A DNA stretch of 64,000 nucleotides, taken from the NCBI GenBank assembly GCA_947494675.1, contig CANLVP010000003.1, positions 483,791 through 547,790 on the forward strand, read 5' to 3'. Position 1 is the stretch's first letter. The number at the start of each line of letters is the position of its first letter. Position numbers and translations under genes: made by a program. This document shows positions 1 to 64,000 of the stretch, one piece after another. The notes under the pieces were generated by a model. It was not told the DNA's origin, made no database searches, and saw only the letters and a program-made list of their open reading frames with translations. The DNA is from an uncultured Paracoccaceae bacterium. Its GTDB lineage: Bacteria; Pseudomonadota; Alphaproteobacteria; Rhodobacterales; Rhodobacteraceae.

Positions 1-183
1 GAAGACGGCATCTGGCCGAACTTCACAGCGACAATTTCCACCGGTGGACCAGAGCCGCTGCTGGAAGACTTCAAGTCGCTGCAGTCCGTCTTCACCAACA
101 TGGTGCAGGGCATCCTGCTTGAGGACGACACCGTGGACAACCTTGTGACGATCGCTGGTGAAGAGCTCGACGACGCTCTCTAA
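1..183 (+). CDS. ABC transporter solute-binding protein, C-terminal end (partial)
   Basis: Frame 1 is open from the first base to the TAA at 181-183 and gives 60 residues of a C-terminus. The acidic helical text, with motifs such as FTNMVQGIL and VDNLVTIAGEELDDAL, resembles the end of family 1 sugar-binding proteins, in which the last helices pack on the C-lobe. The gene continues upstream of the window, so neither its start nor its signal peptide can be seen. A strong hairpin and then a sugar-type ABC ATPase follow, which supports a periplasmic sugar-binding role, probably for an amino sugar or amino-sugar oligosaccharide given the downstream nag genes. Family assignment rests mostly on context. 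Confidence 0.6.
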   Translation, partial: EDGIWPNFTATISTGGPEPLLEDFKSLQSVFTNMVQGILLEDDTVDNLVTIAGEELDDAL

Positions 184-196
184 GGCGACCTCCCGG

Positions 197-227
197 CCCC
201 GGGCGGCGACCACACCGTCGCCCGGGG
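197..227 (+). terminator. Stable hairpin after the solute-binding-protein gene
   Basis: Arms CCCCGGGCGGCG (197-208) and CGTCGCCCGGGG (216-227) pair over 12 positions with one G-U wobble and a 7 nt loop. It lies 13 nt after the stop codon. No U-run follows, so mRNA 3' end protection or partial attenuation before the ATPase gene is more likely than full termination. Confidence 0.6.
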
Positions 228-264
228 TTCAACCCACCCCTCTTTTGATCGATTGGACGGATCC

Positions 265-1365
265 ATGGCGACGCTCTCTCTCAATGCCATCAACAAGTCG
301 TTTGGCAGCGCAAAGGTGCTGCATGACATCAGCCTTGCGATTGAGGACAAGGAATTCGTGGTCTTCGTAGGCCCGTCGGGCTGCGGAAAATCGACACTGC
401 TGCGGATCATCGCGGGCCTCGAAGAAGCCACATCAGGCGCGATTGTGATCGGTGGGGAAGACGTCAGCGCAGCCCCACCGGTTGAGCGCGGCATTTCCAT
501 GGTGTTCCAATCCTATGCGCTTTACCCGCACCTGAGCGTTTATGAAAACATCGCCTTCCCCTTGCGGGTCCAAAAGCTGGAAAAGGCCGATATGGACAGC
601 CGCGTCCAGCGTGCTGCTGACATTCTGCAACTGACGGATAAGTTGCAACTCAAGCCCGGCCAGCTGTCGGGCGGGCAACGCCAGCGCGTCGCCATTGGCC
701 GGTCGATTGTGCGCAATCCCAAGGTATTTTTGTTCGACGAGCCGCTGTCGAACCTCGACGCAGCCCTGCGCGGCGATATGCGTGTTGAACTCAGCCAATT
801 GCATCAAAGCCTTGATGCCACGATGGTCTATGTCACCCACGATCAGGTGGAGGCGATGACCATGGCCGACCGGATCGTCGTTCTGAACGGCGGACGGGTC
901 GAACAATTCGGCACGCCGATGGAGCTTTACCATCACCCCAAAACCAAATTTGTGGCCTCCTTCATTGGACAGCCGAACATGAACCTGGTCCCCGCCACCG
1001 TGCAGGGCGTCGACGCGAGTGGCGTCAAGGTAGAGCTGCAAGGCGGCTACCAAATGGTTCTGCCGGTTGAGGCATCTACCGTGAACTCCGGCGACAAGGT
1101 TGAGGTCGGTATCCGCCCGGAACATGTCACCCTTGGGTCCGAGGGGCTCGAGATTTCGGTAAACGTGCTTGAGCGTTTGGGCGGCGTGTCGATCACCTAT
1201 GGCACCATTGGCGGCGACACGCGATTCTGCGCCTCGCTTCCCGGTGATGCCGTGATCGCCGAAGGAGCACCCATGACCCTGAGTGTCGCACCCGGCGATT
1301 GCCATGTGTTCGACGCCGCAGGCGACGTGCTGCGCCGCAAGGCCGCACCCGCTTTGGTCGCTTGA
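265..1365 (+). CDS. Sugar ABC transporter ATP-binding protein (MsmK/UgpC/MalK type)
   Basis: A 366-residue ATPase that energises import of a sugar. It has Walker A GPSGCGKST near residue 37, the signature LSGGQRQRVAIGRS, Walker B VFLFDEPLSNLD and the switch histidine in YVTHDQVEAMT. A C-terminal regulatory OB-fold part follows (from about residue 235), as in MalK/UgpC. The ATG at 265 is chosen because the protein then begins MATLSLNAINKSFG like its relatives; an in-frame TTG at 253 would add only four residues. It follows the solute-binding protein and precedes amino-sugar catabolic genes. The permeases presumably lie upstream of the window. Stand-alone MsmK-like ATPases can serve several importers, so this one may be shared. 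Confidence 0.92.
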   Translation: MATLSLNAINKSFGSAKVLHDISLAIEDKEFVVFVGPSGCGKSTLLRIIAGLEEATSGAIVIGGEDVSAAPPVERGISMVFQSYALYPHLSVYENIAFPLRVQKLEKADMDSRVQRAADILQLTDKLQLKPGQLSGGQRQRVAIGRSIVRNPKVFLFDEPLSNLDAALRGDMRVELSQLHQSLDATMVYVTHDQVEAMTMADRIVVLNGGRVEQFGTPMELYHHPKTKFVASFIGQPNMNLVPATVQGVDASGVKVELQGGYQMVLPVEASTVNSGDKVEVGIRPEHVTLGSEGLEISVNVLERLGGVSITYGTIGGDTRFCASLPGDAVIAEGAPMTLSVAPGDCHVFDAAGDVLRRKAAPALVA

Positions 1366-1375
1366 GGATACCGCA

Positions 1376-2635
1376 ATGAAAGTCGTCACCGCAGGGATCG
1401 GATTACGCGCGGCACATGTGCTGTCGATCCTCAAAGACGCCATGCCAGAGGCTGAACTTGTGGGTTACTACGACCCGCAACCCGCCTCTGCGCTTGAGGT
1501 GGATAGCGAGACCATTAGCCACGCGGCGGCGCTGGAACTGGTGGTGGACCAAACCTATCCCGGCTTTCCCAAAGCCCCGCAAATCAAGCAATTGAAAGAA
1601 GGCTTTGCCGCCTGCGCCGACCTGCGCCGCGCCACGCCCCGGTTTGACGACATTGACGAGATGCTGGCCGCCACGAAGCCGGACCTGTTCTTTGTCGGCT
1701 CACCCAACAGCTTTCACCTTGACCACATCAAGGCGGGCCTGAAGGCGGGCGTGCGCATTTTCACCGAAAAGCCTGTGGTCACGACCAAGGACGACACGAT
1801 GGAACTGGCCGCCCTCTTGGCCGAACACGGCACCGACCGCGTCATGGTGGGTCTGGTGCTGCGCTATTCGCAGCATATGGTCGATCTGCGCGCGGTCCTG
1901 GATGATCTTGGCCCCATCGTCTCGCTTGAGGCAAACGAGCATATCGCCCCTTATCACGGCGCATTCTTTATGCGCGACTGGCGGCGCATGGTGTCGTGGT
2001 CGGGTGGTTTCATGTTGGAAAAGTGCTGCCACGACATCGACATCTACAACATGGTGACCGCCTCTCGCCCTGTCAAAGTCGCGAGCTTTGGGGGCCGCAA
2101 ATCCTTTGTGCCCCAGAATGCGCCAACCGCGAACCTTGAGAACGACATCATGCACCACAAGCCGTCGGTCTGGAACAACACCGGGGACGCCTTCCATTCA
2201 GACGGCGACATCATCGACCACCAGACGGCGCTGCTGCAATACGAGAGCGGTGCGACGCTGGCGTTTCACACCAACCTCAACGTGCCAGATGAACACAGGC
2301 GGTTTTGCGTGATGGGCACTCACGGCATGGCCGAGGGCGATTTTGTCCGCGGCAACCTCAAGGCCACCGCCCGCGATGGATCGGTGATCGCGGACCATGA
2401 CTATACGCAAATGGATGACGCCCGCGCGTCTTCTCACTACGGCGCGGATCACATGATGGTCGACGATATCGTGGCCTTCCTGCGCGGCGAGGCTGACAGC
2501 CTTCCGGTGGGTGTCGTTGACGCGCTCGAGGCGGGTTTGGTCGCCATGGCATTGGATGACGCAAGGATCAACGGCGCGATGGTCGATATGACCGCCACAT
2601 GGCGCGCCTTTGACGCATATGGATTACGGACATGA
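1376..2635 (+). CDS. Gfo/Idh/MocA family oxidoreductase
   Basis: A 419-residue NAD(P)-dependent oxidoreductase-like protein. The N-terminal Rossmann fold starts MKVVTAGIGLRAAHVL, and the family EKP motif is visible in FTEKPVVTT. The C-terminal alpha/beta domain carries the sugar-site motif CCHDIDIYN, whose His/Asp usually take part in catalysis. The ATG at 1376, 10 nt after the ATPase stop, gives the normal length; the longer frame starting at 1283 overlaps the ATPase and adds unrelated residues. Members oxidise or epimerise sugars, and some break glycosidic bonds through 3-keto intermediates. The operon lacks an obvious glycosidase, so such a role on an amino-sugar glycoside is possible but unproven. 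It overlaps the next gene by 4 nt. Confidence 0.85.
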   Translation: MKVVTAGIGLRAAHVLSILKDAMPEAELVGYYDPQPASALEVDSETISHAAALELVVDQTYPGFPKAPQIKQLKEGFAACADLRRATPRFDDIDEMLAATKPDLFFVGSPNSFHLDHIKAGLKAGVRIFTEKPVVTTKDDTMELAALLAEHGTDRVMVGLVLRYSQHMVDLRAVLDDLGPIVSLEANEHIAPYHGAFFMRDWRRMVSWSGGFMLEKCCHDIDIYNMVTASRPVKVASFGGRKSFVPQNAPTANLENDIMHHKPSVWNNTGDAFHSDGDIIDHQTALLQYESGATLAFHTNLNVPDEHRRFCVMGTHGMAEGDFVRGNLKATARDGSVIADHDYTQMDDARASSHYGADHMMVDDIVAFLRGEADSLPVGVVDALEAGLVAMALDDARINGAMVDMTATWRAFDAYGLRT

Positions 2636-3636
2636 CGGCAGAACACAAAACCCCCGGCAGCTTGATGGCCGCTGAATCAGCTGAATGTATGACGGTTTTT
2701 GCCCGCGCCGCCTCCCAGCGTGCGGACAACATGTCGCTCGGCTCCCCCAGCGCGATCTATACCATCGCGCGCGGCTCATCGGATGCCGCGGCAAACATCT
2801 TGTCCTATGAATTCATGCGCGAGCTGGAAATCCCTGCGACCTCCCTCCCCCCGTCGGTGTTTTCGCTAGGTGCAGGTGTGAAGCTGGACGGCACCGCCGC
2901 CGTCGTCATCAGCCAATCCGGGTCAAGCGATGATCTTGTCCGCTCTTCCAAAGGTGCCGCCCTTGCGGGGGCCAAGGTCGTCGCGATCACCAACCAACCC
3001 GGCAGCGCCGTGGAAGGCGTGGCTGGAACGACGCTCACCATCAGCGCAGGCCCGGAACTGGCCGTACCCGCCACAAAGTCGGTCGTTGGGGCCATTGGTG
3101 CGGGCATGGCGCTGCTTGGGGCGGTCAAACCGAGTTATGTTGCCAAGACACAGCAAACCCTTGACGCCATTGCGAACATTACAACCCAACACCCTGATGC
3201 CGCACAACTGCAATCCGCCCTCCTGCGCGCACGGCATGTCTATGTCATCGGACGTGACACCGGTTATGGCGCAGCGCATGAGGTCGCGCTCAAGCTCAAG
3301 GAATGCTGCGCTCTGCATGCCGAGGCCTACTCAAGCTCAGAGGTTTTGCACGGCCCCCTGCAACTCGCCACCAACCCACTGATGGTGCTGATGCTGGATA
3401 CCGGACAGGACGAAGTGCAAGACAGCCTTGATCAGGCAGAGGCCCGGTTCCGCGCCACAGATTGCGACGTTCACCGCATCCGCTTGGCGGACGTGGGGTG
3501 TGGCACCATCGCACCCGCCGCCGCTGCCGCGGTCATGTTGGCATTGATGTATCCGATCATTCTTAATACCGCGCTGGCACTGGGCCACGACCCAGACGCA
3601 CCCGCAACCTTGTCGAAAGTCACACAAACCACATGA
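2632..3636 (+). CDS. SIS-domain protein, GlmS-isomerase-like (NagB-II type glucosamine-6-phosphate deaminase candidate)
   Basis: A 334-residue protein with two SIS domains. ARGSSDAAANILSYE and SQSGSSDDLVRSSKGA in the first half are the phosphosugar-binding Ser/Thr loops, and GRDTGYGAAHEVALKLKE with SSSEVLHGP in the second half matches the GlmS isomerase half. There is no glutamine amidotransferase domain, so it is not a full GlmS. In nag operons such proteins act as glucosamine-6-phosphate deaminases in place of NagB, which fits the NagA downstream, as no classical NagB is present. Its ATG overlaps the preceding stop (ATGA), and its own end overlaps a second SIS gene by 4 nt, which suggests translational coupling of the pair. 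Confidence 0.85.
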   Translation: MTAEHKTPGSLMAAESAECMTVFARAASQRADNMSLGSPSAIYTIARGSSDAAANILSYEFMRELEIPATSLPPSVFSLGAGVKLDGTAAVVISQSGSSDDLVRSSKGAALAGAKVVAITNQPGSAVEGVAGTTLTISAGPELAVPATKSVVGAIGAGMALLGAVKPSYVAKTQQTLDAIANITTQHPDAAQLQSALLRARHVYVIGRDTGYGAAHEVALKLKECCALHAEAYSSSEVLHGPLQLATNPLMVLMLDTGQDEVQDSLDQAEARFRATDCDVHRIRLADVGCGTIAPAAAAAVMLALMYPIILNTALALGHDPDAPATLSKVTQTT

Positions 3637-4685
3637 CCCAGAACCTTTCTCAATGGGCGACATGGCGCGAAATCCACAGCCAACCCGGCATCTGGCGGGA
3701 CTGGGGCGCGGCGCTGGACGTGTCCGGTCTGCGGGCCTGGATCGCCGAGCAAAGCTTTGATGAGGTCTGGTTTTCCGGCGCAGGCACCAGCGCCTATATC
3801 GGCGACATCATTGCGGCGGCTGTCAAAGGCACGCGGTCGGTGCCCAGTACCGATATCGTGGCCGACCCGGCGCATGTTTTGGCTGGCGCGCGCCCGCTGG
3901 TCGTCAGCTTTGGCCGCTCTGGCAATAGCACCGAAAGCATCGGTACGTTGGACGCGCTGGACGCACTGGCACCGAACGCCCCCCGGCTTCATATCACCTG
4001 CAACAAGGACGGCGCGCTGGCGACCCGCACCTCGGATGCACCCACCAAAGTCATCACCCTGCCCGACGCCACCCACGACGCCGGTTTCGCGATGACATCC
4101 AGCTTTTCCACAATGTTGCTGACAGCCCTCGCGCTCTTTGATGCGCCCTGCGACCTGCCATCGCGGCTGAACACGCTGGCCGATCAGATGGACGCACTGC
4201 TGGCGCGAATCGACACCGGCCCCCGACCCGAACGCGCGGTCTATGTGGGCGCAGGCCCCCTCGCCTTTGCTGCGCGCGAAGCCGCGCTAAAGGTGATGGA
4301 GCTTTCGGTAGGTCAAATGCCCGCACTCTGGGACAGCACCCTTGGCTTTCGCCACGGTCCCAAATCCTTTGTCACCGAAAGCACCGACATCACGCTTTTC
4401 GTCAGCCCGCATCAGCCCACGCGCGCCTATGACGATGATCTGACAGACGAGTTGCGCGCACAGTTTCCGAGCGCAAATGTGCAAACTGTCGGACCGGGTG
4501 GCGATATCGATGTGCCGATGCCCTTTGGCCCTGCCTGGGCCGCGCCTCTATGTGTAGCTGTAGCACAGAACAGGGGCGTGATCTGGTCGCAAAGCCTTGG
4601 CCTGAACGTCGATGACCCCTTTGTCGGCAGGTCCACACTTAGCCGCGTGGTGTCCGGTGTGCAGCTTTATCCGGTCGCGTCATGA
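3633..4685 (+). CDS. SIS-domain sugar-phosphate isomerase/deaminase (AgaS-like)
   Basis: A 350-residue second SIS protein. The first SIS loop reads WFSGAGTSAYIGDI and SFGRSGNSTESIG; the second half has AREAALKVMELS and LGFRHGPKSF, the glutamate and substrate-loop region typical of AgaS and related deaminase/isomerases. It is only distantly similar to the preceding SIS protein, so the two are not a recent duplication. AgaS-type enzymes deaminate galactosamine-6-phosphate. Tandem placement suggests either two epimeric amino-sugar phosphates are handled or the two proteins form a hetero-oligomer. Overlaps on both sides are 4 nt. Confidence 0.82.
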   Translation: MTQNLSQWATWREIHSQPGIWRDWGAALDVSGLRAWIAEQSFDEVWFSGAGTSAYIGDIIAAAVKGTRSVPSTDIVADPAHVLAGARPLVVSFGRSGNSTESIGTLDALDALAPNAPRLHITCNKDGALATRTSDAPTKVITLPDATHDAGFAMTSSFSTMLLTALALFDAPCDLPSRLNTLADQMDALLARIDTGPRPERAVYVGAGPLAFAAREAALKVMELSVGQMPALWDSTLGFRHGPKSFVTESTDITLFVSPHQPTRAYDDDLTDELRAQFPSANVQTVGPGGDIDVPMPFGPAWAAPLCVAVAQNRGVIWSQSLGLNVDDPFVGRSTLSRVVSGVQLYPVAS

Positions 4686-5632
4686 CGGCAATCGGGATCG
4701 ACCTCGGCGGCACCAAGATCGAAGCCCAAGTGTTTGACGACACATGGTCGGTGATCGCGCGCCAACGCTGCGACACGCCCGGCAACTATGATGATCTGGT
4801 CCGCGCCACGGCCGATCAAATCGGTTGGGCCACTGCTGAAGCAGGCGTCGACGCACCTGTCGGCATTGGTGCCGCAGGGCTGATCAATCCGCGCACGGGG
4901 CATGCGCTCACCGCCAATTTGGTGGCTACCGGGCATCCCTTTCCCGCCGACATCGCCACGGCCGTGGGACGTCCCATCGCTTACCTGAACGACTGCCGCG
5001 CCATGGCCTTGTCAGAGGCTGTCTTTGGCCAAGGCAAAGGTCACCGGACGGTCATGGCCCTGATCCTTGGAACGGGCATCGGGGGCGGTATTTCTGTCGA
5101 CCAAAACCTCTTGCAGGGACCGACCCAAACGGGCGGCGAATTCGGACACACATCCGCCCCCGCCCACCTTGTCGCGCGCTACGACCTTCCTATCGTGCAA
5201 TGCGGCTGCGGGCGTATGGGCTGCATTGAGACCTATGTCGCGGGGCCCGGCCTTTCGCGTATCGCCAAGCATATGACCGGGCGTGATCTGACCCCGCCCG
5301 AGATTGCCGCGTTGCGCGCCACCACGATGGCCCCCGTTTGGGAGGCATGGTGCGCGCTGACCGCCGATCTGCTGCATACGCTCACGCTCACGGTCGATCC
5401 CGATCTGATCGTGTTGGGCGGCGGGCTGACCCATATCGACAACCTGATCCCCGAGCTGACAAAAGCGGCAGAAACTGCGCAACTCTCCGGCTTTGGCACG
5501 TGCCCCTTGGTGTTGGCGCAGGGAGGTGAAACAAGCGGCGCGCGAGGTGCAGCCTATGCCGCGTGGCAGGACCAGAAAACGACGAGTGGACAGCTACAAA
5601 TGATGGCCCAGCGCAGCGCGGAGGATAAGTGA
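4682..5632 (+). CDS. nagK: ROK family sugar kinase, probable N-acetylglucosamine kinase
   Basis: A 316-residue ROK kinase expected to phosphorylate an N-acetylhexosamine at O6 with ATP in the cytoplasm. The phosphate-1 loop is IGIDLGGTKIEAQV at the N-terminus. The catalytic Asp lies in YLNDCRAMALSEA. The ROK zinc site is complete: GGEFGHTS supplies the histidine, and CGCGRMGCIET supplies the cysteines. The glycine-rich LGTGIGGGI and VLGGGLTH motifs are also present. Because the operon brings in the sugar by an ABC system rather than a PTS, a kinase is needed to make the NagA substrate, which supports the call. Sugar specificity (GlcNAc, GalNAc or ManNAc) cannot be read from the sequence. Confidence 0.85.
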   Translation: MTAIGIDLGGTKIEAQVFDDTWSVIARQRCDTPGNYDDLVRATADQIGWATAEAGVDAPVGIGAAGLINPRTGHALTANLVATGHPFPADIATAVGRPIAYLNDCRAMALSEAVFGQGKGHRTVMALILGTGIGGGISVDQNLLQGPTQTGGEFGHTSAPAHLVARYDLPIVQCGCGRMGCIETYVAGPGLSRIAKHMTGRDLTPPEIAALRATTMAPVWEAWCALTADLLHTLTLTVDPDLIVLGGGLTHIDNLIPELTKAAETAQLSGFGTCPLVLAQGGETSGARGAAYAAWQDQKTTSGQLQMMAQRSAEDK

Positions 5633-6771
5633 TGACAGACGTCTGGATCGCGCCAGAGCAGTTGTTCGATGGGCAAAACGTCCTGACCGGGCAGGCTATT
5701 CGCGTGGTCAACGATCAGGTCACCGACCTTGCCCCTGCCCCGCCATCAGCCCACCGGGTCAAAGGCTGCCTGACCCCCGGATTTGTCGATTTACAGGTCA
5801 ACGGCGGTGGCGGCGTCATGCTCAACAGCACACCAACGCCGGAAGGCATCGCAACAATCGCTGCGGCCCATCGCCAGCTTGGCACCGTCGCAATCATGCC
5901 TACGGTCATCACGGATGCGCCTGATGTGCTCTACCGGGCCGCAGAGGCTGCGATTGCCGCCGCCGATCAAGACGGGATCGTCGGCCTGCATATCGAGGGC
6001 CCGCATATCTCAATGGCGCGGCGCGGCACCCATGATGCGGCCCATATTCGCGCCTTGGATGGCCGCACGATGGACGTCGTGGCAAATCTCCGCCAGCAAG
6101 GTGTGGCGGTGATGATCACGCTGGCCCCAGAGGCTGCAACGACCGCACAAATCGCAACGCTTGCTGGCATCGGGGCGGTGGTGTCCATCGGCCATACCGA
6201 TGCCCCCGCCGAAGACGTCGAAGCCGCAATTGCGGCCGGTGCCACCTGTGCCACGCATCTTTTTAACGCCATGTCCGCGATGACGGGCCGTGCACCGGGC
6301 GCAGTGGGCGCGATCATCAATTCGACCGTCCGATCTGGCATTATCTGCGACGGCCATCACGTCGATGACCGCATGATCCGGTTGGCCTTGCGGGCGCGGC
6401 CTGCGGATAACCTGATGTTTCTAGTCTCGGACGCCATGGCCACGGTCGGTGGCCCCGACCATTTTGACCTTTACGGCCAGGACGTGCGCCTTGACGGTGG
6501 CCGCCTGATCAACATCGAAGGCAATCTGGCCGGTGCCCATGTCACCCAAGCGCAGGGCGTCGCGCGCCTTGTCTCCCACGTCGGTGCCTCGCTCGTAGAA
6601 GCGCTGCGCATGGCCGTGACCACCCCAGCAAACCTGATGGGCCAAGACCACCGCGCCCAGATCATCGGGCAGAAGACACGCAATCTGGTGCTCTTGTCGC
6701 CCGACATGTCTCAGGTGGCCTCGATTGCCGATAGCCTTGCAGGGCTGATGACAAACGATGCCGCCGAATAA
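5632..6771 (+). CDS. nagA: N-acetylglucosamine-6-phosphate deacetylase
   Basis: A 379-residue amidohydrolase-superfamily enzyme that removes acetate from N-acetylglucosamine-6-phosphate. Visible family motifs are LTPGFVDLQVNGGGGV, the metal glutamate in GLHIEGPHIS, metal histidines in SIGHTDAPAED and CATHLFNAMSAM, and the catalytic Asp in FLVSDAMATVGG. The substrate loop GAVGAIINS is also recognisable. The ATG at 5632 shares one base with the stop of the kinase gene (TGATG); a GTG one codon earlier is possible. It is the best-recognised enzyme of the operon and fixes its role as amino-sugar catabolism. Confidence 0.95.
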   Translation: MTDVWIAPEQLFDGQNVLTGQAIRVVNDQVTDLAPAPPSAHRVKGCLTPGFVDLQVNGGGGVMLNSTPTPEGIATIAAAHRQLGTVAIMPTVITDAPDVLYRAAEAAIAAADQDGIVGLHIEGPHISMARRGTHDAAHIRALDGRTMDVVANLRQQGVAVMITLAPEAATTAQIATLAGIGAVVSIGHTDAPAEDVEAAIAAGATCATHLFNAMSAMTGRAPGAVGAIINSTVRSGIICDGHHVDDRMIRLALRARPADNLMFLVSDAMATVGGPDHFDLYGQDVRLDGGRLINIEGNLAGAHVTQAQGVARLVSHVGASLVEALRMAVTTPANLMGQDHRAQIIGQKTRNLVLLSPDMSQVASIADSLAGLMTNDAAE

Positions 6772-7492
6772 GCCCATCACGCTTGAGATTTGCGTCGATG
6801 CGCCCAGCACGCTCGCCGCCCTGCCCGGCCTTGCAGACCGGATCGAGCTCTGCAGCGGCCTTGATGTCGCGGGCTTGACCCCGGACGCTGGCCTGATGGA
6901 ATGTGCCGCCGCAACGGGCATCGAGACCCATGCCCTCATCCGGCCCCGATCCGGCGACTTCAAGATGGAGGCAGCCGACCTGACTGTCGCTGTCGCCAGC
7001 ATCCACATGGCATCGCAAATTGGTCTGGCCGGTGTCGTCATAGGGGCCGAACGTGACGGTGCCATCGACCGAGATGCGCTTGAGACCATGACGCGGGCCG
7101 CCGACGGAATGGTCGTGACGCTGCACCGGGTCATTGATGTAGTGGACGATCCTGTCGCGGCACTGGAGGCCGCAATCGACCTCGGCATTACGCGTGTCCT
7201 CACCTCTGGCGGAGCCCCAACCGCCGCCGCAGGCATCGCGGGCCTTAACCGCCTGCACGCCGCCGCCGCTGGCCGGATTGAGGTGATGGCCGGCGCAGGG
7301 ATCACCAGCCGGACGCTGCCAGACCTCATCGCAAAGACCCAAGTCACATCATTCCACGCATCCTGCTCAGCGAAGACCCCCATCGATCCGCGCTATGCCG
7401 CGTTTGGATTTGGCGATGCCTCCCGTACCATCGATCTGGACGAAGTGGCCCGCCTCAATGCGATCTGCCGTGCGGGTCGGATTTCGGAGTGA
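6758..7492 (+). CDS. cutC: CutC family protein
   Basis: A 244-residue TIM-barrel protein. Family motifs are LEICVDAPSTL at the start, DRIELCSGLDVAGLTP, HALIRPRSGDF, HRVIDVVDDP, RVLTSGGAPTAA and VMAGAGITS. It overlaps nagA by 14 nt and ends the operon. CutC was named for copper tolerance in E. coli, but that role has been questioned. Its tight coupling to nagA here suggests a sugar-linked function for this member, which is inference only. Confidence 0.88.
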   Translation: MPPNKPITLEICVDAPSTLAALPGLADRIELCSGLDVAGLTPDAGLMECAAATGIETHALIRPRSGDFKMEAADLTVAVASIHMASQIGLAGVVIGAERDGAIDRDALETMTRAADGMVVTLHRVIDVVDDPVAALEAAIDLGITRVLTSGGAPTAAAGIAGLNRLHAAAAGRIEVMAGAGITSRTLPDLIAKTQVTSFHASCSAKTPIDPRYAAFGFGDASRTIDLDEVARLNAICRAGRISE

Positions 7493-7669
7493 CACGACCA
7501 AAACGCAACATCACATCATGGCTAGCTGTAAAATCGATGGACTTTGTTTTGTTATCCATGTGTCGCCAAATGAGTGGACCCAGACTCCGCATTTGGCTCC
7601 GCTCTTTGATGGAAGTGGTTACTCGTCAATCGGTATTTACTACCTAACTTAGGTCCACGAGCCCAAATT

Positions 7670-7714
7670 GCGCCTTCGCTTCTTTTCTCAAGAAAAGTCC
7701 TTCAAAGAAGGCGC
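7670..7714. terminator. Composite hairpin between convergent operons
   Basis: Outer arms GCGCCTTC (7670-7677) and GAAGGCGC (7707-7714) enclose an inner hairpin CTTTTC-TCAA-GAAAAG. It sits between the cutC stop and the convergent hyuB1 stop at 7740, so it probably serves as a bidirectional terminator. The remaining bases between 7493 and 7669 hold nothing I recognise. Confidence 0.5.
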
Positions 7715-7739
7715 AAATAACTGAAAGTACCTCATTTTG

Positions 7740-9470
7740 TCAAGTGCCACCAACAGCCTTTTGCCATTGAGGATAGTTCCGACGTGCAAAGTCTTTGGTG
7801 ATGTAGCCATCCGTTACGTCGTCGTGCACGGCCTCGACCGGGCGCATCGTTGGGTCGCCGTAGCCGCCGCCGCCGCCGGTATGGAACTCTAGCCGTTCGC
7901 CTGCGGGGATGAAAACGCCGGTTGCTTTGGAGACGTTCTGAAGGTCCTCACCGGTGATCGCCAGATTGCATAGGTTGGCACGGCCTTCGCCGCCACCTGC
8001 CAAGCCCCATGGCGGAAGTTTCGTCCGCTCAAAGACCGTTGTGGCATAGGTATCGCCCAGCATGCGGAAGGTGAAATCGACCCCCGCACCGCCGCGCCAT
8101 TGGCCGGCACCGCCTGAATCGGCGGCAAGCGCCATTTGTTCGACCACCCATGGATTGCGGTTTTCCCAGACCTCGACCGGCGTAAACCGCGTGGCGCTTT
8201 CGGCGACATGCAGCATCGTGCCGCCATCGCCACCTGCCCAAGCCCCTTGGCCCACAGGATGCGGTGCGCCGTCCATCCAAGGGCTGCCATCGTCCTTGAC
8301 GCCCCACCAGACGCAGGAATCGATACATCCGCCAGAGGAGGCTGGCACCCCTTCGGGGATCGCCTCGGCCAATGCGCGGTAGATGATCTCAATCGCCTGC
8401 ATCGCGGGCCAGCCGTAGATAAAGCAGGGTGCCGGTGCGACCGGGTGAAACATCGTGCCTTCCCGCGTGATCACCTGAATGGGCCGAAAATGCCCTTCAT
8501 GCGGGGGTTCGCCATAGCCTGCCAGCATCGTGATCGCGACGCGCGCGGCCGACATGGTCGAGGGCAGCGGGCAGTTGATCGGGCCACGGGTCTGTTCTGG
8601 GACATTGGAGAAATCGATGACCACGTCAGAGCCCTTGACCTCCAACGCCACTTCAAACGGGACGACACCTTCGGTGACGCCGTCGCTGTCCATTTGCCCT
8701 TGTCCGACATAGCGCCCATCGGGGATCTTCTCAAAATAGGACCGAATAACACGGTCGCCATGGTCGAACATGTCTTCCACGGCGGCCTTAAAAGTGTCGA
8801 TCCCGTACCGGGTGACGATGTCCTCGAAACGCTCAACCCCGACCCGGCAACCGGTGACCTGCGCACCCATGTCACCTGCGACCGCTTTGGGCATCCGCGT
8901 GTTGGCGATGATGATCCGGTAGACGTCGTCGTTCAGCTCGCCTTTACGATAAAGCTTCAGGCCCGGATAAACCGTGCCCTCCTGAAAGATGTCGGTGGTG
9001 TCGGTGCAATAGGGCTCTTTGGCCGCGATATCGAGCCAATGCCCTTTGATGGCGGTGTACCCAATGACCGCGCCGCCGTGGAACGCAGGCATCACGATCA
9101 CCACGTCCTGCGCATGGCTGCCGGTGCCGTAGGACCAATTGTAGATCAGCACATCACCGGGATCGAGGTTGTCGACCCCGCCAATGCCCTTGACCGCTTC
9201 GTCCACGGCGTAATTCAACGTCCCCATGAACAGCGGTAGGCTGGGCGCTTGGCTGAGCATCCGCAGATCCCGGTCATAGATTGCGACGGCGAAATCCAGC
9301 ACCTCATAGATGATTGGCGAGAACGCAGTGCGGATCAGCGCGCGTTTCATCTGGTTGGCCGCGGAATTCAACGCGTGGCGGATCACCTCGGTCGTGATCG
9401 GGTCAGAGCTGCCGCTGACATCATTGCGCGGTAGACCGGCGGGATGGGTTGTGGTGGTTTTAGAAAGCAT
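7740..9470 (-). CDS. hyuB: Hydantoinase B/oxoprolinase family protein (HyuB1)
   Basis: A 576-residue HyuB-family subunit that works with a HyuA partner to open cyclic amides, usually with ATP. The N-terminal block DPITTEVIRHALNSAANQM and SPIIYEVLDFAVAIYD is typical, and the C-terminal HTGGGGGYGDPTMRP block is complete. It is unusual at the motif that normally reads NDPxxGGxTH: here the text is YNWSYGTGSHAQD, so the Asp-Pro pair is lost. It is the last gene of the eight-gene operon, 4 nt after hyuA1. The substrate cannot be deduced. Confidence 0.88.
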   Translation of the reverse strand: MLSKTTTTHPAGLPRNDVSGSSDPITTEVIRHALNSAANQMKRALIRTAFSPIIYEVLDFAVAIYDRDLRMLSQAPSLPLFMGTLNYAVDEAVKGIGGVDNLDPGDVLIYNWSYGTGSHAQDVVIVMPAFHGGAVIGYTAIKGHWLDIAAKEPYCTDTTDIFQEGTVYPGLKLYRKGELNDDVYRIIIANTRMPKAVAGDMGAQVTGCRVGVERFEDIVTRYGIDTFKAAVEDMFDHGDRVIRSYFEKIPDGRYVGQGQMDSDGVTEGVVPFEVALEVKGSDVVIDFSNVPEQTRGPINCPLPSTMSAARVAITMLAGYGEPPHEGHFRPIQVITREGTMFHPVAPAPCFIYGWPAMQAIEIIYRALAEAIPEGVPASSGGCIDSCVWWGVKDDGSPWMDGAPHPVGQGAWAGGDGGTMLHVAESATRFTPVEVWENRNPWVVEQMALAADSGGAGQWRGGAGVDFTFRMLGDTYATTVFERTKLPPWGLAGGGEGRANLCNLAITGEDLQNVSKATGVFIPAGERLEFHTGGGGGYGDPTMRPVEAVHDDVTDGYITKDFARRNYPQWQKAVGGT

Positions 9471-9474
9471 GGCG

Positions 9475-11493
9475 TTATCCCCGTTCGATCATGAGTTCGC
9501 CGAAATCGCCCGCGCGGACGGTCCATCCGGCATCGACATATGTGGTGGCCACGGTTTCGGTGATGATCACCGGCCCCGTGACGCCTGTGCCGATGTCATC
9601 GCGTGGACAGACCTTGAACGGCACCCGCTTTTTGTCGCGGAATGAATAGGCAGCGATGTCGCCGGTGGTCATGCCGGTACTTGCAGTTGTTGGGCCGCCA
9701 GAGTGGTCCCGTTTTGGCAGGGCGGCTTTGAGTTGGGCGCGGATGGCCGTGACCTCTACCCCGTCATTCAACGTGGCCCCGAAGGTTTTCGTATAAAGGG
9801 CGGAAAAGCGATCTGCGATTGTGGCGGCAGGTTCCGCGAGATCCAGACCATTGAGCGGCACAGGCACAGAAAGCGTGTGTTCCTGACCCACGTAACGCAC
9901 ATCCAGTTTCAGCGAGGCTTCCGCGTCCGGCACGGTTTCGCCCCTTGCTTTGATGCTGGCAATCAGATCGCCGAAGACCGATCCGAATTCGACAAGTGCG
10001 GCGTCGGTCAGGGGGCGCACAAGGGTGCGCGATGCGCTTTGCACCATGTCGGCCCCTAACAGCCCCCAGGCTGAAAAGATGCCAGCAAAGGGCGGGACCA
10101 CGATCTTTTTCATCGCCATTTCGTCGGCCAGAAGGGTCGCCATCATGCCGCCCGCGCCACCGAAGGGCAAAAGCGTCATTTCCCGGGCATCGAGGCCCTG
10201 CTCGGTCGAAATCTCGCGGATCGCATTGGCCATTGAACTGGCGGCGATGCGGATCACGCCTGCGGCGGTGTCCTCAACCGGCTGGCTAATCGCATCGGCC
10301 ACGCTGGTCAGCGCGCGTTCGGCGGCGTCGATGTCCAGTGTAATCCCAGAGGCAAGTTCCCCCGGACCCAGCATCCCAAGGTAGGCCGCCGCATCTGTCA
10401 CGGCGGGCTGCTCCCCGCCCTTGCCATAGCAGGCAGGTCCCGGTTCAGCGCCCGCACTATGCGGCCCGACCCGCATGAAACCACCGCCATCCTCGTAGGC
10501 AAGCGACCCGCCACCCGCACCGATGGAGCGCACATCAACCCACGGGCTCAGGATCGGCATATTGTCGATCTCACCTTCAAACAGTACCTGCGGCTCGCCC
10601 TCCAGAATAAGCGCTGCGTCAAAGCTGGTGCCGCCAACATCGGCGGTGATCATGCCTTTGTCGCCGATCAGACGTGCGAACTCGGATGCGCCAATGGCCC
10701 CGCCAACCGGGCCGGACATGATCGTCTCGAACGGGCGTTCTTCGGCCTCGGAAAAGTTCATCGACCCGCCACCGGAGCGTGTGATCAGGCATTTGCCGGT
10801 GAACCCGGCCTCGCGCAGCTGGCCTTCGAGCCGGTTCAGATAATTCGCCATGCGTCCGCGCACGAAGGCGTCGATCACAGCGGTCGAGGTCCGTTCATAT
10901 TCGCGGTATTCGCCACAGACGCGGTGCGACAGGGTGATGCCGCCCTCAAACCCGGCCTCGCGCAGATACCGTTCGACCAACAGTTCATGTTCGGGGTTGG
11001 CGTAAGAATGCATCAAGCTGACGGCGACGCTGGTCACGTCATGGGCCATGAATGTCTGCACCGCTGTAGCAACAGCCTCTGCCGTTGGCGCGCCTTCGGT
11101 GGACCCATCGGCCATTGTGCGCCCCGGCACCTCAAGCCGCAATCTGCGCGGCACGAGTGGTTTGGTCTGCTCCCAGAAGAGGTTATACATTTCGGCCCGG
11201 TCGCCCCGACGGATTTCCAGCACATCGCGGAACCCTTCGGTGGCAATCAACCCGACAGTGGACCCGCGCCGTTCCAAAAGCGCGTTCAGACCAACTGTGG
11301 TGCCATGTAGGAAGTATTCCGCTTTGGTCAGCACCTCTTGCGGCACATGTGCGGCAATCGCAGCGACGACGCCTTCCTCTGGTGCGGCAGGCACGGTCGG
11401 CACCTTGCCCTGCACGGTCTTGCCCGTGGCGTCGTCAAAGTAGACCAGATCGGTGAAGGTGCCCCCGATATCAACTGCTATGCGTGTCGCCAT
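9475..11493 (-). CDS. hyuA: Hydantoinase/oxoprolinase family protein, ATP-binding subunit (HyuA1)
   Basis: A 672-residue HyuA protein with an ASKHA-type ATPase fold. The first phosphate loop is RIAVDIGGTFTDLVYF at the N-terminus, the second is ITADVGGTSFDAALI near residue 285, and the family blocks HGTTVGLNALLERRG and GGGSLAYED are present. The pair HyuA1/HyuB1 is expected to couple ATP hydrolysis to ring opening of a hydantoin, oxoproline-like or other cyclic amide. A 66 nt gap separates it from the upstream peptidase gene, the largest gap in the operon, so an internal promoter is possible. The translated text shows no interruption. Confidence 0.9.
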   Translation of the reverse strand: MATRIAVDIGGTFTDLVYFDDATGKTVQGKVPTVPAAPEEGVVAAIAAHVPQEVLTKAEYFLHGTTVGLNALLERRGSTVGLIATEGFRDVLEIRRGDRAEMYNLFWEQTKPLVPRRLRLEVPGRTMADGSTEGAPTAEAVATAVQTFMAHDVTSVAVSLMHSYANPEHELLVERYLREAGFEGGITLSHRVCGEYREYERTSTAVIDAFVRGRMANYLNRLEGQLREAGFTGKCLITRSGGGSMNFSEAEERPFETIMSGPVGGAIGASEFARLIGDKGMITADVGGTSFDAALILEGEPQVLFEGEIDNMPILSPWVDVRSIGAGGGSLAYEDGGGFMRVGPHSAGAEPGPACYGKGGEQPAVTDAAAYLGMLGPGELASGITLDIDAAERALTSVADAISQPVEDTAAGVIRIAASSMANAIREISTEQGLDAREMTLLPFGGAGGMMATLLADEMAMKKIVVPPFAGIFSAWGLLGADMVQSASRTLVRPLTDAALVEFGSVFGDLIASIKARGETVPDAEASLKLDVRYVGQEHTLSVPVPLNGLDLAEPAATIADRFSALYTKTFGATLNDGVEVTAIRAQLKAALPKRDHSGGPTTASTGMTTGDIAAYSFRDKKRVPFKVCPRDDIGTGVTGPVIITETVATTYVDAGWTVRAGDFGELMIERG

Positions 11494-11559
11494 CTTTGTT
11501 ACCTATCGTTAGTTCAAGCCGGTATCCGTCTTGGTGCGTCAGTTGATTGGCGAGCGAAA

Positions 11560-12642
11560 TCACCCAATGACTGTCAGGTCACGCGGCAGACCTGACAAGA
11601 TCTCTGGCCCATCGGCGCGCATGATCACGATGTCTTCCAGCCGCAGGCCAAAGCGGCCCGGCAGGTAGATGCCCGGCTCGATGGAAAACACCATGCCCTC
11701 GTCCAGAACGGATTGCGATGAGGCCGAGATATAGGGCGGCTCATGCACTTCGATGCCCATGCCGTGGCCGAGGCGGTGGACGAAGTATTCGCCGTAGCCT
11801 GCGTCGGTGATCACTTTGCGCGCCGCGTCATCCAGAACGTGTGCCTTCACACCGGGACGGGCGACTTCCATCGCGGCTTGCACTGCGGCTTCGACAATGG
11901 CGTGCACTTCTGCGTAGCCTTCGGGCGCCTCGCCCATCACCGCCATGCGAGTGATGTCAGAGCTGAAACCGTCGCGACCCGCGCCAATGTCCATGACCAC
12001 CGCTTGGCCTTTTTCAAGCACGGTGTCGCCCGTTTGGTGGTGGGGCAGCGCACCGTTTCCACCAGCCCCTACGATGGTGAAGATCGGCGCTGCGCCAAGA
12101 CTGACAAAGGTTTCGCGCGCGACCGCTGCGACTTCCAATTCCGTCATGCCCGGGCGCATCGCGGCCCAAGCTGCTTGCATGGCTTTGTCCGCGATCAGAG
12201 CATTGGCCTTGAGCGCGGAGTATTCGTCTGGCCCTTTGCGGGCGCGGAGCGCGCTGACGGTCGTGTCGCAGAACTGACGCTTGGCGTTCATCAGCCTGTC
12301 TTGGATCAACGCCGCGTGATCGGCGCGCATCGTTTCATCCAAGGCGATGGACCGGGATGCATGTGCACCAAAGGTGTCCAGCATCGTCTCAAGCGCAGCC
12401 GTCGGACCGTCGGCATCCAGCCATTCAAAAAAGGGCAGATCGGTTTGGCGACGCGCGCTTTCGGTCTCCAAGGCGGGCATAAGGATGCCTGCGTGATCGG
12501 CAGTGATGCAGAAAATAAGCGGGCGTTCATCAGCGTGCGGGTGCATGCCTGTCAGCCATTCCAAATGCTTACCGGGCCCAAGGGCCACCAGATCGACGCC
12601 CTCTTCGACCATTTTCGCGCGCAGGCTTGCTAGTCTGTCCAT
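11560..12642 (-). CDS. M24 family metallopeptidase, probable Xaa-Pro dipeptidase/aminopeptidase
   Basis: The 360-residue protein has a creatinase-like N-terminal domain (about 1-130) and a pita-bread catalytic domain. All five metal ligands are present: D218 in VVMDIGAG, D229 in FSSDITR, H293 in RLGHGMGIEVHE, E322 in SIEPGIY and E336 in LRLEDIV. This argues for an active metallopeptidase that splits X-Pro bonds, and against a creatinase, which lacks metal. The ATG at 12642 is chosen over a longer frame because it lies 2 nt after the preceding stop and gives the usual length. Between two hyuAB pairs it could split dipeptides released by ring opening. A lyase-type M24 member is the main alternative. 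Confidence 0.82.
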   Translation of the reverse strand: MDRLASLRAKMVEEGVDLVALGPGKHLEWLTGMHPHADERPLIFCITADHAGILMPALETESARRQTDLPFFEWLDADGPTAALETMLDTFGAHASRSIALDETMRADHAALIQDRLMNAKRQFCDTTVSALRARKGPDEYSALKANALIADKAMQAAWAAMRPGMTELEVAAVARETFVSLGAAPIFTIVGAGGNGALPHHQTGDTVLEKGQAVVMDIGAGRDGFSSDITRMAVMGEAPEGYAEVHAIVEAAVQAAMEVARPGVKAHVLDDAARKVITDAGYGEYFVHRLGHGMGIEVHEPPYISASSQSVLDEGMVFSIEPGIYLPGRFGLRLEDIVIMRADGPEILSGLPRDLTVIG

Positions 12643-12644
12643 GG

Positions 12645-13643
12645 TCACGCTCCTGTTTCGATGACGACTTTGCCGTGCTGTGCACGCGGTTTTTCCAGAT
12701 AGCGCCAAGCCTCTATGTAGCCTTCCATGGGATAAACCTTATCGATCAATGGCTTGAGCGATCCATCAGACAGCCCGGCATAGACATATTCCGTGCCGCG
12801 TTTCTTGGCCGCATCGTCTTCGACGTAGTTGAACAGCGAATACATGTGCAGCCATGCGTTTGACTGCCACATATCGACGAAAGGAATGTCGGGAAACTTT
12901 TCTGTCAGCGTTCCGTAGAGCATGATCTTAGCGTTTTTGGCCAAGCTGGGCCCATAGCGCGTAGGAAAGTCGCCGCCAACGGGGTCAAACACGCCGTGTA
13001 CGCCAACACCATTGGTAGCGTCCTTGATAAAGGCGGCAAGGTCGCTGCCATCATCGACATAGACGTGGTCAGCACCGGTTTCTTTGAGGTAGTCCACTTT
13101 GCTGGCGGAGCGTGTCGTGGCAATCATCGTGGCACCTGCCGCACGGCCAATCTGCAAGGCGGCGTTGCCTGCGGTGCTGGTGGCCGCGGTCGCAAGGATA
13201 TTCACCCCGGGTCCGGCCTTGGCCATCTCAATCACCGGGTAATATGCGGTCATGAACTGCATCCAGACCGAACAGGCCTCTACCGCGCTCATGTTTTCAG
13301 GTGCAGGCGTCAGGTATTTGGCAGGTGTTGTGAGCGTGTCGGCGCTGGCACCTCTGTCGTAGTAGAAATAGGGCAAGGTGCAGTAGCGTTTGCCGATTTC
13401 AATGCCGGTGACACCTTCGCCGATGGCCTCAACAATGCCTGTGGCCTCGTCGCCAATGCGGGCGGGAAAGTGATTAAAGCTGAAGGAGTATTGGTCCTTC
13501 ATCAGGTTCATATCACCCCAGTTCAGGGCAAAGGCTTCGATCCGCAGGCGAACCTCGCCGGGGCCGGGCGAAACCTCTGCGCAATCTTGCAGGCGTAGCC
13601 CCTCATATCCGTCGTAAGCGTCGATCACCCATTCTCTTGGCAT
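12645..13643 (-). CDS. Zinc-binding-dehydrogenase superfamily (MDR) oxidoreductase, quinone-reductase-like
   Basis: A 332-residue medium-chain dehydrogenase/reductase. The N-terminal GroES-like domain reads GPGEVRLRIEAFALNWGDMNL and RIGDEATGIVEAIGEGV. The catalytic-zinc GHE motif is missing, so it resembles NADPH:quinone oxidoreductases. The nucleotide fold contains LATAATSTAGNAALQIGRAAGAT. It lies 2-3 nt from both neighbours in the operon. A role in oxidising or reducing an intermediate released by the Hyu enzymes is plausible, but the substrate is unknown. Confidence 0.82.
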   Translation of the reverse strand: MPREWVIDAYDGYEGLRLQDCAEVSPGPGEVRLRIEAFALNWGDMNLMKDQYSFSFNHFPARIGDEATGIVEAIGEGVTGIEIGKRYCTLPYFYYDRGASADTLTTPAKYLTPAPENMSAVEACSVWMQFMTAYYPVIEMAKAGPGVNILATAATSTAGNAALQIGRAAGATMIATTRSASKVDYLKETGADHVYVDDGSDLAAFIKDATNGVGVHGVFDPVGGDFPTRYGPSLAKNAKIMLYGTLTEKFPDIPFVDMWQSNAWLHMYSLFNYVEDDAAKKRGTEYVYAGLSDGSLKPLIDKVYPMEGYIEAWRYLEKPRAQHGKVVIETGA

Positions 13644-13646
13644 GTT

Positions 13647-15284
13647 CTACCCTCCGTGAACCTCGGCTGCGCGGTCCGCTGCGATCAGCCCCGCCTTGAT
13701 ATCTGCGTCCACGGCTGCCCGGTTGCGTTTCTTCGGGTCGCCATAGCCCGCGCCCGAAGAGGTCACGACGCGTATCACGTCATCTGTTGTGACATCTAGG
13801 CCAGACACAAAGCTGTAGCGTTCGGTGCCTTCAGGCTTGATCACCTCGATGTAATTGCCTGACCCCTCATTGCCGCCTTCCATCGCCCAAGGCTTGACCT
13901 TGGACCGCGTGTAGCCCGCCGTTAGGAATCCGTCGCTTGTGCGAATGCGGTATTCGAGAACCAAGCCGCGCCCACCGTTGAATTCACCTTCGCCGCCGGG
14001 GCTCGTGTTCAGCGCCATGCGATCCACATAAAGCCCATTGCGCGCCTCTGAAATTTCGGCGGGCGTGTTGTAGGTTTCGCCATGGAAATTGCAGAAGGTG
14101 CAGGAAATACCTTCATGATCCTGCCCGGCACCCCAACCGCCAACTTGCGGTTCAATGATGGTGTATTGGCGCCCCGTATCAGGGTGGGTGCCACCAATGA
14201 ATGTGCCGCAGACCGAGCTGAAATGCCCGGCGGGCAACAGGTGGGACACATGTGGGGCCAAGCAGCGCGAGATCAGATCGTTACTGCGGACTTCGGTTTC
14301 ATAATAAAACCCGATGGCCGCCGGTTCCTTGGCGTGAAAGATCGACCCTTCACGGGTCAGCACGGTCAGGGGACGAAAACTGCCGTCATTGGCGGGCGTG
14401 TCCGGCCCGGTCAGCGCCTTAAAGAGCATTTGCGCGCAGATCAGTGTGCCATCACGTGTGGCGTTGGCGGGACCGTTCATCTGATCTGGATTATCCCGGA
14501 AATCGACAATAAATTCATCGTCGCTGATTGTGACCTTCACGTTGAATATCTGGCCATCGTCCTGCGGTTCGGACAGCTCGAACGTGCCTTTGGGCAGCTT
14601 GGCAAGTTCCGCCCGCGCCGCCTTTTCACCAAAGTCCATAAAGCTGTCCATCGCGGCCAAAAACGTCTTGGGCGTGTATTTTTCGGCCAACAAGCCCAGC
14701 CTGCGTTCGCCCACGCGCACAGCCGCAATGGCGGCCCAGACATCGCCTTTCAGGAAATCGGGCATCCGCGAATTGCAGGTCAGGATATCCATGACGGCGT
14801 CATCGGTGACACCTTCGTTGATGATTTTCACCGCAGGCAGGCGGAGACCCTCTTGGAAGACCTCCGTCGCATCGCCGGACAAAGACCCGGGGGCCATGCC
14901 GCCGATGTCGGAATTGTGGGCGATATTGGCGGTCCAGGCGATCAATTGGCCCTCGACAAAGACGGGCATCGCCAGCACCAAATCGTTCAGGTGGGTGACG
15001 CCGCCGTGCCAAGGATCATTGGTGATGAAGACATCGCCGGGTCGGATATCGTTATGTTTTGACAGAATAAACTGCACCGATTTATCGAGCACGCCGATAA
15101 ACGCAGGGATGCCTGCACCAGAGGAGGCAAGCCGCCCTTCGGCATCGGTGATGCCTGTGCCCATATCCAGCACTTCGTAAATGATTGAGGACATCGCGGT
15201 CTTGCGCATCGCGGCGAACATCTCATCCGCTGTGGCCTGCAACGCGTTCTGGATGATTTCGAGTGTGATGGGATCTTCGCTCAT
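13647..15284 (-). CDS. hyuB: Hydantoinase B/oxoprolinase family protein (HyuB2)
   Basis: A 545-residue HyuB with canonical motifs: DPITLEIIQNALQATADEM at the start, SSIIYEVLDMGTGITDAEG, the intact ITNDPWHGGVTHLNDLVLA, and SSGAGYGDPKKRN at the C-terminus. The ATG at 15284 is 4 nt after hyuA2 and gives the family start; the longer frame runs into hyuA2. It forms a pair with HyuA2. It resembles HyuB3 at 24839 (shared YEVLD-GTGITDA-GRL and TNDP-HGGVTHLND text) more than HyuB1, so HyuA2 might serve both. Confidence 0.9.
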   Translation of the reverse strand: MSEDPITLEIIQNALQATADEMFAAMRKTAMSSIIYEVLDMGTGITDAEGRLASSGAGIPAFIGVLDKSVQFILSKHNDIRPGDVFITNDPWHGGVTHLNDLVLAMPVFVEGQLIAWTANIAHNSDIGGMAPGSLSGDATEVFQEGLRLPAVKIINEGVTDDAVMDILTCNSRMPDFLKGDVWAAIAAVRVGERRLGLLAEKYTPKTFLAAMDSFMDFGEKAARAELAKLPKGTFELSEPQDDGQIFNVKVTISDDEFIVDFRDNPDQMNGPANATRDGTLICAQMLFKALTGPDTPANDGSFRPLTVLTREGSIFHAKEPAAIGFYYETEVRSNDLISRCLAPHVSHLLPAGHFSSVCGTFIGGTHPDTGRQYTIIEPQVGGWGAGQDHEGISCTFCNFHGETYNTPAEISEARNGLYVDRMALNTSPGGEGEFNGGRGLVLEYRIRTSDGFLTAGYTRSKVKPWAMEGGNEGSGNYIEVIKPEGTERYSFVSGLDVTTDDVIRVVTSSGAGYGDPKKRNRAAVDADIKAGLIAADRAAEVHGG

Positions 15285-15288
15285 GCCC

Positions 15289-17358
15289 TCAGCCCTCCAG
15301 CGCGATGTGAATGTTGGAATAGGCATCGACCGACACCTGATTGCCGGGATGGATCACAACCGTTGATCCGCTGTCTTCGATGATCGCAGGTCCTGTGAAG
15401 GCCATGCCCGGTTTCAGCGCATCCCCATCGTAGATCGATGCCTCGTGCACACCTTCCAACGCATAGTCCACCTTGCGGGTCGCTTTGATGGCACCCGAGG
15501 CATCAGCTGGGCCAAGATCGGCCGGGGCCATGGTCAGCTTGCCCACCTCTGCGCGGGCGACAAGGTGGATGCCGACCATCTCAACCGGGGCGTCCAAGCG
15601 GTAGGTGTATTCCTTTTCATAAATCGCGTGGAATTCCTGCGCGATTTTATCGAGCGAAGCATCAGTGATATCGCCCGTCAGGGGCACTTCGGTCGTGTGT
15701 TCTTGGTTCTGATAGCGGAACTTTCCGTAGCGCAGGAAACTGATCTTTTCGGAGGCGACGCCTTCGGCCTCGAACGTGGCGCGGGCCTCTGCCTCGGTCT
15801 GGGCAAAGGTGTCTTCGATGCGCGCGCCAGCACCTTCCGTCAGGTCCATCAGTTGGGTTGCGAAGTAATCGCGACGTAGATCGCTCATCATCATGCCCCA
15901 GGCCGAGAAGACACTGGCTGCCGCAGGAACGATGACTTTGTTCATTTGAAGCTCTTGCGCGAGTGCCACCGCGTGCATCGACCCGCCGCCGCCAAAGGCC
16001 AGCAGGGTAAAGTCGCGGGTATCATGTCCACGGTTCAGGCTGACCAGCTTGAGCGCGTTGACCATGTTGTCATTTGCGATCCGCACAATGCCGCGCGCGG
16101 CATCATCGACGGTGACATCCAGCTTAGCCGCCAAAACGCTCAGCGCGTTTTCCGCCGCCGTCATATCCGCCTCAACACTGCCACCGCAGAAATAGTCGCG
16201 GTTGATCCGGCCCAGCCAAAGGTTGGCATCCGTCGTGGTCGCTTGCGTGCCGCCTTTGCCGTAGGCCGCTGGCCCCGGCAAAGCGCCCGCCGATTGTGGG
16301 CCCACATGCAGCTTGCCGAAATCATCGACACGGGCAATGGACCCGCCACCATTGCCGATCTCAACCAGATCAACCACCGGCACCATGATCGGGTAGCCCG
16401 CGGATTTGCGGCTGCGTTCGATCCAGTAGTCGGTCATGATTTTGACCTCACCGCCTTCGATCAGCGAGCACTTCGCCGTTGTGCCCCCGATATCCAGGGC
16501 GAGGATGTTGGGTTCGTTGATCAGCTTGCCCAGCTCGGCAGCCCCCCAAAAACCAGAGGCCGGGCCGCTTTCGACCATGGTGATCGGGATTTTCGAGGTC
16601 GCAGCAAGGCTGTCGATCCCGCAATTCGACTGCATGATATAGGGCGACTTTTGCAATCCGCGTGACTTGAGGCCTTCATCGAGCTGGCTGAGGTAGCGCG
16701 CAGCCACGGGCTGCACAAAGGCAGACAGGACGGTCGTGTTGGTGCGCTCATATTCGCGCCATTCGCGGGTGATTTGATGCGAGGCGACGACGGAGACCTC
16801 AGGCCAGAGCTTTGCAACCTCTCCCAGAACCGCCTTTTCATGGGCGGGATTGGCGTAGCCGTGCAGCAGGCAAATCGCGACGGCCTGAACGCCCTCGGCG
16901 CGGAACATGTCCAAAATCGCAGGCAGGCCGGACAGATCGAGAGGATGCCGCTCTTTGCCAAGGTAGGTCATGCGACCCGGCACTTCGGTCCGCAGATGGC
17001 GCGGTACGAAGGGGGCGGGCTTGACGTAATGCAGGTTGAAGAAATCGGGGCGGTTGCCGCGCGCGATTTCCAGAATATCGCGGAACCCTTCTGTGGTGAT
17101 CAGACCAACCGGTACGCCTTTGCGTTCGGTCAATGCGTTGATCACGACCGTGGTGCCGTGGGCCATGAAATCGACCGCCTCCGGGTCAATGCCGCCCTTT
17201 TCCAGAACTTTCAGAACGCCCGCCTCATAGTTCGGCGGGGTCGTGTCTGACTTTGCGGTGGTGATCTTCAGCTGCCCGTCAGCGCCGGTCTCAAACGCCA
17301 CAAGGTCGGTAAATGTGCCACCCACATCGGTGGCAACACGGAGGGTTGTGTCATTCAT
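15289..17358 (-). CDS. hyuA: Hydantoinase/oxoprolinase family protein, ATP-binding subunit (HyuA2)
   Basis: A 689-residue HyuA. The first phosphate loop is VATDVGGTFTDLVAF and the second LALDIGGTTAKCSLIEGG; HGTTVVINALTERKGVP and GNGGGSIARVDD are the usual family blocks. The ATG at 17358 is preferred to a 38-residue upstream extension that overlaps the GAF gene and has no family similarity. It overlaps the GAF gene end by 4 nt. With HyuB2 it forms the first of two hydantoinase/oxoprolinase pairs in the operon. Confidence 0.9.
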   Translation of the reverse strand: MNDTTLRVATDVGGTFTDLVAFETGADGQLKITTAKSDTTPPNYEAGVLKVLEKGGIDPEAVDFMAHGTTVVINALTERKGVPVGLITTEGFRDILEIARGNRPDFFNLHYVKPAPFVPRHLRTEVPGRMTYLGKERHPLDLSGLPAILDMFRAEGVQAVAICLLHGYANPAHEKAVLGEVAKLWPEVSVVASHQITREWREYERTNTTVLSAFVQPVAARYLSQLDEGLKSRGLQKSPYIMQSNCGIDSLAATSKIPITMVESGPASGFWGAAELGKLINEPNILALDIGGTTAKCSLIEGGEVKIMTDYWIERSRKSAGYPIMVPVVDLVEIGNGGGSIARVDDFGKLHVGPQSAGALPGPAAYGKGGTQATTTDANLWLGRINRDYFCGGSVEADMTAAENALSVLAAKLDVTVDDAARGIVRIANDNMVNALKLVSLNRGHDTRDFTLLAFGGGGSMHAVALAQELQMNKVIVPAAASVFSAWGMMMSDLRRDYFATQLMDLTEGAGARIEDTFAQTEAEARATFEAEGVASEKISFLRYGKFRYQNQEHTTEVPLTGDITDASLDKIAQEFHAIYEKEYTYRLDAPVEMVGIHLVARAEVGKLTMAPADLGPADASGAIKATRKVDYALEGVHEASIYDGDALKPGMAFTGPAIIEDSGSTVVIHPGNQVSVDAYSNIHIALEG

Positions 17359-17849
17359 GTTTTCGCTCCTGAGGCTTGGGCCGCGAGCAGGAAGGCGGCA
17401 GCACCGGGGAGTTTGAGTTGGTTTGCAGCGGCGACCCGTTCTGGCGTGAAGTGGCCTGCGACATTGAGGCAATTCAGTGTGCCCATGACGTTGCCATCAA
17501 TAATGATCGGCAGGTTCAGGCAGCTTTCGAGACCCAGCGATTGGATTTTTTCCCAATCGGGGAAAACTTCGGCCAGGTCTTCAATCGTGTTGCCGACAAA
17601 GGTTTCCTGCCGTTCAAGCACGGTCTTTGTCCAGATCGTATCAAGGATCGGTTTTTCACCACCCACCGGATAGGGCACCGGATCATCCGAGAAGATGCGC
17701 GCCGCCACGCCGCGCTTTTGGTCAACGGTCATGATGGTGAATTGCTTAAGGTCAAGCACGTCGTAAGCCAGTTGCGCCAGCGCCTTGAACACGGCCTGAG
17801 AGGCGTTCGGTCCGGCCATAGCGGCGACAAACGGGGCGAAATCAGCCAT
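17355..17849 (-). CDS. GAF domain-containing protein
   Basis: A 164-residue single-domain GAF protein. Typical text includes FTIMTVDQKRGVAARIFS early, GNTIEDLAEVFPDWEKIQSLG in the middle and LNLPIIIDGNVMGTLNCLN at the end. There is no output domain and no membrane segment, so it should be a cytoplasmic small-molecule sensor or a redox-related GAF protein. It overlaps the XRE-cupin gene by 8 nt and hyuA2 by 4 nt, which argues that it acts with the regulator or the enzymes. The longer upstream frame is rejected since it lies inside the regulator gene. Confidence 0.8.
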   Translation of the reverse strand: MADFAPFVAAMAGPNASQAVFKALAQLAYDVLDLKQFTIMTVDQKRGVAARIFSDDPVPYPVGGEKPILDTIWTKTVLERQETFVGNTIEDLAEVFPDWEKIQSLGLESCLNLPIIIDGNVMGTLNCLNVAGHFTPERVAAANQLKLPGAAAFLLAAQASGAKT

Positions 17850-18450
17850 GTGGTTGTCCTTCCGTGCGATCTTCGCCGAACAGGTCCATTGTGTTGACGA
17901 CCAGAACCGTGACGGTTTCATTGGTTTCGTTCTGTACGGAATGGGGGCGCATGCTGTCGAAATGGATGGAATCGCCTGCACCAAGCACTGTGCGTGCGCC
18001 GTCCACTGTCAGAGTCAGCGCGCCCTTGATGACGTAGTAAAATTCTTCGCCCTCGTGGACCATCTCTTCGATGGTGAAGCCGGGGGGATGATACACCAGC
18101 AAGCCGTTCAGGGTGCTGCCTTCGAAGGATGTCGACAAACGTTCGAAATCAAAGCCGCCACCGGGCGACGCGTAGAGTTCGCGCATCTCGGCACGGCTTG
18201 TTTGTTCGGGCTTTGGCGGTGGATCGAAGAAGTCAGCGATATGCGCATCCAAAGCGTCCGCCATAGCGGTCAGAGACGCCAGCGAAGGTGAGGTGATATT
18301 GCGTTCGACTTGGCTGATGAACCCTGTGGTCACCCCAGCACTTTTGGCTACAGCCTCGAGCGTGAGGCCCAGCTCTTTGCGGCGTTGGCGCAGCTTACTG
18401 CCCAAATCGGCAGCGTCTTCGTAGGATTGAGCGATGATCGGTTTTAGCAT
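17842..18450 (-). CDS. XRE family transcriptional regulator with cupin sensor domain
   Basis: A 202-residue regulator. An HTH_3 domain covers about residues 16-72 (LRQRRKELGLTLEAVAKSAG, FISQVERNITSPSLASL). A cupin_2 domain covers about residues 125-192 (HEGEEFYYVIKGALTLTVDG, GDSIHFDSMRPHSVQN). This is the architecture of PuuR/SutR-like regulators that sense amino acid or amine metabolites through the cupin. It is the first gene of the minus-strand hyu operon and faces the dipeptide transporter operon across 143 bp holding a TTGACAA-N10-TTGTCAA repeat, so it probably controls both operons and itself. Confidence 0.88.
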   Translation of the reverse strand: MLKPIIAQSYEDAADLGSKLRQRRKELGLTLEAVAKSAGVTTGFISQVERNITSPSLASLTAMADALDAHIADFFDPPPKPEQTSRAEMRELYASPGGGFDFERLSTSFEGSTLNGLLVYHPPGFTIEEMVHEGEEFYYVIKGALTLTVDGARTVLGAGDSIHFDSMRPHSVQNETNETVTVLVVNTMDLFGEDRTEGQPHG

Positions 18451-18463
18451 GACTAAATTAATG

Positions 18464-18487
18464 TTGACAAAGGCCGCCCGTTGTCAA
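18464..18487. promoter_or_regulatory. Inverted repeat, candidate operator/promoter shared by the divergent hyu and dipeptide-transport operons
   Basis: TTGACAA at 18464-18470 and TTGTCAA at 18481-18487 form a perfect 7 bp inverted repeat with a 10 nt spacer. Each arm contains a TTGACA -35-like hexamer facing its own operon, so a dimer bound here would cover both promoters. It lies 14 bp upstream of the XRE-cupin start codon. Sequence only; binding is not shown. Confidence 0.5.
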
Positions 18488-18593
18488 GATGATTGAAGCA
18501 GTACTAAAAAAAGAATCTGAACCGCCAAGGCTGACCATCTGCTGGAGCTTTCGGTGGCGCGGGTCTTGGTCAAACAATGACAGGGGATTTCTG

Positions 18594-20180
18594 ATGCTAT
18601 TCAACACAAAGACAACGCTCTTAGGCACGACCGTGCTGGCGATGACGTTGGCCGCGGCACCGGTTGCCGCAGAGCGGATTTTGCGCGCGGACGAAGTGGC
18701 CGTTGGTGAAATTGATCCGGCAAAAGCTACGGATTACGCCGATACGGTGCTGGCCATCAACCTTTACGACACGCTGGTTTACCCCAAGCAGGGTGGTTCT
18801 GGCGTGCAGCCCCATTTGGCCACTGAGTGGGCAATTGATGGCGCGACCTACACCTTCACACTGCGTGATGATGTGACGTTCAATTCAGGAAATCCGCTGA
18901 CTGCTGCCGACGTTGCCTATTCGTTTGAACGGATGATGGCGATGGGCCAAGGCAATTCCAACCTGTTCGCAGGTGTCGTCGATAGCGTCGAAGCGACGGG
19001 CGACAACACTGTTGTCTTTACGCTGACAGAGCCCTTCGCACCCTTCCTTGCCTCCCTTGTGCGGATGCCGGTTGTTGATATGGCGGTCGTGAAAGCCAAC
19101 GAAGTTGACGGCGACTGGGCCTCTACCTGGATGTCGCAAAACAGCGCAGGTTCCGGCCAATACGTGATCACCAGCCATGATCCACAGACCGAAACCGTTA
19201 TGGCTTATGAGGCCGACTATTTCATGGAACCGGTCGAAGGCTACCCCGAAACGGTGCGTTACCGCTATGGCCTGGAGCCCTCGACCGTCCGCGCATTGAT
19301 GAGCCGTGGCGAGCATGACATCTCAAGCCAGTGGCTGCCGCCCGAGGTCTTTGCCGGTCTTGCCGAAGAGGGCGCGACCTTGGTCACCGAGGCGGGCCTG
19401 TCTGGTGAGTATTTCAAGATGAACACGCAACGTGCGCCCCTGGACGACGTGCATTGCCGCCGCGCGCTGGCCTATGCGTTTGATTATGCAACCATGGCGC
19501 AACTCACGCAGATCAACGATGAGGTTTCATCCGGTCGGCCGATGAACGGCGCGATCCCACAGGGCTTGCTTGGCTATGACGCCATTGTGCCGAATTTCTC
19601 ACAAGACATGGCCTTGGCGCAGGAAGAACTGGCGAAATGCGCCTATGATCCGGCGGAACATCTGTTGGACGTGGCCTTTATCGCGGAAACACCGGCGCGG
19701 GAACGCGGCGCGCTGATGATGCAAGCCATCTACAGCACGATGGGCTTCAATGTGGAAATCACACGGACGCCTTGGGCTTTGCTGACCGAGCAGGTTACAG
19801 CACCGCCAACAGCCCCGCATGTGGTCGAAATCGCGGTGTCTGCGGCCTCACCTGATACAGATTCGCTGCTTTACGCAATGTATCATTCGTCGCAGCCTGC
19901 AAGCTGGATTGCCTCGTCCTACTTCAAGAACCCAGAGCTGGATGCGCTGTTGGATCAAGCCCGGATTGAAACCGATCAGGACGCCCGGCAAGACATCTAT
20001 GCACAGGCGAATGCCATTCTGGCACAAGAGGTGCCTGACATCTTTGCCTATGAATTGCTGGGGGCCTTTGCAGTGCGTGAAGGCGTGACCTTCCACAACC
20101 TTGCGGACCCGGCGCTGACTTACCCGAACTCCGGGTTCAACATGCGGTTTGCGGATATTTCGGTTCCTGAGGCTGAATAA
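18594..20180 (+). CDS. Dipeptide-type ABC transporter substrate-binding protein (family 5)
   Basis: A 528-residue periplasmic binding protein. The signal peptide is MLFNTKTTLLG followed by a hydrophobic stretch and an AAPVAAE cleavage region. Family 5 text includes VQPHLATEWAIDGATYTFTL, PLTAADVAYSFERMM and VFTLTEPFAPFLASL. The ATG at 18594 is chosen over a 35-residue upstream extension because it starts the signal peptide and has GGGGA-like ribosome-binding text just upstream. It is the first gene of the operon and presumably delivers the substrate of the hyu enzymes, namely a small peptide or cyclic peptide. The exact ligand is unknown. Confidence 0.9.
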   Translation: MLFNTKTTLLGTTVLAMTLAAAPVAAERILRADEVAVGEIDPAKATDYADTVLAINLYDTLVYPKQGGSGVQPHLATEWAIDGATYTFTLRDDVTFNSGNPLTAADVAYSFERMMAMGQGNSNLFAGVVDSVEATGDNTVVFTLTEPFAPFLASLVRMPVVDMAVVKANEVDGDWASTWMSQNSAGSGQYVITSHDPQTETVMAYEADYFMEPVEGYPETVRYRYGLEPSTVRALMSRGEHDISSQWLPPEVFAGLAEEGATLVTEAGLSGEYFKMNTQRAPLDDVHCRRALAYAFDYATMAQLTQINDEVSSGRPMNGAIPQGLLGYDAIVPNFSQDMALAQEELAKCAYDPAEHLLDVAFIAETPARERGALMMQAIYSTMGFNVEITRTPWALLTEQVTAPPTAPHVVEIAVSAASPDTDSLLYAMYHSSQPASWIASSYFKNPELDALLDQARIETDQDARQDIYAQANAILAQEVPDIFAYELLGAFAVREGVTFHNLADPALTYPNSGFNMRFADISVPEAE

Positions 20181-20193
20181 TCCGTTCTCCCTG

Positions 20194-20227
20194 AATTGGG
20201 GCCGCGCTGAGAGGTGCGGCCCCAATT
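20194..20227 (+). terminator. Perfect 12 bp hairpin after the binding-protein gene
   Basis: AATTGGGGCCGC (20194-20205) pairs perfectly with GCGGCCCCAATT (20216-20227) around a 10 nt loop. It lies between the binding-protein stop and the TTG start of the permease, with no long U-run, and so probably stabilises the upstream message or attenuates read-through. Confidence 0.65.
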
Positions 20228-20251
20228 TGTACGTTTCCCGAAAGGTGCATC

Positions 20252-21274
20252 TTGTCGATTTTTAGAAGACTTTTGGGACGCTTGGGCGCGTCATTGATCG
20301 TGCTGATCGGCGTGTCGATGCTGATCTTCTTTATTGCCCGCATCATTCCTGGCGATCCCGCGCGCATCGCCCTTGGCCCCCGCGCGACCGACGCGCAGGT
20401 AGAGCAGATGCGCGAAGCCCTGAACCTGAACGAACCGATCGTCGTGCAATATGGCCTGTTCATGGGCGACCTTGTGCGCGGTGATCTCGGAATTTCACTC
20501 TATTCCAACCGTCCGGTGATGACCGACCTGGTTGAATACCTTCCCGCCACTTTGGAATTGGTCCTGTTGGCTGGGTTCATGATGGTGATGATCGGGTTGC
20601 CGCTGGGTGCAATCTCGGCCCGGTATCGCGGGCGATGGCCGGACAATCTGGTGCGCGTCATTTCATTGCTCGCGGTCTCTGCCCCGGCCTTTGTCTGGGC
20701 GGTGGGTCTGGTGCTGGTCTTTGCCTATTTCACCCCCCTCTTCCCGATCACAGGCCGGATCAGCGACACCTTAGAGGTCGAGCGTCTGACCGGCTTTATG
20801 CTGATCGACACGCTGGCCGCTGGTCGTTTGGATGCCTTTGCCTCCGCCCTGCATCACCTGATCCTGCCGGCCTTTGCCCTTGCCCTGTCTGGTATCGGGC
20901 AAGCCGCGCGGTTGACACGATCCAACATGATCGCGACCTACGAACAGCCCGCGATTGAGATGGCGCAGGCCTACGGCTTTTCCGAGGCCCGCATCGCACG
21001 GCGTTACGCTTTCAAGCCGTCACTTATACCGTCGTTGACAATCATCGGTCTCGATTTTGCGGCGCTCCTTGGCAACGCTTTTCTGGTCGAGGTCATCTTT
21101 GCCTGGCCCGGTCTGTCCCGTTACGGTGTGGGGGTCATTCTGCAAAAGGACCTCAACGCAATTGTGGGGACGGTTCTGATCATCTCGGCCACGTTCCTGA
21201 TCGCCAATATCATCGTGGATTTTCTGGTGTCGGTTCTCAATCCACGGATCAGGTTCTCTGAGGACAACAAATGA
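20252..21274 (+). CDS. ABC transporter permease (DppB-like)
   Basis: A 340-residue inner-membrane permease with an N-terminal helix (about 10-30), a periplasmic region containing FFIARIIPGDPARIALGPRAT, and later helices. The EAA loop reads MAQAYGFSEARIARRYAF. The start is a TTG at 20252 preceded by AAAGGTG; no ATG gives the expected MSIFRRLLGRLG N-terminus. It overlaps the next permease by 4 nt. It forms the channel with the following DppC-like protein. Confidence 0.9.
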   Translation: MSIFRRLLGRLGASLIVLIGVSMLIFFIARIIPGDPARIALGPRATDAQVEQMREALNLNEPIVVQYGLFMGDLVRGDLGISLYSNRPVMTDLVEYLPATLELVLLAGFMMVMIGLPLGAISARYRGRWPDNLVRVISLLAVSAPAFVWAVGLVLVFAYFTPLFPITGRISDTLEVERLTGFMLIDTLAAGRLDAFASALHHLILPAFALALSGIGQAARLTRSNMIATYEQPAIEMAQAYGFSEARIARRYAFKPSLIPSLTIIGLDFAALLGNAFLVEVIFAWPGLSRYGVGVILQKDLNAIVGTVLIISATFLIANIIVDFLVSVLNPRIRFSEDNK

Positions 21275-22101
21275 AGCGCGCCGCCTATATCCTGTTGTCC
21301 AATCCGCTATCCGTCATCGGCCTCTTGCTGGTCGGCACGGTGTTCTTCTGCGCCCTTTTTGCAGATTTCATCGCACCTTATCCTGATCATGCTGGTGCTG
21401 TGATGAACTTCGCATTCGCCAACAAGCCGCCCTCGGCCGAGTATCTTTTGGGCACAGACGTCGTGGGCCGCGATATTCTGACCCGGATCATCTATGCCTA
21501 CCAAGTCGCGCTTGGCATGGGGCTGGTCGTGCTGCTGATCGCGCCGCCCATTGGTGTCGCGTTTGGGTTGATCGCGGGCTATATCGGCGGCTGGACGGAT
21601 TTCATTCTGATGCGGATTTCCGACATCTTTCTGTCGATCCCGCCGCTGGTGTTGGCACTGGCGATCATGGGCCTGTTAGAGCCGACGCTGCTTAACGCCA
21701 TGCTGGCGATCACCGCCATGTGGTGGCCGTGGTATGCGCGGTTGGTCTACAACATCACGCGCGGCGAAAAGGTCGAAGGCTATGTGCTGGCGGCCGAGGT
21801 GATTGGTGCTTCGAAGGCCCACATCATGTTCCGCGAAATCCTGCCCAATTGTGTACCTGCCATTGTCACCAAGATGACGCTAGATTTCGGATTCGTGATC
21901 CTAATCGCCTCATCGCTGAGCTTCCTTGGTCTTGGGGTACAGGCACCAACGGCAGACCTTGGGTCGATGGTTTCTGAAGGCACGCGCTATCTGCCCGATA
22001 GCTGGTGGATGACCATTTTTCCGGGGCTGGCGATTGTGGTGGCTGTCTTCGGGTTCAATCTTGTGGGCGACGTGCTGCGCGACGTGTTGGAGCCTGATTG
22101 A
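21271..22101 (+). CDS. ABC transporter permease (DppC-like)
   Basis: A 276-residue permease with an N-terminal helix, the conserved LLGTDVVGRDILTRIIYAYQ block after it, and five further membrane segments. The EAA loop reads LAAEVIGASKAHIMFREILPN, and the usual SFLGLGVQAPTADLGSM follows. It overlaps DppB by 4 nt, and its stop shares a base with the start of the ATPase gene. Confidence 0.92.
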   Translation: MKRAAYILLSNPLSVIGLLLVGTVFFCALFADFIAPYPDHAGAVMNFAFANKPPSAEYLLGTDVVGRDILTRIIYAYQVALGMGLVVLLIAPPIGVAFGLIAGYIGGWTDFILMRISDIFLSIPPLVLALAIMGLLEPTLLNAMLAITAMWWPWYARLVYNITRGEKVEGYVLAAEVIGASKAHIMFREILPNCVPAIVTKMTLDFGFVILIASSLSFLGLGVQAPTADLGSMVSEGTRYLPDSWWMTIFPGLAIVVAVFGFNLVGDVLRDVLEPD

Positions 22102-22976
22102 TGCCTGATCCACTGACGCTTGATATCAAAGACCTGCGCCTGTCGTTTAAGAACTGGTCCGGCACCACCGAGGTGCTGCATGGCATTGACCTCAGGATCG
22201 CGCCCGGCGAACGGGTTGCGCTTGTGGGCGAAAGCGGATCGGGCAAATCGGTGACCTCGCGCATTGTGCTGGGCACAATGCAGGATGTGCGCACGGCCCG
22301 TGTGACGGGCCAGGTGGCGTTTGAGGGGCAAGACCTGTCTGCTCTGACCTCTTCCGATCGCCGGGCGTTGCGCGGGCGCGATATCTCGATGATTTTCCAA
22401 GATCCCACCTCGGCGCTGAACCCGGTCTTTCGGATTGGCGAACTGTTTCAGGAGGTGCTGAAACGGCGCGATCCGAAGGTGACAAAGGGAGAGGCCCGCG
22501 CCCAGGCTGCCAAGATCCTGCACGAAGTTTCGATTGAGGACACAGATCGTGTGCTAGACAGCTATTCCTTTCAGCTTTCGGGCGGCATGAACCAGCGAGT
22601 CATGATCGCGATGGCGTTGATCAATGAGCCGCGTTTGCTGTTGGCCGATGAACCCGGCACCGCGCTGGACGTGACGGTGCAGGCGCAGACCTTAGCGATG
22701 ATGCGTGATCTGGTGGTCCAACAAGGGACGTCGGTACTGTTTATCTCACATAACCTTGGGGTCGTGCGCGAGTTTGCCGACCGCATTTATGTCATTTACC
22801 AAGGCCGGATTGTCGAACACGGTGCGACCAAGGAACTGTTTGACGCGCCACGCCATCCCTACACGCGCGCGCTCTTATCAGCGATCCCGCGCCTGACGGG
22901 CGGCGGTGTGCCGGATATCGCAGAGCGCTCCCCGGATTTTGACGACCCATTCGTTGACCATGCGGAGGTGCGGTGA
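22101..22976 (+). CDS. ABC transporter ATP-binding protein (DppD-like)
   Basis: A 291-residue ATPase. Walker A is GESGSGKSV, the signature is LSGGMNQRVMIAMAL, Walker B is LLLADEPGTALD, and the switch histidine is in FISHNLGVVREFADR. The C-terminal YTRALLSAIPRLTGG is typical of the oligopeptide family, but the tail is short and lacks the usual cysteine-rich region of DppD/OppD. The ATG at 22101 shares one base with the upstream stop; an in-frame TTG at 22098 is also possible. Confidence 0.9.
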   Translation: MPDPLTLDIKDLRLSFKNWSGTTEVLHGIDLRIAPGERVALVGESGSGKSVTSRIVLGTMQDVRTARVTGQVAFEGQDLSALTSSDRRALRGRDISMIFQDPTSALNPVFRIGELFQEVLKRRDPKVTKGEARAQAAKILHEVSIEDTDRVLDSYSFQLSGGMNQRVMIAMALINEPRLLLADEPGTALDVTVQAQTLAMMRDLVVQQGTSVLFISHNLGVVREFADRIYVIYQGRIVEHGATKELFDAPRHPYTRALLSAIPRLTGGGVPDIAERSPDFDDPFVDHAEVR

Positions 22977-23785
22977 TGGCTAACCCGATCCTTTCGCTGG
23001 ACGCTGTCAGTAAAGAATTCCGTGTGGGCAAGTCCGTCGTGACGGCGGTGGATAATGTGAGTTTGGACGTAGCCCAAGGTGAGTGCCTTGCTATCGTGGG
23101 CGAGAGCGGGTCAGGCAAAAGCACGATTGCGAATATGATCCTTGGGCTCTTCCCCGCGACAAAAGGCCAGATCAGCTATGCTGGCACCGTACTGCCTGCC
23201 AAACGCACGCTGGAACATCGCAGCCAAATCCAACTGGTCCAGCAAAACCCGCTGTCTGCGTTGAACCCGCGCCGCTCTGTCGGGGCGTCGCTGCGGCTGG
23301 CATTGGATGTGCATAATCACGGTAACCCGGCGGAACGGCCCGCGATGGTTGCGGCCCTGCTGGAAGAAGTGGGGCTTGATCCCGCTATGGCCACCCGTGC
23401 GCCGTCTGGCATGTCCGGTGGGCAACGCCAGCGCATCGCCATTGCCCGCGCCTTGGCCTGCCAGTCGCAGGTGGTGGTGCTGGATGAACCCACGTCGGCA
23501 TTGGACGTTTTGGTGCAGGCGCGCGTCTTGCGCTTGCTCAATGACCTGCGCGAAAAACGGGGCCTGACCTATCTGTTCATCACCCATGATCTGTCCGTGG
23601 TGCGCAATATCGCCGACCGCGTTGCAGTCTTTCAGCGGGGGCAGTTGGTGGAATTGGCGGCAACGGAAACCCTGTTTGAAAACCCTGCCAACCCCTACAC
23701 CCGCACGTTGATTTCAGCAGTTCCCGTTGTGTCCGAACCTGAGCTTGCCCTGCGCGATGCGCTCGCGGCAGGTGCGACCGTCTAG
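22976..23785 (+). CDS. ABC transporter ATP-binding protein (DppF-like)
   Basis: A 269-residue ATPase. Walker A is GESGSGKST, the signature is MSGGQRQRIAIARAL, Walker B is VVVLDEPTSALD, and FITHDLSVVRNIADRVAVF holds the switch histidine. It follows DppD with a shared base (TGATG) and ends on TAG, whose last base begins the GTG start of the racemase gene, so translation of the entire block appears coupled. Confidence 0.9.
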   Translation: MANPILSLDAVSKEFRVGKSVVTAVDNVSLDVAQGECLAIVGESGSGKSTIANMILGLFPATKGQISYAGTVLPAKRTLEHRSQIQLVQQNPLSALNPRRSVGASLRLALDVHNHGNPAERPAMVAALLEEVGLDPAMATRAPSGMSGGQRQRIAIARALACQSQVVVLDEPTSALDVLVQARVLRLLNDLREKRGLTYLFITHDLSVVRNIADRVAVFQRGQLVELAATETLFENPANPYTRTLISAVPVVSEPELALRDALAAGATV

Positions 23786-24834
23786 TGCGCGCCAGCAAGG
23801 TCATCACCGCTGTTGAGGCCCATGCCGAGGGCGAAGGTGGGCGCGTGATCACTGCCGGGCTGCCTCACCTCAAAGGCACCACCGTCAAAGAAATGATGCA
23901 GTTTATGGCCAAGCATCACGACGATATCCGCACCCTGATGCTGCAAGAACCGCGCGGCAATCCGGCGCTGTGTTGCAACGCAATCGTACCGCCCTGCCAT
24001 CCTGAGGCCGACGCCGGTTTCATCATCATGGAGCAGACCGAATACCCGCCGATGTCTGGCAGCAATACAATCTGCGTTGTGACTGTTCTGCTGGAAACCG
24101 GGGTGATCGCCATGCGCGAACCCGTCACGCACTTGACACTGGAAGCCCCCGCCGGGCTGATCAAGGTTAAGGCGACCTGCAAGGACGGCAAGGTCGAGCG
24201 GGTCAAGTTCCGCAACCTGCCCGCTTTCGCCATGCATCTGGACGTGCCGTTGGACGTCCCGGGATACGGTACCATCACCGCCGATATCGCGTGGGGCGGC
24301 ATGTTCTATGTGATCGCAGACGCGGGCCAATTTGGACTTGGCCTGACATCTGATGAGGGCTTTAAAGTCGTCAAAGCGTGTGAAGCGATGCTCGCGGCAA
24401 GTCAGGTACAGTTTCCGGTCACCCATCCGGTGGATGCGGAATTTACCGGTCCCACGATATCGCAATTGACGCTGCCGCCTGACCAAGAGGGTCATGACGG
24501 GATCAGCGCGGTGTCTGTCTCGGGCGGGACGTACAAACCGGGTGGCATCACAGGCGCGCTCGACCGCTCGCCGTGCGGGACCGGGACCAGCGCGAAAATG
24601 GCCGTGCTGCATGCCAAAGGGCTACTCGCGCAGGGCCAAGAATTTGTGAATGCCGGGCCGCTGCGCACGACCTTCACGGGCCGGATCGAAGACACCACAA
24701 AGGTTGGCCCCTATGATGCCATCATCCCCAGCATCTCGGGGCGCGGCTGGATTTCGGGGATGAGCCAATACCTTTTGGATCCCTCGGACCCCTTCCAATC
24801 GGGCTTTACTGTGGGCGATATCTGGGCAGGCTAG
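23785..24834 (+). CDS. Proline racemase family protein (hydroxyproline epimerase / trans-3-hydroxyproline dehydratase candidate)
   Basis: A 349-residue enzyme of the proline racemase fold. The second catalytic cysteine is present (C264 in DRSPCGTGTSA). The first position, normally Cys in MCGHG, is Ser91 in MSGSN, and the following His is also replaced by Ser. Racemases need two cysteines. Relatives with Ser or Thr at the first site are known as hydroxyproline dehydratases or mixed epimerase/dehydratases, so simple proline racemisation is unlikely. The GTG start at 23785 overlaps the TAG of the ATPase gene. The context of peptide importer, HyuB and a putative prolidase in the divergent operon fits metabolism of proline-like residues. 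Confidence 0.85.
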   Translation: MRASKVITAVEAHAEGEGGRVITAGLPHLKGTTVKEMMQFMAKHHDDIRTLMLQEPRGNPALCCNAIVPPCHPEADAGFIIMEQTEYPPMSGSNTICVVTVLLETGVIAMREPVTHLTLEAPAGLIKVKATCKDGKVERVKFRNLPAFAMHLDVPLDVPGYGTITADIAWGGMFYVIADAGQFGLGLTSDEGFKVVKACEAMLAASQVQFPVTHPVDAEFTGPTISQLTLPPDQEGHDGISAVSVSGGTYKPGGITGALDRSPCGTGTSAKMAVLHAKGLLAQGQEFVNAGPLRTTFTGRIEDTTKVGPYDAIIPSISGRGWISGMSQYLLDPSDPFQSGFTVGDIWAG

Positions 24835-24838
24835 GCAC

Positions 24839-26383
24839 ATGCACGACCCATTCACATTGTCCGTGATCCAGGCCGGATTTGAAAATGCGGCGGAAGAGAT
24901 GTTCGCGGTTTTGCGTAAAACCGCAATGAGCCCGATTATCTACGAAGTGCTGGACGTCGGGACAGGGATCACAGACGCGCAAGGCCGCTTGGTCAGTTCC
25001 GGTGCGGGAATCCCGACCTTTGTCGGCGTGCTCGACAAGGCGGTGAAGGTCATCGTGGACCGCTACGGGGACAGCCTGCAGGATGGCGACATCTTCATCA
25101 CCAACGACCCCAATCATGGCGGTGTGACGCATCTGAACGATGTGGTCCTCGCCAAGCCGGTGTTCTTTGACGGGCGCTGCGTCGCCTTCACTGCCTCTAT
25201 CGCGCATTGGGGCGATATTGGCGGCAAAGTGCCGGGGTCCATGGCGGGCGATGTGACCGAGATTTTTGCCGAAGGTTTGCGTTTGCCGCCTGTTCGCTTG
25301 TTCAAAGCAGGTGTCCGAAACGCAGCAGTATTCGACATCATCCAGATAAATTCGCGCCTGCCTGATTTTGTGCGCGGCGATCTATGGGCGCAGGTCGCGG
25401 CCAGCAAAAGCGCAGAGCGTCAGCTTTTGGCGCTCTATTTGAAATATGGGGCGGCGACGGTCACGACAGCGATGGAAGACGCCTTTGTTTCGGGCCGTGC
25501 GCGGGCGCTGGCGGGGCTTGCCACGTTGCCAAAGGGCACATTTGCGATTGAAGAAGAACAGGACGATGGCCGGATTTGGCAGGCAAAAATCACCATCTCG
25601 AGTGACACTTTCGAAGTCGATTTGACCAACAACCCATCAGACGGCGGCACCCCCTACAACACCAGCCGGGATGGGGCGGTCATTGCCTGCCAGATGATCT
25701 TCAAGGCGCTCTGCGATCCCGAACGCTTTGCAAACTTCGGATCATTCTCTCCGCTGCGTGTGGTCACGAAAGAAGGCACGGTTTTTCACGCCGGGTCAAC
25801 AGCGCCGCAAGGCTACTACTTCGAAAACCGCATTCGGCTCTTCGACATGCTCTGGCAATGTATGGCGCGGGCCATTCCGGGGCGGCTACCTGCCGGGTCG
25901 TTTTCGTCGATTTTCGGCACCGTCATTGCCGGGCAACACCCTGATACCGGGCGTAAATACACGATGGTCGAACCCCAGATGGGCGGTTGGGGTGCGACTG
26001 CTGACCGCGATGGCTTGAGCGCGATGTTCTCCCCCAACCACGGCAATACGTTTAACTGCCCCGTTGAGATTTGCGAGGCGCGTTACGGGCTGAATGTTGT
26101 GCAAAAGGGGTTAGCCGCGCGATTGCGCGATGCCACGGGTCATAGAGGCGGGCACGGCGTCCGTGTGACCTATGAGGCGCGCGGTCCCGCCAGTCTGTCG
26201 GTCGGCTATACCCGCGCACGAATTCCTGTTTGGTCGCTGAATGATCAACCATCCGGCGGGACGAATACGATGTCGATCCGGCGTTCGTCGGGACAGGAGG
26301 AGCAACATCAGTTCGCGAGTGGTGTGAACCTAGAAGCGGGTGATCGTATCCACATCAAGACTGCGGAAGGTGGGAATGCCTAG
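24839..26383 (+). CDS. hyuB: Hydantoinase B/oxoprolinase family protein without adjacent HyuA (HyuB3)
   Basis: A 514-residue HyuB. Canonical motifs are FENAAEEMFAVLRKTAMSPI, YEVLDVGTGITDAQGRLVSS and ITNDPNHGGVTHLNDVVLA. The C-terminus is shorter than in HyuB1 and HyuB2 and lacks the glycine-rich GAGYGDP tail. The ATG at 24839 is 4 nt after the racemase-family gene, so it is the last gene of the transporter operon. No hyuA lies next to it. The nearest HyuA genes are in the divergent operon, and HyuB3 resembles HyuB2, so sharing HyuA2 or acting on a different ring without ATP are both possible. Confidence 0.88.
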   Translation: MHDPFTLSVIQAGFENAAEEMFAVLRKTAMSPIIYEVLDVGTGITDAQGRLVSSGAGIPTFVGVLDKAVKVIVDRYGDSLQDGDIFITNDPNHGGVTHLNDVVLAKPVFFDGRCVAFTASIAHWGDIGGKVPGSMAGDVTEIFAEGLRLPPVRLFKAGVRNAAVFDIIQINSRLPDFVRGDLWAQVAASKSAERQLLALYLKYGAATVTTAMEDAFVSGRARALAGLATLPKGTFAIEEEQDDGRIWQAKITISSDTFEVDLTNNPSDGGTPYNTSRDGAVIACQMIFKALCDPERFANFGSFSPLRVVTKEGTVFHAGSTAPQGYYFENRIRLFDMLWQCMARAIPGRLPAGSFSSIFGTVIAGQHPDTGRKYTMVEPQMGGWGATADRDGLSAMFSPNHGNTFNCPVEICEARYGLNVVQKGLAARLRDATGHRGGHGVRVTYEARGPASLSVGYTRARIPVWSLNDQPSGGTNTMSIRRSSGQEEQHQFASGVNLEAGDRIHIKTAEGGNA

Positions 26384-26455
26384 TTTCTTCGGTCTACGAA
26401 CACTTGCGGTGAGCTGCTGAAACTAGGGGGCGGTGCCAATCCCCAAAATGTTCGT
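26380..26455. terminator. Inverted repeats between convergent genes, possible terminator
   Basis: CTAGTTTC (26380-26387) pairs with GAAACTAG (26419-26426), and ACGAACA (26396-26402) pairs with TGTTCGT (26449-26455). They are interleaved, so only one can form at a time. Their position between the convergent hyuB3 and oligopeptide ATPase genes suggests transcription stop sites. Loops are long and there is no U-run. Confidence 0.3.
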
Positions 26456-26464
26456 AATCCTGAT

Positions 26465-27466
26465 TTAGTGCGGGCTGGCCGTGGGAAAATAGCACGCGAC
26501 AGAATGGCCACTTGCGGTTTCGGTCAGCGGTGGCTTTTCCGAAACACAGATATCCTGAACCAATGGGCATCTTGTGCGGAACGGGCATCCTGATGGGGGG
26601 GACAATGGCGACGGGAGTTCGCCGTCAACCATCAAGGACGCCCGATCCGCTGGCGCAGCTTTGTCTAGATCGGGGACGGCCGCGATTAATGCGCGGGTAT
26701 AGGGGTGGCTTGGGTTGGCGTAGATGTCGTCGCTGTCGGCGATCTCGACCACGTTCCCAAGATACAATACCATCACGCGCGTCGAAATGTGTTTCACAAC
26801 ACTCAAGTCGTGGGCGATGAACATGAGGGAGAGGTTCATCTCTTTTTGCAGGTCCATCAGCAGATTGATCACCTGCGCCTGAATGGACACATCCAGCGCC
26901 GAGACGGGCTCATCACAAATGATCAGCTTTGGCTCCAGGATCAGGGCACGGGCGATTCCGATCCGTTGACACTGTCCGCCTGAAAACTCATGCGGGTAGC
27001 GGTTGATCATGTTTGGCAAAAGTCCAACCCGCTTCATCATCGCGGCGACTTTTTCACGCATTTCGGATTTTGGCATTTGCGGGAAATGGGTCTTGAGCGG
27101 TTCTGCGATAATCTGACCTAATGTCATTCTGGGATTGAGCGACGCGAGTGGATCCTGAAAGATCATTTGCAGGTCTTTGCGCTTGTCGCGCATGGCTTCA
27201 CCGTCGAGTTCCAGCAGGTCTTCACCCATCCAAAGGACGCGCCCGGCATGGGCGGGAACCATGCGGATCACAGCACGGGCCAATGTAGATTTGCCACAGC
27301 CGCTTTCACCCACGATACCCAGCGTTTCGCCACGCTTGATGTCAAAGCTGATACCATCAACGGCCTTGACGTAGCGCTGCTCTCGCTTCCCGAAAAGCCC
27401 AGTTGTGCCAAACTTGAAATAGACTTTGACGTCATTCACGGAAAGTACGGTTTCTGGAGTGGTCAT
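26465..27466 (-). CDS. Oligopeptide ABC transporter ATP-binding protein (OppF-like)
   Basis: A 333-residue ATPase. Walker A is GESGCGKST, the signature is FSGGQCQRIGIARAL, Walker B is LIICDEPVSALD, and FIAHDLSVVKHISTRVMVLY carries the switch histidine. The C-terminal LSPPSGCPFRTRCPLVQDIC is the cysteine-rich region of the OppD/OppF family, which the operon at 22101-23785 lacks. It is the last gene of its operon and overlaps OppD by 4 nt. Confidence 0.93.
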   Translation of the reverse strand: MTTPETVLSVNDVKVYFKFGTTGLFGKREQRYVKAVDGISFDIKRGETLGIVGESGCGKSTLARAVIRMVPAHAGRVLWMGEDLLELDGEAMRDKRKDLQMIFQDPLASLNPRMTLGQIIAEPLKTHFPQMPKSEMREKVAAMMKRVGLLPNMINRYPHEFSGGQCQRIGIARALILEPKLIICDEPVSALDVSIQAQVINLLMDLQKEMNLSLMFIAHDLSVVKHISTRVMVLYLGNVVEIADSDDIYANPSHPYTRALIAAVPDLDKAAPADRASLMVDGELPSPLSPPSGCPFRTRCPLVQDICVSEKPPLTETASGHSVACYFPTASPH

Positions 27467-28431
27467 GCGATTTGCTCCCGTGTGAGGTGGCAGGCACGGC
27501 TGCGTTTAGCATCGAAGAATTCCAATGCGGGTTTTGCAGAATTGCATTGCTCGTTTGCGAAACCGCAGCGCGGCGAGAAGGCGCAGCCCTTCGGCGGTCG
27601 CAGCATGTTTGGGGGATTTCCGGGAATTGTCGCTAGCTCTGCCCCAGTAGAGCCAAGCCGCGGAACCGCTTTCAGCAAGCCGCGGGTATAGGGATGGGCA
27701 GGTTCGGCAAACATTTGATCCGTTGGACCCGTCTCCATCACGCGGCCACCATAAAGGACCAGCGTTTCTTCACATGATCCTTTGACGACACCCAAATCAT
27801 GGGTGATCAAGACAATGCTCATCCCAAAATCGCTTTGCAGATCGCTCAGAAGGTCCATGATCTGCGCCTGTACCGTCACATCCAACGCCGTCGTCGGCTC
27901 ATCAGCGATGACAAGTCGCGGGTGGCACAGCAGTGCCATCGCGATCATCACGCGCTGCCGCATGCCGCCAGAGAATTCATGAGGATACATATGCACGCGG
28001 CGCGCCGGGTCCGGAATTTTTACGGCGTCCAGCATTTTTATGCTGTCGTTGATCGCATCTGTCTTGCTCATGCCCTTGTGACGCATCAGCACCTCGGCCA
28101 TCTGCTTTGACACCCTGAGATAAGGGTTCAACGACGTCATCGGATCTTGAAAGATCATCGCAATCTGTGCTGCGCGATAGGCATTCAATTCCGTTTCCGG
28201 CAGCCCGAGGATCTCAGTTCCGTCGAATTTGATCGACCCAGAGGTTTGCCCGTTCGGTGCCAACAGTCCCATGATCGAGAACGCCGTCTGACTTTTGCCT
28301 GATCCACTTTCGCCGACAATCGCAAGCGTTTTCTGCTCTCCCAACGAAAAGCTGACGTCTTGTACGGCGCGCACTTGCCCGTCAGGTGTGGTGAATGTGA
28401 CGGATAGATTTTCAACTTCCAATAAGCTCAT
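27463..28431 (-). CDS. Oligopeptide ABC transporter ATP-binding protein (OppD-like)
   Basis: A 322-residue ATPase with Walker A GESGSGKSQ, signature FSGGMRQRVMIAMALL, Walker B LVIADEPTTALD and LITHDLGVVKGSCEETLVLY. The C-terminal GCAFSPRCGFANEQC cysteine motif is present, as in peptide transporters. It pairs with OppF as the ATPase heterodimer. The start at 28431 is 9 nt from the OppC stop. Confidence 0.93.
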   Translation of the reverse strand: MSLLEVENLSVTFTTPDGQVRAVQDVSFSLGEQKTLAIVGESGSGKSQTAFSIMGLLAPNGQTSGSIKFDGTEILGLPETELNAYRAAQIAMIFQDPMTSLNPYLRVSKQMAEVLMRHKGMSKTDAINDSIKMLDAVKIPDPARRVHMYPHEFSGGMRQRVMIAMALLCHPRLVIADEPTTALDVTVQAQIMDLLSDLQSDFGMSIVLITHDLGVVKGSCEETLVLYGGRVMETGPTDQMFAEPAHPYTRGLLKAVPRLGSTGAELATIPGNPPNMLRPPKGCAFSPRCGFANEQCNSAKPALEFFDAKRSRACHLTREQIA

Positions 28432-28440
28432 GAGAGGTCC

Positions 28441-29358
28441 CTACCTGTCCTTTGGGTCCAGCGCGTCGCGCAGGCCATCACCGATGAAAAAGAAGCAAAA
28501 AAGCGTGACGATGAAGAACGCGAGCGGAAAGACGAGTTGCCAATAGGTGCCGTATTGCAGGGTCGATGCACCTTCTGAGATCAAAGCCCCCCAACTGGTG
28601 TTGGGTTCCTGCACACCCAGTCCGAGGAAGGAAATGAAGCTTTCTGTCAGGATCATCTGCGGCACCAAAAGCGTCGCGTAGATCACGATGATGCCCATCA
28701 AATTCGGGATGATGTGGCGGGTCACGATGACGCGATGTTTGACGCCTGTTGCCAGTGCGGCCTCAACATATTCTTTGGATTTCAGGGCAAGTGTCTGTCC
28801 GCGCACGATCCGCGACATCTCAAGCCATGAAATCAAACCGATACCAACGAACAGAAGCCACATGGACCGGCCAAAGACCACCAGAAGCAGGATCAGGACG
28901 AACATATACGGGATCGACATTAGGATATCGACGAGGCGCATCATGATGTTATCAGTGCGCCCGCCGACATAACCAGCGGTGGCCCCGTAAAGCGTGCCAA
29001 ACGTGACCGCGATTAATGAGCCAATGACACCCACCATCAGTGACACCTGCGTGCCCTGCACGACGCGTGCATACAGATCGCGACCCAGTTCATCGACGCC
29101 AAAGTAGTGACCGTTTTCGATCGAAGGCCCGCCCATTGAAGCGATGTCACCAAGAACGTTCCAGTCGACTTCCTCATTGTTCCAAGCCGCAAAGAGCGGC
29201 CCAAAGATGGCAATCAATGCGATGAGGATCATGACGATCAGGCTGATGACAGCGGCGCGGTTTTGTAGAAACCTGCGCCGGGCATCTTGCCACAGTGAAC
29301 GTCCCTGACCGGAGCCCTCTATCTCGTGGCCCGGTTCTGCAATGGCAGTATCAGACAT
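28441..29358 (-). CDS. Oligopeptide ABC transporter permease (OppC-like)
   Basis: A 305-residue permease. A cytoplasmic N-terminal segment (about 1-30) precedes the first helix (VISLIVMILIALIAIFGPLF). The periplasmic block GHYFGVDELGRDLYARVVQGT and the EAA loop YVEAALATGVKHRVIVTRHI are family signatures, as is SFLGLGVQEPNTSWG. The ATG at 29358 has GGAGG upstream. It lies 12 nt after OppB. Confidence 0.93.
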   Translation of the reverse strand: MSDTAIAEPGHEIEGSGQGRSLWQDARRRFLQNRAAVISLIVMILIALIAIFGPLFAAWNNEEVDWNVLGDIASMGGPSIENGHYFGVDELGRDLYARVVQGTQVSLMVGVIGSLIAVTFGTLYGATAGYVGGRTDNIMMRLVDILMSIPYMFVLILLLVVFGRSMWLLFVGIGLISWLEMSRIVRGQTLALKSKEYVEAALATGVKHRVIVTRHIIPNLMGIIVIYATLLVPQMILTESFISFLGLGVQEPNTSWGALISEGASTLQYGTYWQLVFPLAFFIVTLFCFFFIGDGLRDALDPKDR

Positions 29359-29370
29359 AACGCAGCCTCC

Positions 29371-30294
29371 TTAGAGTTTGATTTTCGGATCAATCCAGGC
29401 GTAGAGGATGTCTACGATCAGATTGAAGAAAATGGTCAGGCAGCCGACCAGGATCGTAATGCCCATCATCACCGAGTAGTCGCGGTTCAAAGCAGAGTTC
29501 ACGAATGCTTGCCCGATCCCACCTGTGGTGAAGTAAAGATCGATCACAACGGACCCTGTGATCATGATGACGAAGGTCGGCCCGAGATAGGAAATCACCG
29601 GCAGCATGGCGGGCTTCAGCGCGTGCTGAAACAGAATGTCGCGCGACGGCAGACCCTTTGCCCGAGCGGTGCGGATAAAGTTGCTGTGCATGACCTCCAA
29701 CAGCGACGAGCGCATGATCCGGGCAATGGACGCCATGAAGCTTGTCGAGAGGGCGATCACGGGCATGATCAGATAGGGCCATGCGCCACCGTTCCAGCCG
29801 CCACCGGGCAACCATCCCAACCAAAGGGTGAAGATCAGCACGAGGATTGGCGCCATAACGAAGTTGGGCAACACTTGCGCACCGATTGAAATCCCGACGG
29901 CAAGGTAATCAAGCCAAGTGTTCTGCTTGAGCGCGGCCATCATGCCCAATGCGCACCCAAAGACGACGGCCACGACAAATGAAATCGTGCCATAGGTCAG
30001 CGTTACAGGGAAACCCTGCCCGATGATTTCGTTGACGGTACGGTCTTTGTACTGAAACGACGGTCCAAAGTCGAACTGGGTGACAACGCCGACAACGTAG
30101 TTCCAAATCTGCAGCGGCAGCGGGTCATCAAGATGATACTTCGCCTCGATATTCGCCAGTACTTCTGGCGGCAGCGGCCTGTCGGATGAAAACGGCCCGC
30201 CGGGCGCGGAATGCATCAGCAGAAACGAGAAAATGATCAGGATAAGAAGTGTCGGGATCGCAGATAGCAGTCGCTTGATGATGAACGCGGTCAT
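29371..30294 (-). CDS. Oligopeptide ABC transporter permease (OppB-like)
   Basis: A 307-residue permease starting MTAFIIKRLLSAIPTLLILI, the usual first helix. LMHSAPGGPFSSDRPLPPEVLANIE matches the periplasmic region, which in OppB proteins carries the GGPF motif. The EAA loop is FIRTARAKGLPSRDILFQHAL, and the C-terminus has the typical YAWIDPKIKL. It is separated from the binding protein gene by 88 nt containing a hairpin. Confidence 0.93.
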   Translation of the reverse strand: MTAFIIKRLLSAIPTLLILIIFSFLLMHSAPGGPFSSDRPLPPEVLANIEAKYHLDDPLPLQIWNYVVGVVTQFDFGPSFQYKDRTVNEIIGQGFPVTLTYGTISFVVAVVFGCALGMMAALKQNTWLDYLAVGISIGAQVLPNFVMAPILVLIFTLWLGWLPGGGWNGGAWPYLIMPVIALSTSFMASIARIMRSSLLEVMHSNFIRTARAKGLPSRDILFQHALKPAMLPVISYLGPTFVIMITGSVVIDLYFTTGGIGQAFVNSALNRDYSVMMGITILVGCLTIFFNLIVDILYAWIDPKIKL

Positions 30295-30342
30295 TGTGAC
30301 CTCCCGTGTCGATCAATGAAGATTGGGATGACTTAGGGCTTG

Positions 30343-30374
30343 GGACCGCCTCCGACGCCTGCCGGAAACGGTCC
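30343..30374 (-). terminator. Hairpin after the oligopeptide-binding-protein gene
   Basis: Outer arms GGACCG (30343-30348) and CGGTCC (30369-30374) and inner arms TCCG/CGGA are joined by a symmetric 2x2 internal loop, with an 8 nt apical loop. It is placed just after the binding-protein stop, ahead of the permease, as in the other transporter operons here. Confidence 0.5.
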
Positions 30375-30382
30375 TTCGTTGG

Positions 30383-32005
30383 CTATTCAGCGGCGAAGTA
30401 AAGCTCGCGGGAATACCATTTTTGCTCCACGTTGTTGACCGGCCAGTTCCGCAGCGTGTCGTCCATCATGTAGACGCCCGCATAGTGATAGATCGGGATG
30501 ATCGGATATTCGGTTGTCAGAATTTCCTCGATCCGGGTGAAGTTTGCGGAAGGATCGGCGCTGACCTTGGCTTCGTCCAGCAGCTGATCAACTTCGGCAT
30601 TGGCAAAGCCTGCATCATTGTAGGCATGCGTGCTGCTCATCAGGTCAAGGAAAGAAGACGCCAGGTTGTAAGGACCACACCAGCCAGCACGACCGATGTC
30701 GAATTCCTGATTGGACCGCGCTTCAAGGAATGTCTTCCATTCCATGTTCTGCAAGACCGTTTCAACGCCAAGCTTTTGCTTCCACATCTGGGACACGATG
30801 ATCGCAATCTTCTTGTGGGATTCACTGGTGTTATAAAGCAGGTCCAGCTCAATTTCGCTGCCGTCAAAACCCGCCTCCGCCAACAATGCTGCAGCACGTT
30901 CGTCACGCTCAGCCTGCGTCATGTCCTTCGCCGGGTTGGCTGGGCTGACGAAGTTTGCGGTCGCTTCTGGCGTGAAAGAATATGCTGGAAACTCACCACC
31001 TTGCAGAATCGCATTTGTGATGACGTCACGGTCAATGGCCAGATAAAGCGCCTCACGCACACGGGGATCCAGCAATGCGGGATGTGTATTATCGGTCATG
31101 TTGATGAAGTAGTAGTAGGCGCAAAGACGCGGGAATGAGACCGCCTCTTCCGGGTGCTTTTCGCTCAGGGCGTTAAATTGACCGGTTGGTACTTCGGTGC
31201 GGTCCAATTCATCGGCCAGATAGCGCGTTAAGGCAGCGTTATCGTCGCTGATGACCAAAGCCTCGACCCGCTCAAGGATCGTATTCTGGTTGTCCCAATA
31301 AAGCGGATTGCGTTCACGAACGGACCTTTCCTGCGGGACGCGCTCTGTCAGGATATAGGCGCCGTTGGACACGATATTTTCAGGCTTTGTCCAGTCGTCT
31401 CCATGCGCCTCTACTGCCCAACGTGGCGATGGGAATGTCGGTTCGCTTGTCGTCATCAGCGGGAAATGCCCCATGCTGTTTTCAAGACGCACTTCCAAGG
31501 TCAGATCGTCCAGCGCTTTGACGCCAAGCTCTGACGGATCAACGTCGCCAGCCATCACTTCTTTGATGTTAACGATGCCCATTTCCTCTGCGAACCACGA
31601 ATAGGGCGATGCGGTTGCAGGGTCCGCAAGGCGCTTCCACGAGTATTCGAAATCGGCCGCAGTAACAGGTTTGCCATCAGACCACTTTGCGTTGTCGCGC
31701 AGGTGGAATGTGTACACCGTATTGTCTGCGTTGGCCTCAAAATGCGTTGCGACGCCCGGCACAAGATTACCATCAGCGTCTTGGTTCATCAGCCCTTCAA
31801 ACAGATCGCGGATGAATTCTCCGCCCTGAACGTCTTCGGCCAATTGCGGATCGATCGACGCGAATTCATCGCCGACCCGGTATACAAAGACCTGCTCTTC
31901 AGCGAGCTCTTCGTTGGTGACCGGGTGAGTATCTGCGGCCAGTGTTGGCGCCGAAAGCATCAGGCCCAGAATGGTGGTGGATGTCAGTGTACGGATCGAG
32001 ATCAT
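30383..32005 (-). CDS. Oligopeptide ABC transporter substrate-binding protein (OppA-like)
   Basis: A 540-residue periplasmic binding protein. The signal peptide MISIRTLTSTTILGLMLSAPTLAA ends with cleavage near LAADTH. Family 5 motifs are FVYRVGDEFASIDPQLAEDV, VYTFHLRDNAKWSDGKPVTA and DFEYSWKRLADP. The ATG at 32005 is preceded by GGGGAGCT and is preferred to a longer in-frame start because the signal peptide begins there. It is the first gene of an operon in the order A-B-C-D-F. The ligand is presumably an oligopeptide. Confidence 0.93.
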   Translation of the reverse strand: MISIRTLTSTTILGLMLSAPTLAADTHPVTNEELAEEQVFVYRVGDEFASIDPQLAEDVQGGEFIRDLFEGLMNQDADGNLVPGVATHFEANADNTVYTFHLRDNAKWSDGKPVTAADFEYSWKRLADPATASPYSWFAEEMGIVNIKEVMAGDVDPSELGVKALDDLTLEVRLENSMGHFPLMTTSEPTFPSPRWAVEAHGDDWTKPENIVSNGAYILTERVPQERSVRERNPLYWDNQNTILERVEALVISDDNAALTRYLADELDRTEVPTGQFNALSEKHPEEAVSFPRLCAYYYFINMTDNTHPALLDPRVREALYLAIDRDVITNAILQGGEFPAYSFTPEATANFVSPANPAKDMTQAERDERAAALLAEAGFDGSEIELDLLYNTSESHKKIAIIVSQMWKQKLGVETVLQNMEWKTFLEARSNQEFDIGRAGWCGPYNLASSFLDLMSSTHAYNDAGFANAEVDQLLDEAKVSADPSANFTRIEEILTTEYPIIPIYHYAGVYMMDDTLRNWPVNNVEQKWYSRELYFAAE

Positions 32006-32421
32006 GTTAGCTCCCCTTGAGATCAAGTCAGCCACCACTTTGGTCATATTGATGCATTGACCCGATCATCTGATCGGGCCTTGAACCGTGGCGCTTTCAT
32101 TTTTTGTTGTTGCTGGCGTCTTGTTAGCAAAAAAGTCCGCAAACGATTTCTGCTAAATCATCAAGTGACATGACTACAGGTCAACAATCCCGAAAAAATT
32201 CTTTAAGTTGAATGCCTTGATCACCCCACTTACGTTAATCCATCTTGTCACCCCGGCCGCTTTCAGGAGGCAACTGTCTTGTGAATTCCTGGGGCCAATC
32301 CTAGTCTGGCAGCCTGTAGTGGAGGTTTGGTCGCTCACCCGACTCGCTAAGACGTAGGCGAGCGATATGATACAGTCGGGATGGGCAATCCAAGGCCCCC
32401 TGACGCGCCGGGACTTGAATA
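32006..32421. other. Divergent intergenic region between oppA and the LysR gene
   Basis: These 416 bp contain no supported gene. They must hold the divergent promoters of the opp operon (-) and the LysR gene (+). The clearest element is the palindrome at 32061-32078 listed separately. A weaker hairpin, CTCGC (32343-32347) with GCGAG (32358-32362), lies nearer the LysR start. Confidence 0.5.
32061..32078. promoter_or_regulatory. Palindrome upstream of oppA, candidate operator
   Basis: CCCGATCA-TC-TGATCGGG is a perfect 8 bp inverted repeat, 56 bp upstream of the oppA start codon. It could be a regulator-binding site or a leader hairpin in the opp transcript. No function is shown. Confidence 0.35.
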
Positions 32422-33360
32422 ATGACATTTCGACAGCTTCAGGCATTTCTCCTCGTGGTGCGAACCGGGACACTGGCGGCCGCGGCCGACCACATGGGTT
32501 TGACCCAATCCGGTGTCAGTCGACTGGTCACCGAGCTGTCGCGGAACGTCGGATTTGAGCTTTTTTCCCGCGTGGGTCGCGGTGTGCGTCCGACCACACA
32601 GGGCATGGCCTTCTTCAAGATCGCCGAAGGCGTTTATGACAGTGCGGAATCCCTGCAACGGGCCGCCGCCGAGATCCGCGAAGGTATTGAAGATCGCGTC
32701 CGCCTCGCCTGTTTGCCGACCGTAGGTGCCGCGGTACTGCCTGCAGTTCTGGAGTCATTTCACCAAAGCTACCCTAACGCTTTTGTCGATATTTATGACC
32801 AGCACTCGATCGAAACATTTCAGGCTTTCAGTGAGAACAAGCTCGACTTCGCTGTGACGCACAAAATGGGCCATCTCGAAGGGGTCCAGACCGAAGCCTT
32901 CGTGGCCGCCGAATATGTATTCGCGGTGCACAAAGATCATGAATTGGCCAATCACAAGGTGATCCGGAACACCGACCTCCGCGGACACAGCCACCTCGGC
33001 TTTGAAAGCGAAACGATGTTGTTGCCGAATGATGACGAGAACCGTTTGATTGGCGAAGCGTCGGGCACGATCTCAAAGCGGATTTGGTGCCAATCTTCTG
33101 TGATGCGCTATGCCTTGCTCGCCAACAAGCGCAACGTCAACATCGCGGAACCGTTCTCATTGCCCCTATTCAAACCGCATGGCGTCGTTGCGCGCCGGTT
33201 TGAACCAAGGGTGACGATTGAATTGGAGTTCGCGATACCGACCGAAAACGTCAATGTGTCGATGTATCTTGACCTCAAGCGAGCCTTTCGCAAAGCAACG
33301 GCGTCTTTTGCAGCTCTTCACGATTTGCCCATTTTCGTGAGCGGCCCGGAATATCAATGA
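32422..33360 (+). CDS. LysR family transcriptional regulator
   Basis: A 312-residue LysR-type regulator. The N-terminal winged helix (1-60) reads MTFRQLQAFLLVVRTGTLAA and MGLTQSGVSRLVTELSRNVG. An effector-binding domain follows from about residue 90 (VRLACLPTVGAAVLPAVLES). It faces the opp operon across 416 bp and is followed, in the same direction, by glutaminase 58 nt downstream, so it probably controls one or both. Confidence 0.9.
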   Translation: MTFRQLQAFLLVVRTGTLAAAADHMGLTQSGVSRLVTELSRNVGFELFSRVGRGVRPTTQGMAFFKIAEGVYDSAESLQRAAAEIREGIEDRVRLACLPTVGAAVLPAVLESFHQSYPNAFVDIYDQHSIETFQAFSENKLDFAVTHKMGHLEGVQTEAFVAAEYVFAVHKDHELANHKVIRNTDLRGHSHLGFESETMLLPNDDENRLIGEASGTISKRIWCQSSVMRYALLANKRNVNIAEPFSLPLFKPHGVVARRFEPRVTIELEFAIPTENVNVSMYLDLKRAFRKATASFAALHDLPIFVSGPEYQ

Positions 33361-33418
33361 ATCGAACGAATCCACCTGTGTTACGAAACGACCAGCCGCA
33401 AGAACAAGGGAATAGCAG

Positions 33419-34330
33419 ATGCATGACCTGCAAGACTTGTTGCTGCGAATAAGCGACCAGATTTATCGCGAAGCGGATTGGGGTAAGCCAGCCCAGTACA
33501 TTCCGGAACTTGCCAGCGTTGATCCCGCACAATTCGCCATCAGCGTTTGCACAGCCGATGGTCAGACGTATTCGGCGGGCCTCGCCGAAAAGCCGTTTTC
33601 GATCCAGAGCGTTTCAAAGGTCTTTGCTTTGATCGCGACATTGGGGCGGATCGGCGACCAACTGTGGTCGCGCGTTGGGCGCGAACCGTCTGGCACATCC
33701 TTCGATTCAATCGTGCTGTTGGAAAGTGAAAAGGGCCACCCACGCAACCCGTTTGTGAACGCTGGCGCGCTCGTCACGACAGATGCGCTGCTTTCAGGGC
33801 GCGAACCGAAATTCGCGCTGGCTGAGATCCTCGGGCTGGTGCGGGCCATGTCAGAATCGGATGACATTCACATCAATAGTGATGTGGCGAAGTCCGAAGA
33901 GGTCACCGGTTCCCGCAACAGGGCGCTGGCCCATTACCTGATTTCCTACAAAAACCTCTTGAACCCACCAGAGCTGACGCTGGGGACCTATTTCCACCAA
34001 TGCGCCATCGAAATGACGACCATTCAGCTGGCGAAAGCGGGCCGAATATTGGCGGGGCTTGATGGCGCGCCACGGGTAACATCCAGCCATCACGCCAGAC
34101 GCGTTAATGCCCTAATGATGACCTGCGGCCACTATGACGGGTCCGGTGACTTCGCATTTGAGGTTGGGTTGCCCGGGAAAAGTGGCGTCGGCGGCGGCCT
34201 CCTGATTATCGCACCGAACGTGGCATCCGTCGCAATCTGGTCTCCGGGGTTGAATGACTACGGCAACTCCAAAGCAGGCACTCGCGCCGCTGCCCTCCTG
34301 AGCCAAAGCACGGGCTGGTCCACTTTCTGA
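33419..34330 (+). CDS. glsA: Glutaminase
   Basis: A 303-residue serine-dependent glutaminase that converts glutamine to glutamate and ammonia. The catalytic SxxK is Ser64-Val-Ser-Lys67 in FSIQSVSKVFAL, as in the beta-lactamase-like glutaminase family. Other family blocks are KGHPRNPFVNAGALV, the HQCAIEMTTIQLAKAG helix and the C-terminal GLPGKSGVGGGLLIIAPN. No signal peptide is seen, so it acts in the cytoplasm. Downstream of a LysR regulator and divergent to a peptide importer, it fits amino-acid nitrogen use. Confidence 0.95.
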   Translation: MHDLQDLLLRISDQIYREADWGKPAQYIPELASVDPAQFAISVCTADGQTYSAGLAEKPFSIQSVSKVFALIATLGRIGDQLWSRVGREPSGTSFDSIVLLESEKGHPRNPFVNAGALVTTDALLSGREPKFALAEILGLVRAMSESDDIHINSDVAKSEEVTGSRNRALAHYLISYKNLLNPPELTLGTYFHQCAIEMTTIQLAKAGRILAGLDGAPRVTSSHHARRVNALMMTCGHYDGSGDFAFEVGLPGKSGVGGGLLIIAPNVASVAIWSPGLNDYGNSKAGTRAAALLSQSTGWSTF

Positions 34331-34816
34331 AATCAGGTTCAGAGATGACCTTTATCTCTGTCTTGCCGCAGAACCTAACGGCGATCGCGTGGACCGCTCA
34401 AAAGCGTTGTCAAATCGGCTCTCAAATGAGCAGCGGGGCAAACGCAGCCAACAATGGCCCATTCCCGACAATGTGGCTGGCCCCCAGAAATGCCGCACTT
34501 GCAGCCCGCAAAGCCGCCATTTGCAGCGCATAGACCAATGCAGGATAATTCCACCCAACAGTCCCTGCAGAGCTGTTGATCGGTAAGCCATTGCTGTTCC
34601 GTGGGCACGCGCCTTCTTGTGAACTTGCGCCGGGCGTTCGAAATGCCCTGCAGCCGAACTTTGCTATTTGCGAAATAGGAAAACCCTGTTGCGACTTTGC
34701 AGTTAATTGAAGCGAACGGCAACGAAGCAGAACTTTCGATAAAAGCGCTTCGCGCCTACTACAGACCAACTGGTCAAGTAAGGCCGTGATGCGAAACACC
34801 GACCTCTGGCAACGGT
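34331..34816. other. Intergenic region with only weak ORFs
   Basis: CAGAGA (34340-34345) and TCTCTG (34355-34360) form a weak hairpin just after glsA. The remaining sequence contains a minus-strand open frame (34422-34820) ending in a hydrophobic text (YALQMAALRAASAAFLGA), but it has no convincing start or family and mixed codon quality. It may be a decayed gene end. I do not call a gene. Confidence 0.4.
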
Positions 34817-35470
34817 TCAATTCTCGTCAGGGAAAGATACAACCTGGACAGTCTTACAGGCGAAGTTCCCCTTCGTTCCATCTGCCAGTGCGGTTTGAGG
34901 GTAATAGGCGGGAATGCTCTCGTCTGTGCACCCGGCCCTGAAGCTCGATAGCATTTCATCGGCGATTGACGGGTCCAGCGGACCATGGTTATGGATTGGA
35001 AGATGATATTCCGCCTGCTCCGGGCTATGGAATGTGGTGGCAAAGAAGTTCCCTTCGACGTCCCCGACGGGCAGAAACCCGGCCAGCGAAATTGTTCCAT
35101 CCTCGCCAACGACGCCGCTGGCTGCGAGGGACACAACGGAGTCGCTGACCGTGCCATCCACCATGGTTTCAGACGGTGTGCAGGGGTTGGCCGCACAAAC
35201 GCCCGGATTCTGGATGGCCACCCACCACACTGTCACCACGTCGCCGGGCGTCAAACCTGACGACTTGATGGCCATCGCCGCACCAAACGGACCCTTTTCA
35301 AGAATTGCCGTGGTGCCTTCGACCGGCCCCGGCAACATACCACTGTCAGGTGTCCAGCTCATCGGCTTTGTGATGGCTTCGGCGACCGTGTTGCTGGGCA
35401 CTAGAGCTAAGAGTGCTGTTGCGATTACGGCCGGTTGTGTCACTCGCTTGATAAAGTCCCTTGGGTCCAT
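34817..35470 (-). CDS. Secreted protein of unknown function
   Basis: A 217-residue protein that I do not recognise. The N-terminus is MDPRDFIKRVTQPAVIATALLALVPSNTVAEA, a likely signal peptide. The mature part is rich in beta-like segments (VVTVWWVAIQNPGVCAAN, TISLAGFLPVGDVEG, FHSPEQAEYHLPIHNHG) and has four cysteines that could form two disulfides. The ATG at 35470 is chosen over 35599 because GGAGGC precedes it and the signal peptide starts there. It is divergent from the CadC-like gene, which suggests control by that protein. Confidence 0.7.
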   Translation of the reverse strand: MDPRDFIKRVTQPAVIATALLALVPSNTVAEAITKPMSWTPDSGMLPGPVEGTTAILEKGPFGAAMAIKSSGLTPGDVVTVWWVAIQNPGVCAANPCTPSETMVDGTVSDSVVSLAASGVVGEDGTISLAGFLPVGDVEGNFFATTFHSPEQAEYHLPIHNHGPLDPSIADEMLSSFRAGCTDESIPAYYPQTALADGTKGNFACKTVQVVSFPDEN

Positions 35471-35588
35471 GGAAGCCTCCGATTCCAGTTGCGAGAACCG
35501 CACGTGGCGGGTCCTTGAAACGACAATGGTTCTCGGTAGACTATGCGATATTGCTTCTATTCTGTCGCGCAAATCTGGATGAAATTTT

Positions 35589-36815
35589 GTGAAATCCAAC
35601 GCACTTCAATTGGGTGATGTCAGGTTTGACCCCTCAACCCGGGCCCTTTTCCGGAATGATGGGCACGCCTTGAAGCTGCGCAATAAATCAAAAGCGGTGC
35701 TGTTGTTTCTTGCACAACGCCCCAACCGAACCGTCGCAAAGTCCGACATTCTTGACGCGATCTGGAAGGACGTGATCGCGTCCGATGAAAGTCTGGTGCA
35801 ATGCATTGCCGACATACGTCGGACACTTGGTGCGGACGCTCGCAAGATCGTCGAAACCGTGCCGCGAGAGGGATATCGATTAAACGTCAGCACAGTAGAA
35901 GACACACCAAGGCGGGTGTCCGTTGCAGGCTGGGTTGCGGGGCTAGGCGCGTGTTTCGCATTGGCATGGTGGCTCTGGCCCGTGGGGTCAGCCGATCCTC
36001 CTGCGAGCGCGCCTGCTGTTCAAACCGCACCTACGTCGACCCCACCGGGCACCACGAGTGAGGCCGCATATCTGGAGGTCCTGCAAGGTCGATTGTCTGC
36101 CAATCGTTTCAGCCTAGAAGAAAGCCTGACCGCCGAGCGCCATTTTCGACAGGCTATTGCCCTTGATTCCAACTATGCCCGCGCGCACGCGGAACTGGGG
36201 ACATTGCTTGCCGTGCGGTTTGAAAATAGCTGGACCGTGCTTTACGACGCCGACAAGGAAAAGGCGCTTTACTATGCGCAACGTGCGGTCGATCTGGACC
36301 CTGATTTGTGGCTGGGACATTATGCGCTTGGGCGTTTGCACAGCGTCTTTCAAAATCCGGATGCAGCTGAAACCCATTTGCGTACGGCACTGTCACTGAA
36401 GCCCGAGAACGAAGATGCAAGGGCTTATCTGGGCGTTGTTTTAAATCTGCAAGGCGATGCCGGGGCTGCCACGGTAATTCTTCGTCAAGCGATTGCGTCC
36501 CATCCCAATCCACCGTTCTGGTACTATTTTGGTTTTGGGCATGCACTTTTCAACACCGGCCAATTTGCCGCTGCCGAGGCCGCTTTGGACAAGTGTTTGG
36601 CACTATCCGAAAGATCGCCCTACTGCCTTCGATACTTGATCGCCGTATACGGCGAGATTGGTGCACCCGCAGAGGCGGCAAACGCAATGCGAACTTACGA
36701 GGCTTTGGGGTTCAATCTGACAGTCGGCGACATTGCCGACACCTTTGCCCATCACCATCCCAAGGATCATGCGCGATTTGTGGCCGCATTGCGATTGGCT
36801 GGCGTTCCGGAATAG
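35589..36815 (+). CDS. CadC-like membrane protein: winged-helix DNA-binding domain, one TM helix, TPR repeats
   Basis: A 408-residue one-component membrane regulator. An OmpR-type winged helix covers about residues 5-100 (DPSTRALFRNDGHALKL, ETVPREGYRLNV). One membrane helix lies at about 113-135 (AGWVAGLGACFALAWWLW). A TPR-rich sensor part, probably periplasmic, extends from about 160 to the end. The start is GTG at 35589, with no better ATG before the conserved LQLGDVRFDP. The domain order puts DNA binding in the cytoplasm and TPR sensing outside, as in CadC. Its likely targets are the divergent secreted protein and the downstream secreted TPR protein. Confidence 0.85.
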   Translation: MKSNALQLGDVRFDPSTRALFRNDGHALKLRNKSKAVLLFLAQRPNRTVAKSDILDAIWKDVIASDESLVQCIADIRRTLGADARKIVETVPREGYRLNVSTVEDTPRRVSVAGWVAGLGACFALAWWLWPVGSADPPASAPAVQTAPTSTPPGTTSEAAYLEVLQGRLSANRFSLEESLTAERHFRQAIALDSNYARAHAELGTLLAVRFENSWTVLYDADKEKALYYAQRAVDLDPDLWLGHYALGRLHSVFQNPDAAETHLRTALSLKPENEDARAYLGVVLNLQGDAGAATVILRQAIASHPNPPFWYYFGFGHALFNTGQFAAAEAALDKCLALSERSPYCLRYLIAVYGEIGAPAEAANAMRTYEALGFNLTVGDIADTFAHHHPKDHARFVAALRLAGVPE

Positions 36816-36845
36816 ATCCCCTGTCAGCGCTCATGCGTGTCGAAG

Positions 36846-36865
36846 TCTTGCGTTTCGCAAGATTT
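36846..36865 (+). terminator. Hairpin terminator after the CadC-like gene
   Basis: TCTTGCG-TTT-CGCAAGA followed by TTTCAT: a 7 bp perfect stem 31 nt after the stop codon. The U-run is short, so termination may be partial. Confidence 0.5.
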
Positions 36866-36972
36866 CATAAACCTTCAGTTGGTGAATTGCCAAGCCGTCC
36901 CTTCCACTGATGCCGCACCTTCGTGCGCATGCAGACCGCCGGTTTGCATGAATTCATTGAGGAGGATTATTG

Positions 36973-38478
36973 ATGAAAACGTTTGGCTCTTTCCGACACT
37001 TTGCAATCGGGTGCGTCGTAGCATCTGCCCTCGCCTTGCCCGTTCCGGCGACGGCGGAAACGTCCCAGCTTGGCGATGTGTCACTTGAAATCAGTTGCGC
37101 AGAAGTCGCGCAGCCGCCCTTCAAAACGGGTCTCTTGCTCTTGCATCACATGATGTATCGGGATGCCGCTGTGGCATTTGAAAGTGCTGCCAAGGCTGAT
37201 CCGGCCTGCGCCATGGCACAATGGGGCATCGCAATGACAAAGTTCCATCCCCTTTGGCCCGGCGGTCCAACACCTGAGGAAACCGAAGCGGGACATGCGG
37301 CAGCGGAGGCGCTCGCTGACATGACCACTGGCACCGATTTGGAGGCCGCGTTTGCGAGTGCGGTCTTGGCCTTTTATTCCGGTGATGATGCGCCCTATCG
37401 CGCGCGCCTGACGGCTTGGGCGACCGTCCAACGCGCGGTCGAAGAAAGCTTTCCGGACCATGACGAGGCCGTGGCCTTTGGCGCGCTGGCGCAACTGACC
37501 CTCGCACCACGCGGTCCCGAAGCTGTGCCGGAGCTTTCAGATGCTGGCGCCCGCATGGATGAACTTCGGGCGAAATCCCCGCTTCACCCGGCAGGGTATC
37601 ACTACGCGATCCATGCCTATGATCATCCGGCACTGGCCGAACGCGGCTTGGAACCGGCGCGGTCCTATCTTGATATCGCCCCGCAGAACCCACACGCGTT
37701 GCACATGCCCACACATATCTTCACGCGGCTGGGCTTGGCGGACGAGGCGGCAGACCTGAACCGCCAAAGTGCGGCGGCCGTAATTGCGCAATCTGGTCCG
37801 GACGTTTTGAGCGGGCACTACATTCACGCGCTCGACTACGCGATCTACGCCGAACTACAAAAGGGCAACGTGGCCGAGGCTGAAGGGCTTCTGTCTGAGA
37901 TGGAGGGCCACACCAATCACGAAAACGTCTTTGGCACCGCCTATGCCGCCGCCGCGGCACCTTCACGGCTACCTCTCGAACAAGACGACTGGCAAGAAGC
38001 AGCGGCCCTGCCCGCGCAAATGCACCCTGCCGTAAGTTGGGAACGGTATCCTCAAGCCGTTGCCATCCGCTGGTTTGCCATTGGCCTTGGCGCCGCCCGC
38101 TCAGGCGATACCCAGACAGCGCATGCCGCGTTGTCGGAGCTGTCGGAGCTTCGGCAGGTCATGGAAGAGCGTGAGGCCAGCTATTGGCTGGCGCTACTGA
38201 GTGCACAGACCGGCGGAATTGAAGCTTGGCTCGCGCTGGAGAATGGCGACACCGATACGGCCATTGCGTTGATGCGTGACGCCGCTGATATCGAAGACAA
38301 AGTTGGCAAGGCGCCTGTCACGCCGGGGCACGTCTTGCCAGCGCGGGAATTGCTTGGCGATTTGTTGCTTGAGGTTGGCGACAAGGATGCCGCAAAAGAG
38401 GCCTATCTCGCGTCCCTCGCGACTTCCCCAAATCGGCGCCGCAGTATGATCGGCCTGCAGCGGGCGACTTCCAACTGA
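36973..38478 (+). CDS. Secreted tetratricopeptide-repeat protein
   Basis: A 501-residue protein with signal peptide (MKTFGSFRHFAIGCVVASAL, cleavage near PATAET). The mature part starts with a TPR-like block, GLLLLHHMMYRDAAVAFE and DPACAMAQWGIAMTKFHPL, and continues with helical repeats up to AKEAYLASLATSPNRRRSM. The ATG at 36973 has GAGGAGGA six bases upstream, a strong ribosome-binding site; the TTG at 36970 is discarded. The function is unknown. Similar secreted TPR proteins occur in many Proteobacteria with no defined role. It lies 157 nt after the CadC-like gene, so both may belong to the same system. Confidence 0.8.
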   Translation: MKTFGSFRHFAIGCVVASALALPVPATAETSQLGDVSLEISCAEVAQPPFKTGLLLLHHMMYRDAAVAFESAAKADPACAMAQWGIAMTKFHPLWPGGPTPEETEAGHAAAEALADMTTGTDLEAAFASAVLAFYSGDDAPYRARLTAWATVQRAVEESFPDHDEAVAFGALAQLTLAPRGPEAVPELSDAGARMDELRAKSPLHPAGYHYAIHAYDHPALAERGLEPARSYLDIAPQNPHALHMPTHIFTRLGLADEAADLNRQSAAAVIAQSGPDVLSGHYIHALDYAIYAELQKGNVAEAEGLLSEMEGHTNHENVFGTAYAAAAAPSRLPLEQDDWQEAAALPAQMHPAVSWERYPQAVAIRWFAIGLGAARSGDTQTAHAALSELSELRQVMEEREASYWLALLSAQTGGIEAWLALENGDTDTAIALMRDAADIEDKVGKAPVTPGHVLPARELLGDLLLEVGDKDAAKEAYLASLATSPNRRRSMIGLQRATSN

Positions 38479-39045
38479 TGTCTCCCAAATTCGGCCCCAT
38501 CTGACCTAGTCTGTTCAGTTGGGGTCGGCTTAATCCAGATCTTCATCCTGGCGTATTGCGCCGCGTTTCAGTTTCAATTGACCGGCCATTCGCCGAAAGT
38601 TCATGGCCCTGGCGCCCTGCAATTCATCGCCTGCGCTCTTGGCGACTGTGGCGAAAAGCGCCACGGATGAAGAGCAGTCTTTCGCTTCGGCAGCAAAGTC
38701 TATCCTTGGATTGCGTAAACTCGATTCTTGAATTTGCCATCCGTGAAGATGTGACGAAGCTCCCCGTCTTAGCAATCTCGCAGAATGTGGTCGCGGAAAT
38801 TGAAGAGCGACGTTCCATGTTTCTACTTTTGGGATCAGCTCATCGTTCGTTCGAGTGCACGTCCCAGAAAATTCGCCTGGCGCCAGCGCCTTAACTGCTT
38901 CCCAACAAGGGCACGGTTTCTCCTCGGACAAGGTAGCCCAGCAGCCTCAGCGATCCTCGGCTCAGAGTGTCGACTCCAGCGGATTGGTGTGCTAGTATTC
39001 TAGTGTGCATTTCGAATTGCGCGGCTTTAGGCGAGGAGAGTACTA
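38479..39045. other. Intergenic region with a hairpin and a doubtful ORF
   Basis: CCCCATCTGA (38495-38504) and TCAGTTGGGG (38515-38524) form a 10-position stem with one mismatch, probably the 3' end of the TPR gene transcript. A minus-strand open frame, 38530-38931, would encode 133 residues; its end (VAKSAGDELQGARAMNFRRM) looks protein-like, but the first half does not, so it may be a decayed gene. GGAGAG near 39034 is the ribosome-binding site of the alginate lyase gene. Confidence 0.4.
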
Positions 39046-41304
39046 ATGAGACAAAATCTTGGAGCAACGCTCTTCTGCGTTTTGGGAACATCCGCGCTGG
39101 CTGCGGCATGCGACGACAACGGTCCCTTGATGATCGTCTCTGCAGTCGATGACGGGCTGTATGATGCGGAGTACGGACCCCATCTTGTCATTGATGGGGT
39201 GGTCGCACCTGAATCGCGTTGGTCAAATGAATCGGTCGGGTCTGCAAAAGCACTGACCTTGGATTTGGGTGCCGAACAGACGCTCAAGGGCCTCGAAGTG
39301 GCTTGGTACAAGGGCAATGAGCGCCGTACAGAATTCTCGGTCGAAGCCTCTGTCGATGGCGAGACCTATGCAACCATTGTCCCGACACGGATGTCGAATG
39401 GTGAGACCCTTGATCAAGAGACCTACGAGTTCGAAGCCGTTACGGCACGTTATGTGCGCATCTTGGGCACCGGGAACACCAGCAACGGCTGGAACAGCAT
39501 CACCGAAGTCTCAGCCATGGGTTGTGGTGTCGAAGTCGCGGCACCGGCAAGCCCGATCCTGACAGAGAAGGCCGGAACCGGGATGTTCGGCCTCAACACA
39601 GAACTGCCGCCCAGCGAAAATTTCGACCTTTCCTACTGGTACATCACTACCCCTGCGGATGATGATAACGACGGGCGCGCCGACAGTGTTTACGAGCCGG
39701 AACTGACGGCCGGTTGGACCGATCCGCGCTATTTCTACACGGATCCCGCCACCGGGGGCATGGTGTTCCGATCAACGCCAGCGGGCGCAAAAACCTCTGC
39801 CAACACCAATTACACACGGACCGAATTGCGCGGCATGCTGCGACGCGGTGATACCTCGGTCGAGACACGTATCGAGGGTGGCTTTCCCAACAAGAACAAC
39901 TGGGTCTTTTCATCGGCACCAGCATCGGCACAGGCCGCAGCGGGCGGTGTTGATGGCAAGTTGACCGCGACGCTTGCTGTCAATCAGGTCACGCGACAAG
40001 GCGTTGATGGGCAGATCGGGCGCGTCATCATCGGCCAGATCCACGCAAAAGATGATGAGCCGATCCGTCTTTACTATCGCAAATTGCCGCAAAACAAGTT
40101 CGGATCCATCTATTATGCTCACGAGCCTGCCACCGGGAAAGAGCAGTGGATTGAGGTGATCGGTGGTCGTGACAACCGTCTGCCAAATCCAGATGACGGC
40201 ATCGCGCTGGACGAAGTCTTTACCTACGAAATCGAGGTGACTGGCGAGCCAGAAGGCGATGTCATCATTCCGATGCTACACGTCAAAATCATCCGTGATG
40301 ATGGCACCGAAGTCATCGCCGAACCGTTCGATATGCGTGACAGCGGTTTCAGCGTTGAGGACGATTTCATGTTCTTCAAGGCGGGCGCTTATTCCGGCAA
40401 TAACTCCAGCCCCGCACCCGAGACGGACTTTGATCGCGTCATCTTTTATGCGCTTGAGGCGACCCACAACCCGGCACCCGCAGCGGATGGCGACGTCACC
40501 GCGCAGCCTGTCTTGGCCGTGTCCGAACCGGAACCAGCTGAACCGGGTGTCGTCTTTGCGGACAGTTTTGCTGATGGTGAGCGCGCAGCCAGCAGCGACG
40601 ACATGGACACAAACTGGTGGACGACGACAAATTCCAGCGCCATCGAGATAGAGCCGGGTGCACTTGGTCTTGTTTCGGGTGGGTCCGGGCGCGGTATCCG
40701 TACCACCTTTGAACCGCAGCGATTGATGGATGGACAGACACTGCGGGCAAGCTTCGTCTTCACAGTCCCAGAGACCGTTGGCGTTGATCGCGATTCTGCG
40801 TTCCGCGTTGGGATTTACAACAAACTCGGGCGCGCTGAGCTTGAGGGTGATTTGTCGGCTTCATCCAAGAGCCCGAACGTCGCCTATGATGGTCTACCCG
40901 GCTATATGATCGACTTTGACATCGGGATGACGGATGCGGCGACCGCGAATATCGCAATCCGTCGGCACAACGATGATGCGCAAGGACGTCTTTTGGGAAC
41001 GACCAAAGGGTACACCCAAATCGGCAGCGGAGGAGAACCATACACCTTCGTGCCGGGTGCCACCTATACCGGGACGATGGCCCTGACGCGAGGGGCCGAC
41101 GGGGTCGAAATATCCGGGACGCTATCGCAAGATGGTGCGCTCCTGACCGGTTTCTCTTATCTCGATGAGGGGAGCGATGTGAACGATTTCGGGATGCTGG
41201 CATTCCACGTCAACAGTAAGACCTTCGGCGCATCCAAGGACCCCGGCACGCCTGACAACGGTTTGACCTTCTCTGACGTCCGGGTCGAAGTTCTTCAGAA
41301 CTGA
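39046..41304 (+). CDS. Secreted alginate lyase (polysaccharide lyase family 7) with F5/8 type C domain
   Basis: A 752-residue exported enzyme that cleaves alginate by beta-elimination. After a signal peptide (1-20) comes an F5/8 type C (CBM32-like) domain at about 22-162, with C22 and C160 placed to form its usual disulfide. The PL7 catalytic domain spans about 190-475 and has all three signature motifs: RTELR (258-262), QIH (331-333) and KAGAY (445-449), which supply the Arg, Gln, His and Tyr of the active site. QIH rather than QVH is associated with activity on guluronate-containing chains. A further C-terminal beta-rich domain (about 500-752) is unassigned. No other alginate gene lies in the window. 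Confidence 0.92.
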   Translation: MRQNLGATLFCVLGTSALAAACDDNGPLMIVSAVDDGLYDAEYGPHLVIDGVVAPESRWSNESVGSAKALTLDLGAEQTLKGLEVAWYKGNERRTEFSVEASVDGETYATIVPTRMSNGETLDQETYEFEAVTARYVRILGTGNTSNGWNSITEVSAMGCGVEVAAPASPILTEKAGTGMFGLNTELPPSENFDLSYWYITTPADDDNDGRADSVYEPELTAGWTDPRYFYTDPATGGMVFRSTPAGAKTSANTNYTRTELRGMLRRGDTSVETRIEGGFPNKNNWVFSSAPASAQAAAGGVDGKLTATLAVNQVTRQGVDGQIGRVIIGQIHAKDDEPIRLYYRKLPQNKFGSIYYAHEPATGKEQWIEVIGGRDNRLPNPDDGIALDEVFTYEIEVTGEPEGDVIIPMLHVKIIRDDGTEVIAEPFDMRDSGFSVEDDFMFFKAGAYSGNNSSPAPETDFDRVIFYALEATHNPAPAADGDVTAQPVLAVSEPEPAEPGVVFADSFADGERAASSDDMDTNWWTTTNSSAIEIEPGALGLVSGGSGRGIRTTFEPQRLMDGQTLRASFVFTVPETVGVDRDSAFRVGIYNKLGRAELEGDLSASSKSPNVAYDGLPGYMIDFDIGMTDAATANIAIRRHNDDAQGRLLGTTKGYTQIGSGGEPYTFVPGATYTGTMALTRGADGVEISGTLSQDGALLTGFSYLDEGSDVNDFGMLAFHVNSKTFGASKDPGTPDNGLTFSDVRVEVLQN

Positions 41305-41313
41305 GCCTGTTGG

Positions 41314-41481
41314 TCATAGGTCTTCAGTGATCGACCACACGCCAAAACGGTTGGTGTACCGGCTCGGATTGCGTGCAGCGACGCCCCAGCTGGTGCCAAT
41401 CCGTTTTGCCGCGTTGGTCTTGCCATAATCAAGCCCAGGATTGATTGCGCGAAACAAAAAATTGGCGGCTCGCTTTAACAT
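41314..41481 (-). CDS. Possible small protein of 55 residues
   Basis: A short frame with ATG at 41479-41481 and TGA at 41314-41316, ending 10 nt from the convergent alginate-lyase stop. The predicted protein is basic and polar: MLKRAANFLFRAINPGLDYG, then KTNAAKRIGTSWGVAARNPS, then a tail RYTNRFGVWSITEDL. Composition and codon choice look like real coding sequence, but no clear ribosome-binding site is seen and I do not recognise a family. It may instead be the conserved end of a decayed longer gene. Confidence 0.4.
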   Translation of the reverse strand: MLKRAANFLFRAINPGLDYGKTNAAKRIGTSWGVAARNPSRYTNRFGVWSITEDL

Positions 41482-41755
41482 TGAGCTGCTGCAGTAAAAG
41501 TGTGGTCCATTAAGGTCCGGTCATTGACGCACCTATGGACTGAGACCGAACGAAAGATGTTCATTCTGCTTTGCCGATGGCGCTTGCTCTGATTGCGTAT
41601 TCGCAGATGCGGCCATGCGCACAAATGACGGCGACAGGTTAGGTGTCAAAATCTTGCGAAAATAGGCTCCATGGTTCCTCAAGACCAAATGGTTGACTGA
41701 TTTAGGAAATATACCCATAAAACAAAGCGTTAAACTCCGTTCGAGGCGCGTTTTA
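41482..41755. other. Upstream region of the LuxR gene
   Basis: No supported gene. An in-frame TTG at 41693 could extend the LuxR protein by 21 residues. The stretch around 41559-41574 resembles short non-coding elements in other gaps of this window. Confidence 0.3.
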
Positions 41756-42901
41756 GTGGCACGATATTTCACAAGTGATTTTGCCAGCCTAGCCATTAGC
41801 AAGATTTATGACTGTGCGGTCGATCCGAGCGAATGGGAAAACACGCTGAATTTCATTCGCGACGAAATGCAATTCGCCTTTGTGTCGGTTCAATTTATCG
41901 CCTTCCCCGAAAGCTACCCGGACACGCCGCCCGAAACGCAGATGTTTCGCACGGAATGGGATGAGACGTGGTTTGATGCGCTGCAACCGCTCATCCCAGG
42001 GATCCCGCACATCGACAAAATGTTCAATGCCGATATCGACTTGCCCATGAACCAGTTGCAGCTGATGGACGAGGCTGCCTTTCAGGCCTGCGACTTTTAC
42101 GACGCATGGGTCCGCCCACAAGGGCTGCGCGACACACTGAACACCAACCTGCTCAAGCGGGACAACATGACGGCTGTATTGTCCGCGCCCTCCTTTCAGG
42201 GGCGCGAGATGATCAGCGATGATGAGCGCGCTGTTATCCGCGAACTGGCCCCGCATTTGCGACGCGCGCTGCTCATTGGCGATATGCTGGACGAACACAG
42301 AGCCCAGGTTCAGTTGCTGCGCAGCACATTGGACCATTTGGCCATTGGTGTGCTTATGGTCGAGGAATCCGGCCGGATCGTCTATATGAACGCGGCTGGC
42401 GAAGACGTCCTATCAAACGGCAAAGCCTTGGGTGCCATCCAAAACAAGCTGCATGTGCCATCACAAGCCCACCGCGCCGGATTTATGACGGCCGTCTCCC
42501 GCGCCTGCAGCGGGAACGACTTGGACCTGCAGAATTGGGGCAACGGCATTGCCTTGCCGCAACCCGAAGGGCCACCGGTTGTGGCCTACATTCTTCCGCT
42601 TGGTCGGTCCGAGCGCCGCCAATCGCTCGGACCCGGCATGGCGTCGGTGTTTCTGACGACGGATGGTTTGGCACAGCCCCCCTCAATCGAAGTCATTGCG
42701 GCGGTCACGGGTTTGACCACCGCCGAGGCAAAAGTCGCCCTGCAAATCGCATCCGGTGCCTCCCCGCAGGAAATATCGGACCAGACAGGGACGTCGATCC
42801 ACACCGTGCGCAAACATTTGTCCAATGCTTTTGAGAAAACCGGACATCGCAATCAAGCCAGCCTGAGCGGCGCCATTGGACGCCTCAAAGGTCCGGTCTA
42901 A
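41756..42901 (+). CDS. LuxR family transcriptional regulator
   Basis: A regulator of about 381 residues. The C-terminal LuxR helix-turn-helix is clear: LTTAEAKVALQIASGASPQE, ISDQTGTSIHTVRKHLSNAF and EKTGHRNQASL. The middle (about 190-300) contains a PAS-like segment, LRSTLDHLAIGVLMVEESGR followed by IVYMNAAGEDVL. The N-terminal part does not match an acyl-homoserine-lactone binding domain. The start is uncertain: GTG at 41756 has GAGG at 41743, while TTG at 41693 gives a longer protein. It precedes two VPLPA-CTERM genes and may regulate them. Confidence 0.8.
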   Translation: MARYFTSDFASLAISKIYDCAVDPSEWENTLNFIRDEMQFAFVSVQFIAFPESYPDTPPETQMFRTEWDETWFDALQPLIPGIPHIDKMFNADIDLPMNQLQLMDEAAFQACDFYDAWVRPQGLRDTLNTNLLKRDNMTAVLSAPSFQGREMISDDERAVIRELAPHLRRALLIGDMLDEHRAQVQLLRSTLDHLAIGVLMVEESGRIVYMNAAGEDVLSNGKALGAIQNKLHVPSQAHRAGFMTAVSRACSGNDLDLQNWGNGIALPQPEGPPVVAYILPLGRSERRQSLGPGMASVFLTTDGLAQPPSIEVIAAVTGLTTAEAKVALQIASGASPQEISDQTGTSIHTVRKHLSNAFEKTGHRNQASLSGAIGRLKGPV

Positions 42902-42959
42902 GCCCGCCGCCTGTGGCGCAAACTTCCGTAAGGTTACCCGCCAAAAAAGTCTGGCACCT

Positions 42960-42973
42960 ACTTCATTTGAAGT
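42960..42973. promoter_or_regulatory. Palindrome upstream of the first VPLPA-CTERM gene
   Basis: ACTTCA-TT-TGAAGT is a perfect 6 bp inverted repeat with a 2 nt spacer, 130 bp upstream of the start codon at 43103 and 58 bp after the LuxR stop. It is a possible binding site for the LuxR-type regulator. Short palindromes occur by chance, so this is weak. Confidence 0.3.
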
Positions 42974-43102
42974 ATTCGCAAACATCGGACCTCTGAAATA
43001 GTTGGCGCGTTAACAGGCGGCGTCTGTCTCGTTGTGGCAATGTCTCCGCGATTTCTTTGGAACTGGTTTTCGGCGGTTATGCCGGAATTGAGGGTATTTT
43101 TC

Positions 43103-44011
43103 ATGACGATCAAAGCGGTCTTCCGCACCTTTCTTCAACCGCGCGCGCTTGTTTGTGCAGCGCTTGTTTTTTCACCCCTGACAGCGACAGCCGCATCCAT
43201 ATCGTTGGATACGTTCGCCGGAACCCATTTTCATGAAGGCGGCAACCTCGGGGCGGGCTACGCCGCGACGAATGACGCGAACCGCACCGCATATGTGCCG
43301 ATCACGCCGGGCGGCTTCGCTTTCCTTTCCACCCGCGACCATTATGCCGGTGAAATTCCCAGCGTGGCATCAACACGCCTCGGCGCCGGAGAAGCGGCTG
43401 CGACCACCATTGGACTTGTCGAATCTGACGGATTTTTCTTTGCGGGCAGCGTTGACAGCACCGCAACCTGTACCTTCAAGGACAAGCTGACCGGCTGCAT
43501 CCCGTTCATGGGCAGTCAGTCCCGTGTCCGTATGGAATTCACTGCCGACATGGACAGTACCTTGTTCCTTGACGGGACATGGCAAGGTGGAAATAGCACC
43601 GAAAGCCCGGTGAGTGTCGTCGACTTTTTCAGCCTGTCGATCCGCGAAGTTCAAAGCAGTGGCGCGGCTCTCAACATTTTCAATGTGGACACCAACACTT
43701 TCAACAGGAACGAAGCGGGTGGCATCTTTGACGGGCAATTGAACCTAACTTCGGGCACCACCTATATTTTTGACTTCAATCAGCGGGCCCATAGCCAGTC
43801 CCCTGATGTGTCAGGTGCGTCAGACAGCGACGGCGGCAGTTTCGCGTTTTCTGCAAGTCTGAACCAAAGCAACGATGTGGCCTTTTACACGGCCCGAGCG
43901 AACGCATTGGTGCCGACACCGGTTCCCTTGCCTGCTGGCGCCCTCTTGTTGCTGACCGGTCTGGGGGCACTGGCACTCAGCCGTCGTGCCCAGTCGAACA
44001 CGTCAAGCTGA
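43103..44011 (+). CDS. VPLPA-CTERM sorting-domain protein 1
   Basis: A 302-residue exported protein. The signal peptide is MTIKAVFRTFLQPRALVCAA and on to TATAAS. The C-terminal sorting signal is PVPLPAGALLLLTGLGALAL followed by SRRAQSNTSS, that is, a VPLPA motif, a hydrophobic helix and a basic tail. Such proteins are cut and anchored or released by an exosortase. The mature body is beta-rich with pairs such as C-TFKDKLTG-C. The ATG at 43103 is chosen over an upstream start that would place 23 unrelated residues before the signal peptide. The exosortase is not in the window. Confidence 0.82.
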   Translation: MTIKAVFRTFLQPRALVCAALVFSPLTATAASISLDTFAGTHFHEGGNLGAGYAATNDANRTAYVPITPGGFAFLSTRDHYAGEIPSVASTRLGAGEAAATTIGLVESDGFFFAGSVDSTATCTFKDKLTGCIPFMGSQSRVRMEFTADMDSTLFLDGTWQGGNSTESPVSVVDFFSLSIREVQSSGAALNIFNVDTNTFNRNEAGGIFDGQLNLTSGTTYIFDFNQRAHSQSPDVSGASDSDGGSFAFSASLNQSNDVAFYTARANALVPTPVPLPAGALLLLTGLGALALSRRAQSNTSS

Positions 44012-44022
44012 TCCCGTTTCAT

Positions 44023-44055
44023 GTGATTGCGCGCTGTAGTTTCGCGCGCGGTCAC
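44023..44055 (+). terminator. 12-position hairpin between the two VPLPA-CTERM genes
   Basis: GTGATTGCGCGC (44023-44034) pairs with GCGCGCGGTCAC (44044-44055) over 12 positions, two of them G-U, with a 9 nt loop, just after the first VPLPA-CTERM stop. It probably ends or attenuates that transcript. Confidence 0.5.
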
Positions 44056-44098
44056 ACGTCGCTCCAGTCTTTCAAACCAAAACCATTCGAGAAATCTC

Positions 44099-44773
44099 AT
44101 GAAAATTCTGAAAATCACAACGCTTACGATCAGCGCACTTCTCACCGGGCACATGGCGCATGCAGCACCCGTCCACCCAGACGCGCTGGAAAGCGCAACC
44201 CCTGGGGGCGATTATAGCGACACCGTAGGCACCGGGCCGAACATCACATCAAGCCAACCCATTTTGGTGGGGCAAACCTCTTTGTTGGGGGGGCTGCGCC
44301 TGAACTGCGTCGCGACGGATTGCAGCGATTCGTCGGGGCTGCGCGATCCAAGTGATGCATTCTTCCTGACAATTGGTGCAGACCGAGAACTGACCAGCCT
44401 CGTGCTGGACATCGCCAGCGGCAATAGCCCGGCATTGGATTTAAGCAGTATCACCTTCGGTGTCCAAGTCGACAATCCCGCGGCTGCAAGCTCGTCCACA
44501 TTCTCTTTCACAGGTGCGATGAGCGGTCTGGATCTGATCCCAGGCATTACCGGCTCTCAGCAATTCGGCCCAGGTACCTATGGCTTCTATATCGGGGCAA
44601 ACGGATCATCCGCCGACTTCACAGGACGGATTGACTGGACCTTGACCGCGACCATTATCGACACATCAGTTTCGACCGTTCCGGTCCCTGCAAGCCTGCC
44701 ACTGTTACTTGCTGGGGTTTTTGGCCTGGGGTTTGCAAATCGAAGAGAGCAGCGCCGAAAAACACCTGCCTGA
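44099..44773 (+). CDS. VPLPA-CTERM sorting-domain protein 2
   Basis: A 224-residue exported protein. The signal peptide MKILKITTLTISALLTGHMA ends near AHAAPV. The C-terminus has the sorting signal VPVPASLPLLLAGVFGLGFA followed by the basic tail NRREQRRK. The mature body is Ser/Gly/Thr-rich and beta-like, with a Cys pair in RLNCVATDCSDSS. It is not closely similar to its neighbour outside the sorting signal. Together with the preceding LuxR and VPLPA-CTERM genes it suggests a small surface-protein locus. Confidence 0.82.
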   Translation: MKILKITTLTISALLTGHMAHAAPVHPDALESATPGGDYSDTVGTGPNITSSQPILVGQTSLLGGLRLNCVATDCSDSSGLRDPSDAFFLTIGADRELTSLVLDIASGNSPALDLSSITFGVQVDNPAAASSSTFSFTGAMSGLDLIPGITGSQQFGPGTYGFYIGANGSSADFTGRIDWTLTATIIDTSVSTVPVPASLPLLLAGVFGLGFANRREQRRKTPA

Positions 44774-44863
44774 TCGCGGAACGCCAACCGAACAAGCGCA
44801 GCGGAACAGAGCGGCTGTCGTCCTGTCAACGACAGCCACTTGTTCGCAGGGCCAAAAACACCC

Positions 44864-45394
44864 TTACGCGCAACAGGCGGTCGCATCTTGTGCAACGAAC
44901 CCTGCCCCACAACGCGACGACACTTGTGATGAGGTTACAGCGCTTTCGCCGCATCTGCCCTGATCTTCCAACCCGCGTTTGCTTCGAATCGCTGGCTTAC
45001 AAACCGCCCGCGCATCACCAAGAAACAACGCTACAGTCTCTTCTGAGATGTCCGGGCCGTGCAAAGACATGATGGCCAATTGTTCATTGTTGTGGCCGAA
45101 CTCGACCATCAGAGATGCGTCTCGCAACTCGGGCAAAGCGGACAAGCTTTTCTGAACGATATTGGTGAACGTTCCCACGGTCATAGGTGTCGATCCCGGG
45201 CCATCAAGAAGTTGCAACTTTGCGTCCTTCCAAGTCTCGACGTTACCGCCACAATCAATCCCTTTCGAAATCGAGTGGCGCAGCTCTGTGACATGGTAAC
45301 CGGCGCCGACTTCGCCATCGGCGGTCGCAAAGACCAACGGCATTTTCGGGTCGACGCCGTTCAGGCGCGCCAACAATTCAGCAAGAGTGGTCAT
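44864..45394 (-). CDS. DUF6428 family protein
   Basis: A small protein of 176 residues. The N-terminal two thirds match the DUF6428 pattern: LARLNGVDPKMPLVFATADG, GAGYHVTELRHSISKGIDCG and GNVETWKDAKLQLLDG. Its function is unknown. The ATG at 45394 has GAAAGG upstream and is preferred to the ATG at 45409. The C-terminal 50 or so residues (GLEDQGRCGESAVTSSQ onward) look less protein-like and could be a frame read-through. It is divergent from an ArsR regulator; proteins of this family are commonly found next to ArsR genes of arsenic or metal loci. Confidence 0.7.
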   Translation of the reverse strand: MTTLAELLARLNGVDPKMPLVFATADGEVGAGYHVTELRHSISKGIDCGGNVETWKDAKLQLLDGPGSTPMTVGTFTNIVQKSLSALPELRDASLMVEFGHNNEQLAIMSLHGPDISEETVALFLGDARAVCKPAIRSKRGLEDQGRCGESAVTSSQVSSRCGAGFVAQDATACCA

Positions 45395-45419
45395 TTCGAA
45401 GCCTTTCATTTCAATGATT

Positions 45420-45456
45420 CTTGAATTAAGATACAGGCAAGAATAATTAATTCAAG
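45420..45456. promoter_or_regulatory. ArsR operator candidate (10 bp inverted repeat)
   Basis: CTTGAATTAA (45420-45429) and TTAATTCAAG (45447-45456) form a perfect inverted repeat with 17 nt between, located in the 74 bp that separate the divergent DUF6428 and arsR starts. A further half-site TCTTGAA follows at 45459. This layout fits autoregulation by the ArsR dimer. Confidence 0.65.
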
Positions 45457-45468
45457 AGGTCTTGAAAT

Positions 45469-45783
45469 ATGATCGAAGCAGAGGCGGCAACTTTGTTCGG
45501 AGCGCTTTCGAATGCAGATCGGCTCAAGGTTATCCGGACATTGGTCGAAGCAGGACCAGATGGCATGAATGCGGGTGACATCGCGCATCAGATCGGTGCA
45601 AGCCCGTCGCGCGCGTCGTTTCACTTGGCGGCATTAGCCGAAGCTGAGCTGGTCATAAAGGAACGGCGATCACGCAGCCTCATCTACAGCGTCAACTTCC
45701 CGCGCGTCGGGGGTTTAATTGCGTTCTTGATGGAGGACTGTTGCGGCGGGAGCCCGAGCCTTAGAAAGTGCTGCGCTCTTTAG
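45469..45783 (+). CDS. ArsR family transcriptional regulator
   Basis: A 104-residue winged-helix repressor: FGALSNADRLKVIRTLVEAG, GDIAHQIGASPSRASFHLAA and RSRSLIYSVNF cover helices and wing. The usual ELCVCDL metal site in helix 3 is missing. Instead, cysteines cluster at the C-terminus (DCCGGSPSLRKCC), a plausible arsenite or metal site of a different type. It is divergent from the DUF6428 gene with a well-formed operator between. No arsenic reductase or efflux gene is in the window, so the inducer is uncertain. Confidence 0.88.
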   Translation: MIEAEAATLFGALSNADRLKVIRTLVEAGPDGMNAGDIAHQIGASPSRASFHLAALAEAELVIKERRSRSLIYSVNFPRVGGLIAFLMEDCCGGSPSLRKCCAL

Positions 45784-46167
45784 TCAGCAACCAAACGAAA
45801 TGAAAGTCAGCCCACTTATTGCGGCCGTTCGTGAAGCGCAAAGCATCCAGAATTTCGGACTAGCAACAGACGTTGGTGGCCGTGCAGCATTGCCTCGACC
45901 CAACTCAAAAGGTCTCGCTCGCGGCCCAAAACCGCCGTTCAACCAGTTGCTTCGTTGCTGCGGTCGCATCCCGGATAGCGGACATTGGCAATACCAGCTT
46001 CTCCTTACCCCGGTTGGGTGCCTGGACCGCAGGACTAGCTGGCTCATAGCACTGTATTCCAGATTACTGGTTTCGCGACCGATCAACCCACTTGGGACAA
46101 GCCATATCTACAGGGTTACGTTCTAAGCACGCCCTAACTCGCCCCGCATGGTCCAAAGGATTTTTCA
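45784..46167. other. Intergenic region without a supported gene
   Basis: The open frames here have stop-rich alternatives and unlikely composition. The stretch from about 45890 to 45995 resembles other short non-coding texts in this window (for example near 56080-56150), so I regard it as intergenic filler or a degenerate repeat. The convergent ends of arsR and aglK must use signals in it, but no strong terminator is visible. Confidence 0.4.
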
Positions 46168-47256
46168 CTAGCGATAGAGCAACGATCGTCCTTTGTGGAA
46201 TACGTGGATTTTCGCTGGTTCGGCAGTCATGCCAATGTTTTCGCCACGTTTGTCTGTGTGGATGCCAGGCAGCTTAGCAATGACGCGCGACAGGGTGTCC
46301 GCATGCTCAAAATATAACAAAGTGACTTCACCCAACTCCTCAGAAAAGGCAACGCGGCCAGAATAAACTGCGGCCTTGTCCGTCGGGACCAAATCTTCGG
46401 GACGCACACCGACGTTTACGGCAAGGCCATTGTCCGCCTCTTCTGTGGGGACCGACGAAACAGCAACGCCACCACCATCTAAGGAGATCGTTGTCTGTTC
46501 GCCCGTTTTGGCAATCCTACCCGGAAACAGGTTCATCGCAGGCGACCCTATGAATTGAGCCACGAATTCATTTTCAGGTCGTTCGTAGAGCTCAAGAGGC
46601 GTTCCGACCTGAGCGATGCCCATGTCTGCCAACACGACAATGCGGCTTGCTAATGTCATGGCTTCGACCTGATCGTGGGTGACGTAGATCATCGTGCTGT
46701 CGGGCATGCTTTCCTTGAGTTGCGCGATCTCGATCCGGGTGGCGACACGCAGGCTGGCGTCAAGGTTGGATAGCGGTTCGTCGAACAGATAGACCTTGGG
46801 GTCGCGCACGATAGATCGCCCGATTGCGACCCGTTGACGTTGACCGCCAGACAAAGCCTTGGGCAGCCGATCAAGATAGTCATCCAACTGCAACATCCGG
46901 GCGGCCCGCTCAATCACCTGGTCAATTTCGGCCTGCGGCTTGCGGGCAATCTTGAGCGCAAAGCTCATGTTTTCGCGCACGGTCATATGCGGGTAAAGCG
47001 CATAGGATTGAAACACCATCGCAATTCCACGCTGCGCAGGCGGGACGTCATTGACGACCTCGCCATCAAGTTCCAGCGTCCCACCTGTGATCTTTTCCAG
47101 CCCCGCAATCATGCGCAGCAACGTGGATTTCCCACAGCCTGACGGACCGACAAAAACGATCAACTCTCCTTTCTGAACTTCAAGATTGATATCGTTCAGT
47201 ACGTTAATGGTGCCAGCGTAGGTCTTTTCAACCTGAGTGAGTTTCAGATCCGCCAC
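46168..47256 (-). CDS. aglK: Alpha-glucoside ABC transporter ATP-binding protein
   Basis: A 362-residue MalK-type ATPase: Walker A GPSGCGKST, signature LSGGQRQRVAIGRSI, Walker B VYLFDEPLSNLD, switch histidine in YVTHDQVEAMTLASRIVVL, and a C-terminal regulatory domain (GVRPEDLVPTDK). It is the last gene of the operon, 9 nt after the alpha-glucosidase gene. The gene order of binding protein, two permeases, glucosidase, ATPase matches the aglEFGAK operon known from rhizobia, which gives the gene symbol. Confidence 0.9.
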   Translation of the reverse strand: MADLKLTQVEKTYAGTINVLNDINLEVQKGELIVFVGPSGCGKSTLLRMIAGLEKITGGTLELDGEVVNDVPPAQRGIAMVFQSYALYPHMTVRENMSFALKIARKPQAEIDQVIERAARMLQLDDYLDRLPKALSGGQRQRVAIGRSIVRDPKVYLFDEPLSNLDASLRVATRIEIAQLKESMPDSTMIYVTHDQVEAMTLASRIVVLADMGIAQVGTPLELYERPENEFVAQFIGSPAMNLFPGRIAKTGEQTTISLDGGGVAVSSVPTEEADNGLAVNVGVRPEDLVPTDKAAVYSGRVAFSEELGEVTLLYFEHADTLSRVIAKLPGIHTDKRGENIGMTAEPAKIHVFHKGRSLLYR

Positions 47257-47265
47257 AGCCGACCC

Positions 47266-48915
47266 CTAGCGCTGCTGTTGGACAAGACAGACTTGCCAAG
47301 GGTTCAAAGATGCCTTTCCGCTATCGGGTTCCGCGCCACCGACGCTTTGACCCACGTTGGCCCAGGTGCCATCGGGCAAGTCCGCATAGGCCGGTTCGTC
47401 TGACATATTGAAAGCGCAGAAATAGGTGTCGCCGTCATGTGTGCGGGTGAAGCTCAGCACGTCTCCATCCTGGCGCATGTCGGCATGTGTGCCTTTCGCG
47501 AAAGCGGCATGCGCATGGCGAAGGGCAATCGCCGCTTTGTAGTGGTCCAGCAACCCATCCGCTGACCCGTCCTGTTCTGTTGGCGCTTTGGGCAGGTGGT
47601 CAGGAGAAACAGGCAACCAAGGATTGCCGGTCGAGAACCCGCCATTGCGATTGTTATTCTCCCAAACCATCGGCGTGCGGCAGCCATCGCGGCCTTTGTA
47701 TTCGGGCCAGAACTCAATGCCGTAGGGGTCTTGCAGGTCGTCGAACGCGACGTCTGCCTGGCGCAGGCCCAGTTCTTCGCCTTGGTAAATACAGGCCGTC
47801 CCACGCCACGTCATCATCATCGTCGTGACCAGTTTCAGCGCGGGCGCATCAAGGTCCCAACGGGTAGAATGGCGTGGCACATCGTGGTTGGAAAAGGCCC
47901 AGCAGGGCCAGCCGTCAGCGGCAACGTCATCGACCTTGCGCTGGACTTCGACGACGTCTTTGGCAGAGGGCGCGTCATTGGCGAGGAACTCAAACGCATA
48001 ACACATGTGCATCAGGTCATCGCCAGCGGTGTACTGGCCCAGCAATTCCAAGCCAAGTTGTGCATCGCCAACTTCGCCCACTGCGGCTGCGCCATAGGGT
48101 TTCATGACGGCGCGCAAGGACCGCAGAAAGTCGAGGTTTTCCGGCTGGTTTTTGTCGTAGAGATGTTCCTGGTGGTTGTAGGGGTTCACCGCTGGCGCGA
48201 TGGTGACGTTGCGCTGTTCTGGCGGCAGCGCGGGATTGTCGCGCAGATGCTTGTCGTGCATGTAAAAGTTGATGGTATCCAGACGGAAGCCATCCACCCC
48301 GCGCTCCAGCCAAAACCGGGCCACATCCAAAAGCGCCTCTTGCACTGCCGGGGTGTGGAAGTTCAGATCAGGCTGGGACGACAGGAAGTTGTGCAGGAAG
48401 TATTGCTCACGCCGCGGGTCCCACTGCCACGCGCTACCGCCAAAAATGGACAGCCAGTTGTTGGGCGCGGTGCCATCGGGTTTGGGATCAGCCCAAACAT
48501 ACCAGTCCGCCTTTTCATTGTCGCGGCTTTGGCGGCTTTCCTTAAACCATGGGTGCTGGTCGCTGGTGTGGCTGAGCACGAGGTCAATCATCACGCGCAT
48601 GCCTAGTTTATGCGCCGTTGCAATCACGTCATCAAAGTCGGCCAGCGTGCCAAACATCGGATCAACATCGCGGTAGTCGCTCACGTCATAGCCGAAGTCT
48701 TTCATCGGCGAGGTAAAGAACGGCGAAATCCAAATTGCATCGACACCAAGGTCGGCAATGTAGGGTAATCGCTGTACGATACCGGCCAGATCGCCAATGC
48801 CGTCGCCATTGCTGTCCTGATACGAGCGTGGGTAGATCTGATAGATCACAGCCCCACGCCACCAATCGGGGTTGAGCTTGTTGTCAATGGTTTTGCCGGG
48901 ATTTTGGACGTTCAT
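47266..48915 (-). CDS. aglA: Alpha-glucosidase, glycoside hydrolase family 13
   Basis: A 549-residue cytoplasmic GH13 enzyme that hydrolyses imported alpha-glucosides. Catalytic residues are visible: nucleophile D213 in GVDGFRLDTINF, acid/base E281 in AAVGEVGDAQ and the transition-state stabiliser D345 in FSNHDVPRHSTR. The N-terminal WWRGAVIYQIYPRSYQDSNG and GIGDLAGI are typical of oligo-1,6-glucosidase/sucrase-type members. The ATG at 48915 is chosen over an upstream extension of 42 residues that lies partly in aglG. It lacks a signal peptide, consistent with action after uptake. Confidence 0.93.
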   Translation of the reverse strand: MNVQNPGKTIDNKLNPDWWRGAVIYQIYPRSYQDSNGDGIGDLAGIVQRLPYIADLGVDAIWISPFFTSPMKDFGYDVSDYRDVDPMFGTLADFDDVIATAHKLGMRVMIDLVLSHTSDQHPWFKESRQSRDNEKADWYVWADPKPDGTAPNNWLSIFGGSAWQWDPRREQYFLHNFLSSQPDLNFHTPAVQEALLDVARFWLERGVDGFRLDTINFYMHDKHLRDNPALPPEQRNVTIAPAVNPYNHQEHLYDKNQPENLDFLRSLRAVMKPYGAAAVGEVGDAQLGLELLGQYTAGDDLMHMCYAFEFLANDAPSAKDVVEVQRKVDDVAADGWPCWAFSNHDVPRHSTRWDLDAPALKLVTTMMMTWRGTACIYQGEELGLRQADVAFDDLQDPYGIEFWPEYKGRDGCRTPMVWENNNRNGGFSTGNPWLPVSPDHLPKAPTEQDGSADGLLDHYKAAIALRHAHAAFAKGTHADMRQDGDVLSFTRTHDGDTYFCAFNMSDEPAYADLPDGTWANVGQSVGGAEPDSGKASLNPWQVCLVQQQR

Positions 48916-48929
48916 CAGCGGTAGTCTTT

Positions 48930-50081
48930 CTATTTGACGGACCCGGCCAGAAGGCCGCGTACGAGGTAGCGTTGTAGGGAAAAGAAGACGACCAGCGGCA
49001 CGGCGATAGACACAAAAGCGGCAGTGGACAGAATCTCCCAATTGCCGCCACGGGTGCCAAGGAGTTCGACGATTTGCTGGGTCATCACGGTGGTTTCACC
49101 AGTGGCATCAATCAAGAAAACACGGGCGACCAGGAGGTCATTCCAAACCCAAAGGAATTGGAAGATCGCGAAAGAGGCAAGCGCAGGAAAGGACAAAGGC
49201 AGGACGATCCGCGTGAAAATCTGGTAGTCAGTCGCCCCGTCCACACGCGCGTTTTCGATAATGTCCTTAGGCAGGCCGACCATGTAGTTGCGCAACAGAT
49301 AGATCGCCAGCGGCAGCCCGAAACCAGTATGTGCCAACCAAACACCGAGGTATCCTTTGCCGATCCCAATCCCAAGATGCAGCTTCAGCAAGGGGATCAG
49401 CGCCAATTGCAATGGCACGACCAAGAGACCGACGATTATCGCCACCAAAATCGCTCGGCCCGGAAACTGCATCCACGCCAGCGCATAGGCCGCAAAGGCT
49501 GCAACGACGATCGGAATGATTGTCGCTGGAATTGTTACCGTGAGGGTATTGAAAAACGCCTTGGCAATGCTGTCCGTGGCGTTACCGCTCAGTAGGACCT
49601 GATCATAGTTTTCGAGCGTGAAATCCGGAGGTGTTTTCGCTGTCGCAAAAACACGCTGCGCCCGTCCTGAAATCTGATCGTCATTGCCTGACCAGATGTA
49701 GTCACCGTTGGCCAGCAAGCGCAGCGTTTCACCCTCACCTAAATCCGCCGTTTCGCCAGCCTCATGAGCGTCAATCGCACGGGACGATGTCCCCCAATTA
49801 GAGATTTCAACCCCAGTGTCATCGCCAAATAAATTGCCCGAAACGACGTAGCCATCGCCATCGGCCACGCGGAAATCATCCGGGTCCGCGATCCTCACCA
49901 CGATATTTTGTTCCGAGGCATACATCGCCTTCCACCAACCGCTGCTCGAAATCTGGTCGGCGGTGCGGAAGGAAGACACCAGCAACCCAAAGGTTGGGAA
50001 AATCCATAACAGCACCAGCAATAGCGTCGAAATATGAACAGCCCAGGTCAGGCGCGATTTGGTACCGGCAATCGTACTCAT
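48930..50081 (-). CDS. aglG: Alpha-glucoside ABC transporter permease (AglG-like)
   Basis: A 383-residue permease. One helix lies at about 14-37, followed by a large hydrophilic insertion of about 130 residues (about 41-170) that contains WGTSSRAID and GDYIWSGNDDQIS and should be periplasmic. Five more helices follow, with the EAA loop ENARVDGATDYQIFTRIVLP. AglG proteins are known for a long first periplasmic loop. The ATG at 50081 overlaps the end of aglF by 4 nt. Confidence 0.9.
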   Translation of the reverse strand: MSTIAGTKSRLTWAVHISTLLLVLLWIFPTFGLLVSSFRTADQISSSGWWKAMYASEQNIVVRIADPDDFRVADGDGYVVSGNLFGDDTGVEISNWGTSSRAIDAHEAGETADLGEGETLRLLANGDYIWSGNDDQISGRAQRVFATAKTPPDFTLENYDQVLLSGNATDSIAKAFFNTLTVTIPATIIPIVVAAFAAYALAWMQFPGRAILVAIIVGLLVVPLQLALIPLLKLHLGIGIGKGYLGVWLAHTGFGLPLAIYLLRNYMVGLPKDIIENARVDGATDYQIFTRIVLPLSFPALASFAIFQFLWVWNDLLVARVFLIDATGETTVMTQQIVELLGTRGGNWEILSTAAFVSIAVPLVVFFSLQRYLVRGLLAGSVK

Positions 50082-51319
50082 TGCTGATCCCTCATCTCTT
50101 GGCGCGCGTTGGTCACGTTCCAAATCAGGATCGGCGAGACAAGCACCATGATCGCAATGGCAGAAGCGGACCCAACGCCCCAATCGTTCGCGCGAAACAG
50201 CTTGTCGATCATGTAATTGGCCAGAACTTGCGTGCCCCATTGGCCATTGGTCATTGCGAACACGATGTCAAAAATCTTCAGCACGACGAGCGTGATCGTC
50301 GTCCACACAACGACGATGGTGCCACGGATTTGCGGCACCTTGATCTTAAAGAACACCTCAAACGGATTGGCCCCATCGACGATGGCCGCTTCGACCGTTT
50401 CTTCAGGCACGCCCCGCAACGCGGCAGACAGGATCACCATGGCAAACCCGGTCTGAATCCAGATCAGCACGATCATCAGGAAAAAGGAGTTCCAGAACGG
50501 AATGGTCAGCCATGTCTGCGGCTCCCCGTAGGTATTGGTCACTGTAAAGATGTTGATGACAGTGAGCAGGCATTTGACGATCACCCAAAGCCCGACAACA
50601 CCAGCGGCGACACGCAACGCCTTGATACCAAAGCCATCTTGGCTATGCGGATTGCGCAATTGCGCGATCAAACCTTTGATCGCATAGGCAATCATCGCCG
50701 CAAACGCCAACATCAGGAATGCGGGAAGTAGACGCAAGACGATGAACGACCCGATGCCGCCATCAAGGTGCAACCATATCGCGTTGACCACGCCAATCTG
50801 GTCTTGTTCTACCGGGCGCGTGTCATAGACCAACTTGAAAATGACCGAGGCCCCGACAAAGGAAATCGCCATCGGCATGAAGATGATTGATTTCGCGATA
50901 TTGCCCCAGGGCAGCCGATCCGTCAGTTGCGCCGCAAGCAGGCCAAACGCGGTGGATGCCGCAGGGACAACGATCAGCCATAGCATATTGTTGCGTAGGG
51001 CTTCCCAGAATTTTTCTTCCGCCATCATCTGCTGGTAATTGGCAAGACCAACGAACGCCCCGCCCGCGTCACGATCCGTCAGCGACAGCCGCAGCGTTTC
51101 GAACACGGGATATCCCAGGTACAGGCCAAGCGCGAAGATTGCGGGAAACAGAAACAGCCAAGGGCGAACCGCATTGGCCCGATTAATGTTTCGACCGCGA
51201 TCACCAGGTCTTTGTGGAAAAATGACCTTGTCCAATATCAAATTGGACAGTGAGAAATATGCAAGACAGCCACTAACGCCAATGGCAATGGTCACTAATC
51301 CTAAGACGAATGGATGCAT
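50078..51319 (-). CDS. aglF: Alpha-glucoside ABC transporter permease (AglF-like)
   Basis: A 413-residue permease with about eight hydrophobic segments: MHPFVLGLVTIAIGVSGCLA at the start, WLFLFPAIFALGLYLGYPVF, and the last set ending in ILIWNVTNARQEMRDQQ. An extra membrane region in the middle (LLPAFLMLAFAAMIAYAIKG) makes it longer than MalF cores without the P2 loop. The EAA loop is EAAIVDGANPFEVFFKIKVP. The ATG at 51319 follows the aglE stop by 113 nt, with a hairpin in the gap. Confidence 0.9.
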   Translation of the reverse strand: MHPFVLGLVTIAIGVSGCLAYFSLSNLILDKVIFPQRPGDRGRNINRANAVRPWLFLFPAIFALGLYLGYPVFETLRLSLTDRDAGGAFVGLANYQQMMAEEKFWEALRNNMLWLIVVPAASTAFGLLAAQLTDRLPWGNIAKSIIFMPMAISFVGASVIFKLVYDTRPVEQDQIGVVNAIWLHLDGGIGSFIVLRLLPAFLMLAFAAMIAYAIKGLIAQLRNPHSQDGFGIKALRVAAGVVGLWVIVKCLLTVINIFTVTNTYGEPQTWLTIPFWNSFFLMIVLIWIQTGFAMVILSAALRGVPEETVEAAIVDGANPFEVFFKIKVPQIRGTIVVVWTTITLVVLKIFDIVFAMTNGQWGTQVLANYMIDKLFRANDWGVGSASAIAIMVLVSPILIWNVTNARQEMRDQQ

Positions 51320-51385
51320 TGGGGACGCGCCCTTCCCTGAGCATGAGCGATCAGTGGGTCTGAAACGAGAATTGGAAAAGGTGTC

Positions 51386-51410
51386 GGGCCCAACACGTCT
51401 TGCTGGGCCC
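51386..51410 (-). terminator. Hairpin after the aglE binding-protein gene
   Basis: GGGCCCA (51386-51392) pairs with TGGGCCC (51404-51410) around an 11 nt loop, 22 nt after the aglE stop and before aglF. No U-run is present. Position and form match the hairpins after the other binding-protein genes in the window. Confidence 0.5.
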
Positions 51411-51432
51411 AACTGGGAGGTTCGCTTAGATT

Positions 51433-52695
51433 CTATTTAGGCCAAGAGGCTTGGATACCTGACGCAACCTCAGCTGCATCCTTGCCGCCTGCGTAATCCA
51501 CCATTCCTGTCCAGAATGTGCCTGCACCAACTGCACCCGGCATCAAGTCAGATGCGTCAAATCGGAACGTCGTCGCTGCCAACAGAATGTCGTTCATCTT
51601 TGCAGTCGCGGCGTCCGAGAACTTCGACGCATCCACACCTTTGTGTGGCGTCAGGAAGCCACCAAGCGCCATCCAAATCTCATGCGCTTCAGGGGTTTGC
51701 AGGTACGCGATCAGATCATGAGCGGCTTCGTTTTCATTGGTAATTGCCCAAAGCGTACCCGCACCAAGAACTGGTGCTCCAAGGTCCTTTTCCGCATAAG
51801 CTGGGAAGTAGAAGAAATCTGCATCTTCGCCAACAACCGTGCCCTCGGGGAAGAACGCAGGGATGAAAGACGCCTGACGGTGCATGTAGCACTGAGGTGG
51901 GCTTGCAAACAGACCCTTCGGGCTGTCGCGGAAGTCGGTCGCTGCGACAGCACCGGCACCGCCAGCAACATAATCTTCATTGCGGGCAAATGCGCCGAAC
52001 TCTTCAATTGCGGCAACGACCTCTGGCGCATCAAATGGAATTTCATTCGCAACCCATTGGTCATAGACAGCGGGTTCTTGCGTGCGGAGCATCATTTCCT
52101 CAACCCAGTCGGTCGCAGGCCAACCTGTCGCGCCACCGGATCCCAGACCGATGCACCAAGGAGTGCCCCCGTCTGCAACGATCTGATCTGTCAGGGCCTT
52201 CAGCTCTTCCATCGTTGTCGGGATGTCATAGCCCGCATCTTCAAAGTTCTCAGGCGAATACCAGACCAGTGATTTCACATCGACCTTGTAGAAAAAGCCG
52301 TAGAGGTTATCCGCCCCGTTTTCATCGGCATATGTGCCAAGATCGACCCAGGATTGGCCCGCCGCATAGTTTTCGGCAATCCACTCGGCTGTTCCGTCTT
52401 TCAAGGGTGTCAGGAACCCGCGCGATGCCAGATCGGACGCCAGGCCTGGCTGCGGGAACACAGCGATGTTTGGCGCGGAACCGGCCTCGGTATCCACCAG
52501 GATCTGCTGCTCAAAGCTGTCAGAACCCGTATAGCGCACATCGTGGCCGGTCTTCTCTGCAAAGTCGGCAAGCACAGCTTCGACGTATTCTTGATCCGGC
52601 CCCAGCCAAGTGCCAAATACAGTCAATTGTTCGGCCATTGCAGGCGATGTCATAAGTGCGAGTGCTGCGCACCCCGCCAGATAAGTGGATTTCAT
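51433..52695 (-). CDS. aglE: Alpha-glucoside ABC transporter substrate-binding protein
   Basis: A 420-residue periplasmic protein. The signal peptide MKSTYLAGCAALALMTSPAM ends near MAEQ. Family 1 text includes LTVFGTWLGPDQEYVEAVLA, VRYTGSDSFEQQILVDTEAG and NIAVFPQPGL. The ATG at 52695 is chosen because it begins the signal peptide and has GGGAGAGAG directly upstream. It is the first gene of the agl operon, with a LacI-type operator 58-69 bp upstream. Confidence 0.92.
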   Translation of the reverse strand: MKSTYLAGCAALALMTSPAMAEQLTVFGTWLGPDQEYVEAVLADFAEKTGHDVRYTGSDSFEQQILVDTEAGSAPNIAVFPQPGLASDLASRGFLTPLKDGTAEWIAENYAAGQSWVDLGTYADENGADNLYGFFYKVDVKSLVWYSPENFEDAGYDIPTTMEELKALTDQIVADGGTPWCIGLGSGGATGWPATDWVEEMMLRTQEPAVYDQWVANEIPFDAPEVVAAIEEFGAFARNEDYVAGGAGAVAATDFRDSPKGLFASPPQCYMHRQASFIPAFFPEGTVVGEDADFFYFPAYAEKDLGAPVLGAGTLWAITNENEAAHDLIAYLQTPEAHEIWMALGGFLTPHKGVDASKFSDAATAKMNDILLAATTFRFDASDLMPGAVGAGTFWTGMVDYAGGKDAAEVASGIQASWPK

Positions 52696-52752
52696 CTCTC
52701 TCTCCCTTGTTCTGCGCTTCCCGCGACTACGTTGTGTCTTCGACCCAAATTC

Positions 52753-52764
52753 GAAAGCGCTTTC
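52753..52764. promoter_or_regulatory. LacI-family operator upstream of aglE
   Basis: GAAAGCGCTTTC is a perfect 12 bp palindrome with the central CG of LacI-family operators, flanked by T-C on one side and A-A on the other. It lies between aglE and the divergent LacI gene. Confidence 0.7.
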
Positions 52765-52881
52765 AATTTTTAACAAGAAGCATGATTCACAGACCTGTGT
52801 CAACATGCCCTGCAAAAATTGGAAACCTTACCTCAGACCTTGACGCTGAGGGCCTGATGGTGTTGGGTTTACCGACCTTGG

Positions 52882-52898
52882 ATTGAAAGCGGTTTAAT
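52882..52898. promoter_or_regulatory. Second LacI-family operator, next to the regulator start
   Basis: ATTGAAAGCGGTTTAAT is a near-palindrome that shares TTGAAAGCG with the site at 52753-52764. It ends 5 bp before the regulator ATG, fitting autorepression. Confidence 0.6.
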
Positions 52899-52903
52899 AT
52901 CTT

Positions 52904-53929
52904 ATGAACTTGAAGGAATTCTCTTCACGTATAGGATTATCTCAAACAACCGTATCGCGCGCGCTCGGCGGCTACCCAGAAGTTAGCGCAAAAACCCGAG
53001 CTCGCGTAGCTGAAGCAGCAGTGCGGCTTAACTACATGCCAGACAAGAAAGCGCGCGCGCTTGCTACGGGGCGCTCTTTTACAATTGGCCACGTTCTATC
53101 AAGCCAGAACAAAGAAGAATTGGTTAGCCCAATCACCGGCGATTTTATTGGCGGGATGACAGAATGTTGCGCTGATTTTGGGTATAGCCTGACCCTGATG
53201 ATCGCCCAGCCGGATCACGAAGAACAAACATTTCGCAAGCTAAGGGCCGAGGGTGCTGTCGATGGCGTGGTCTTGCAGTTGCCCAGGCAAGATGATCCGC
53301 GCATTGCGCTGATGCACGAGATCGGGATGCCCTTCATCATGCATGGCCGGGTCGAAAATGCCGACCTGCCCTATTCATGGCTTGATGTGAACAATTCCCG
53401 AGCTTTCCAGCGTGCCACATCCTTTCTTCTGGACCTCGGTCATCGTCGCATCGGGATAATCAATGGGGATGAAAGTGTTAACTTTGCCGTCCGCCGCCGC
53501 TCGGGGTACGAGACTGCCCTGAAAGAGGCCGGGATATCTTTGACGCCTCGATTTATGAGCAGCGGTCAAATGACCGAAGAAAATGGCCACGAAGCCGTGC
53601 GGAATATGTTGATGCGCAAGGAGCGCCCTACTGCTTTTGTCGTATCATCGATCATGCAGGCGATCGGCGCGCGCCGAGCCATTCAGGAAGCGGGATTGCA
53701 ACTGGGCAAGGACATATCCGTAGTCGCGTATGACGATGATCTATCTTACCTCAGCAATCGCCAAGACATCCCATTGTTTACCGCCGTTCGCTCTTCCGTA
53801 CGCGAAGCTGGTCGTCTCGTTGCCACGATGCTCATCCGACAGGTGGAATCTTCGACAAACCCCTTCGAGAATGAGCTCCTAGAAGCCGAACTGGTCGTGG
53901 GCGCATCAACGGGCGTCGCCGTATCCTAG
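52904..53929 (+). CDS. aglR: LacI family transcriptional regulator of the alpha-glucoside operon
   Basis: A 341-residue repressor. The N-terminal HTH and hinge (1-60) read MNLKEFSSRIGLSQTTVSRA, LGGYPEVSAKTRARVAEAAV and LNYMPDKKARALATG. The periplasmic-binding-protein-like domain follows (FTIGHVLSSQNKEELVSPIT, DGVVLQLPRQDDPRIALM). Divergent to aglE with two matching operator-like palindromes, it almost certainly represses the agl operon in the absence of an alpha-glucoside. The gene symbol follows the operon assignment. Confidence 0.85.
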   Translation: MNLKEFSSRIGLSQTTVSRALGGYPEVSAKTRARVAEAAVRLNYMPDKKARALATGRSFTIGHVLSSQNKEELVSPITGDFIGGMTECCADFGYSLTLMIAQPDHEEQTFRKLRAEGAVDGVVLQLPRQDDPRIALMHEIGMPFIMHGRVENADLPYSWLDVNNSRAFQRATSFLLDLGHRRIGIINGDESVNFAVRRRSGYETALKEAGISLTPRFMSSGQMTEENGHEAVRNMLMRKERPTAFVVSSIMQAIGARRAIQEAGLQLGKDISVVAYDDDLSYLSNRQDIPLFTAVRSSVREAGRLVATMLIRQVESSTNPFENELLEAELVVGASTGVAVS

Positions 53930-54034
53930 TTCATCATGGCCCTTGGACGATCAGCCCGGTGCAGTCACTCAACTATGGACCAGAGAGCTGCGGCTTGCGG
54001 ACGTTCTCCACAAGCCTCGAGCGCCAGGCACGCA

Positions 54035-54925
54035 TTAATTGAGCAGGTCTGGTACCTGCGCCGCATGACTCCACTGCCGGGGTGATTGGCCGTACATCCG
54101 CTTGAACTCGCGGCTAAACTGAGAGGAGCTTTGATACCCCACGTCCCAGGCCGCTTCTGACACTGTCTTTCCTTCGGCGATCTTCATCGCGGCGTTGTTC
54201 AGACGCATCGATTTCACAAACTGTATTGGCGACATTGTCGTGGCTTCCTTGAACCGCCGATGGAAGACCGCCCGGCTCATGCCGACGTGGTCGGCCATGT
54301 CGTCGATCGTGACCTGTTCTTTCAAGTGGGTTGAGAGGTAGTCTATGGTGCGCGCGATTTCGTTGCCGACGCCAAAAGCGCGTTTTGCAGTGGCGCCAGC
54401 TTCGCCCGTGAGCACCGCGTAATAAAATTCGCGCAATCGCCCCGGGCCAAGGACTTCTAGATCAACCGGATTGTCGAGCAGCTCAAGCAGTCGCAAAAGT
54501 GCCTGTGTGAAGCCCGTATCCCAAGGCGCCAAAGCCAAAGCCGACGACGCTCCGCCCCGAGACTGTCTCATGCCACCGGTAGCCGTCTCAATCTCCATGG
54601 TGAGCGCGCGCATCATCCGTGGCTCCAAAGTGATCATTACGCCTAGCAGAGGATTTTCTTCAGAAGCGTCTGGCGTGCCCGCCTCAACTGGCAGCGTCAT
54701 TGGGCACAACAAGTATTTTTCGCTACCGTAGATGTGGCGCTCGCCGTCCAGTACAGCTTCCTTTGTGCCGTTAAGGATGGCCACGACCGTCGGCTGGTAG
54801 ACGGCGGGCACGCAAGGAATAGTCTCGGTCACGCGGAATAGTTGGACACCCTCAATTGCTGTGTCGACAAGGCCTGCCTCGGGCAGACGGCGCTCAATAA
54901 GGTTTTTGATCTGGTCCTTGCTCAT
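54035..54925 (-). CDS. AraC family transcriptional regulator
   Basis: A regulator of about 296 residues with an N-terminal AraC_N cupin-like domain (IPCVPAVYQPTVVAILNGTK, CPMTLPVEAGTPDASEENPL). The C-terminal pair of helix-turn-helix units includes VTIDDMADHVGMSRAVFHRR and VSEAAWDVGYQSSSQFSREF. Starts at 54925, 54952 (ATG) and 54982 (TTG) are all possible; 54925 gives the usual family beginning. It is divergent from an SDR gene, a common pairing in which the regulator controls the dehydrogenase. Confidence 0.85.
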   Translation of the reverse strand: MSKDQIKNLIERRLPEAGLVDTAIEGVQLFRVTETIPCVPAVYQPTVVAILNGTKEAVLDGERHIYGSEKYLLCPMTLPVEAGTPDASEENPLLGVMITLEPRMMRALTMEIETATGGMRQSRGGASSALALAPWDTGFTQALLRLLELLDNPVDLEVLGPGRLREFYYAVLTGEAGATAKRAFGVGNEIARTIDYLSTHLKEQVTIDDMADHVGMSRAVFHRRFKEATTMSPIQFVKSMRLNNAAMKIAEGKTVSEAAWDVGYQSSSQFSREFKRMYGQSPRQWSHAAQVPDLLN

Positions 54926-55086
54926 GCGCTCTAGCTGGCAGAAGACTATCATCTTTGCAATGGAGTTGAGACGAATGGGCAAGTAATTGAGAGGATATTG
55001 CCTGTTTCGACGCCCAATCAGGTTCTATCTGTGCTTTCAGACAATAGCACCCCAAACCGCCAGCTTGAACTGGCAGGAGACAGAAA

Positions 55087-56040
55087 ATGGCAGATACGAC
55101 ATTTGGCCCAAAAGGCTGGACACCCGAACGCCTCGTCGACCAGTCAGGCAAGACTTATGTCATCACCGGCGCCAACGCTGGCGCAGGCTTTCAAGCAGCG
55201 CGCATCTTGCTGAAGAAAAACGCCAAGGTGGTGATGCTGAACCGCTCAGCCGAGAAATCTGAGGCGGCAATCGCGGACCTGAAACAGGAATTCGGCGGAC
55301 AGGCCGACGTGAGCTTCATCCGCATGGATCTGTCCGTTCTGGGCAGCGTGCGCGAGGCCGCCTCCGAGGTCTTGAAGACCGTGCCCCGCATCGACGCGCT
55401 GATCAACAATGCGGCCATCGCGCAGGTGCCGACGCGCGAACTGACTGTCGACGGGTTCGAAAGCCAGCTTGGCACCAACCATTACGGTCACTTTTTGCTC
55501 AATGGTCTGCTGTTTGACCGCATCGCCGAAAGCAAAGGCCGGATCGTGGTTGTTGCAAGTCTTGGCTACAACATGGGTCTCAAGACCATCAAATTCGACG
55601 ACATGAACTGGGCTGAGGGTTACGGTGCAAACACCGCCTATTCACAGAGCAAGCTAGCGCAGATGATGTTTGCCTACGAACTGCAGGACCGGCTGGCCGC
55701 TGCGGGGCGCAAAGATGTCGAAGTTTACGTATGTCATCCGGGCTCATCGGCCACCTCGCTGATCACAACAAGCGGCAGCCGCACGATGCGGTTCATCTGG
55801 TGGCTAATGACCAAGACGCCGATGGTTCAGACGGCAGAACAAGGCTCATACCCCGAAGTGATGTGTGCGACCGAAGAGACCCTGACAGAGCAACGTGCCC
55901 TCTACGGTCCGACCGGCCGCATGGAAACGGTCGGACCCGTTGGCAAAGGCACATTGAACCCTCACGCGCACGACAAAGCCGTCATGGCACGGCTTTGGGA
56001 AATGTCAGAGGACGCTGTCAGGTTCGATTGGAAGCTTTGA
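55087..56040 (+). CDS. Short-chain dehydrogenase/reductase
   Basis: A 317-residue SDR enzyme. The cofactor loop is VITGANAGAGF, NNAAIAQVP is the stabilising NNAG-like motif, and the catalytic Tyr-Lys pair is in YSQSKLAQMMF with the preceding Ser in VVVASLGYNMG. Its length and C-terminal extension resemble the WWOX/retinol-dehydrogenase-like SDRs. The ATG at 55087 is preceded by GGAGA. The substrate is unknown. It is probably regulated by the divergent AraC protein. A small GCCAG/CTGGC inverted repeat (55059-55074) lies just before the ribosome-binding site. Confidence 0.88.
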   Translation: MADTTFGPKGWTPERLVDQSGKTYVITGANAGAGFQAARILLKKNAKVVMLNRSAEKSEAAIADLKQEFGGQADVSFIRMDLSVLGSVREAASEVLKTVPRIDALINNAAIAQVPTRELTVDGFESQLGTNHYGHFLLNGLLFDRIAESKGRIVVVASLGYNMGLKTIKFDDMNWAEGYGANTAYSQSKLAQMMFAYELQDRLAAAGRKDVEVYVCHPGSSATSLITTSGSRTMRFIWWLMTKTPMVQTAEQGSYPEVMCATEETLTEQRALYGPTGRMETVGPVGKGTLNPHAHDKAVMARLWEMSEDAVRFDWKL

Positions 56041-56176
56041 TCTAGCAAAGCATATATCACGGCTGCTCGACGTTCGGTTCGCTTTTGGCAACCCAAAGCC
56101 GCCGTTTGCCGAGGGTCGCTCTCACAAGGTACAGCTTAACTAAAGCGGACTTTGCTGGCGTTGAGTGACAGTCCGC

Positions 56177-56802
56177 TTACCTTTCCTGCAAGGCGAGACG
56201 AACACCTAACGCGCAGTAGATACTGCCAACCACTTTGCCCTGCCACTTGAGAACAGCCGGATTGCGACGCAAGAAGTTTCCAAGGCCACCGGCAGCAACA
56301 GCGAATACGATGGTGCTGAAGAATCCGATCAATGCAAAAACAACGCCTAAAATAGTGAGCTGCATGACGACAAAACCTCTTTCCGGCGCAACGAATTGCG
56401 GGAGGAATGCGAGGAAGAAAAGTGCAGTCTTTGGGTTAAGCACCTCCGCTAAGATAGCCTGTCTGAAGGCTTGTGGCGCGGAGATCGGAACACGCCCCTG
56501 GCCCAAGTCGACCGAGGTTTTCTCAAAAAAGTCCTTCAATCCGAGGTAGACGAGATACGCGGCACCAAGGTATTTGACGACTGTGAAGAGCGTGGCGGAT
56601 GCCGCGATGATTGCGGAGATACCAACAACAGCCATGATGTATGAAGAAAGTCGCCAGCCGTGATACCCGCACCGGTAGCAATACCAACCTTGGTTCCTGA
56701 TGTGGTGGCCCGCGCGACGGTCAACAGGGTTGCGGGACCGGGGATGAAAACGAAGCCAAGAACAATCAACGAATAGGTTAGTAATACGGCTGGGTCGATC
56801 AC
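56177..56802 (-). pseudogene. LysE/RhtB family amino-acid exporter, interrupted by a frameshift
   Basis: Two overlapping frames together make one LysE-family protein. Frame one (start ATG at 56802) reads MIDPAVLLTYSLIVLGFVFI, PGPATLLTVARATTSGTKVG, IATGAGITAGDFLHT and then turns to unrelated text. Frame two (from about 56640 down to the stop at 56177) continues with MAVVGISAIIAASATLFTVV, KYLGAAYLVYLGLKDFF and LAEVLNPKTALFFLAFLPQF. The join lies near 56637-56645 and needs a one-base insertion or two-base deletion to restore a single frame of about 205 residues. It may be a real pseudogene or a sequencing error. Confidence 0.8.
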
Positions 56803-57013
56803 TTCATCTTCTCCCTAAATTCTTGAGCTTTTAGCAATCCATAGATTGCGGAGATTGACAAGCCGGTGAACCAGGCATTCGCTGCAGGCGCGACATCAAG
56901 GTTTTGGCGAATTCACACTTCGCAGAACTTGCGGCCGTTTGTCATTGCGCGTTCAGGGGCCGATCAAGCGCCGTATGGCTTGTAAACTGCAACTTAACTG
57001 GCCATCAAAACGC

Positions 57014-57643
57014 ATGACACACACAAGCGCCCTCAGTCATATTCGCTGGATCGGTGGCGGTAGCGGAGCCGGCAAATCAGTCATCGCTCGGAAGCTCGCC
57101 GCCAAGCATAACGCAGCCCTCTACGACACCGACAAAGCGATGGCAGAACATGCGAAACGTTGTGACCCGAAAAGGTGCCCAAATCTGATGGCATTCCTGG
57201 ACATGAGCATAGACGCGCGTTGGGTCGACCGCACGCCGCAGGTCATGCTGGAGACATTTCATTGGTTTAAGGGCGAAGGATTTGATCTCATCCTAGAGGA
57301 TCTGAGAGGCATGCCTCGCGATAGGCCGATCCTCGTCGAGGGCTTTCGATTGTTACCGCACCTCGTCGCACCGATGCTCACCGAACTCAGCGACGCAGTT
57401 TGGCTATTGCCTACAGCTGACTTTCGCCGCTGCGCGTTTGATAAGCGCGGCTCGACGATGGAGATACCCAATCGCACCAGCAATCCGGGACGCGCACTGG
57501 CAAACTTACTGGAGCGCGACGCCATGTTTACAGAACGCCTCCAATCTGAAGTTAAGCGGCTTGGTTTGCGAACACTTTTCGTCAACGGAAGCATCAGCGA
57601 AGCAGATATGACCGACGATGTCGGCGACATTTTGTTTCGTTAG
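57014..57643 (+). CDS. P-loop NTP-binding protein, kinase-like
   Basis: A 209-residue protein with a Walker A motif at the N-terminus, WIGGGSGAGKSVIARKLA, followed by YDTDKAMAEHAKRC, as in small P-loop kinases (shikimate/cytidylate kinase-like fold). A CDPKRC pair and WVDRTPQVMLETFHWFKGEG follow, then PILVEGFRLLPHLVAPML, a Walker-B-like strand. The function is unknown; phosphorylation of a small molecule is likely. Upstream ATGs at 56975 and a start at 56939 are possible, but the chosen ATG gives a compact family-like protein. Its neighbours offer no pathway. Confidence 0.65.
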   Translation: MTHTSALSHIRWIGGGSGAGKSVIARKLAAKHNAALYDTDKAMAEHAKRCDPKRCPNLMAFLDMSIDARWVDRTPQVMLETFHWFKGEGFDLILEDLRGMPRDRPILVEGFRLLPHLVAPMLTELSDAVWLLPTADFRRCAFDKRGSTMEIPNRTSNPGRALANLLERDAMFTERLQSEVKRLGLRTLFVNGSISEADMTDDVGDILFR

Positions 57644-57948
57644 TTGCGGTTGAAAACATCACCCGCGTAAATTCGAGGCTGTATTCCCGCAAATAGCAGC
57701 AAAACCATGACAGCATGGTACCGAAAACGGACTGGAAGAAACCGACATGTCGGCAAGGGGCTCTGAGAAAAGGTCTGAAGCGGTGCCGCATCTCATTAAC
57801 GGGCAAATACAACCACGCGGCATTTCGGGATGTCGACGTTGGCTTGGCGCACGAGCAGCCTTTCCGTGCCGTTGTTCCAAAACTCACTCTAGGCGCAACA
57901 GATGTTTAGCGCCCACCAATATCCAATGTCATCTGCATGAACGCAGTC
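57644..57948. other. Intergenic region without a supported gene
   Basis: The 305 bp between convergent genes contain only short frames with atypical composition on both strands. No clear terminator, repeat or family text is visible. Confidence 0.35.
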
Positions 57949-58626
57949 CTAAGCGGGCGCATTGCCTTCGACGACAGAGGAAGACGGCGCGCTATCTGGA
58001 TCGATCGCGCGCAGCTTGTATGCGTCACTCTTGGGCGCCCAGCGTTCATAGAGGGACGCAAGGTCTTGTAACGGCGTTTTAGAGTCGTCAATGCGCAGAT
58101 CAGAATCCTTTAGCTCATCCGGGCCCATGACGACCAAGGATGCGGATTGCAGCGGGTCACGTTCGCTGCCCGCAGCTTCCCCAGCCAGCATTCCTGCCAG
58201 AAGTCTTTGTTCGAGCGTGCCGGACGCCTTTTCGAAGCCACGGATCATCTGGGGCAGGACTTCGGCGCTTCCAAGAAAGTTGCCGATGGCCAGACAGTCC
58301 GCCCCAGAAATGCCGCCGGTATGGTCAAGGCAGGACTCACCGGTATGGTGAACGCCCTCGCCTGTCATTGTCAGCACACCGAGTTGACGCCAATGCGGGG
58401 CATGGGCTGCGCTTTGCATTTCTGCGAGAATTGCAACCGGATCGGCCCCCTTCTGAAATGCGTCAAGGCCAACGCGATGCAAACGCGGATCTGTGCGCGC
58501 TTGCGAAAAAACAACGCAACCGGGCATTGCCGCACCAACCCGCGCGCCAACGGCCACAGAAGACGTCGTGACGGCAAATCCGATGCGGCCCGTATCGGGA
58601 CAGCGCCCGGCAAGTGAATAGGTCAT
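57949..58626 (-). CDS. DUF1028 family protein
   Basis: A 225-residue protein with the DUF1028 pattern: MTYSLAGRCPDTGRIGFAVT, TSSVAVGARVGAAMPGCVVF and GVHHTGESCLDHTGG. The family has an N-terminal-nucleophile hydrolase-like fold and no proven reaction. It overlaps the N-carbamoyl hydrolase gene by 4 nt, so it is made with it and probably acts on the same nitrogen compound, for example by hydrolysing an amide or carbamoyl intermediate. That role is inference from position. Confidence 0.85.
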   Translation of the reverse strand: MTYSLAGRCPDTGRIGFAVTTSSVAVGARVGAAMPGCVVFSQARTDPRLHRVGLDAFQKGADPVAILAEMQSAAHAPHWRQLGVLTMTGEGVHHTGESCLDHTGGISGADCLAIGNFLGSAEVLPQMIRGFEKASGTLEQRLLAGMLAGEAAGSERDPLQSASLVVMGPDELKDSDLRIDDSKTPLQDLASLYERWAPKSDAYKLRAIDPDSAPSSSVVEGNAPA

Positions 58627-59558
58627 TCTTCGATTTCCACTCCAGTCTGCGTCGTGATCAGCCCATAATGCTCGATCCGGCGGTGTTTGGCGAAATTGAA
58701 AACAGAGCGGCGAATGTAGGCTCCAAGATCCAAGTCACAATTGTGCGTAATGAGTTCGTCATCTTCACTTACCGCACGCGCAACGGTCTCTCCGGTTGGG
58801 GCCACGATTGCGGACCCGCCAATCATGGTAAATCCGTCTTCCGAGCCACATTTCGCCGCCGCCATGACCCACGCACCGTTCTGATAGGCAGCTGACTCGA
58901 GGCTCAATCTGTGATGATGCTCGCGCAGGTGAGCTGGTTCGTTGTAGTGAATGTTTCGGGTTGGCGTGTTGTACCCCAGCATGAAGACCTCAGCGCCTTT
59001 CAATGCCATCACGCGAAACGTTTCTGGCCAGCGGCGATCATTGCAGATGCACATGCCGATCCTGCCAACTTCTGACTTGTGGACCGGAAAACCGAGATCT
59101 CCCACTTCAAAATACCGTTTTTCCAAGTGTTCAAATTCGGCATCACCAATCGGATCTTTGGTGCCAGGCAAGTGGATCTTGCGGTATTTTCCAATAATGT
59201 CCCCGTTTGGGGAGACAAGCACAGATGTGTTGAAACGTCTGACCTTGCCGTCAATTACGGTCTTCTCAGCATAGCCTAGGTAGAAGCCGATCGACAGTTC
59301 ACGGGCGCAATCAAACAACGGTTGTGTCTCAGGAGAGGGCAGTTCTTCTTCAAAAAACCGGTCATATTCTTCGACGTCGTTGTAAACGTAGCGTGGGAAA
59401 AATGTGGTTAAGGCCAATTCTGGAAACGTGACCCATTTGGCGCCGCGCGCGTGAGCTTCCCGCATCAAATCCACAAGCCGTTTGACGACAGCCTTGCGGG
59501 AACTGTCCAAATGAATAGGCCCCAACTGTGCTACCGCAAATACCACACGTCTACTCAT
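58623..59558 (-). CDS. N-carbamoyl-D-amino-acid hydrolase (carbon-nitrogen hydrolase family)
   Basis: A 311-residue nitrilase-superfamily enzyme that splits N-carbamoyl amino acids to the amino acid, CO2 and ammonia. The catalytic triad is E47 (TFPELAL), K127 (YRKIHLPG) and C172 (GMCICNDRRWPET), at the positions found in characterised D-carbamoylases. The extended family blocks YNTPTRNIHYNEPAHL and SAAYQNGAWVMAAAKCG also match. The ATG at 59558 has GGAGG upstream and is preferred to a 13-residue longer start. D-specificity is inferred from family similarity. It is divergent from a LysR gene. Confidence 0.88.
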   Translation of the reverse strand: MSRRVVFAVAQLGPIHLDSSRKAVVKRLVDLMREAHARGAKWVTFPELALTTFFPRYVYNDVEEYDRFFEEELPSPETQPLFDCARELSIGFYLGYAEKTVIDGKVRRFNTSVLVSPNGDIIGKYRKIHLPGTKDPIGDAEFEHLEKRYFEVGDLGFPVHKSEVGRIGMCICNDRRWPETFRVMALKGAEVFMLGYNTPTRNIHYNEPAHLREHHHRLSLESAAYQNGAWVMAAAKCGSEDGFTMIGGSAIVAPTGETVARAVSEDDELITHNCDLDLGAYIRRSVFNFAKHRRIEHYGLITTQTGVEIEE

Positions 59559-59612
59559 GCGTTCCTCCAAACTAGGGTGACCTCCAGAACTAGACAACTA
59601 AACGCTTAGCTG

Positions 59613-59640
59613 GAAATAATAAAACCGACACATGAAATAA
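59613..59640. promoter_or_regulatory. Direct repeat in the divergent carbamoylase/LysR promoter region
   Basis: GAAATAA occurs at 59613-59619 and again at 59634-59640, 21 bp apart (two helical turns), in the 98 bp between the divergent genes. It could be a LysR contact site, but it is AT-rich and short. Confidence 0.25.
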
Positions 59641-59656
59641 CAGAAGGTTATTCTCT

Positions 59657-60565
59657 ATGCTTCGCTTGCGGCAACTTGAGATGCTATGTGCGGTTGTGGA
59701 TTTGGGGACAACTTCGGGCGCAGCGGAATCCCTGGGTGTTAGCCAACCAGCGGTCTCGAACATGATCAGACACATTGAGGACCTGGTGGGGTTTTCGCTG
59801 TTCCGTCGGGAAAAAGGGCGTCTGGCCCCTACCCCGGAAGCCTTACACATTGCTCAGGAAGCCCAGCATCTCTTCGCTCAGCAGAAACGCATGGATCGAA
59901 TATTGCAACAGTTGCGTGGCGGGACAGTCGGACAGCTGAACTTGATCGCAACCCCATCAATCGGACATGTATTGCTCCCCGGTTTGGTAACTCGGTTTAT
60001 GCAAGAGAGACCCCAACTTAGACCGTCCATCGAATTGGGCAGCGTCGATGAGGTGATTCACCAGTTGATCAGCGGTCGCGCTGAGCTTGGATTTTCGATC
60101 ACACCTCCACGGCATTCAGCCCTAAGCGTTCTCCCATTGGCCGAAGGGAAAATGGTTTGCGTCATGCCCGCAGGCCACGATCTGGCACATGCTCGGATGA
60201 TCAACATCTCTGACTTGAATCACGTCAAACACATCTCATTCGGATCATCCACGCCGCTTGGCCAAATGATTGACCAGGCCTATTCAAACGTGGGATTGGA
60301 ACGCCGCTTCGACTGCGAAGTGCGTCACACATCAACGGCCCTAGAGATGGTTTCAGCGGGAGCCGGTGTGGCGTTGGTGGACAGCTTTGCTCTGCGCGGG
60401 ACATCCCGAAGCGACATTGTCGTCCGACCGGTTGAACCCTGTCTCCCGGTCAAGCTCTATGGAATAACGTCAAAGCTGTTTCCAACCTCACAGATGTTGG
60501 GAAAGTTCCAACAGTTCGTAAGAGACTCTTTGATGACGGGACCAGATGGCGAAGCCACGTTATAA
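59657..60565 (+). CDS. LysR family transcriptional regulator
   Basis: A 302-residue LysR protein. The N-terminal HTH reads MLRLRQLEMLCAVVDLGTTS, GAAESLGVSQPAVSNMIRHI and EDLVGFSLFRREKGRLAPT. The effector domain follows from about residue 90 (VGQLNLIATPSIGHVLLPGL). It faces the carbamoylase/DUF1028 genes across 98 bp and is followed by a PotABCD-like transporter, so it may control both sides. Confidence 0.9.
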   Translation: MLRLRQLEMLCAVVDLGTTSGAAESLGVSQPAVSNMIRHIEDLVGFSLFRREKGRLAPTPEALHIAQEAQHLFAQQKRMDRILQQLRGGTVGQLNLIATPSIGHVLLPGLVTRFMQERPQLRPSIELGSVDEVIHQLISGRAELGFSITPPRHSALSVLPLAEGKMVCVMPAGHDLAHARMINISDLNHVKHISFGSSTPLGQMIDQAYSNVGLERRFDCEVRHTSTALEMVSAGAGVALVDSFALRGTSRSDIVVRPVEPCLPVKLYGITSKLFPTSQMLGKFQQFVRDSLMTGPDGEATL

Positions 60566-60676
60566 CTCTGGATTATTCCTGTAGCCGAAATTTTTATTTC
60601 ACTGAATTGAATGGCTCTGCTTTGCTTGAGGGGTGCTGCGGTTCGACGCGCGGCATCTCTTGGAGACGACAGCTGA

Positions 60677-61747
60677 ATGCCAAACCCAATCATTTCAGTC
60701 CGGAACGCCGTCAAGACGTATGGGAAGGTCCGCGCGCTTGACAATGTGGCGCTGGATATCCGTGAAGGCGAGTTTCTGACACTGCTCGGCCCATCAGGAT
60801 CTGGCAAGACAACTCTGCTCTCTGCAATTGCTGGCTTTCTCTCAGTGACCAGCGGCTCCATTCATGCAAGAGGGGCAGAGATAACGCATCTACCACCTGA
60901 AAAGCGCGACTTTGCAATGGTGTTTCAGGGGTATGCGTTGTTTCCCACAATGACCGTGGCGGAAAACGTAGGCTACCCCCTGCGTGTGAGAAAGATGCCC
61001 AATGCCGAACGCGCCGAACGGGTGCGAGAATGCCTTGAGTTGGTGCAGATGTCAGGCTTTGCGGACCGAATGCCACACCAGCTTTCCGGGGGGCAACAGC
61101 AACGTATCGCTCTGGCAAGAGCACTCTCATTCAAGCCTGATGTCTTGCTCCTCGATGAGCCACTCTCGGCGCTCGACAAAAAGCTTCGGGCCGATCTTCA
61201 GTGGGAGCTTAAAGCCCTGCACGACAGACTGGGAGTGACCTTTATCTACGTCACGCACGACCAGGACGAAGCAATGTCGATGTCCGACCGCGTCATTATT
61301 CTGAGTGATGGATCTGTTCAGCAAGAAGGCGCACCGGCCGAGCTCTACAACCGTCCCCGAAACAAGTTCGTGGCGAGTTTTCTGGGGAAATCAAACTTTG
61401 TCCCGGCCCAGATCAGGAAACAGGCCAACGGAACATACACGGCGCAAGTTGCTCAAGAGAGTTTTGAGCTTTCTGCAGAGCCTGAGGTGAATATCGACGG
61501 AAAGGCTTGCCTTGCCATTCGCCCGGAACGCGTCCGATTGGGGCTTCCGGGGCTAGAGTGTTTTGCCGGTCGTATTCGTCAAATCAGCTACCTCGGCGAA
61601 CGTTGCCTCGTCTTGGTCGATCACGAAGAATTCGGCGAAATCTTAATCTCGCAAACGACTTGGAATGCCAGCCTGCCACCTGAACCCAATATGGAGATCA
61701 GCTTCGGATGGGACTGCAAGGCGTGTGTTCCGATAGCGGAAAATTGA
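60677..61747 (+). CDS. ABC transporter ATP-binding protein (PotA-like)
   Basis: A 356-residue ATPase of the spermidine/putrescine type: Walker A GPSGSGKTT, signature LSGGQQQRIALARALS, Walker B LLLDEPLSALDKKLR, switch histidine in YVTHDQDEAMSMSDR, and a C-terminal TOBE-like domain (LAIRPERVRLGLPG). It is the first gene of a four-gene transporter operon that continues past the window. Such importers carry polyamines, amino-acid derivatives or other small cations. Confidence 0.92.
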   Translation: MPNPIISVRNAVKTYGKVRALDNVALDIREGEFLTLLGPSGSGKTTLLSAIAGFLSVTSGSIHARGAEITHLPPEKRDFAMVFQGYALFPTMTVAENVGYPLRVRKMPNAERAERVRECLELVQMSGFADRMPHQLSGGQQQRIALARALSFKPDVLLLDEPLSALDKKLRADLQWELKALHDRLGVTFIYVTHDQDEAMSMSDRVIILSDGSVQQEGAPAELYNRPRNKFVASFLGKSNFVPAQIRKQANGTYTAQVAQESFELSAEPEVNIDGKACLAIRPERVRLGLPGLECFAGRIRQISYLGERCLVLVDHEEFGEILISQTTWNASLPPEPNMEISFGWDCKACVPIAEN

Positions 61748-61753
61748 GCGGCG

Positions 61754-61776
61754 GACGCGCGACCCTTTCACGCGTC
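61754..61776 (+). terminator. Intercistronic hairpin between ATPase and binding-protein genes
   Basis: GACGCG (61754-61759) and CGCGTC (61771-61776) form a 6 bp stem with an 11 nt loop and are followed by AAAAAA. In this operon the hairpin precedes the binding-protein gene instead of following it. Confidence 0.35.
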
Positions 61777-61846
61777 AAAAAACAGAAACGCGAAGACCCG
61801 AAATATCAAGGGTCGGCAAAAAATGTAGACAACTTGGAGAAAGCCA

Positions 61847-62974
61847 ATGGAAACAACAGATGAACAATTCAAGATCGACCTCGCTGAAATAGCGGTCGAG
61901 AAATACAAGGCGGGCAGCTTGTCGCGACGCGGGTTCCTGACGGCACTGGGGGCGATGGGATTGGTGCCACTACTTGGCAAAGGTGCGCACGCACAAGCCA
62001 GCGAAATCGTGATTTGTAACTGGGGCGGTGCGGCATCCGACATCCTCGCCGATGTTCTGGGCACAGCCTACACTGCCGAGACAGGTATCCCGCTGCGCGT
62101 AGATGGTGCGGGTCCTTCGCCGGGCAAGGTGCGCGCCATGGTCGAAAGTGGTGCCGTCGTTTGGGATGTGCTCGACAGCGGCGCGGGCTCTGCCATCGTC
62201 ATGAACGAAGCCGGTGTGATCCAACCCATTGATTATGACATTGTTGATGCCTCCAAGGTTCTTGAAGGCACGGCGCTTCCCTTTGCCATCGGCAACTACC
62301 TCTTTGGCTACGGACTGGCGACAAACCCAACGATGCTTCCCAACGGCGTGCCGCAAAACTGGGCAGATGTCTGGGATGTAGAGCAGTTCCCCGGCATTCG
62401 CACTTTCCGTAAATCTGTGCGCGGCCAATTGGAAAGCGCGGTTCTCGCGATGGGGATTCCAAAAGAGGACGTCTATGATTTCCTTGATGAAGATGGGCTA
62501 AGGGCCGCCATCGCCAAGTTCCGTGAATTGCGCGAAAATATCATTGTCTGGGGGTCGGGCTCTGAAAGTCAGAACCTATTCTTGCAGGGCGAAGTGGCAA
62601 TGGGCAAGATTTGGTCGACGCGCGCCTTTCTGCTGAAAGACCAGATGGAACCGGGCACCTTCGAGTTGAGCTTTGAGGGCGGCGTATTGCAGCCGGGAAT
62701 GTGGGCTGTGCCTCAGAAAAACCCAGCCGGAACCGAAGCGGCGATGAATTTCATCGCTTTGACGCAAGATCCGGATCTGCAGATTGAATGGTTCAATGCC
62801 ATCGGCAACGCGCCCATCAATCCCGAGGCCGCAGCGAAAGTGCCCAGTGAGTTGGCTGCATGGAACCCGGCAGACGCCGCGAATGTAGCCAAAATGGTCA
62901 TCTATTCAGACGAGTGGTACGGCAAGAACCAAGTCCACGCCGAAGAGCTCTATATTGACGCACTCATTGGCTGA
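61847..62974 (+). CDS. ABC transporter substrate-binding protein (PotD/PotF-like), Tat signal
   Basis: A 375-residue periplasmic protein with a twin-arginine signal: LSRRGFLTALGAMGLVPLLG, cleaved near AHAQAS. The mature domain reads EIVICNWGGAASDILADVLG and GKVRAMVESGAVVWDVLDSG, typical of family 1/6 polyamine-like binding proteins. The ATG at 61847 has GGAG upstream. The ligand is unknown; the neighbouring carbamoylase suggests an amino-acid derivative or carbamoyl compound. Confidence 0.9.
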   Translation: METTDEQFKIDLAEIAVEKYKAGSLSRRGFLTALGAMGLVPLLGKGAHAQASEIVICNWGGAASDILADVLGTAYTAETGIPLRVDGAGPSPGKVRAMVESGAVVWDVLDSGAGSAIVMNEAGVIQPIDYDIVDASKVLEGTALPFAIGNYLFGYGLATNPTMLPNGVPQNWADVWDVEQFPGIRTFRKSVRGQLESAVLAMGIPKEDVYDFLDEDGLRAAIAKFRELRENIIVWGSGSESQNLFLQGEVAMGKIWSTRAFLLKDQMEPGTFELSFEGGVLQPGMWAVPQKNPAGTEAAMNFIALTQDPDLQIEWFNAIGNAPINPEAAAKVPSELAAWNPADAANVAKMVIYSDEWYGKNQVHAEELYIDALIG

Positions 62975-63000
62975 TCTGCACAAGAAGGACGATCCCGAAG

Positions 63001-63834
63001 ATGTCGGAAAAGACCAGATACTGGATGCTTGCCTTGCCAGCATTGGCACTGATGATGATCTTTTACATCTGGCCAGTTTTGAACATCTTCGGGATTTCAC
63101 TCACCGAACCCGAGCCGGGGTTCGGGAACTACACCCGGATGTTTGATTCCAATGCGGTGAAGGTGAGTTTTGTTCTCACGTTCCGCATTGCAGCCATTAC
63201 AACAGTCTTTTGTCTGCTCTTAGGCTACATCGTCGCCTACACGATCACGACATACGGCGGCCGCCGCGCGCCCTTAATGCTCGGCTTAGTTTTGTTGCCC
63301 TTTTGGGTCTCCGTTTTGGTGCGTTCCTTTGCATGGATCGTCCTCTTGGGACGCTCAGGTCTGGTGAACGATACCATGATGGACTGGGGTATCATCGAGA
63401 CGCCCTTACGGTTGATGCATAACGAGCTGGGTGTGTTGATCTCAATGGTCCACGTCATGTTGCCTTTTGCGATCCTGCCAATGCTGGCGAATATGCGCGG
63501 CATCTCTCAGAGCCACATGATGGCAGCGCGCGGCCTTGGCGCGAGCGAGTGGCGTGCTTTCCGCGAAGTTTATTTCCCGCAAACACTACCCGGTGTCTTC
63601 TCGGGCGGCCTGCTGGTCTTTGTGTTGTCGCTTGGGTTCTTCATTACGCCGGCACTCTTGGGTGGCGGTCGTGTCATGATGATTTCTGAATATATCTCCT
63701 ATCAGATTCAGGAACTCTTGCGTTGGGGACTGGCCACTGCGCTGTCGTCCGCTTTGCTGGTGGCGACCGCTCTGGTTCTGATTGTTGCAGGGAATTTTGT
63801 GAACCTGCGCAAAACCTTTCTGGAGCGCAAATAA
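63001..63834 (+). CDS. ABC transporter permease (PotB-like)
   Basis: A 277-residue permease with six hydrophobic segments. It begins MSEKTRYWMLALPALALMMI and has the EAA loop MAARGLGASEWRAFREVYFP. GYIVAYTITTY and LLPFWVSVLVRSFAWIVLLG are typical PotB text. It lies 26 nt after the binding protein and ends on TAATG, which starts the next permease. Confidence 0.92.
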   Translation: MSEKTRYWMLALPALALMMIFYIWPVLNIFGISLTEPEPGFGNYTRMFDSNAVKVSFVLTFRIAAITTVFCLLLGYIVAYTITTYGGRRAPLMLGLVLLPFWVSVLVRSFAWIVLLGRSGLVNDTMMDWGIIETPLRLMHNELGVLISMVHVMLPFAILPMLANMRGISQSHMMAARGLGASEWRAFREVYFPQTLPGVFSGGLLVFVLSLGFFITPALLGGGRVMMISEYISYQIQELLRWGLATALSSALLVATALVLIVAGNFVNLRKTFLERK

Positions 63835-64000
63835 TGCCAAGATCGACCCTGCACATCTTCTTTTCCACCGGCTGCTGGATGGTTTTGGCCTTTCTTGTCC
63901 TTCCGATCCTTGTCGTCATTCCCGTCTCGTTTACCGACACCGCGTTCATTGGATTGCCGCGCGATGGACTATCGCTCCAGCATTACGAAACCTTCCTGCG
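63834..64000 (+). CDS. ABC transporter permease (PotC-like), N-terminal part
   Basis: The ATG at 63834 shares a base with the previous stop. The 55 residues visible include MPRSTLHIFFSTGCWMVLAF, a hydrophobic first helix, and VIPVSFTDTAF, the start of the first periplasmic loop as in PotC-type permeases. The frame is open to the end of the window, where the gene is cut. Confidence 0.85.
   Translation, partial: MPRSTLHIFFSTGCWMVLAFLVLPILVVIPVSFTDTAFIGLPRDGLSLQHYETFL

Follow-up and report, generated by a model that had tools for sequence, protein, structure and literature searches.

A divergent HyuAB and dipeptide-importer regulon from an uncultured Paracoccaceae bacterium, with a possible role in the catabolism of cyclic or otherwise N-blocked proline dipeptides

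Introduction

Cyclic dipeptides are abundant, and the peptidases tested in a 2013 study did not cut them; the available text of that study called it unclear which enzymes hydrolyze cyclic dipeptides (PMC3852281). In the available sections of a 2018 paper, genes annotated as "5-oxoprolinase" were suggested to encode possible caprolactamases or cyclic dipeptide hydrolases (PMC6061476). Caprolactamase CapAB of Pseudomonas jessenii (PDB 6YRA) is a two-subunit, ATP-dependent cyclic-amide hydrolase and provides, in the accessible parts of two papers, the precedent for ATP-dependent lactam hydrolysis, for which activation as the lactim was proposed (PMC6061476, PMC8453981). A second relative, N-methylhydantoinase (PDB 7HK5 series, 9H03), is a single chain of 1288 residues; no paper on these structures was found in the open PMC literature, and "N-methylhydantoinase" is the name of the entries only. 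Cyclodipeptide-oxidase clusters without CDPS resemble the locus described here in having dipeptide importers, PF01177 racemases and peptidases as neighbors, but they are defined by a flavin oxidase and contain DUF917; in the excerpted text their authors suggested purine metabolism or peptide secondary metabolites (PMC11055893).

Here we describe a locus in which genes of the hydantoinase/oxoprolinase type are combined with a dipeptide importer and an M24 peptidase; none of the titles and abstract openings listed by searches of the open PMC literature describes such a gene set. Hydrolases for cyclo(His-Pro) have reportedly been found in Leifsonia and Rhodococcus.

Loci and thresholds

The window, i.e. 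the whole stretch of DNA analyzed, comprises 64,000 nucleotides. Ortholog loci are the best 80 of 376 relatives from a genome scan, and 20 loci of other HyuA clades served as controls; loci of 17 kb or more are called long (65 case and 18 control loci). Every fifth case locus entered the HyuA tree, in which long branches were flagged, HyuA1 being one of them. For the M24 peptidase, 24 genomes gave a match, 16 of which were newly examined.

Gene content and organization

Every gene named in the initial annotation of positions 7740-26383 (two HyuA/HyuB pairs, a third HyuB, an M24 peptidase, a proline-racemase-family enzyme, an MDR oxidoreductase, a GAF protein and a dipeptide importer) is present, intact and in its place by Pfam, and coordinates and domains agree with the two operons that were drawn as divergent from a 143-bp region with an XRE-cupin regulator. 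The domains comprise Hydantoinase_B (three), Hydantoinase_A (two), Peptidase_M24 with Creatinase_N, ADH_zinc_N, GAF, HTH_3 with Cupin_2, SBP_bac_5, BPD_transp_1 (two), ABC_tran with oligo_HPY (two) and Pro_racemase. Within each arm the intergenic gaps range from -38 to +71 bp, and 143 bp lie between the XRE gene and the SBP gene. Judged from the sequence, the M24 gene probably starts at the ATG at 12642, and HyuB2 likely starts at the internal ATG at 15284. The features are:

7740..9470, minus strand: HyuB1, partner of HyuA1 (Hydantoinase_B; metal-site residues kept)
9475..11493, minus strand: HyuA1, second alpha subunit, lineage add-on (Hydantoinase_A; separate long tree branch)
11560..12642, minus strand: M24 X-Pro-type metallopeptidase (Peptidase_M24 and Creatinase_N; active-site residues invariant)
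12645..13643, minus strand: MDR oxidoreductase, optional (ADH_zinc_N)
13647..15284, minus strand: HyuB2, metal beta subunit (Hydantoinase_B; ORF opens at 15326)
15289..17358, minus strand: HyuA2, predicted ATP-using alpha subunit (Hydantoinase_A; all three motifs given below)
17355..17849, minus strand: stand-alone GAF protein with sensor-type fold (GAF match on the longer ORF 17355-17984)
17842..18450, minus strand: XRE-cupin (PuuR-like) regulator (HTH_3 and Cupin_2)
18451..18593, no strand: divergent control region of 143 bp, the gap between the XRE and SBP genes
18464..18487, no strand: palindrome TTGACAA-N10-TTGTCAA, probable operator by its sequence
18594..20180, plus strand: SBP, family-5 binding protein (SBP_bac_5; Ala418 at the DppA D436 column)
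20252..21274, plus strand: DppB-like permease (BPD_transp_1)
21271..22101, plus strand: DppC-like permease (BPD_transp_1)
22098..22976, plus strand: DppD-like ATPase (ABC_tran with oligo_HPY)
22973..23785, plus strand: DppF-like ATPase (ABC_tran with oligo_HPY)
23785..24834, plus strand: proline-racemase-family enzyme with Ser/Cys dyad, add-on (Pro_racemase)
24839..26383, plus strand: HyuB3, second beta subunit, C-terminally short (Hydantoinase_B)

HyuA and HyuB

The translations of HyuA1 and HyuA2 both carry the motifs DxGGTxTD, DxGGT and GxxPGP, which the available text of PMC8453981 gives as ATP motifs of the alpha subunit. Four HyuB residues (D54, H112, D115 and H137), identical in all 19 aligned rows spanning HyuB1, HyuB2 and HyuB3, match by identical spacing the Asp-His-Asp-His metal site described there for CapB (D41, H99, D102 and H124). 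By these ATP motifs and this metal site, the HyuA and HyuB subunits are predicted to be members of the ATP-dependent lactamase (hydantoinase/oxoprolinase) family, for which ring opening with ATP and bicarbonate is characteristic.

Among solved structures, HyuA2 and HyuB2 are closest to cyclic-amide hydrolases, with N-methylhydantoinase the best for both, and then to ketone carboxylases; HyuA2 scores 414 and 380 bits against the former and 251 and 224 bits against the latter. This agrees with the ring opening initially ascribed to HyuAB; an action on simple hydantoins, initially named as an outcome against that reading, keeps some probability (see below). No gene of the set reached an NCBIfam equivalog cut-off: the best scores were 510.8 bits (CapA) and 246.2 bits (CapB) for caprolactamase, against cut-offs of 1000 (HyuA2 511 and HyuA1 410 bits for CapA), and 264.6 bits for acetophenone carboxylase, against cut-offs of 1250-1500 (ApcA, ApcC, ApcD). 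A carboxylase reading of HyuAB was dropped, its scores being too low in NCBIfam as well as against the solved relatives. A further difference from CapAB is that the core described here pairs one HyuA with two HyuB. In the tree, a branch (100/99) separates the HyuA2 rows and 16 further orthologs from all 20 controls.

M24 peptidase and the hydantoin alternative

Residues D219, D230, H294, E323 and E337 of the M24 enzyme, which we take to be its five metal ligands, align with solved X-Pro peptidases; neither they nor H202 and H301 vary in any of the 22 aligned sequences. The enzyme shares domain architecture and active-site residues with the X-Pro dipeptidase PepQ and aminopeptidase P, and its best match is the X-Pro dipeptidase model, although with 197 bits it stays below the NCBIfam PepQ cut-off of 630. 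An M24 gene is present in 60 of the 65 long ortholog loci (best 80 of 376 relatives) compared with 1 of 18 long loci of other HyuA clades, and over all loci in 70/80 compared with 1/20 controls. Both loci of G014 lack it, and the M24 that adjoins HyuAB in L171 is from a different subfamily and has AMP_N.

These data bear on hydantoin catabolism as an alternative, in which a hydantoin, 5-substituted or N-alkyl, would be opened by HyuAB and M24 would be a creatinase-like N-carbamoyl hydrolase. The entry name of the nearest solved HyuAB points in this direction, as does the commonest racemase at the ortholog loci, a PF01177 Asp/Glu/hydantoin racemase that 41 of the 65 long loci carry (best 80 of 376 relatives). 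Creatinase, however, is devoid of the M24 metals, the presumed ligands of which are all retained here, and the best match of the enzyme, though below cut-off, is an X-Pro dipeptidase; furthermore, M24 orthologs also stand beside peptide-type importers without HyuAB, and in Parageobacillus M24 is immediately followed by the genes for PruA and proline dehydrogenase, the cytosine permease there being part of a separate DUF917 cluster. We regard hydantoins as unlikely substrates, with N-alkyl hydantoins a serious candidate nonetheless.

Binding protein and the alternative of N-blocked linear peptides

Asp436 and Arg383 are ligand residues of DppA, Asp436 for the free N-terminus. The SBP of the window has Ala418 at the column of Asp436, and the column of Arg383 is a gap in this protein and in the family profile; the pair that would mark a DppA-like binder of linear dipeptides is thus missing. 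None of the 77 SBPs from HyuAB systems (coverage of 75% or more, identity of 35% or more; Asp column rechecked by profile) has Asp at this column, compared with 5 of 5 SBPs of a HyuAB-less sister regulon, all of one lineage; the HyuAB-less set also contains L217b (Asp) and L218b (Trp), which belong to other importers. The missing Asp would fit a ligand without a free N-terminus, but is suggestive only and alone no proof of a ring, because six other HyuAB-less, M24-linked SBPs lack it as well. The predicted model of the SBP (pLDDT 64) is too poor for a reading of the pocket, and only its fold match was used. The title of PDB entry 8Z1Z has both DppA residues, Asp436 and Arg383, swapped.

An N-blocked linear peptide would suit the missing Asp as well as a ring does. 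With pyroglutamyl-proline or similar peptides as substrate, HyuAB, which belongs to the oxoprolinase family, would open the lactam to give Glu-Pro, which M24 would then cut; the need for a racemase would not be obvious, however, and we know of no member of the hydantoinase/oxoprolinase family that acts on pyroglutamyl peptides. CapAB, of the same family, was inactive on free 5-oxoproline according to the available text of PMC6061476. Such peptides appear unlikely, yet are a serious candidate like the N-alkyl hydantoins.

Conservation and distribution of the gene set

The genes are not scattered in relatives, as the initial annotation had allowed for: the full core (XRE, SBP, DppBCDF, GAF, HyuA, HyuB and M24) is found in 57 of 65 long loci from the best 80 of 376 relatives. 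In the same sample, the XRE-cupin and the GAF gene are each present in 63/65 long loci, HyuB3 in 48/65 (without a HyuA of its own in core loci), and the MDR gene in 14/80 loci and 11/65 long loci. HyuA1B1 (2/80) and the proline-racemase-family gene (4/80 of these best 80 of 376) are lineage add-ons outside the conserved core; the initial placement of HyuA1B1 in the core and that of the proline-racemase-family enzyme in a shared pathway were not borne out. HyuA1 is also found in L054 and L068, next to the control-region footprint seen in the window.

That M24 is a passenger, and that the chemistry of HyuAB (on lactams or as a carboxylase) has nothing to do with peptides, is very unlikely: the family does include caprolactamase and ketone carboxylases, and M24 is absent from the examined stretch in 9 of 17 further orthologs (L172, sibling of L171, among them), three of which (L124, L130, L170) have sugar-type ABC genes beside HyuA, but the carboxylase scores of HyuA2 fall short of those for cyclic-amide hydrolases, and the frequency of M24 in the long loci makes it hard to call a passenger.

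Proline-catabolism genes were dropped as a statistical neighbor and are treated as an anecdote, because they are seen only in L093 (putA-like, 1 of the best 80 of 376) and in Parageobacillus. The importers of distant relatives are of peptide type (OPT in Planococcus, Dpp in Thermus); Dpp-type genes also stand beside other HyuA, in 9 of 18 long control loci. Loci were seen in Rhodobacterales, Hyphomicrobiales, other Alphaproteobacteria, Thermus, Bacilli and one haloarchaeon, as well as in MAGs named gammaproteobacterial and in records named Betaproteobacteria (one marked UNVERIFIED_ORG). The spread is patchy: of 398 sampled genomes of the phylum 8 have the set, and both listed genomes of the same genus are without it.

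The proline-racemase-family enzyme has the SGSN motif with its Asn and the Ser/Cys dyad, which the available text on the superfamily describes for a 4-hydroxyproline epimerase, and is without the Ser/Thr dyad given there for a 3-hydroxyproline dehydratase (PMC4113996); its NCBIfam epimerase scores are below cut-off. An identity as trans-3-hydroxyproline dehydratase was rejected (Ser/Cys and not Ser/Thr as in PDB 4K7G; 366.5 bits versus a cut-off of 550), and the dyad suggests an epimerase rather than a dehydratase. The UniProt names given in the accessible part of PMC4113996 are not fully consistent.

Proposed pathway

We give even chances to the reading that the regulon catabolizes cyclic or otherwise N-blocked proline dipeptides through uptake, ATP-dependent opening and X-Pro cleavage, with the substrate and every reaction predicted. 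The same order of import, ring opening and X-Pro cleavage had been put forward at the outset; the co-conserved core speaks for it, and the racemase-family step and HyuA1B1 fall away from the shared pathway. The SBP-DppBCDF importer would bring in a ligand that lacks a free N-terminus, HyuA2 would spend ATP to activate a ring amide that bears an N-H, and HyuB2 or HyuB3 would hydrolyze the activated lactim at the metal site. Since lactim activation requires an N-H amide, and the only one in cyclo(X-Pro) is Pro-CO-NH-X, opening would yield X-Pro; this product would explain the M24 partner, which would cut it to X and proline. Stereochemistry may be corrected by a racemase, i.e. PF01177 in most relatives and possibly the proline-racemase-family enzyme here. 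The XRE-cupin protein, perhaps aided by the GAF sensor, would control both arms via the shared palindrome.

For a dedicated proline-diketopiperazine pathway our expectation is somewhat short of even; an X-Pro importer-peptidase regulon would have gained an ATP-driven opener, with one HyuA serving two HyuB, and its importer would have been retuned from free to N-blocked dipeptides. If true, concrete enzymes could be named for cyclic-dipeptide hydrolysis, their product would follow from a chemical rule, and many genes labeled hydantoinase/oxoprolinase would be reassigned.

Regulators and control region

Cys127 of the GAF protein is invariant (20/20 aligned), and the top fold match of its predicted model (pLDDT 90.5) is the GAF domain of Lcd1 with cAMP. 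We do not treat the GAF gene as a hallmark of HyuAB, since 24 of 385 genomes of the class encode a GAF relative and, in the short loci examined, just one of these adjoins a HyuA2 relative (78%).

Even when two mismatches are tolerated, TTGACAA-N10-TTGTCAA has no further match in the 64-kb window (mean of 0.25 in window shuffles), and TTGAC-N14-GTCAAGA has one exact occurrence in the 3.9-Mb genome. All seven aligned control regions (window, L044, L045, L046, L112, L054 and L068) have TGTTGAC and GTCAAGA unchanged at a distance of 14 bases, with a variable center, and the CTAAA-like boxes that flank the palindrome on both sides are mostly kept. The palindrome is a probable operator, with the XRE-cupin protein as its predicted binder. 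Its halves are also readable as facing -35 boxes.

Gene layout and control region

The initial annotation had described two divergent arms carrying all the named genes, and this layout was confirmed with 15 intact genes:

7740-26383, both strands, divergent: regulon of two arms
left arm, in leftward order: XRE-cupin, GAF, HyuA2, HyuB2, MDR, M24, HyuA1, HyuB1
right arm, in order: SBP (family-5 binding protein), DppB, DppC, DppD, DppF, proline-racemase-family gene, HyuB3
18464-18487: palindrome TTGACAA-N10-TTGTCAA, inside the 143-bp gap between XRE and SBP

Adjacent genes of the same arm overlap or lie at most 71 bp apart. Nowhere else in the window does a sequence match the palindrome, even with up to two mismatches allowed, and the 3.9-Mb genome contains a single TTGAC-N14-GTCAAGA. 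When the control region was aligned with six related ones, TGTTGAC and GTCAAGA, 14 bases apart, were invariant around a variable centre, and CTAAA-like boxes flanking both sides were mostly conserved. In two related loci (L054 and L068), XRE and HyuA1B1 flank this footprint, with the SBP and Dpp genes behind, which there links both HyuA1B1 and the importer to a single regulator. Immediately left of the regulon, ROK, amidohydrolase and CutC family genes (4682-7492, plus strand) apparently form a separate operon; right of HyuB3, another oligopeptide-type ABC ATPase (26465-27466, minus strand) may mark where a different importer operon ends.

Conservation of the gene set

HyuA2 orthologs of at least 64% identity were found in 8 of 198 family genomes (own genome included, one match partial), and the following matches fall to 45% identity or less; in a phylum sample, 8 of 398 genomes gave matches at E 1e-160 or better. 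M24 was present in six of the first eight family loci fetched, both loci of one genome (G014) being without it. From a scan of named genomes, the best 80 of 376 relatives were taken as case loci, and the neighbourhoods of 20 HyuA genes from other clades (34-39% identical, same family) served as controls; 65 case loci and 18 controls were long (at least 17 kb).

Genes in long case loci (from the best 80 of 376 relatives) and in long control loci
XRE: 63/65; 0/18
SBP: 63/65; 2/18
GAF: 63/65; 1/18
M24: 60/65; 1/18
Dpp permeases or ATPases: 64/65; 9/18
HyuB3: 48/65; 0/18
PF01177 racemase: 41/65; 1/18
MDR: 11/65; 1/18
proline-racemase family: 3/65; 0/18

Dpp-type importers are thus common beside other HyuA genes, and the markers of the clade are M24, XRE, GAF and this SBP. 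As to whether the gene set is kept or scattered in relatives, XRE, SBP, DppB/C/D/F, GAF, HyuA2, HyuB2 and M24 occur together in 57 of the 65 long loci, 46 of these 57 also carrying HyuB3. Among labelled genes in the best 80 of 376, HyuB2 follows next after HyuA2 in 79 loci and GAF precedes HyuA2 in 75. In the HyuA tree (59 rows), a branch (100/99) separates the 17 case rows, together with 16 further orthologs, from all 20 controls; HyuA1 is remote, on a long branch.

The core comprises the importer, XRE, GAF, HyuA, HyuB, M24 and usually HyuB3. The pathway proposed initially is partly supported; the proline-racemase-family gene and HyuA1B1 (L054 and L068 only, 2 of the best 80 of 376) fall outside the core. 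A PF01177 Asp/Glu/hydantoin racemase gene was found in 47 of these 80 loci, mostly between HyuB2 and M24, and is absent from that place in the window and its nearest relatives (L044, L045, L046, L112). The proline-racemase-family gene occurs in the window, L044 and L045, with a relative in L054; L093 (Roseitalea) has both types. The two may be interchangeable, and these few loci prove little. At L093 1-2397, a PutA-like gene (PruA and proline dehydrogenase matches) diverges from XRE, the sole case in the 80.

Further orthologs

M24 was found in the fetched stretch of 8 of 17 further orthologs (L126, L127, L128, L129, L131, L167, L169, L171) and not in that of the other nine (L124, L125, L130, L168, L170, L172, L173, L174, L175), in three of which (L124, L130, L170) sugar-type ABC genes stand next to HyuA. 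The locus of Thermus thermophilus SG0.5JP17-16 comprises XRE, cupin, racemase, five Dpp-type genes, Xaa-Pro peptidase, HyuA and two HyuB; in Parageobacillus pGEOTH01, racemase, MFS, XRE, HyuA, HyuB, cupin and Xaa-Pro peptidase are followed by pruA and proline dehydrogenase; Planococcus has Xaa-Pro peptidase, aminotransferase, HyuA, HyuB, IclR and an OPT transporter; and the Novosphingobium locus combines a TonB receptor with racemase, HyuA, HyuB, Xaa-Pro peptidase and a beta-eliminating lyase. The M24 of L171 is of a different subfamily, carrying the AMP_N domain of aminopeptidase P, and in the sibling L172 an unrelated gene occupies that place.

Both siblings encode an aspartyl-protease domain fused to an avidin-family domain (L171 1175-3106, L172 1996-4152) near HyuAB and a PF01177 racemase, in L171 also near MFS; an avidin-family gene is also nearby in Novosphingobium (L131). 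In Mycetohabitans (L125 17703-25097), a large amino-acid adenylation (NRPS-type) gene adjoins HyuAB. A second nearby cluster of DUF917 (S-Me-THD-like) and HyuA-like genes was seen in L129, L131, L167, L051, L064, L104, L113 and L174; L129 and L167 also have a cytosine permease there.

Enzymes and candidate substrates

The three ATP motifs are kept in translated HyuA1 and HyuA2. D54, H112, D115 and H137 are invariant across HyuB1, HyuB2 and HyuB3 (19/19 aligned rows), with the spacing of the metal site of CapB, the caprolactamase beta subunit, whose metal-site mutants lost activity according to an excerpt of PMC8453981. HyuB3 forms a HyuB subfamily of its own with a short C-terminus: its rows lack about 40 C-terminal residues of HyuB2. 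Core loci have one HyuA with two HyuB, in contrast to acetophenone carboxylase with two HyuA-like subunits; as HyuB3 has no HyuA of its own there, one HyuA may serve two HyuB. In the window, HyuB3 (24839-26383) could also pair with HyuA1. The M24 protein keeps five residues, which we take to be metal ligands, and two further histidines in 22/22 aligned rows.

In excerpts of the caprolactamase papers (PMC6061476, PMC8453981), the lactim tautomer is expected to be phosphorylated by the alpha subunit and then hydrolysed by the beta subunit, carboxyphosphate routes being left open. Lactim formation requires an N-H, which cyclo(X-Pro) has only at the Pro-CO-NH-X amide; from this chemistry, opening would yield X-Pro, on which an M24 X-Pro dipeptidase acts, and this would explain the pairing of HyuAB with M24. 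Pyroglutamyl-proline also fits the N-H rule, and its N-terminus is blocked. Hydantoins fit as well, in agreement with the racemase and the nearest solved enzyme: the best solved relatives of HyuA2/HyuB2 are N-methylhydantoinase and caprolactamase, with carboxylases behind.

For cyclic dipeptides (diketopiperazines), the hydrolysing enzymes were called unclear in an excerpt of a 2013 paper (PMC3852281), and a role of this enzyme family was suggested in one from 2018 (PMC6061476); part of PMC11055893 describes oxidase clusters whose neighbours are similar. Among the papers listed by topic searches of the open PMC literature, none was on this gene set. The set is conserved and offers a testable candidate answer to an open enzymology question, with a substrate that we infer.

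The proline-racemase-family protein has Ser and Cys at the two catalytic places; an excerpt of PMC4113996 describes one family member with Ser/Cys as a 4-hydroxyproline epimerase and one with Ser/Thr as a dehydratase. For the protein of the window, the top NCBIfam model is the dehydratase, with a score under the cut-off.

Binding protein and a sister regulon

R383 and D436 of DppA presumably hold the carboxylate and ammonium of a free dipeptide. The title of PDB entry 8Z1Z names DppA R383D+D436R. None of 77 SBPs of HyuAB systems has Asp in the D436 column (V 52, M 9, A 6, L 4, R 2, T 2, N 1, Q 1), and R383 aligns with a gap in the window SBP and in the family profile.

A search for M24 and GAF relatives reached a sister regulon of XRE, M24 (52-55% identical), SBP, DppBCDF and GAF (L201, L202, L216, L217, L218), in whose fetched stretches HyuAB was not found. 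DppA is the best solved match of its SBP, and the D436-column Asp is present in 5/5 (66-67% identical to the first, counted as one lineage), the Arg not being kept. In six further M24-linked SBPs from systems lacking HyuAB, that column holds Pro (4) or Ser (2), so the Asp contrast is suggestive, no more; no SBP of this kind was matched in seven other M24 loci, two of them on short contigs. The sister regulon is a candidate system for importing free X-Pro dipeptides and cleaving them. In Enterococcus raffinosus (L177), M24 genes lie beside proline iminopeptidase, peptide transporter and D-proline reductase genes.
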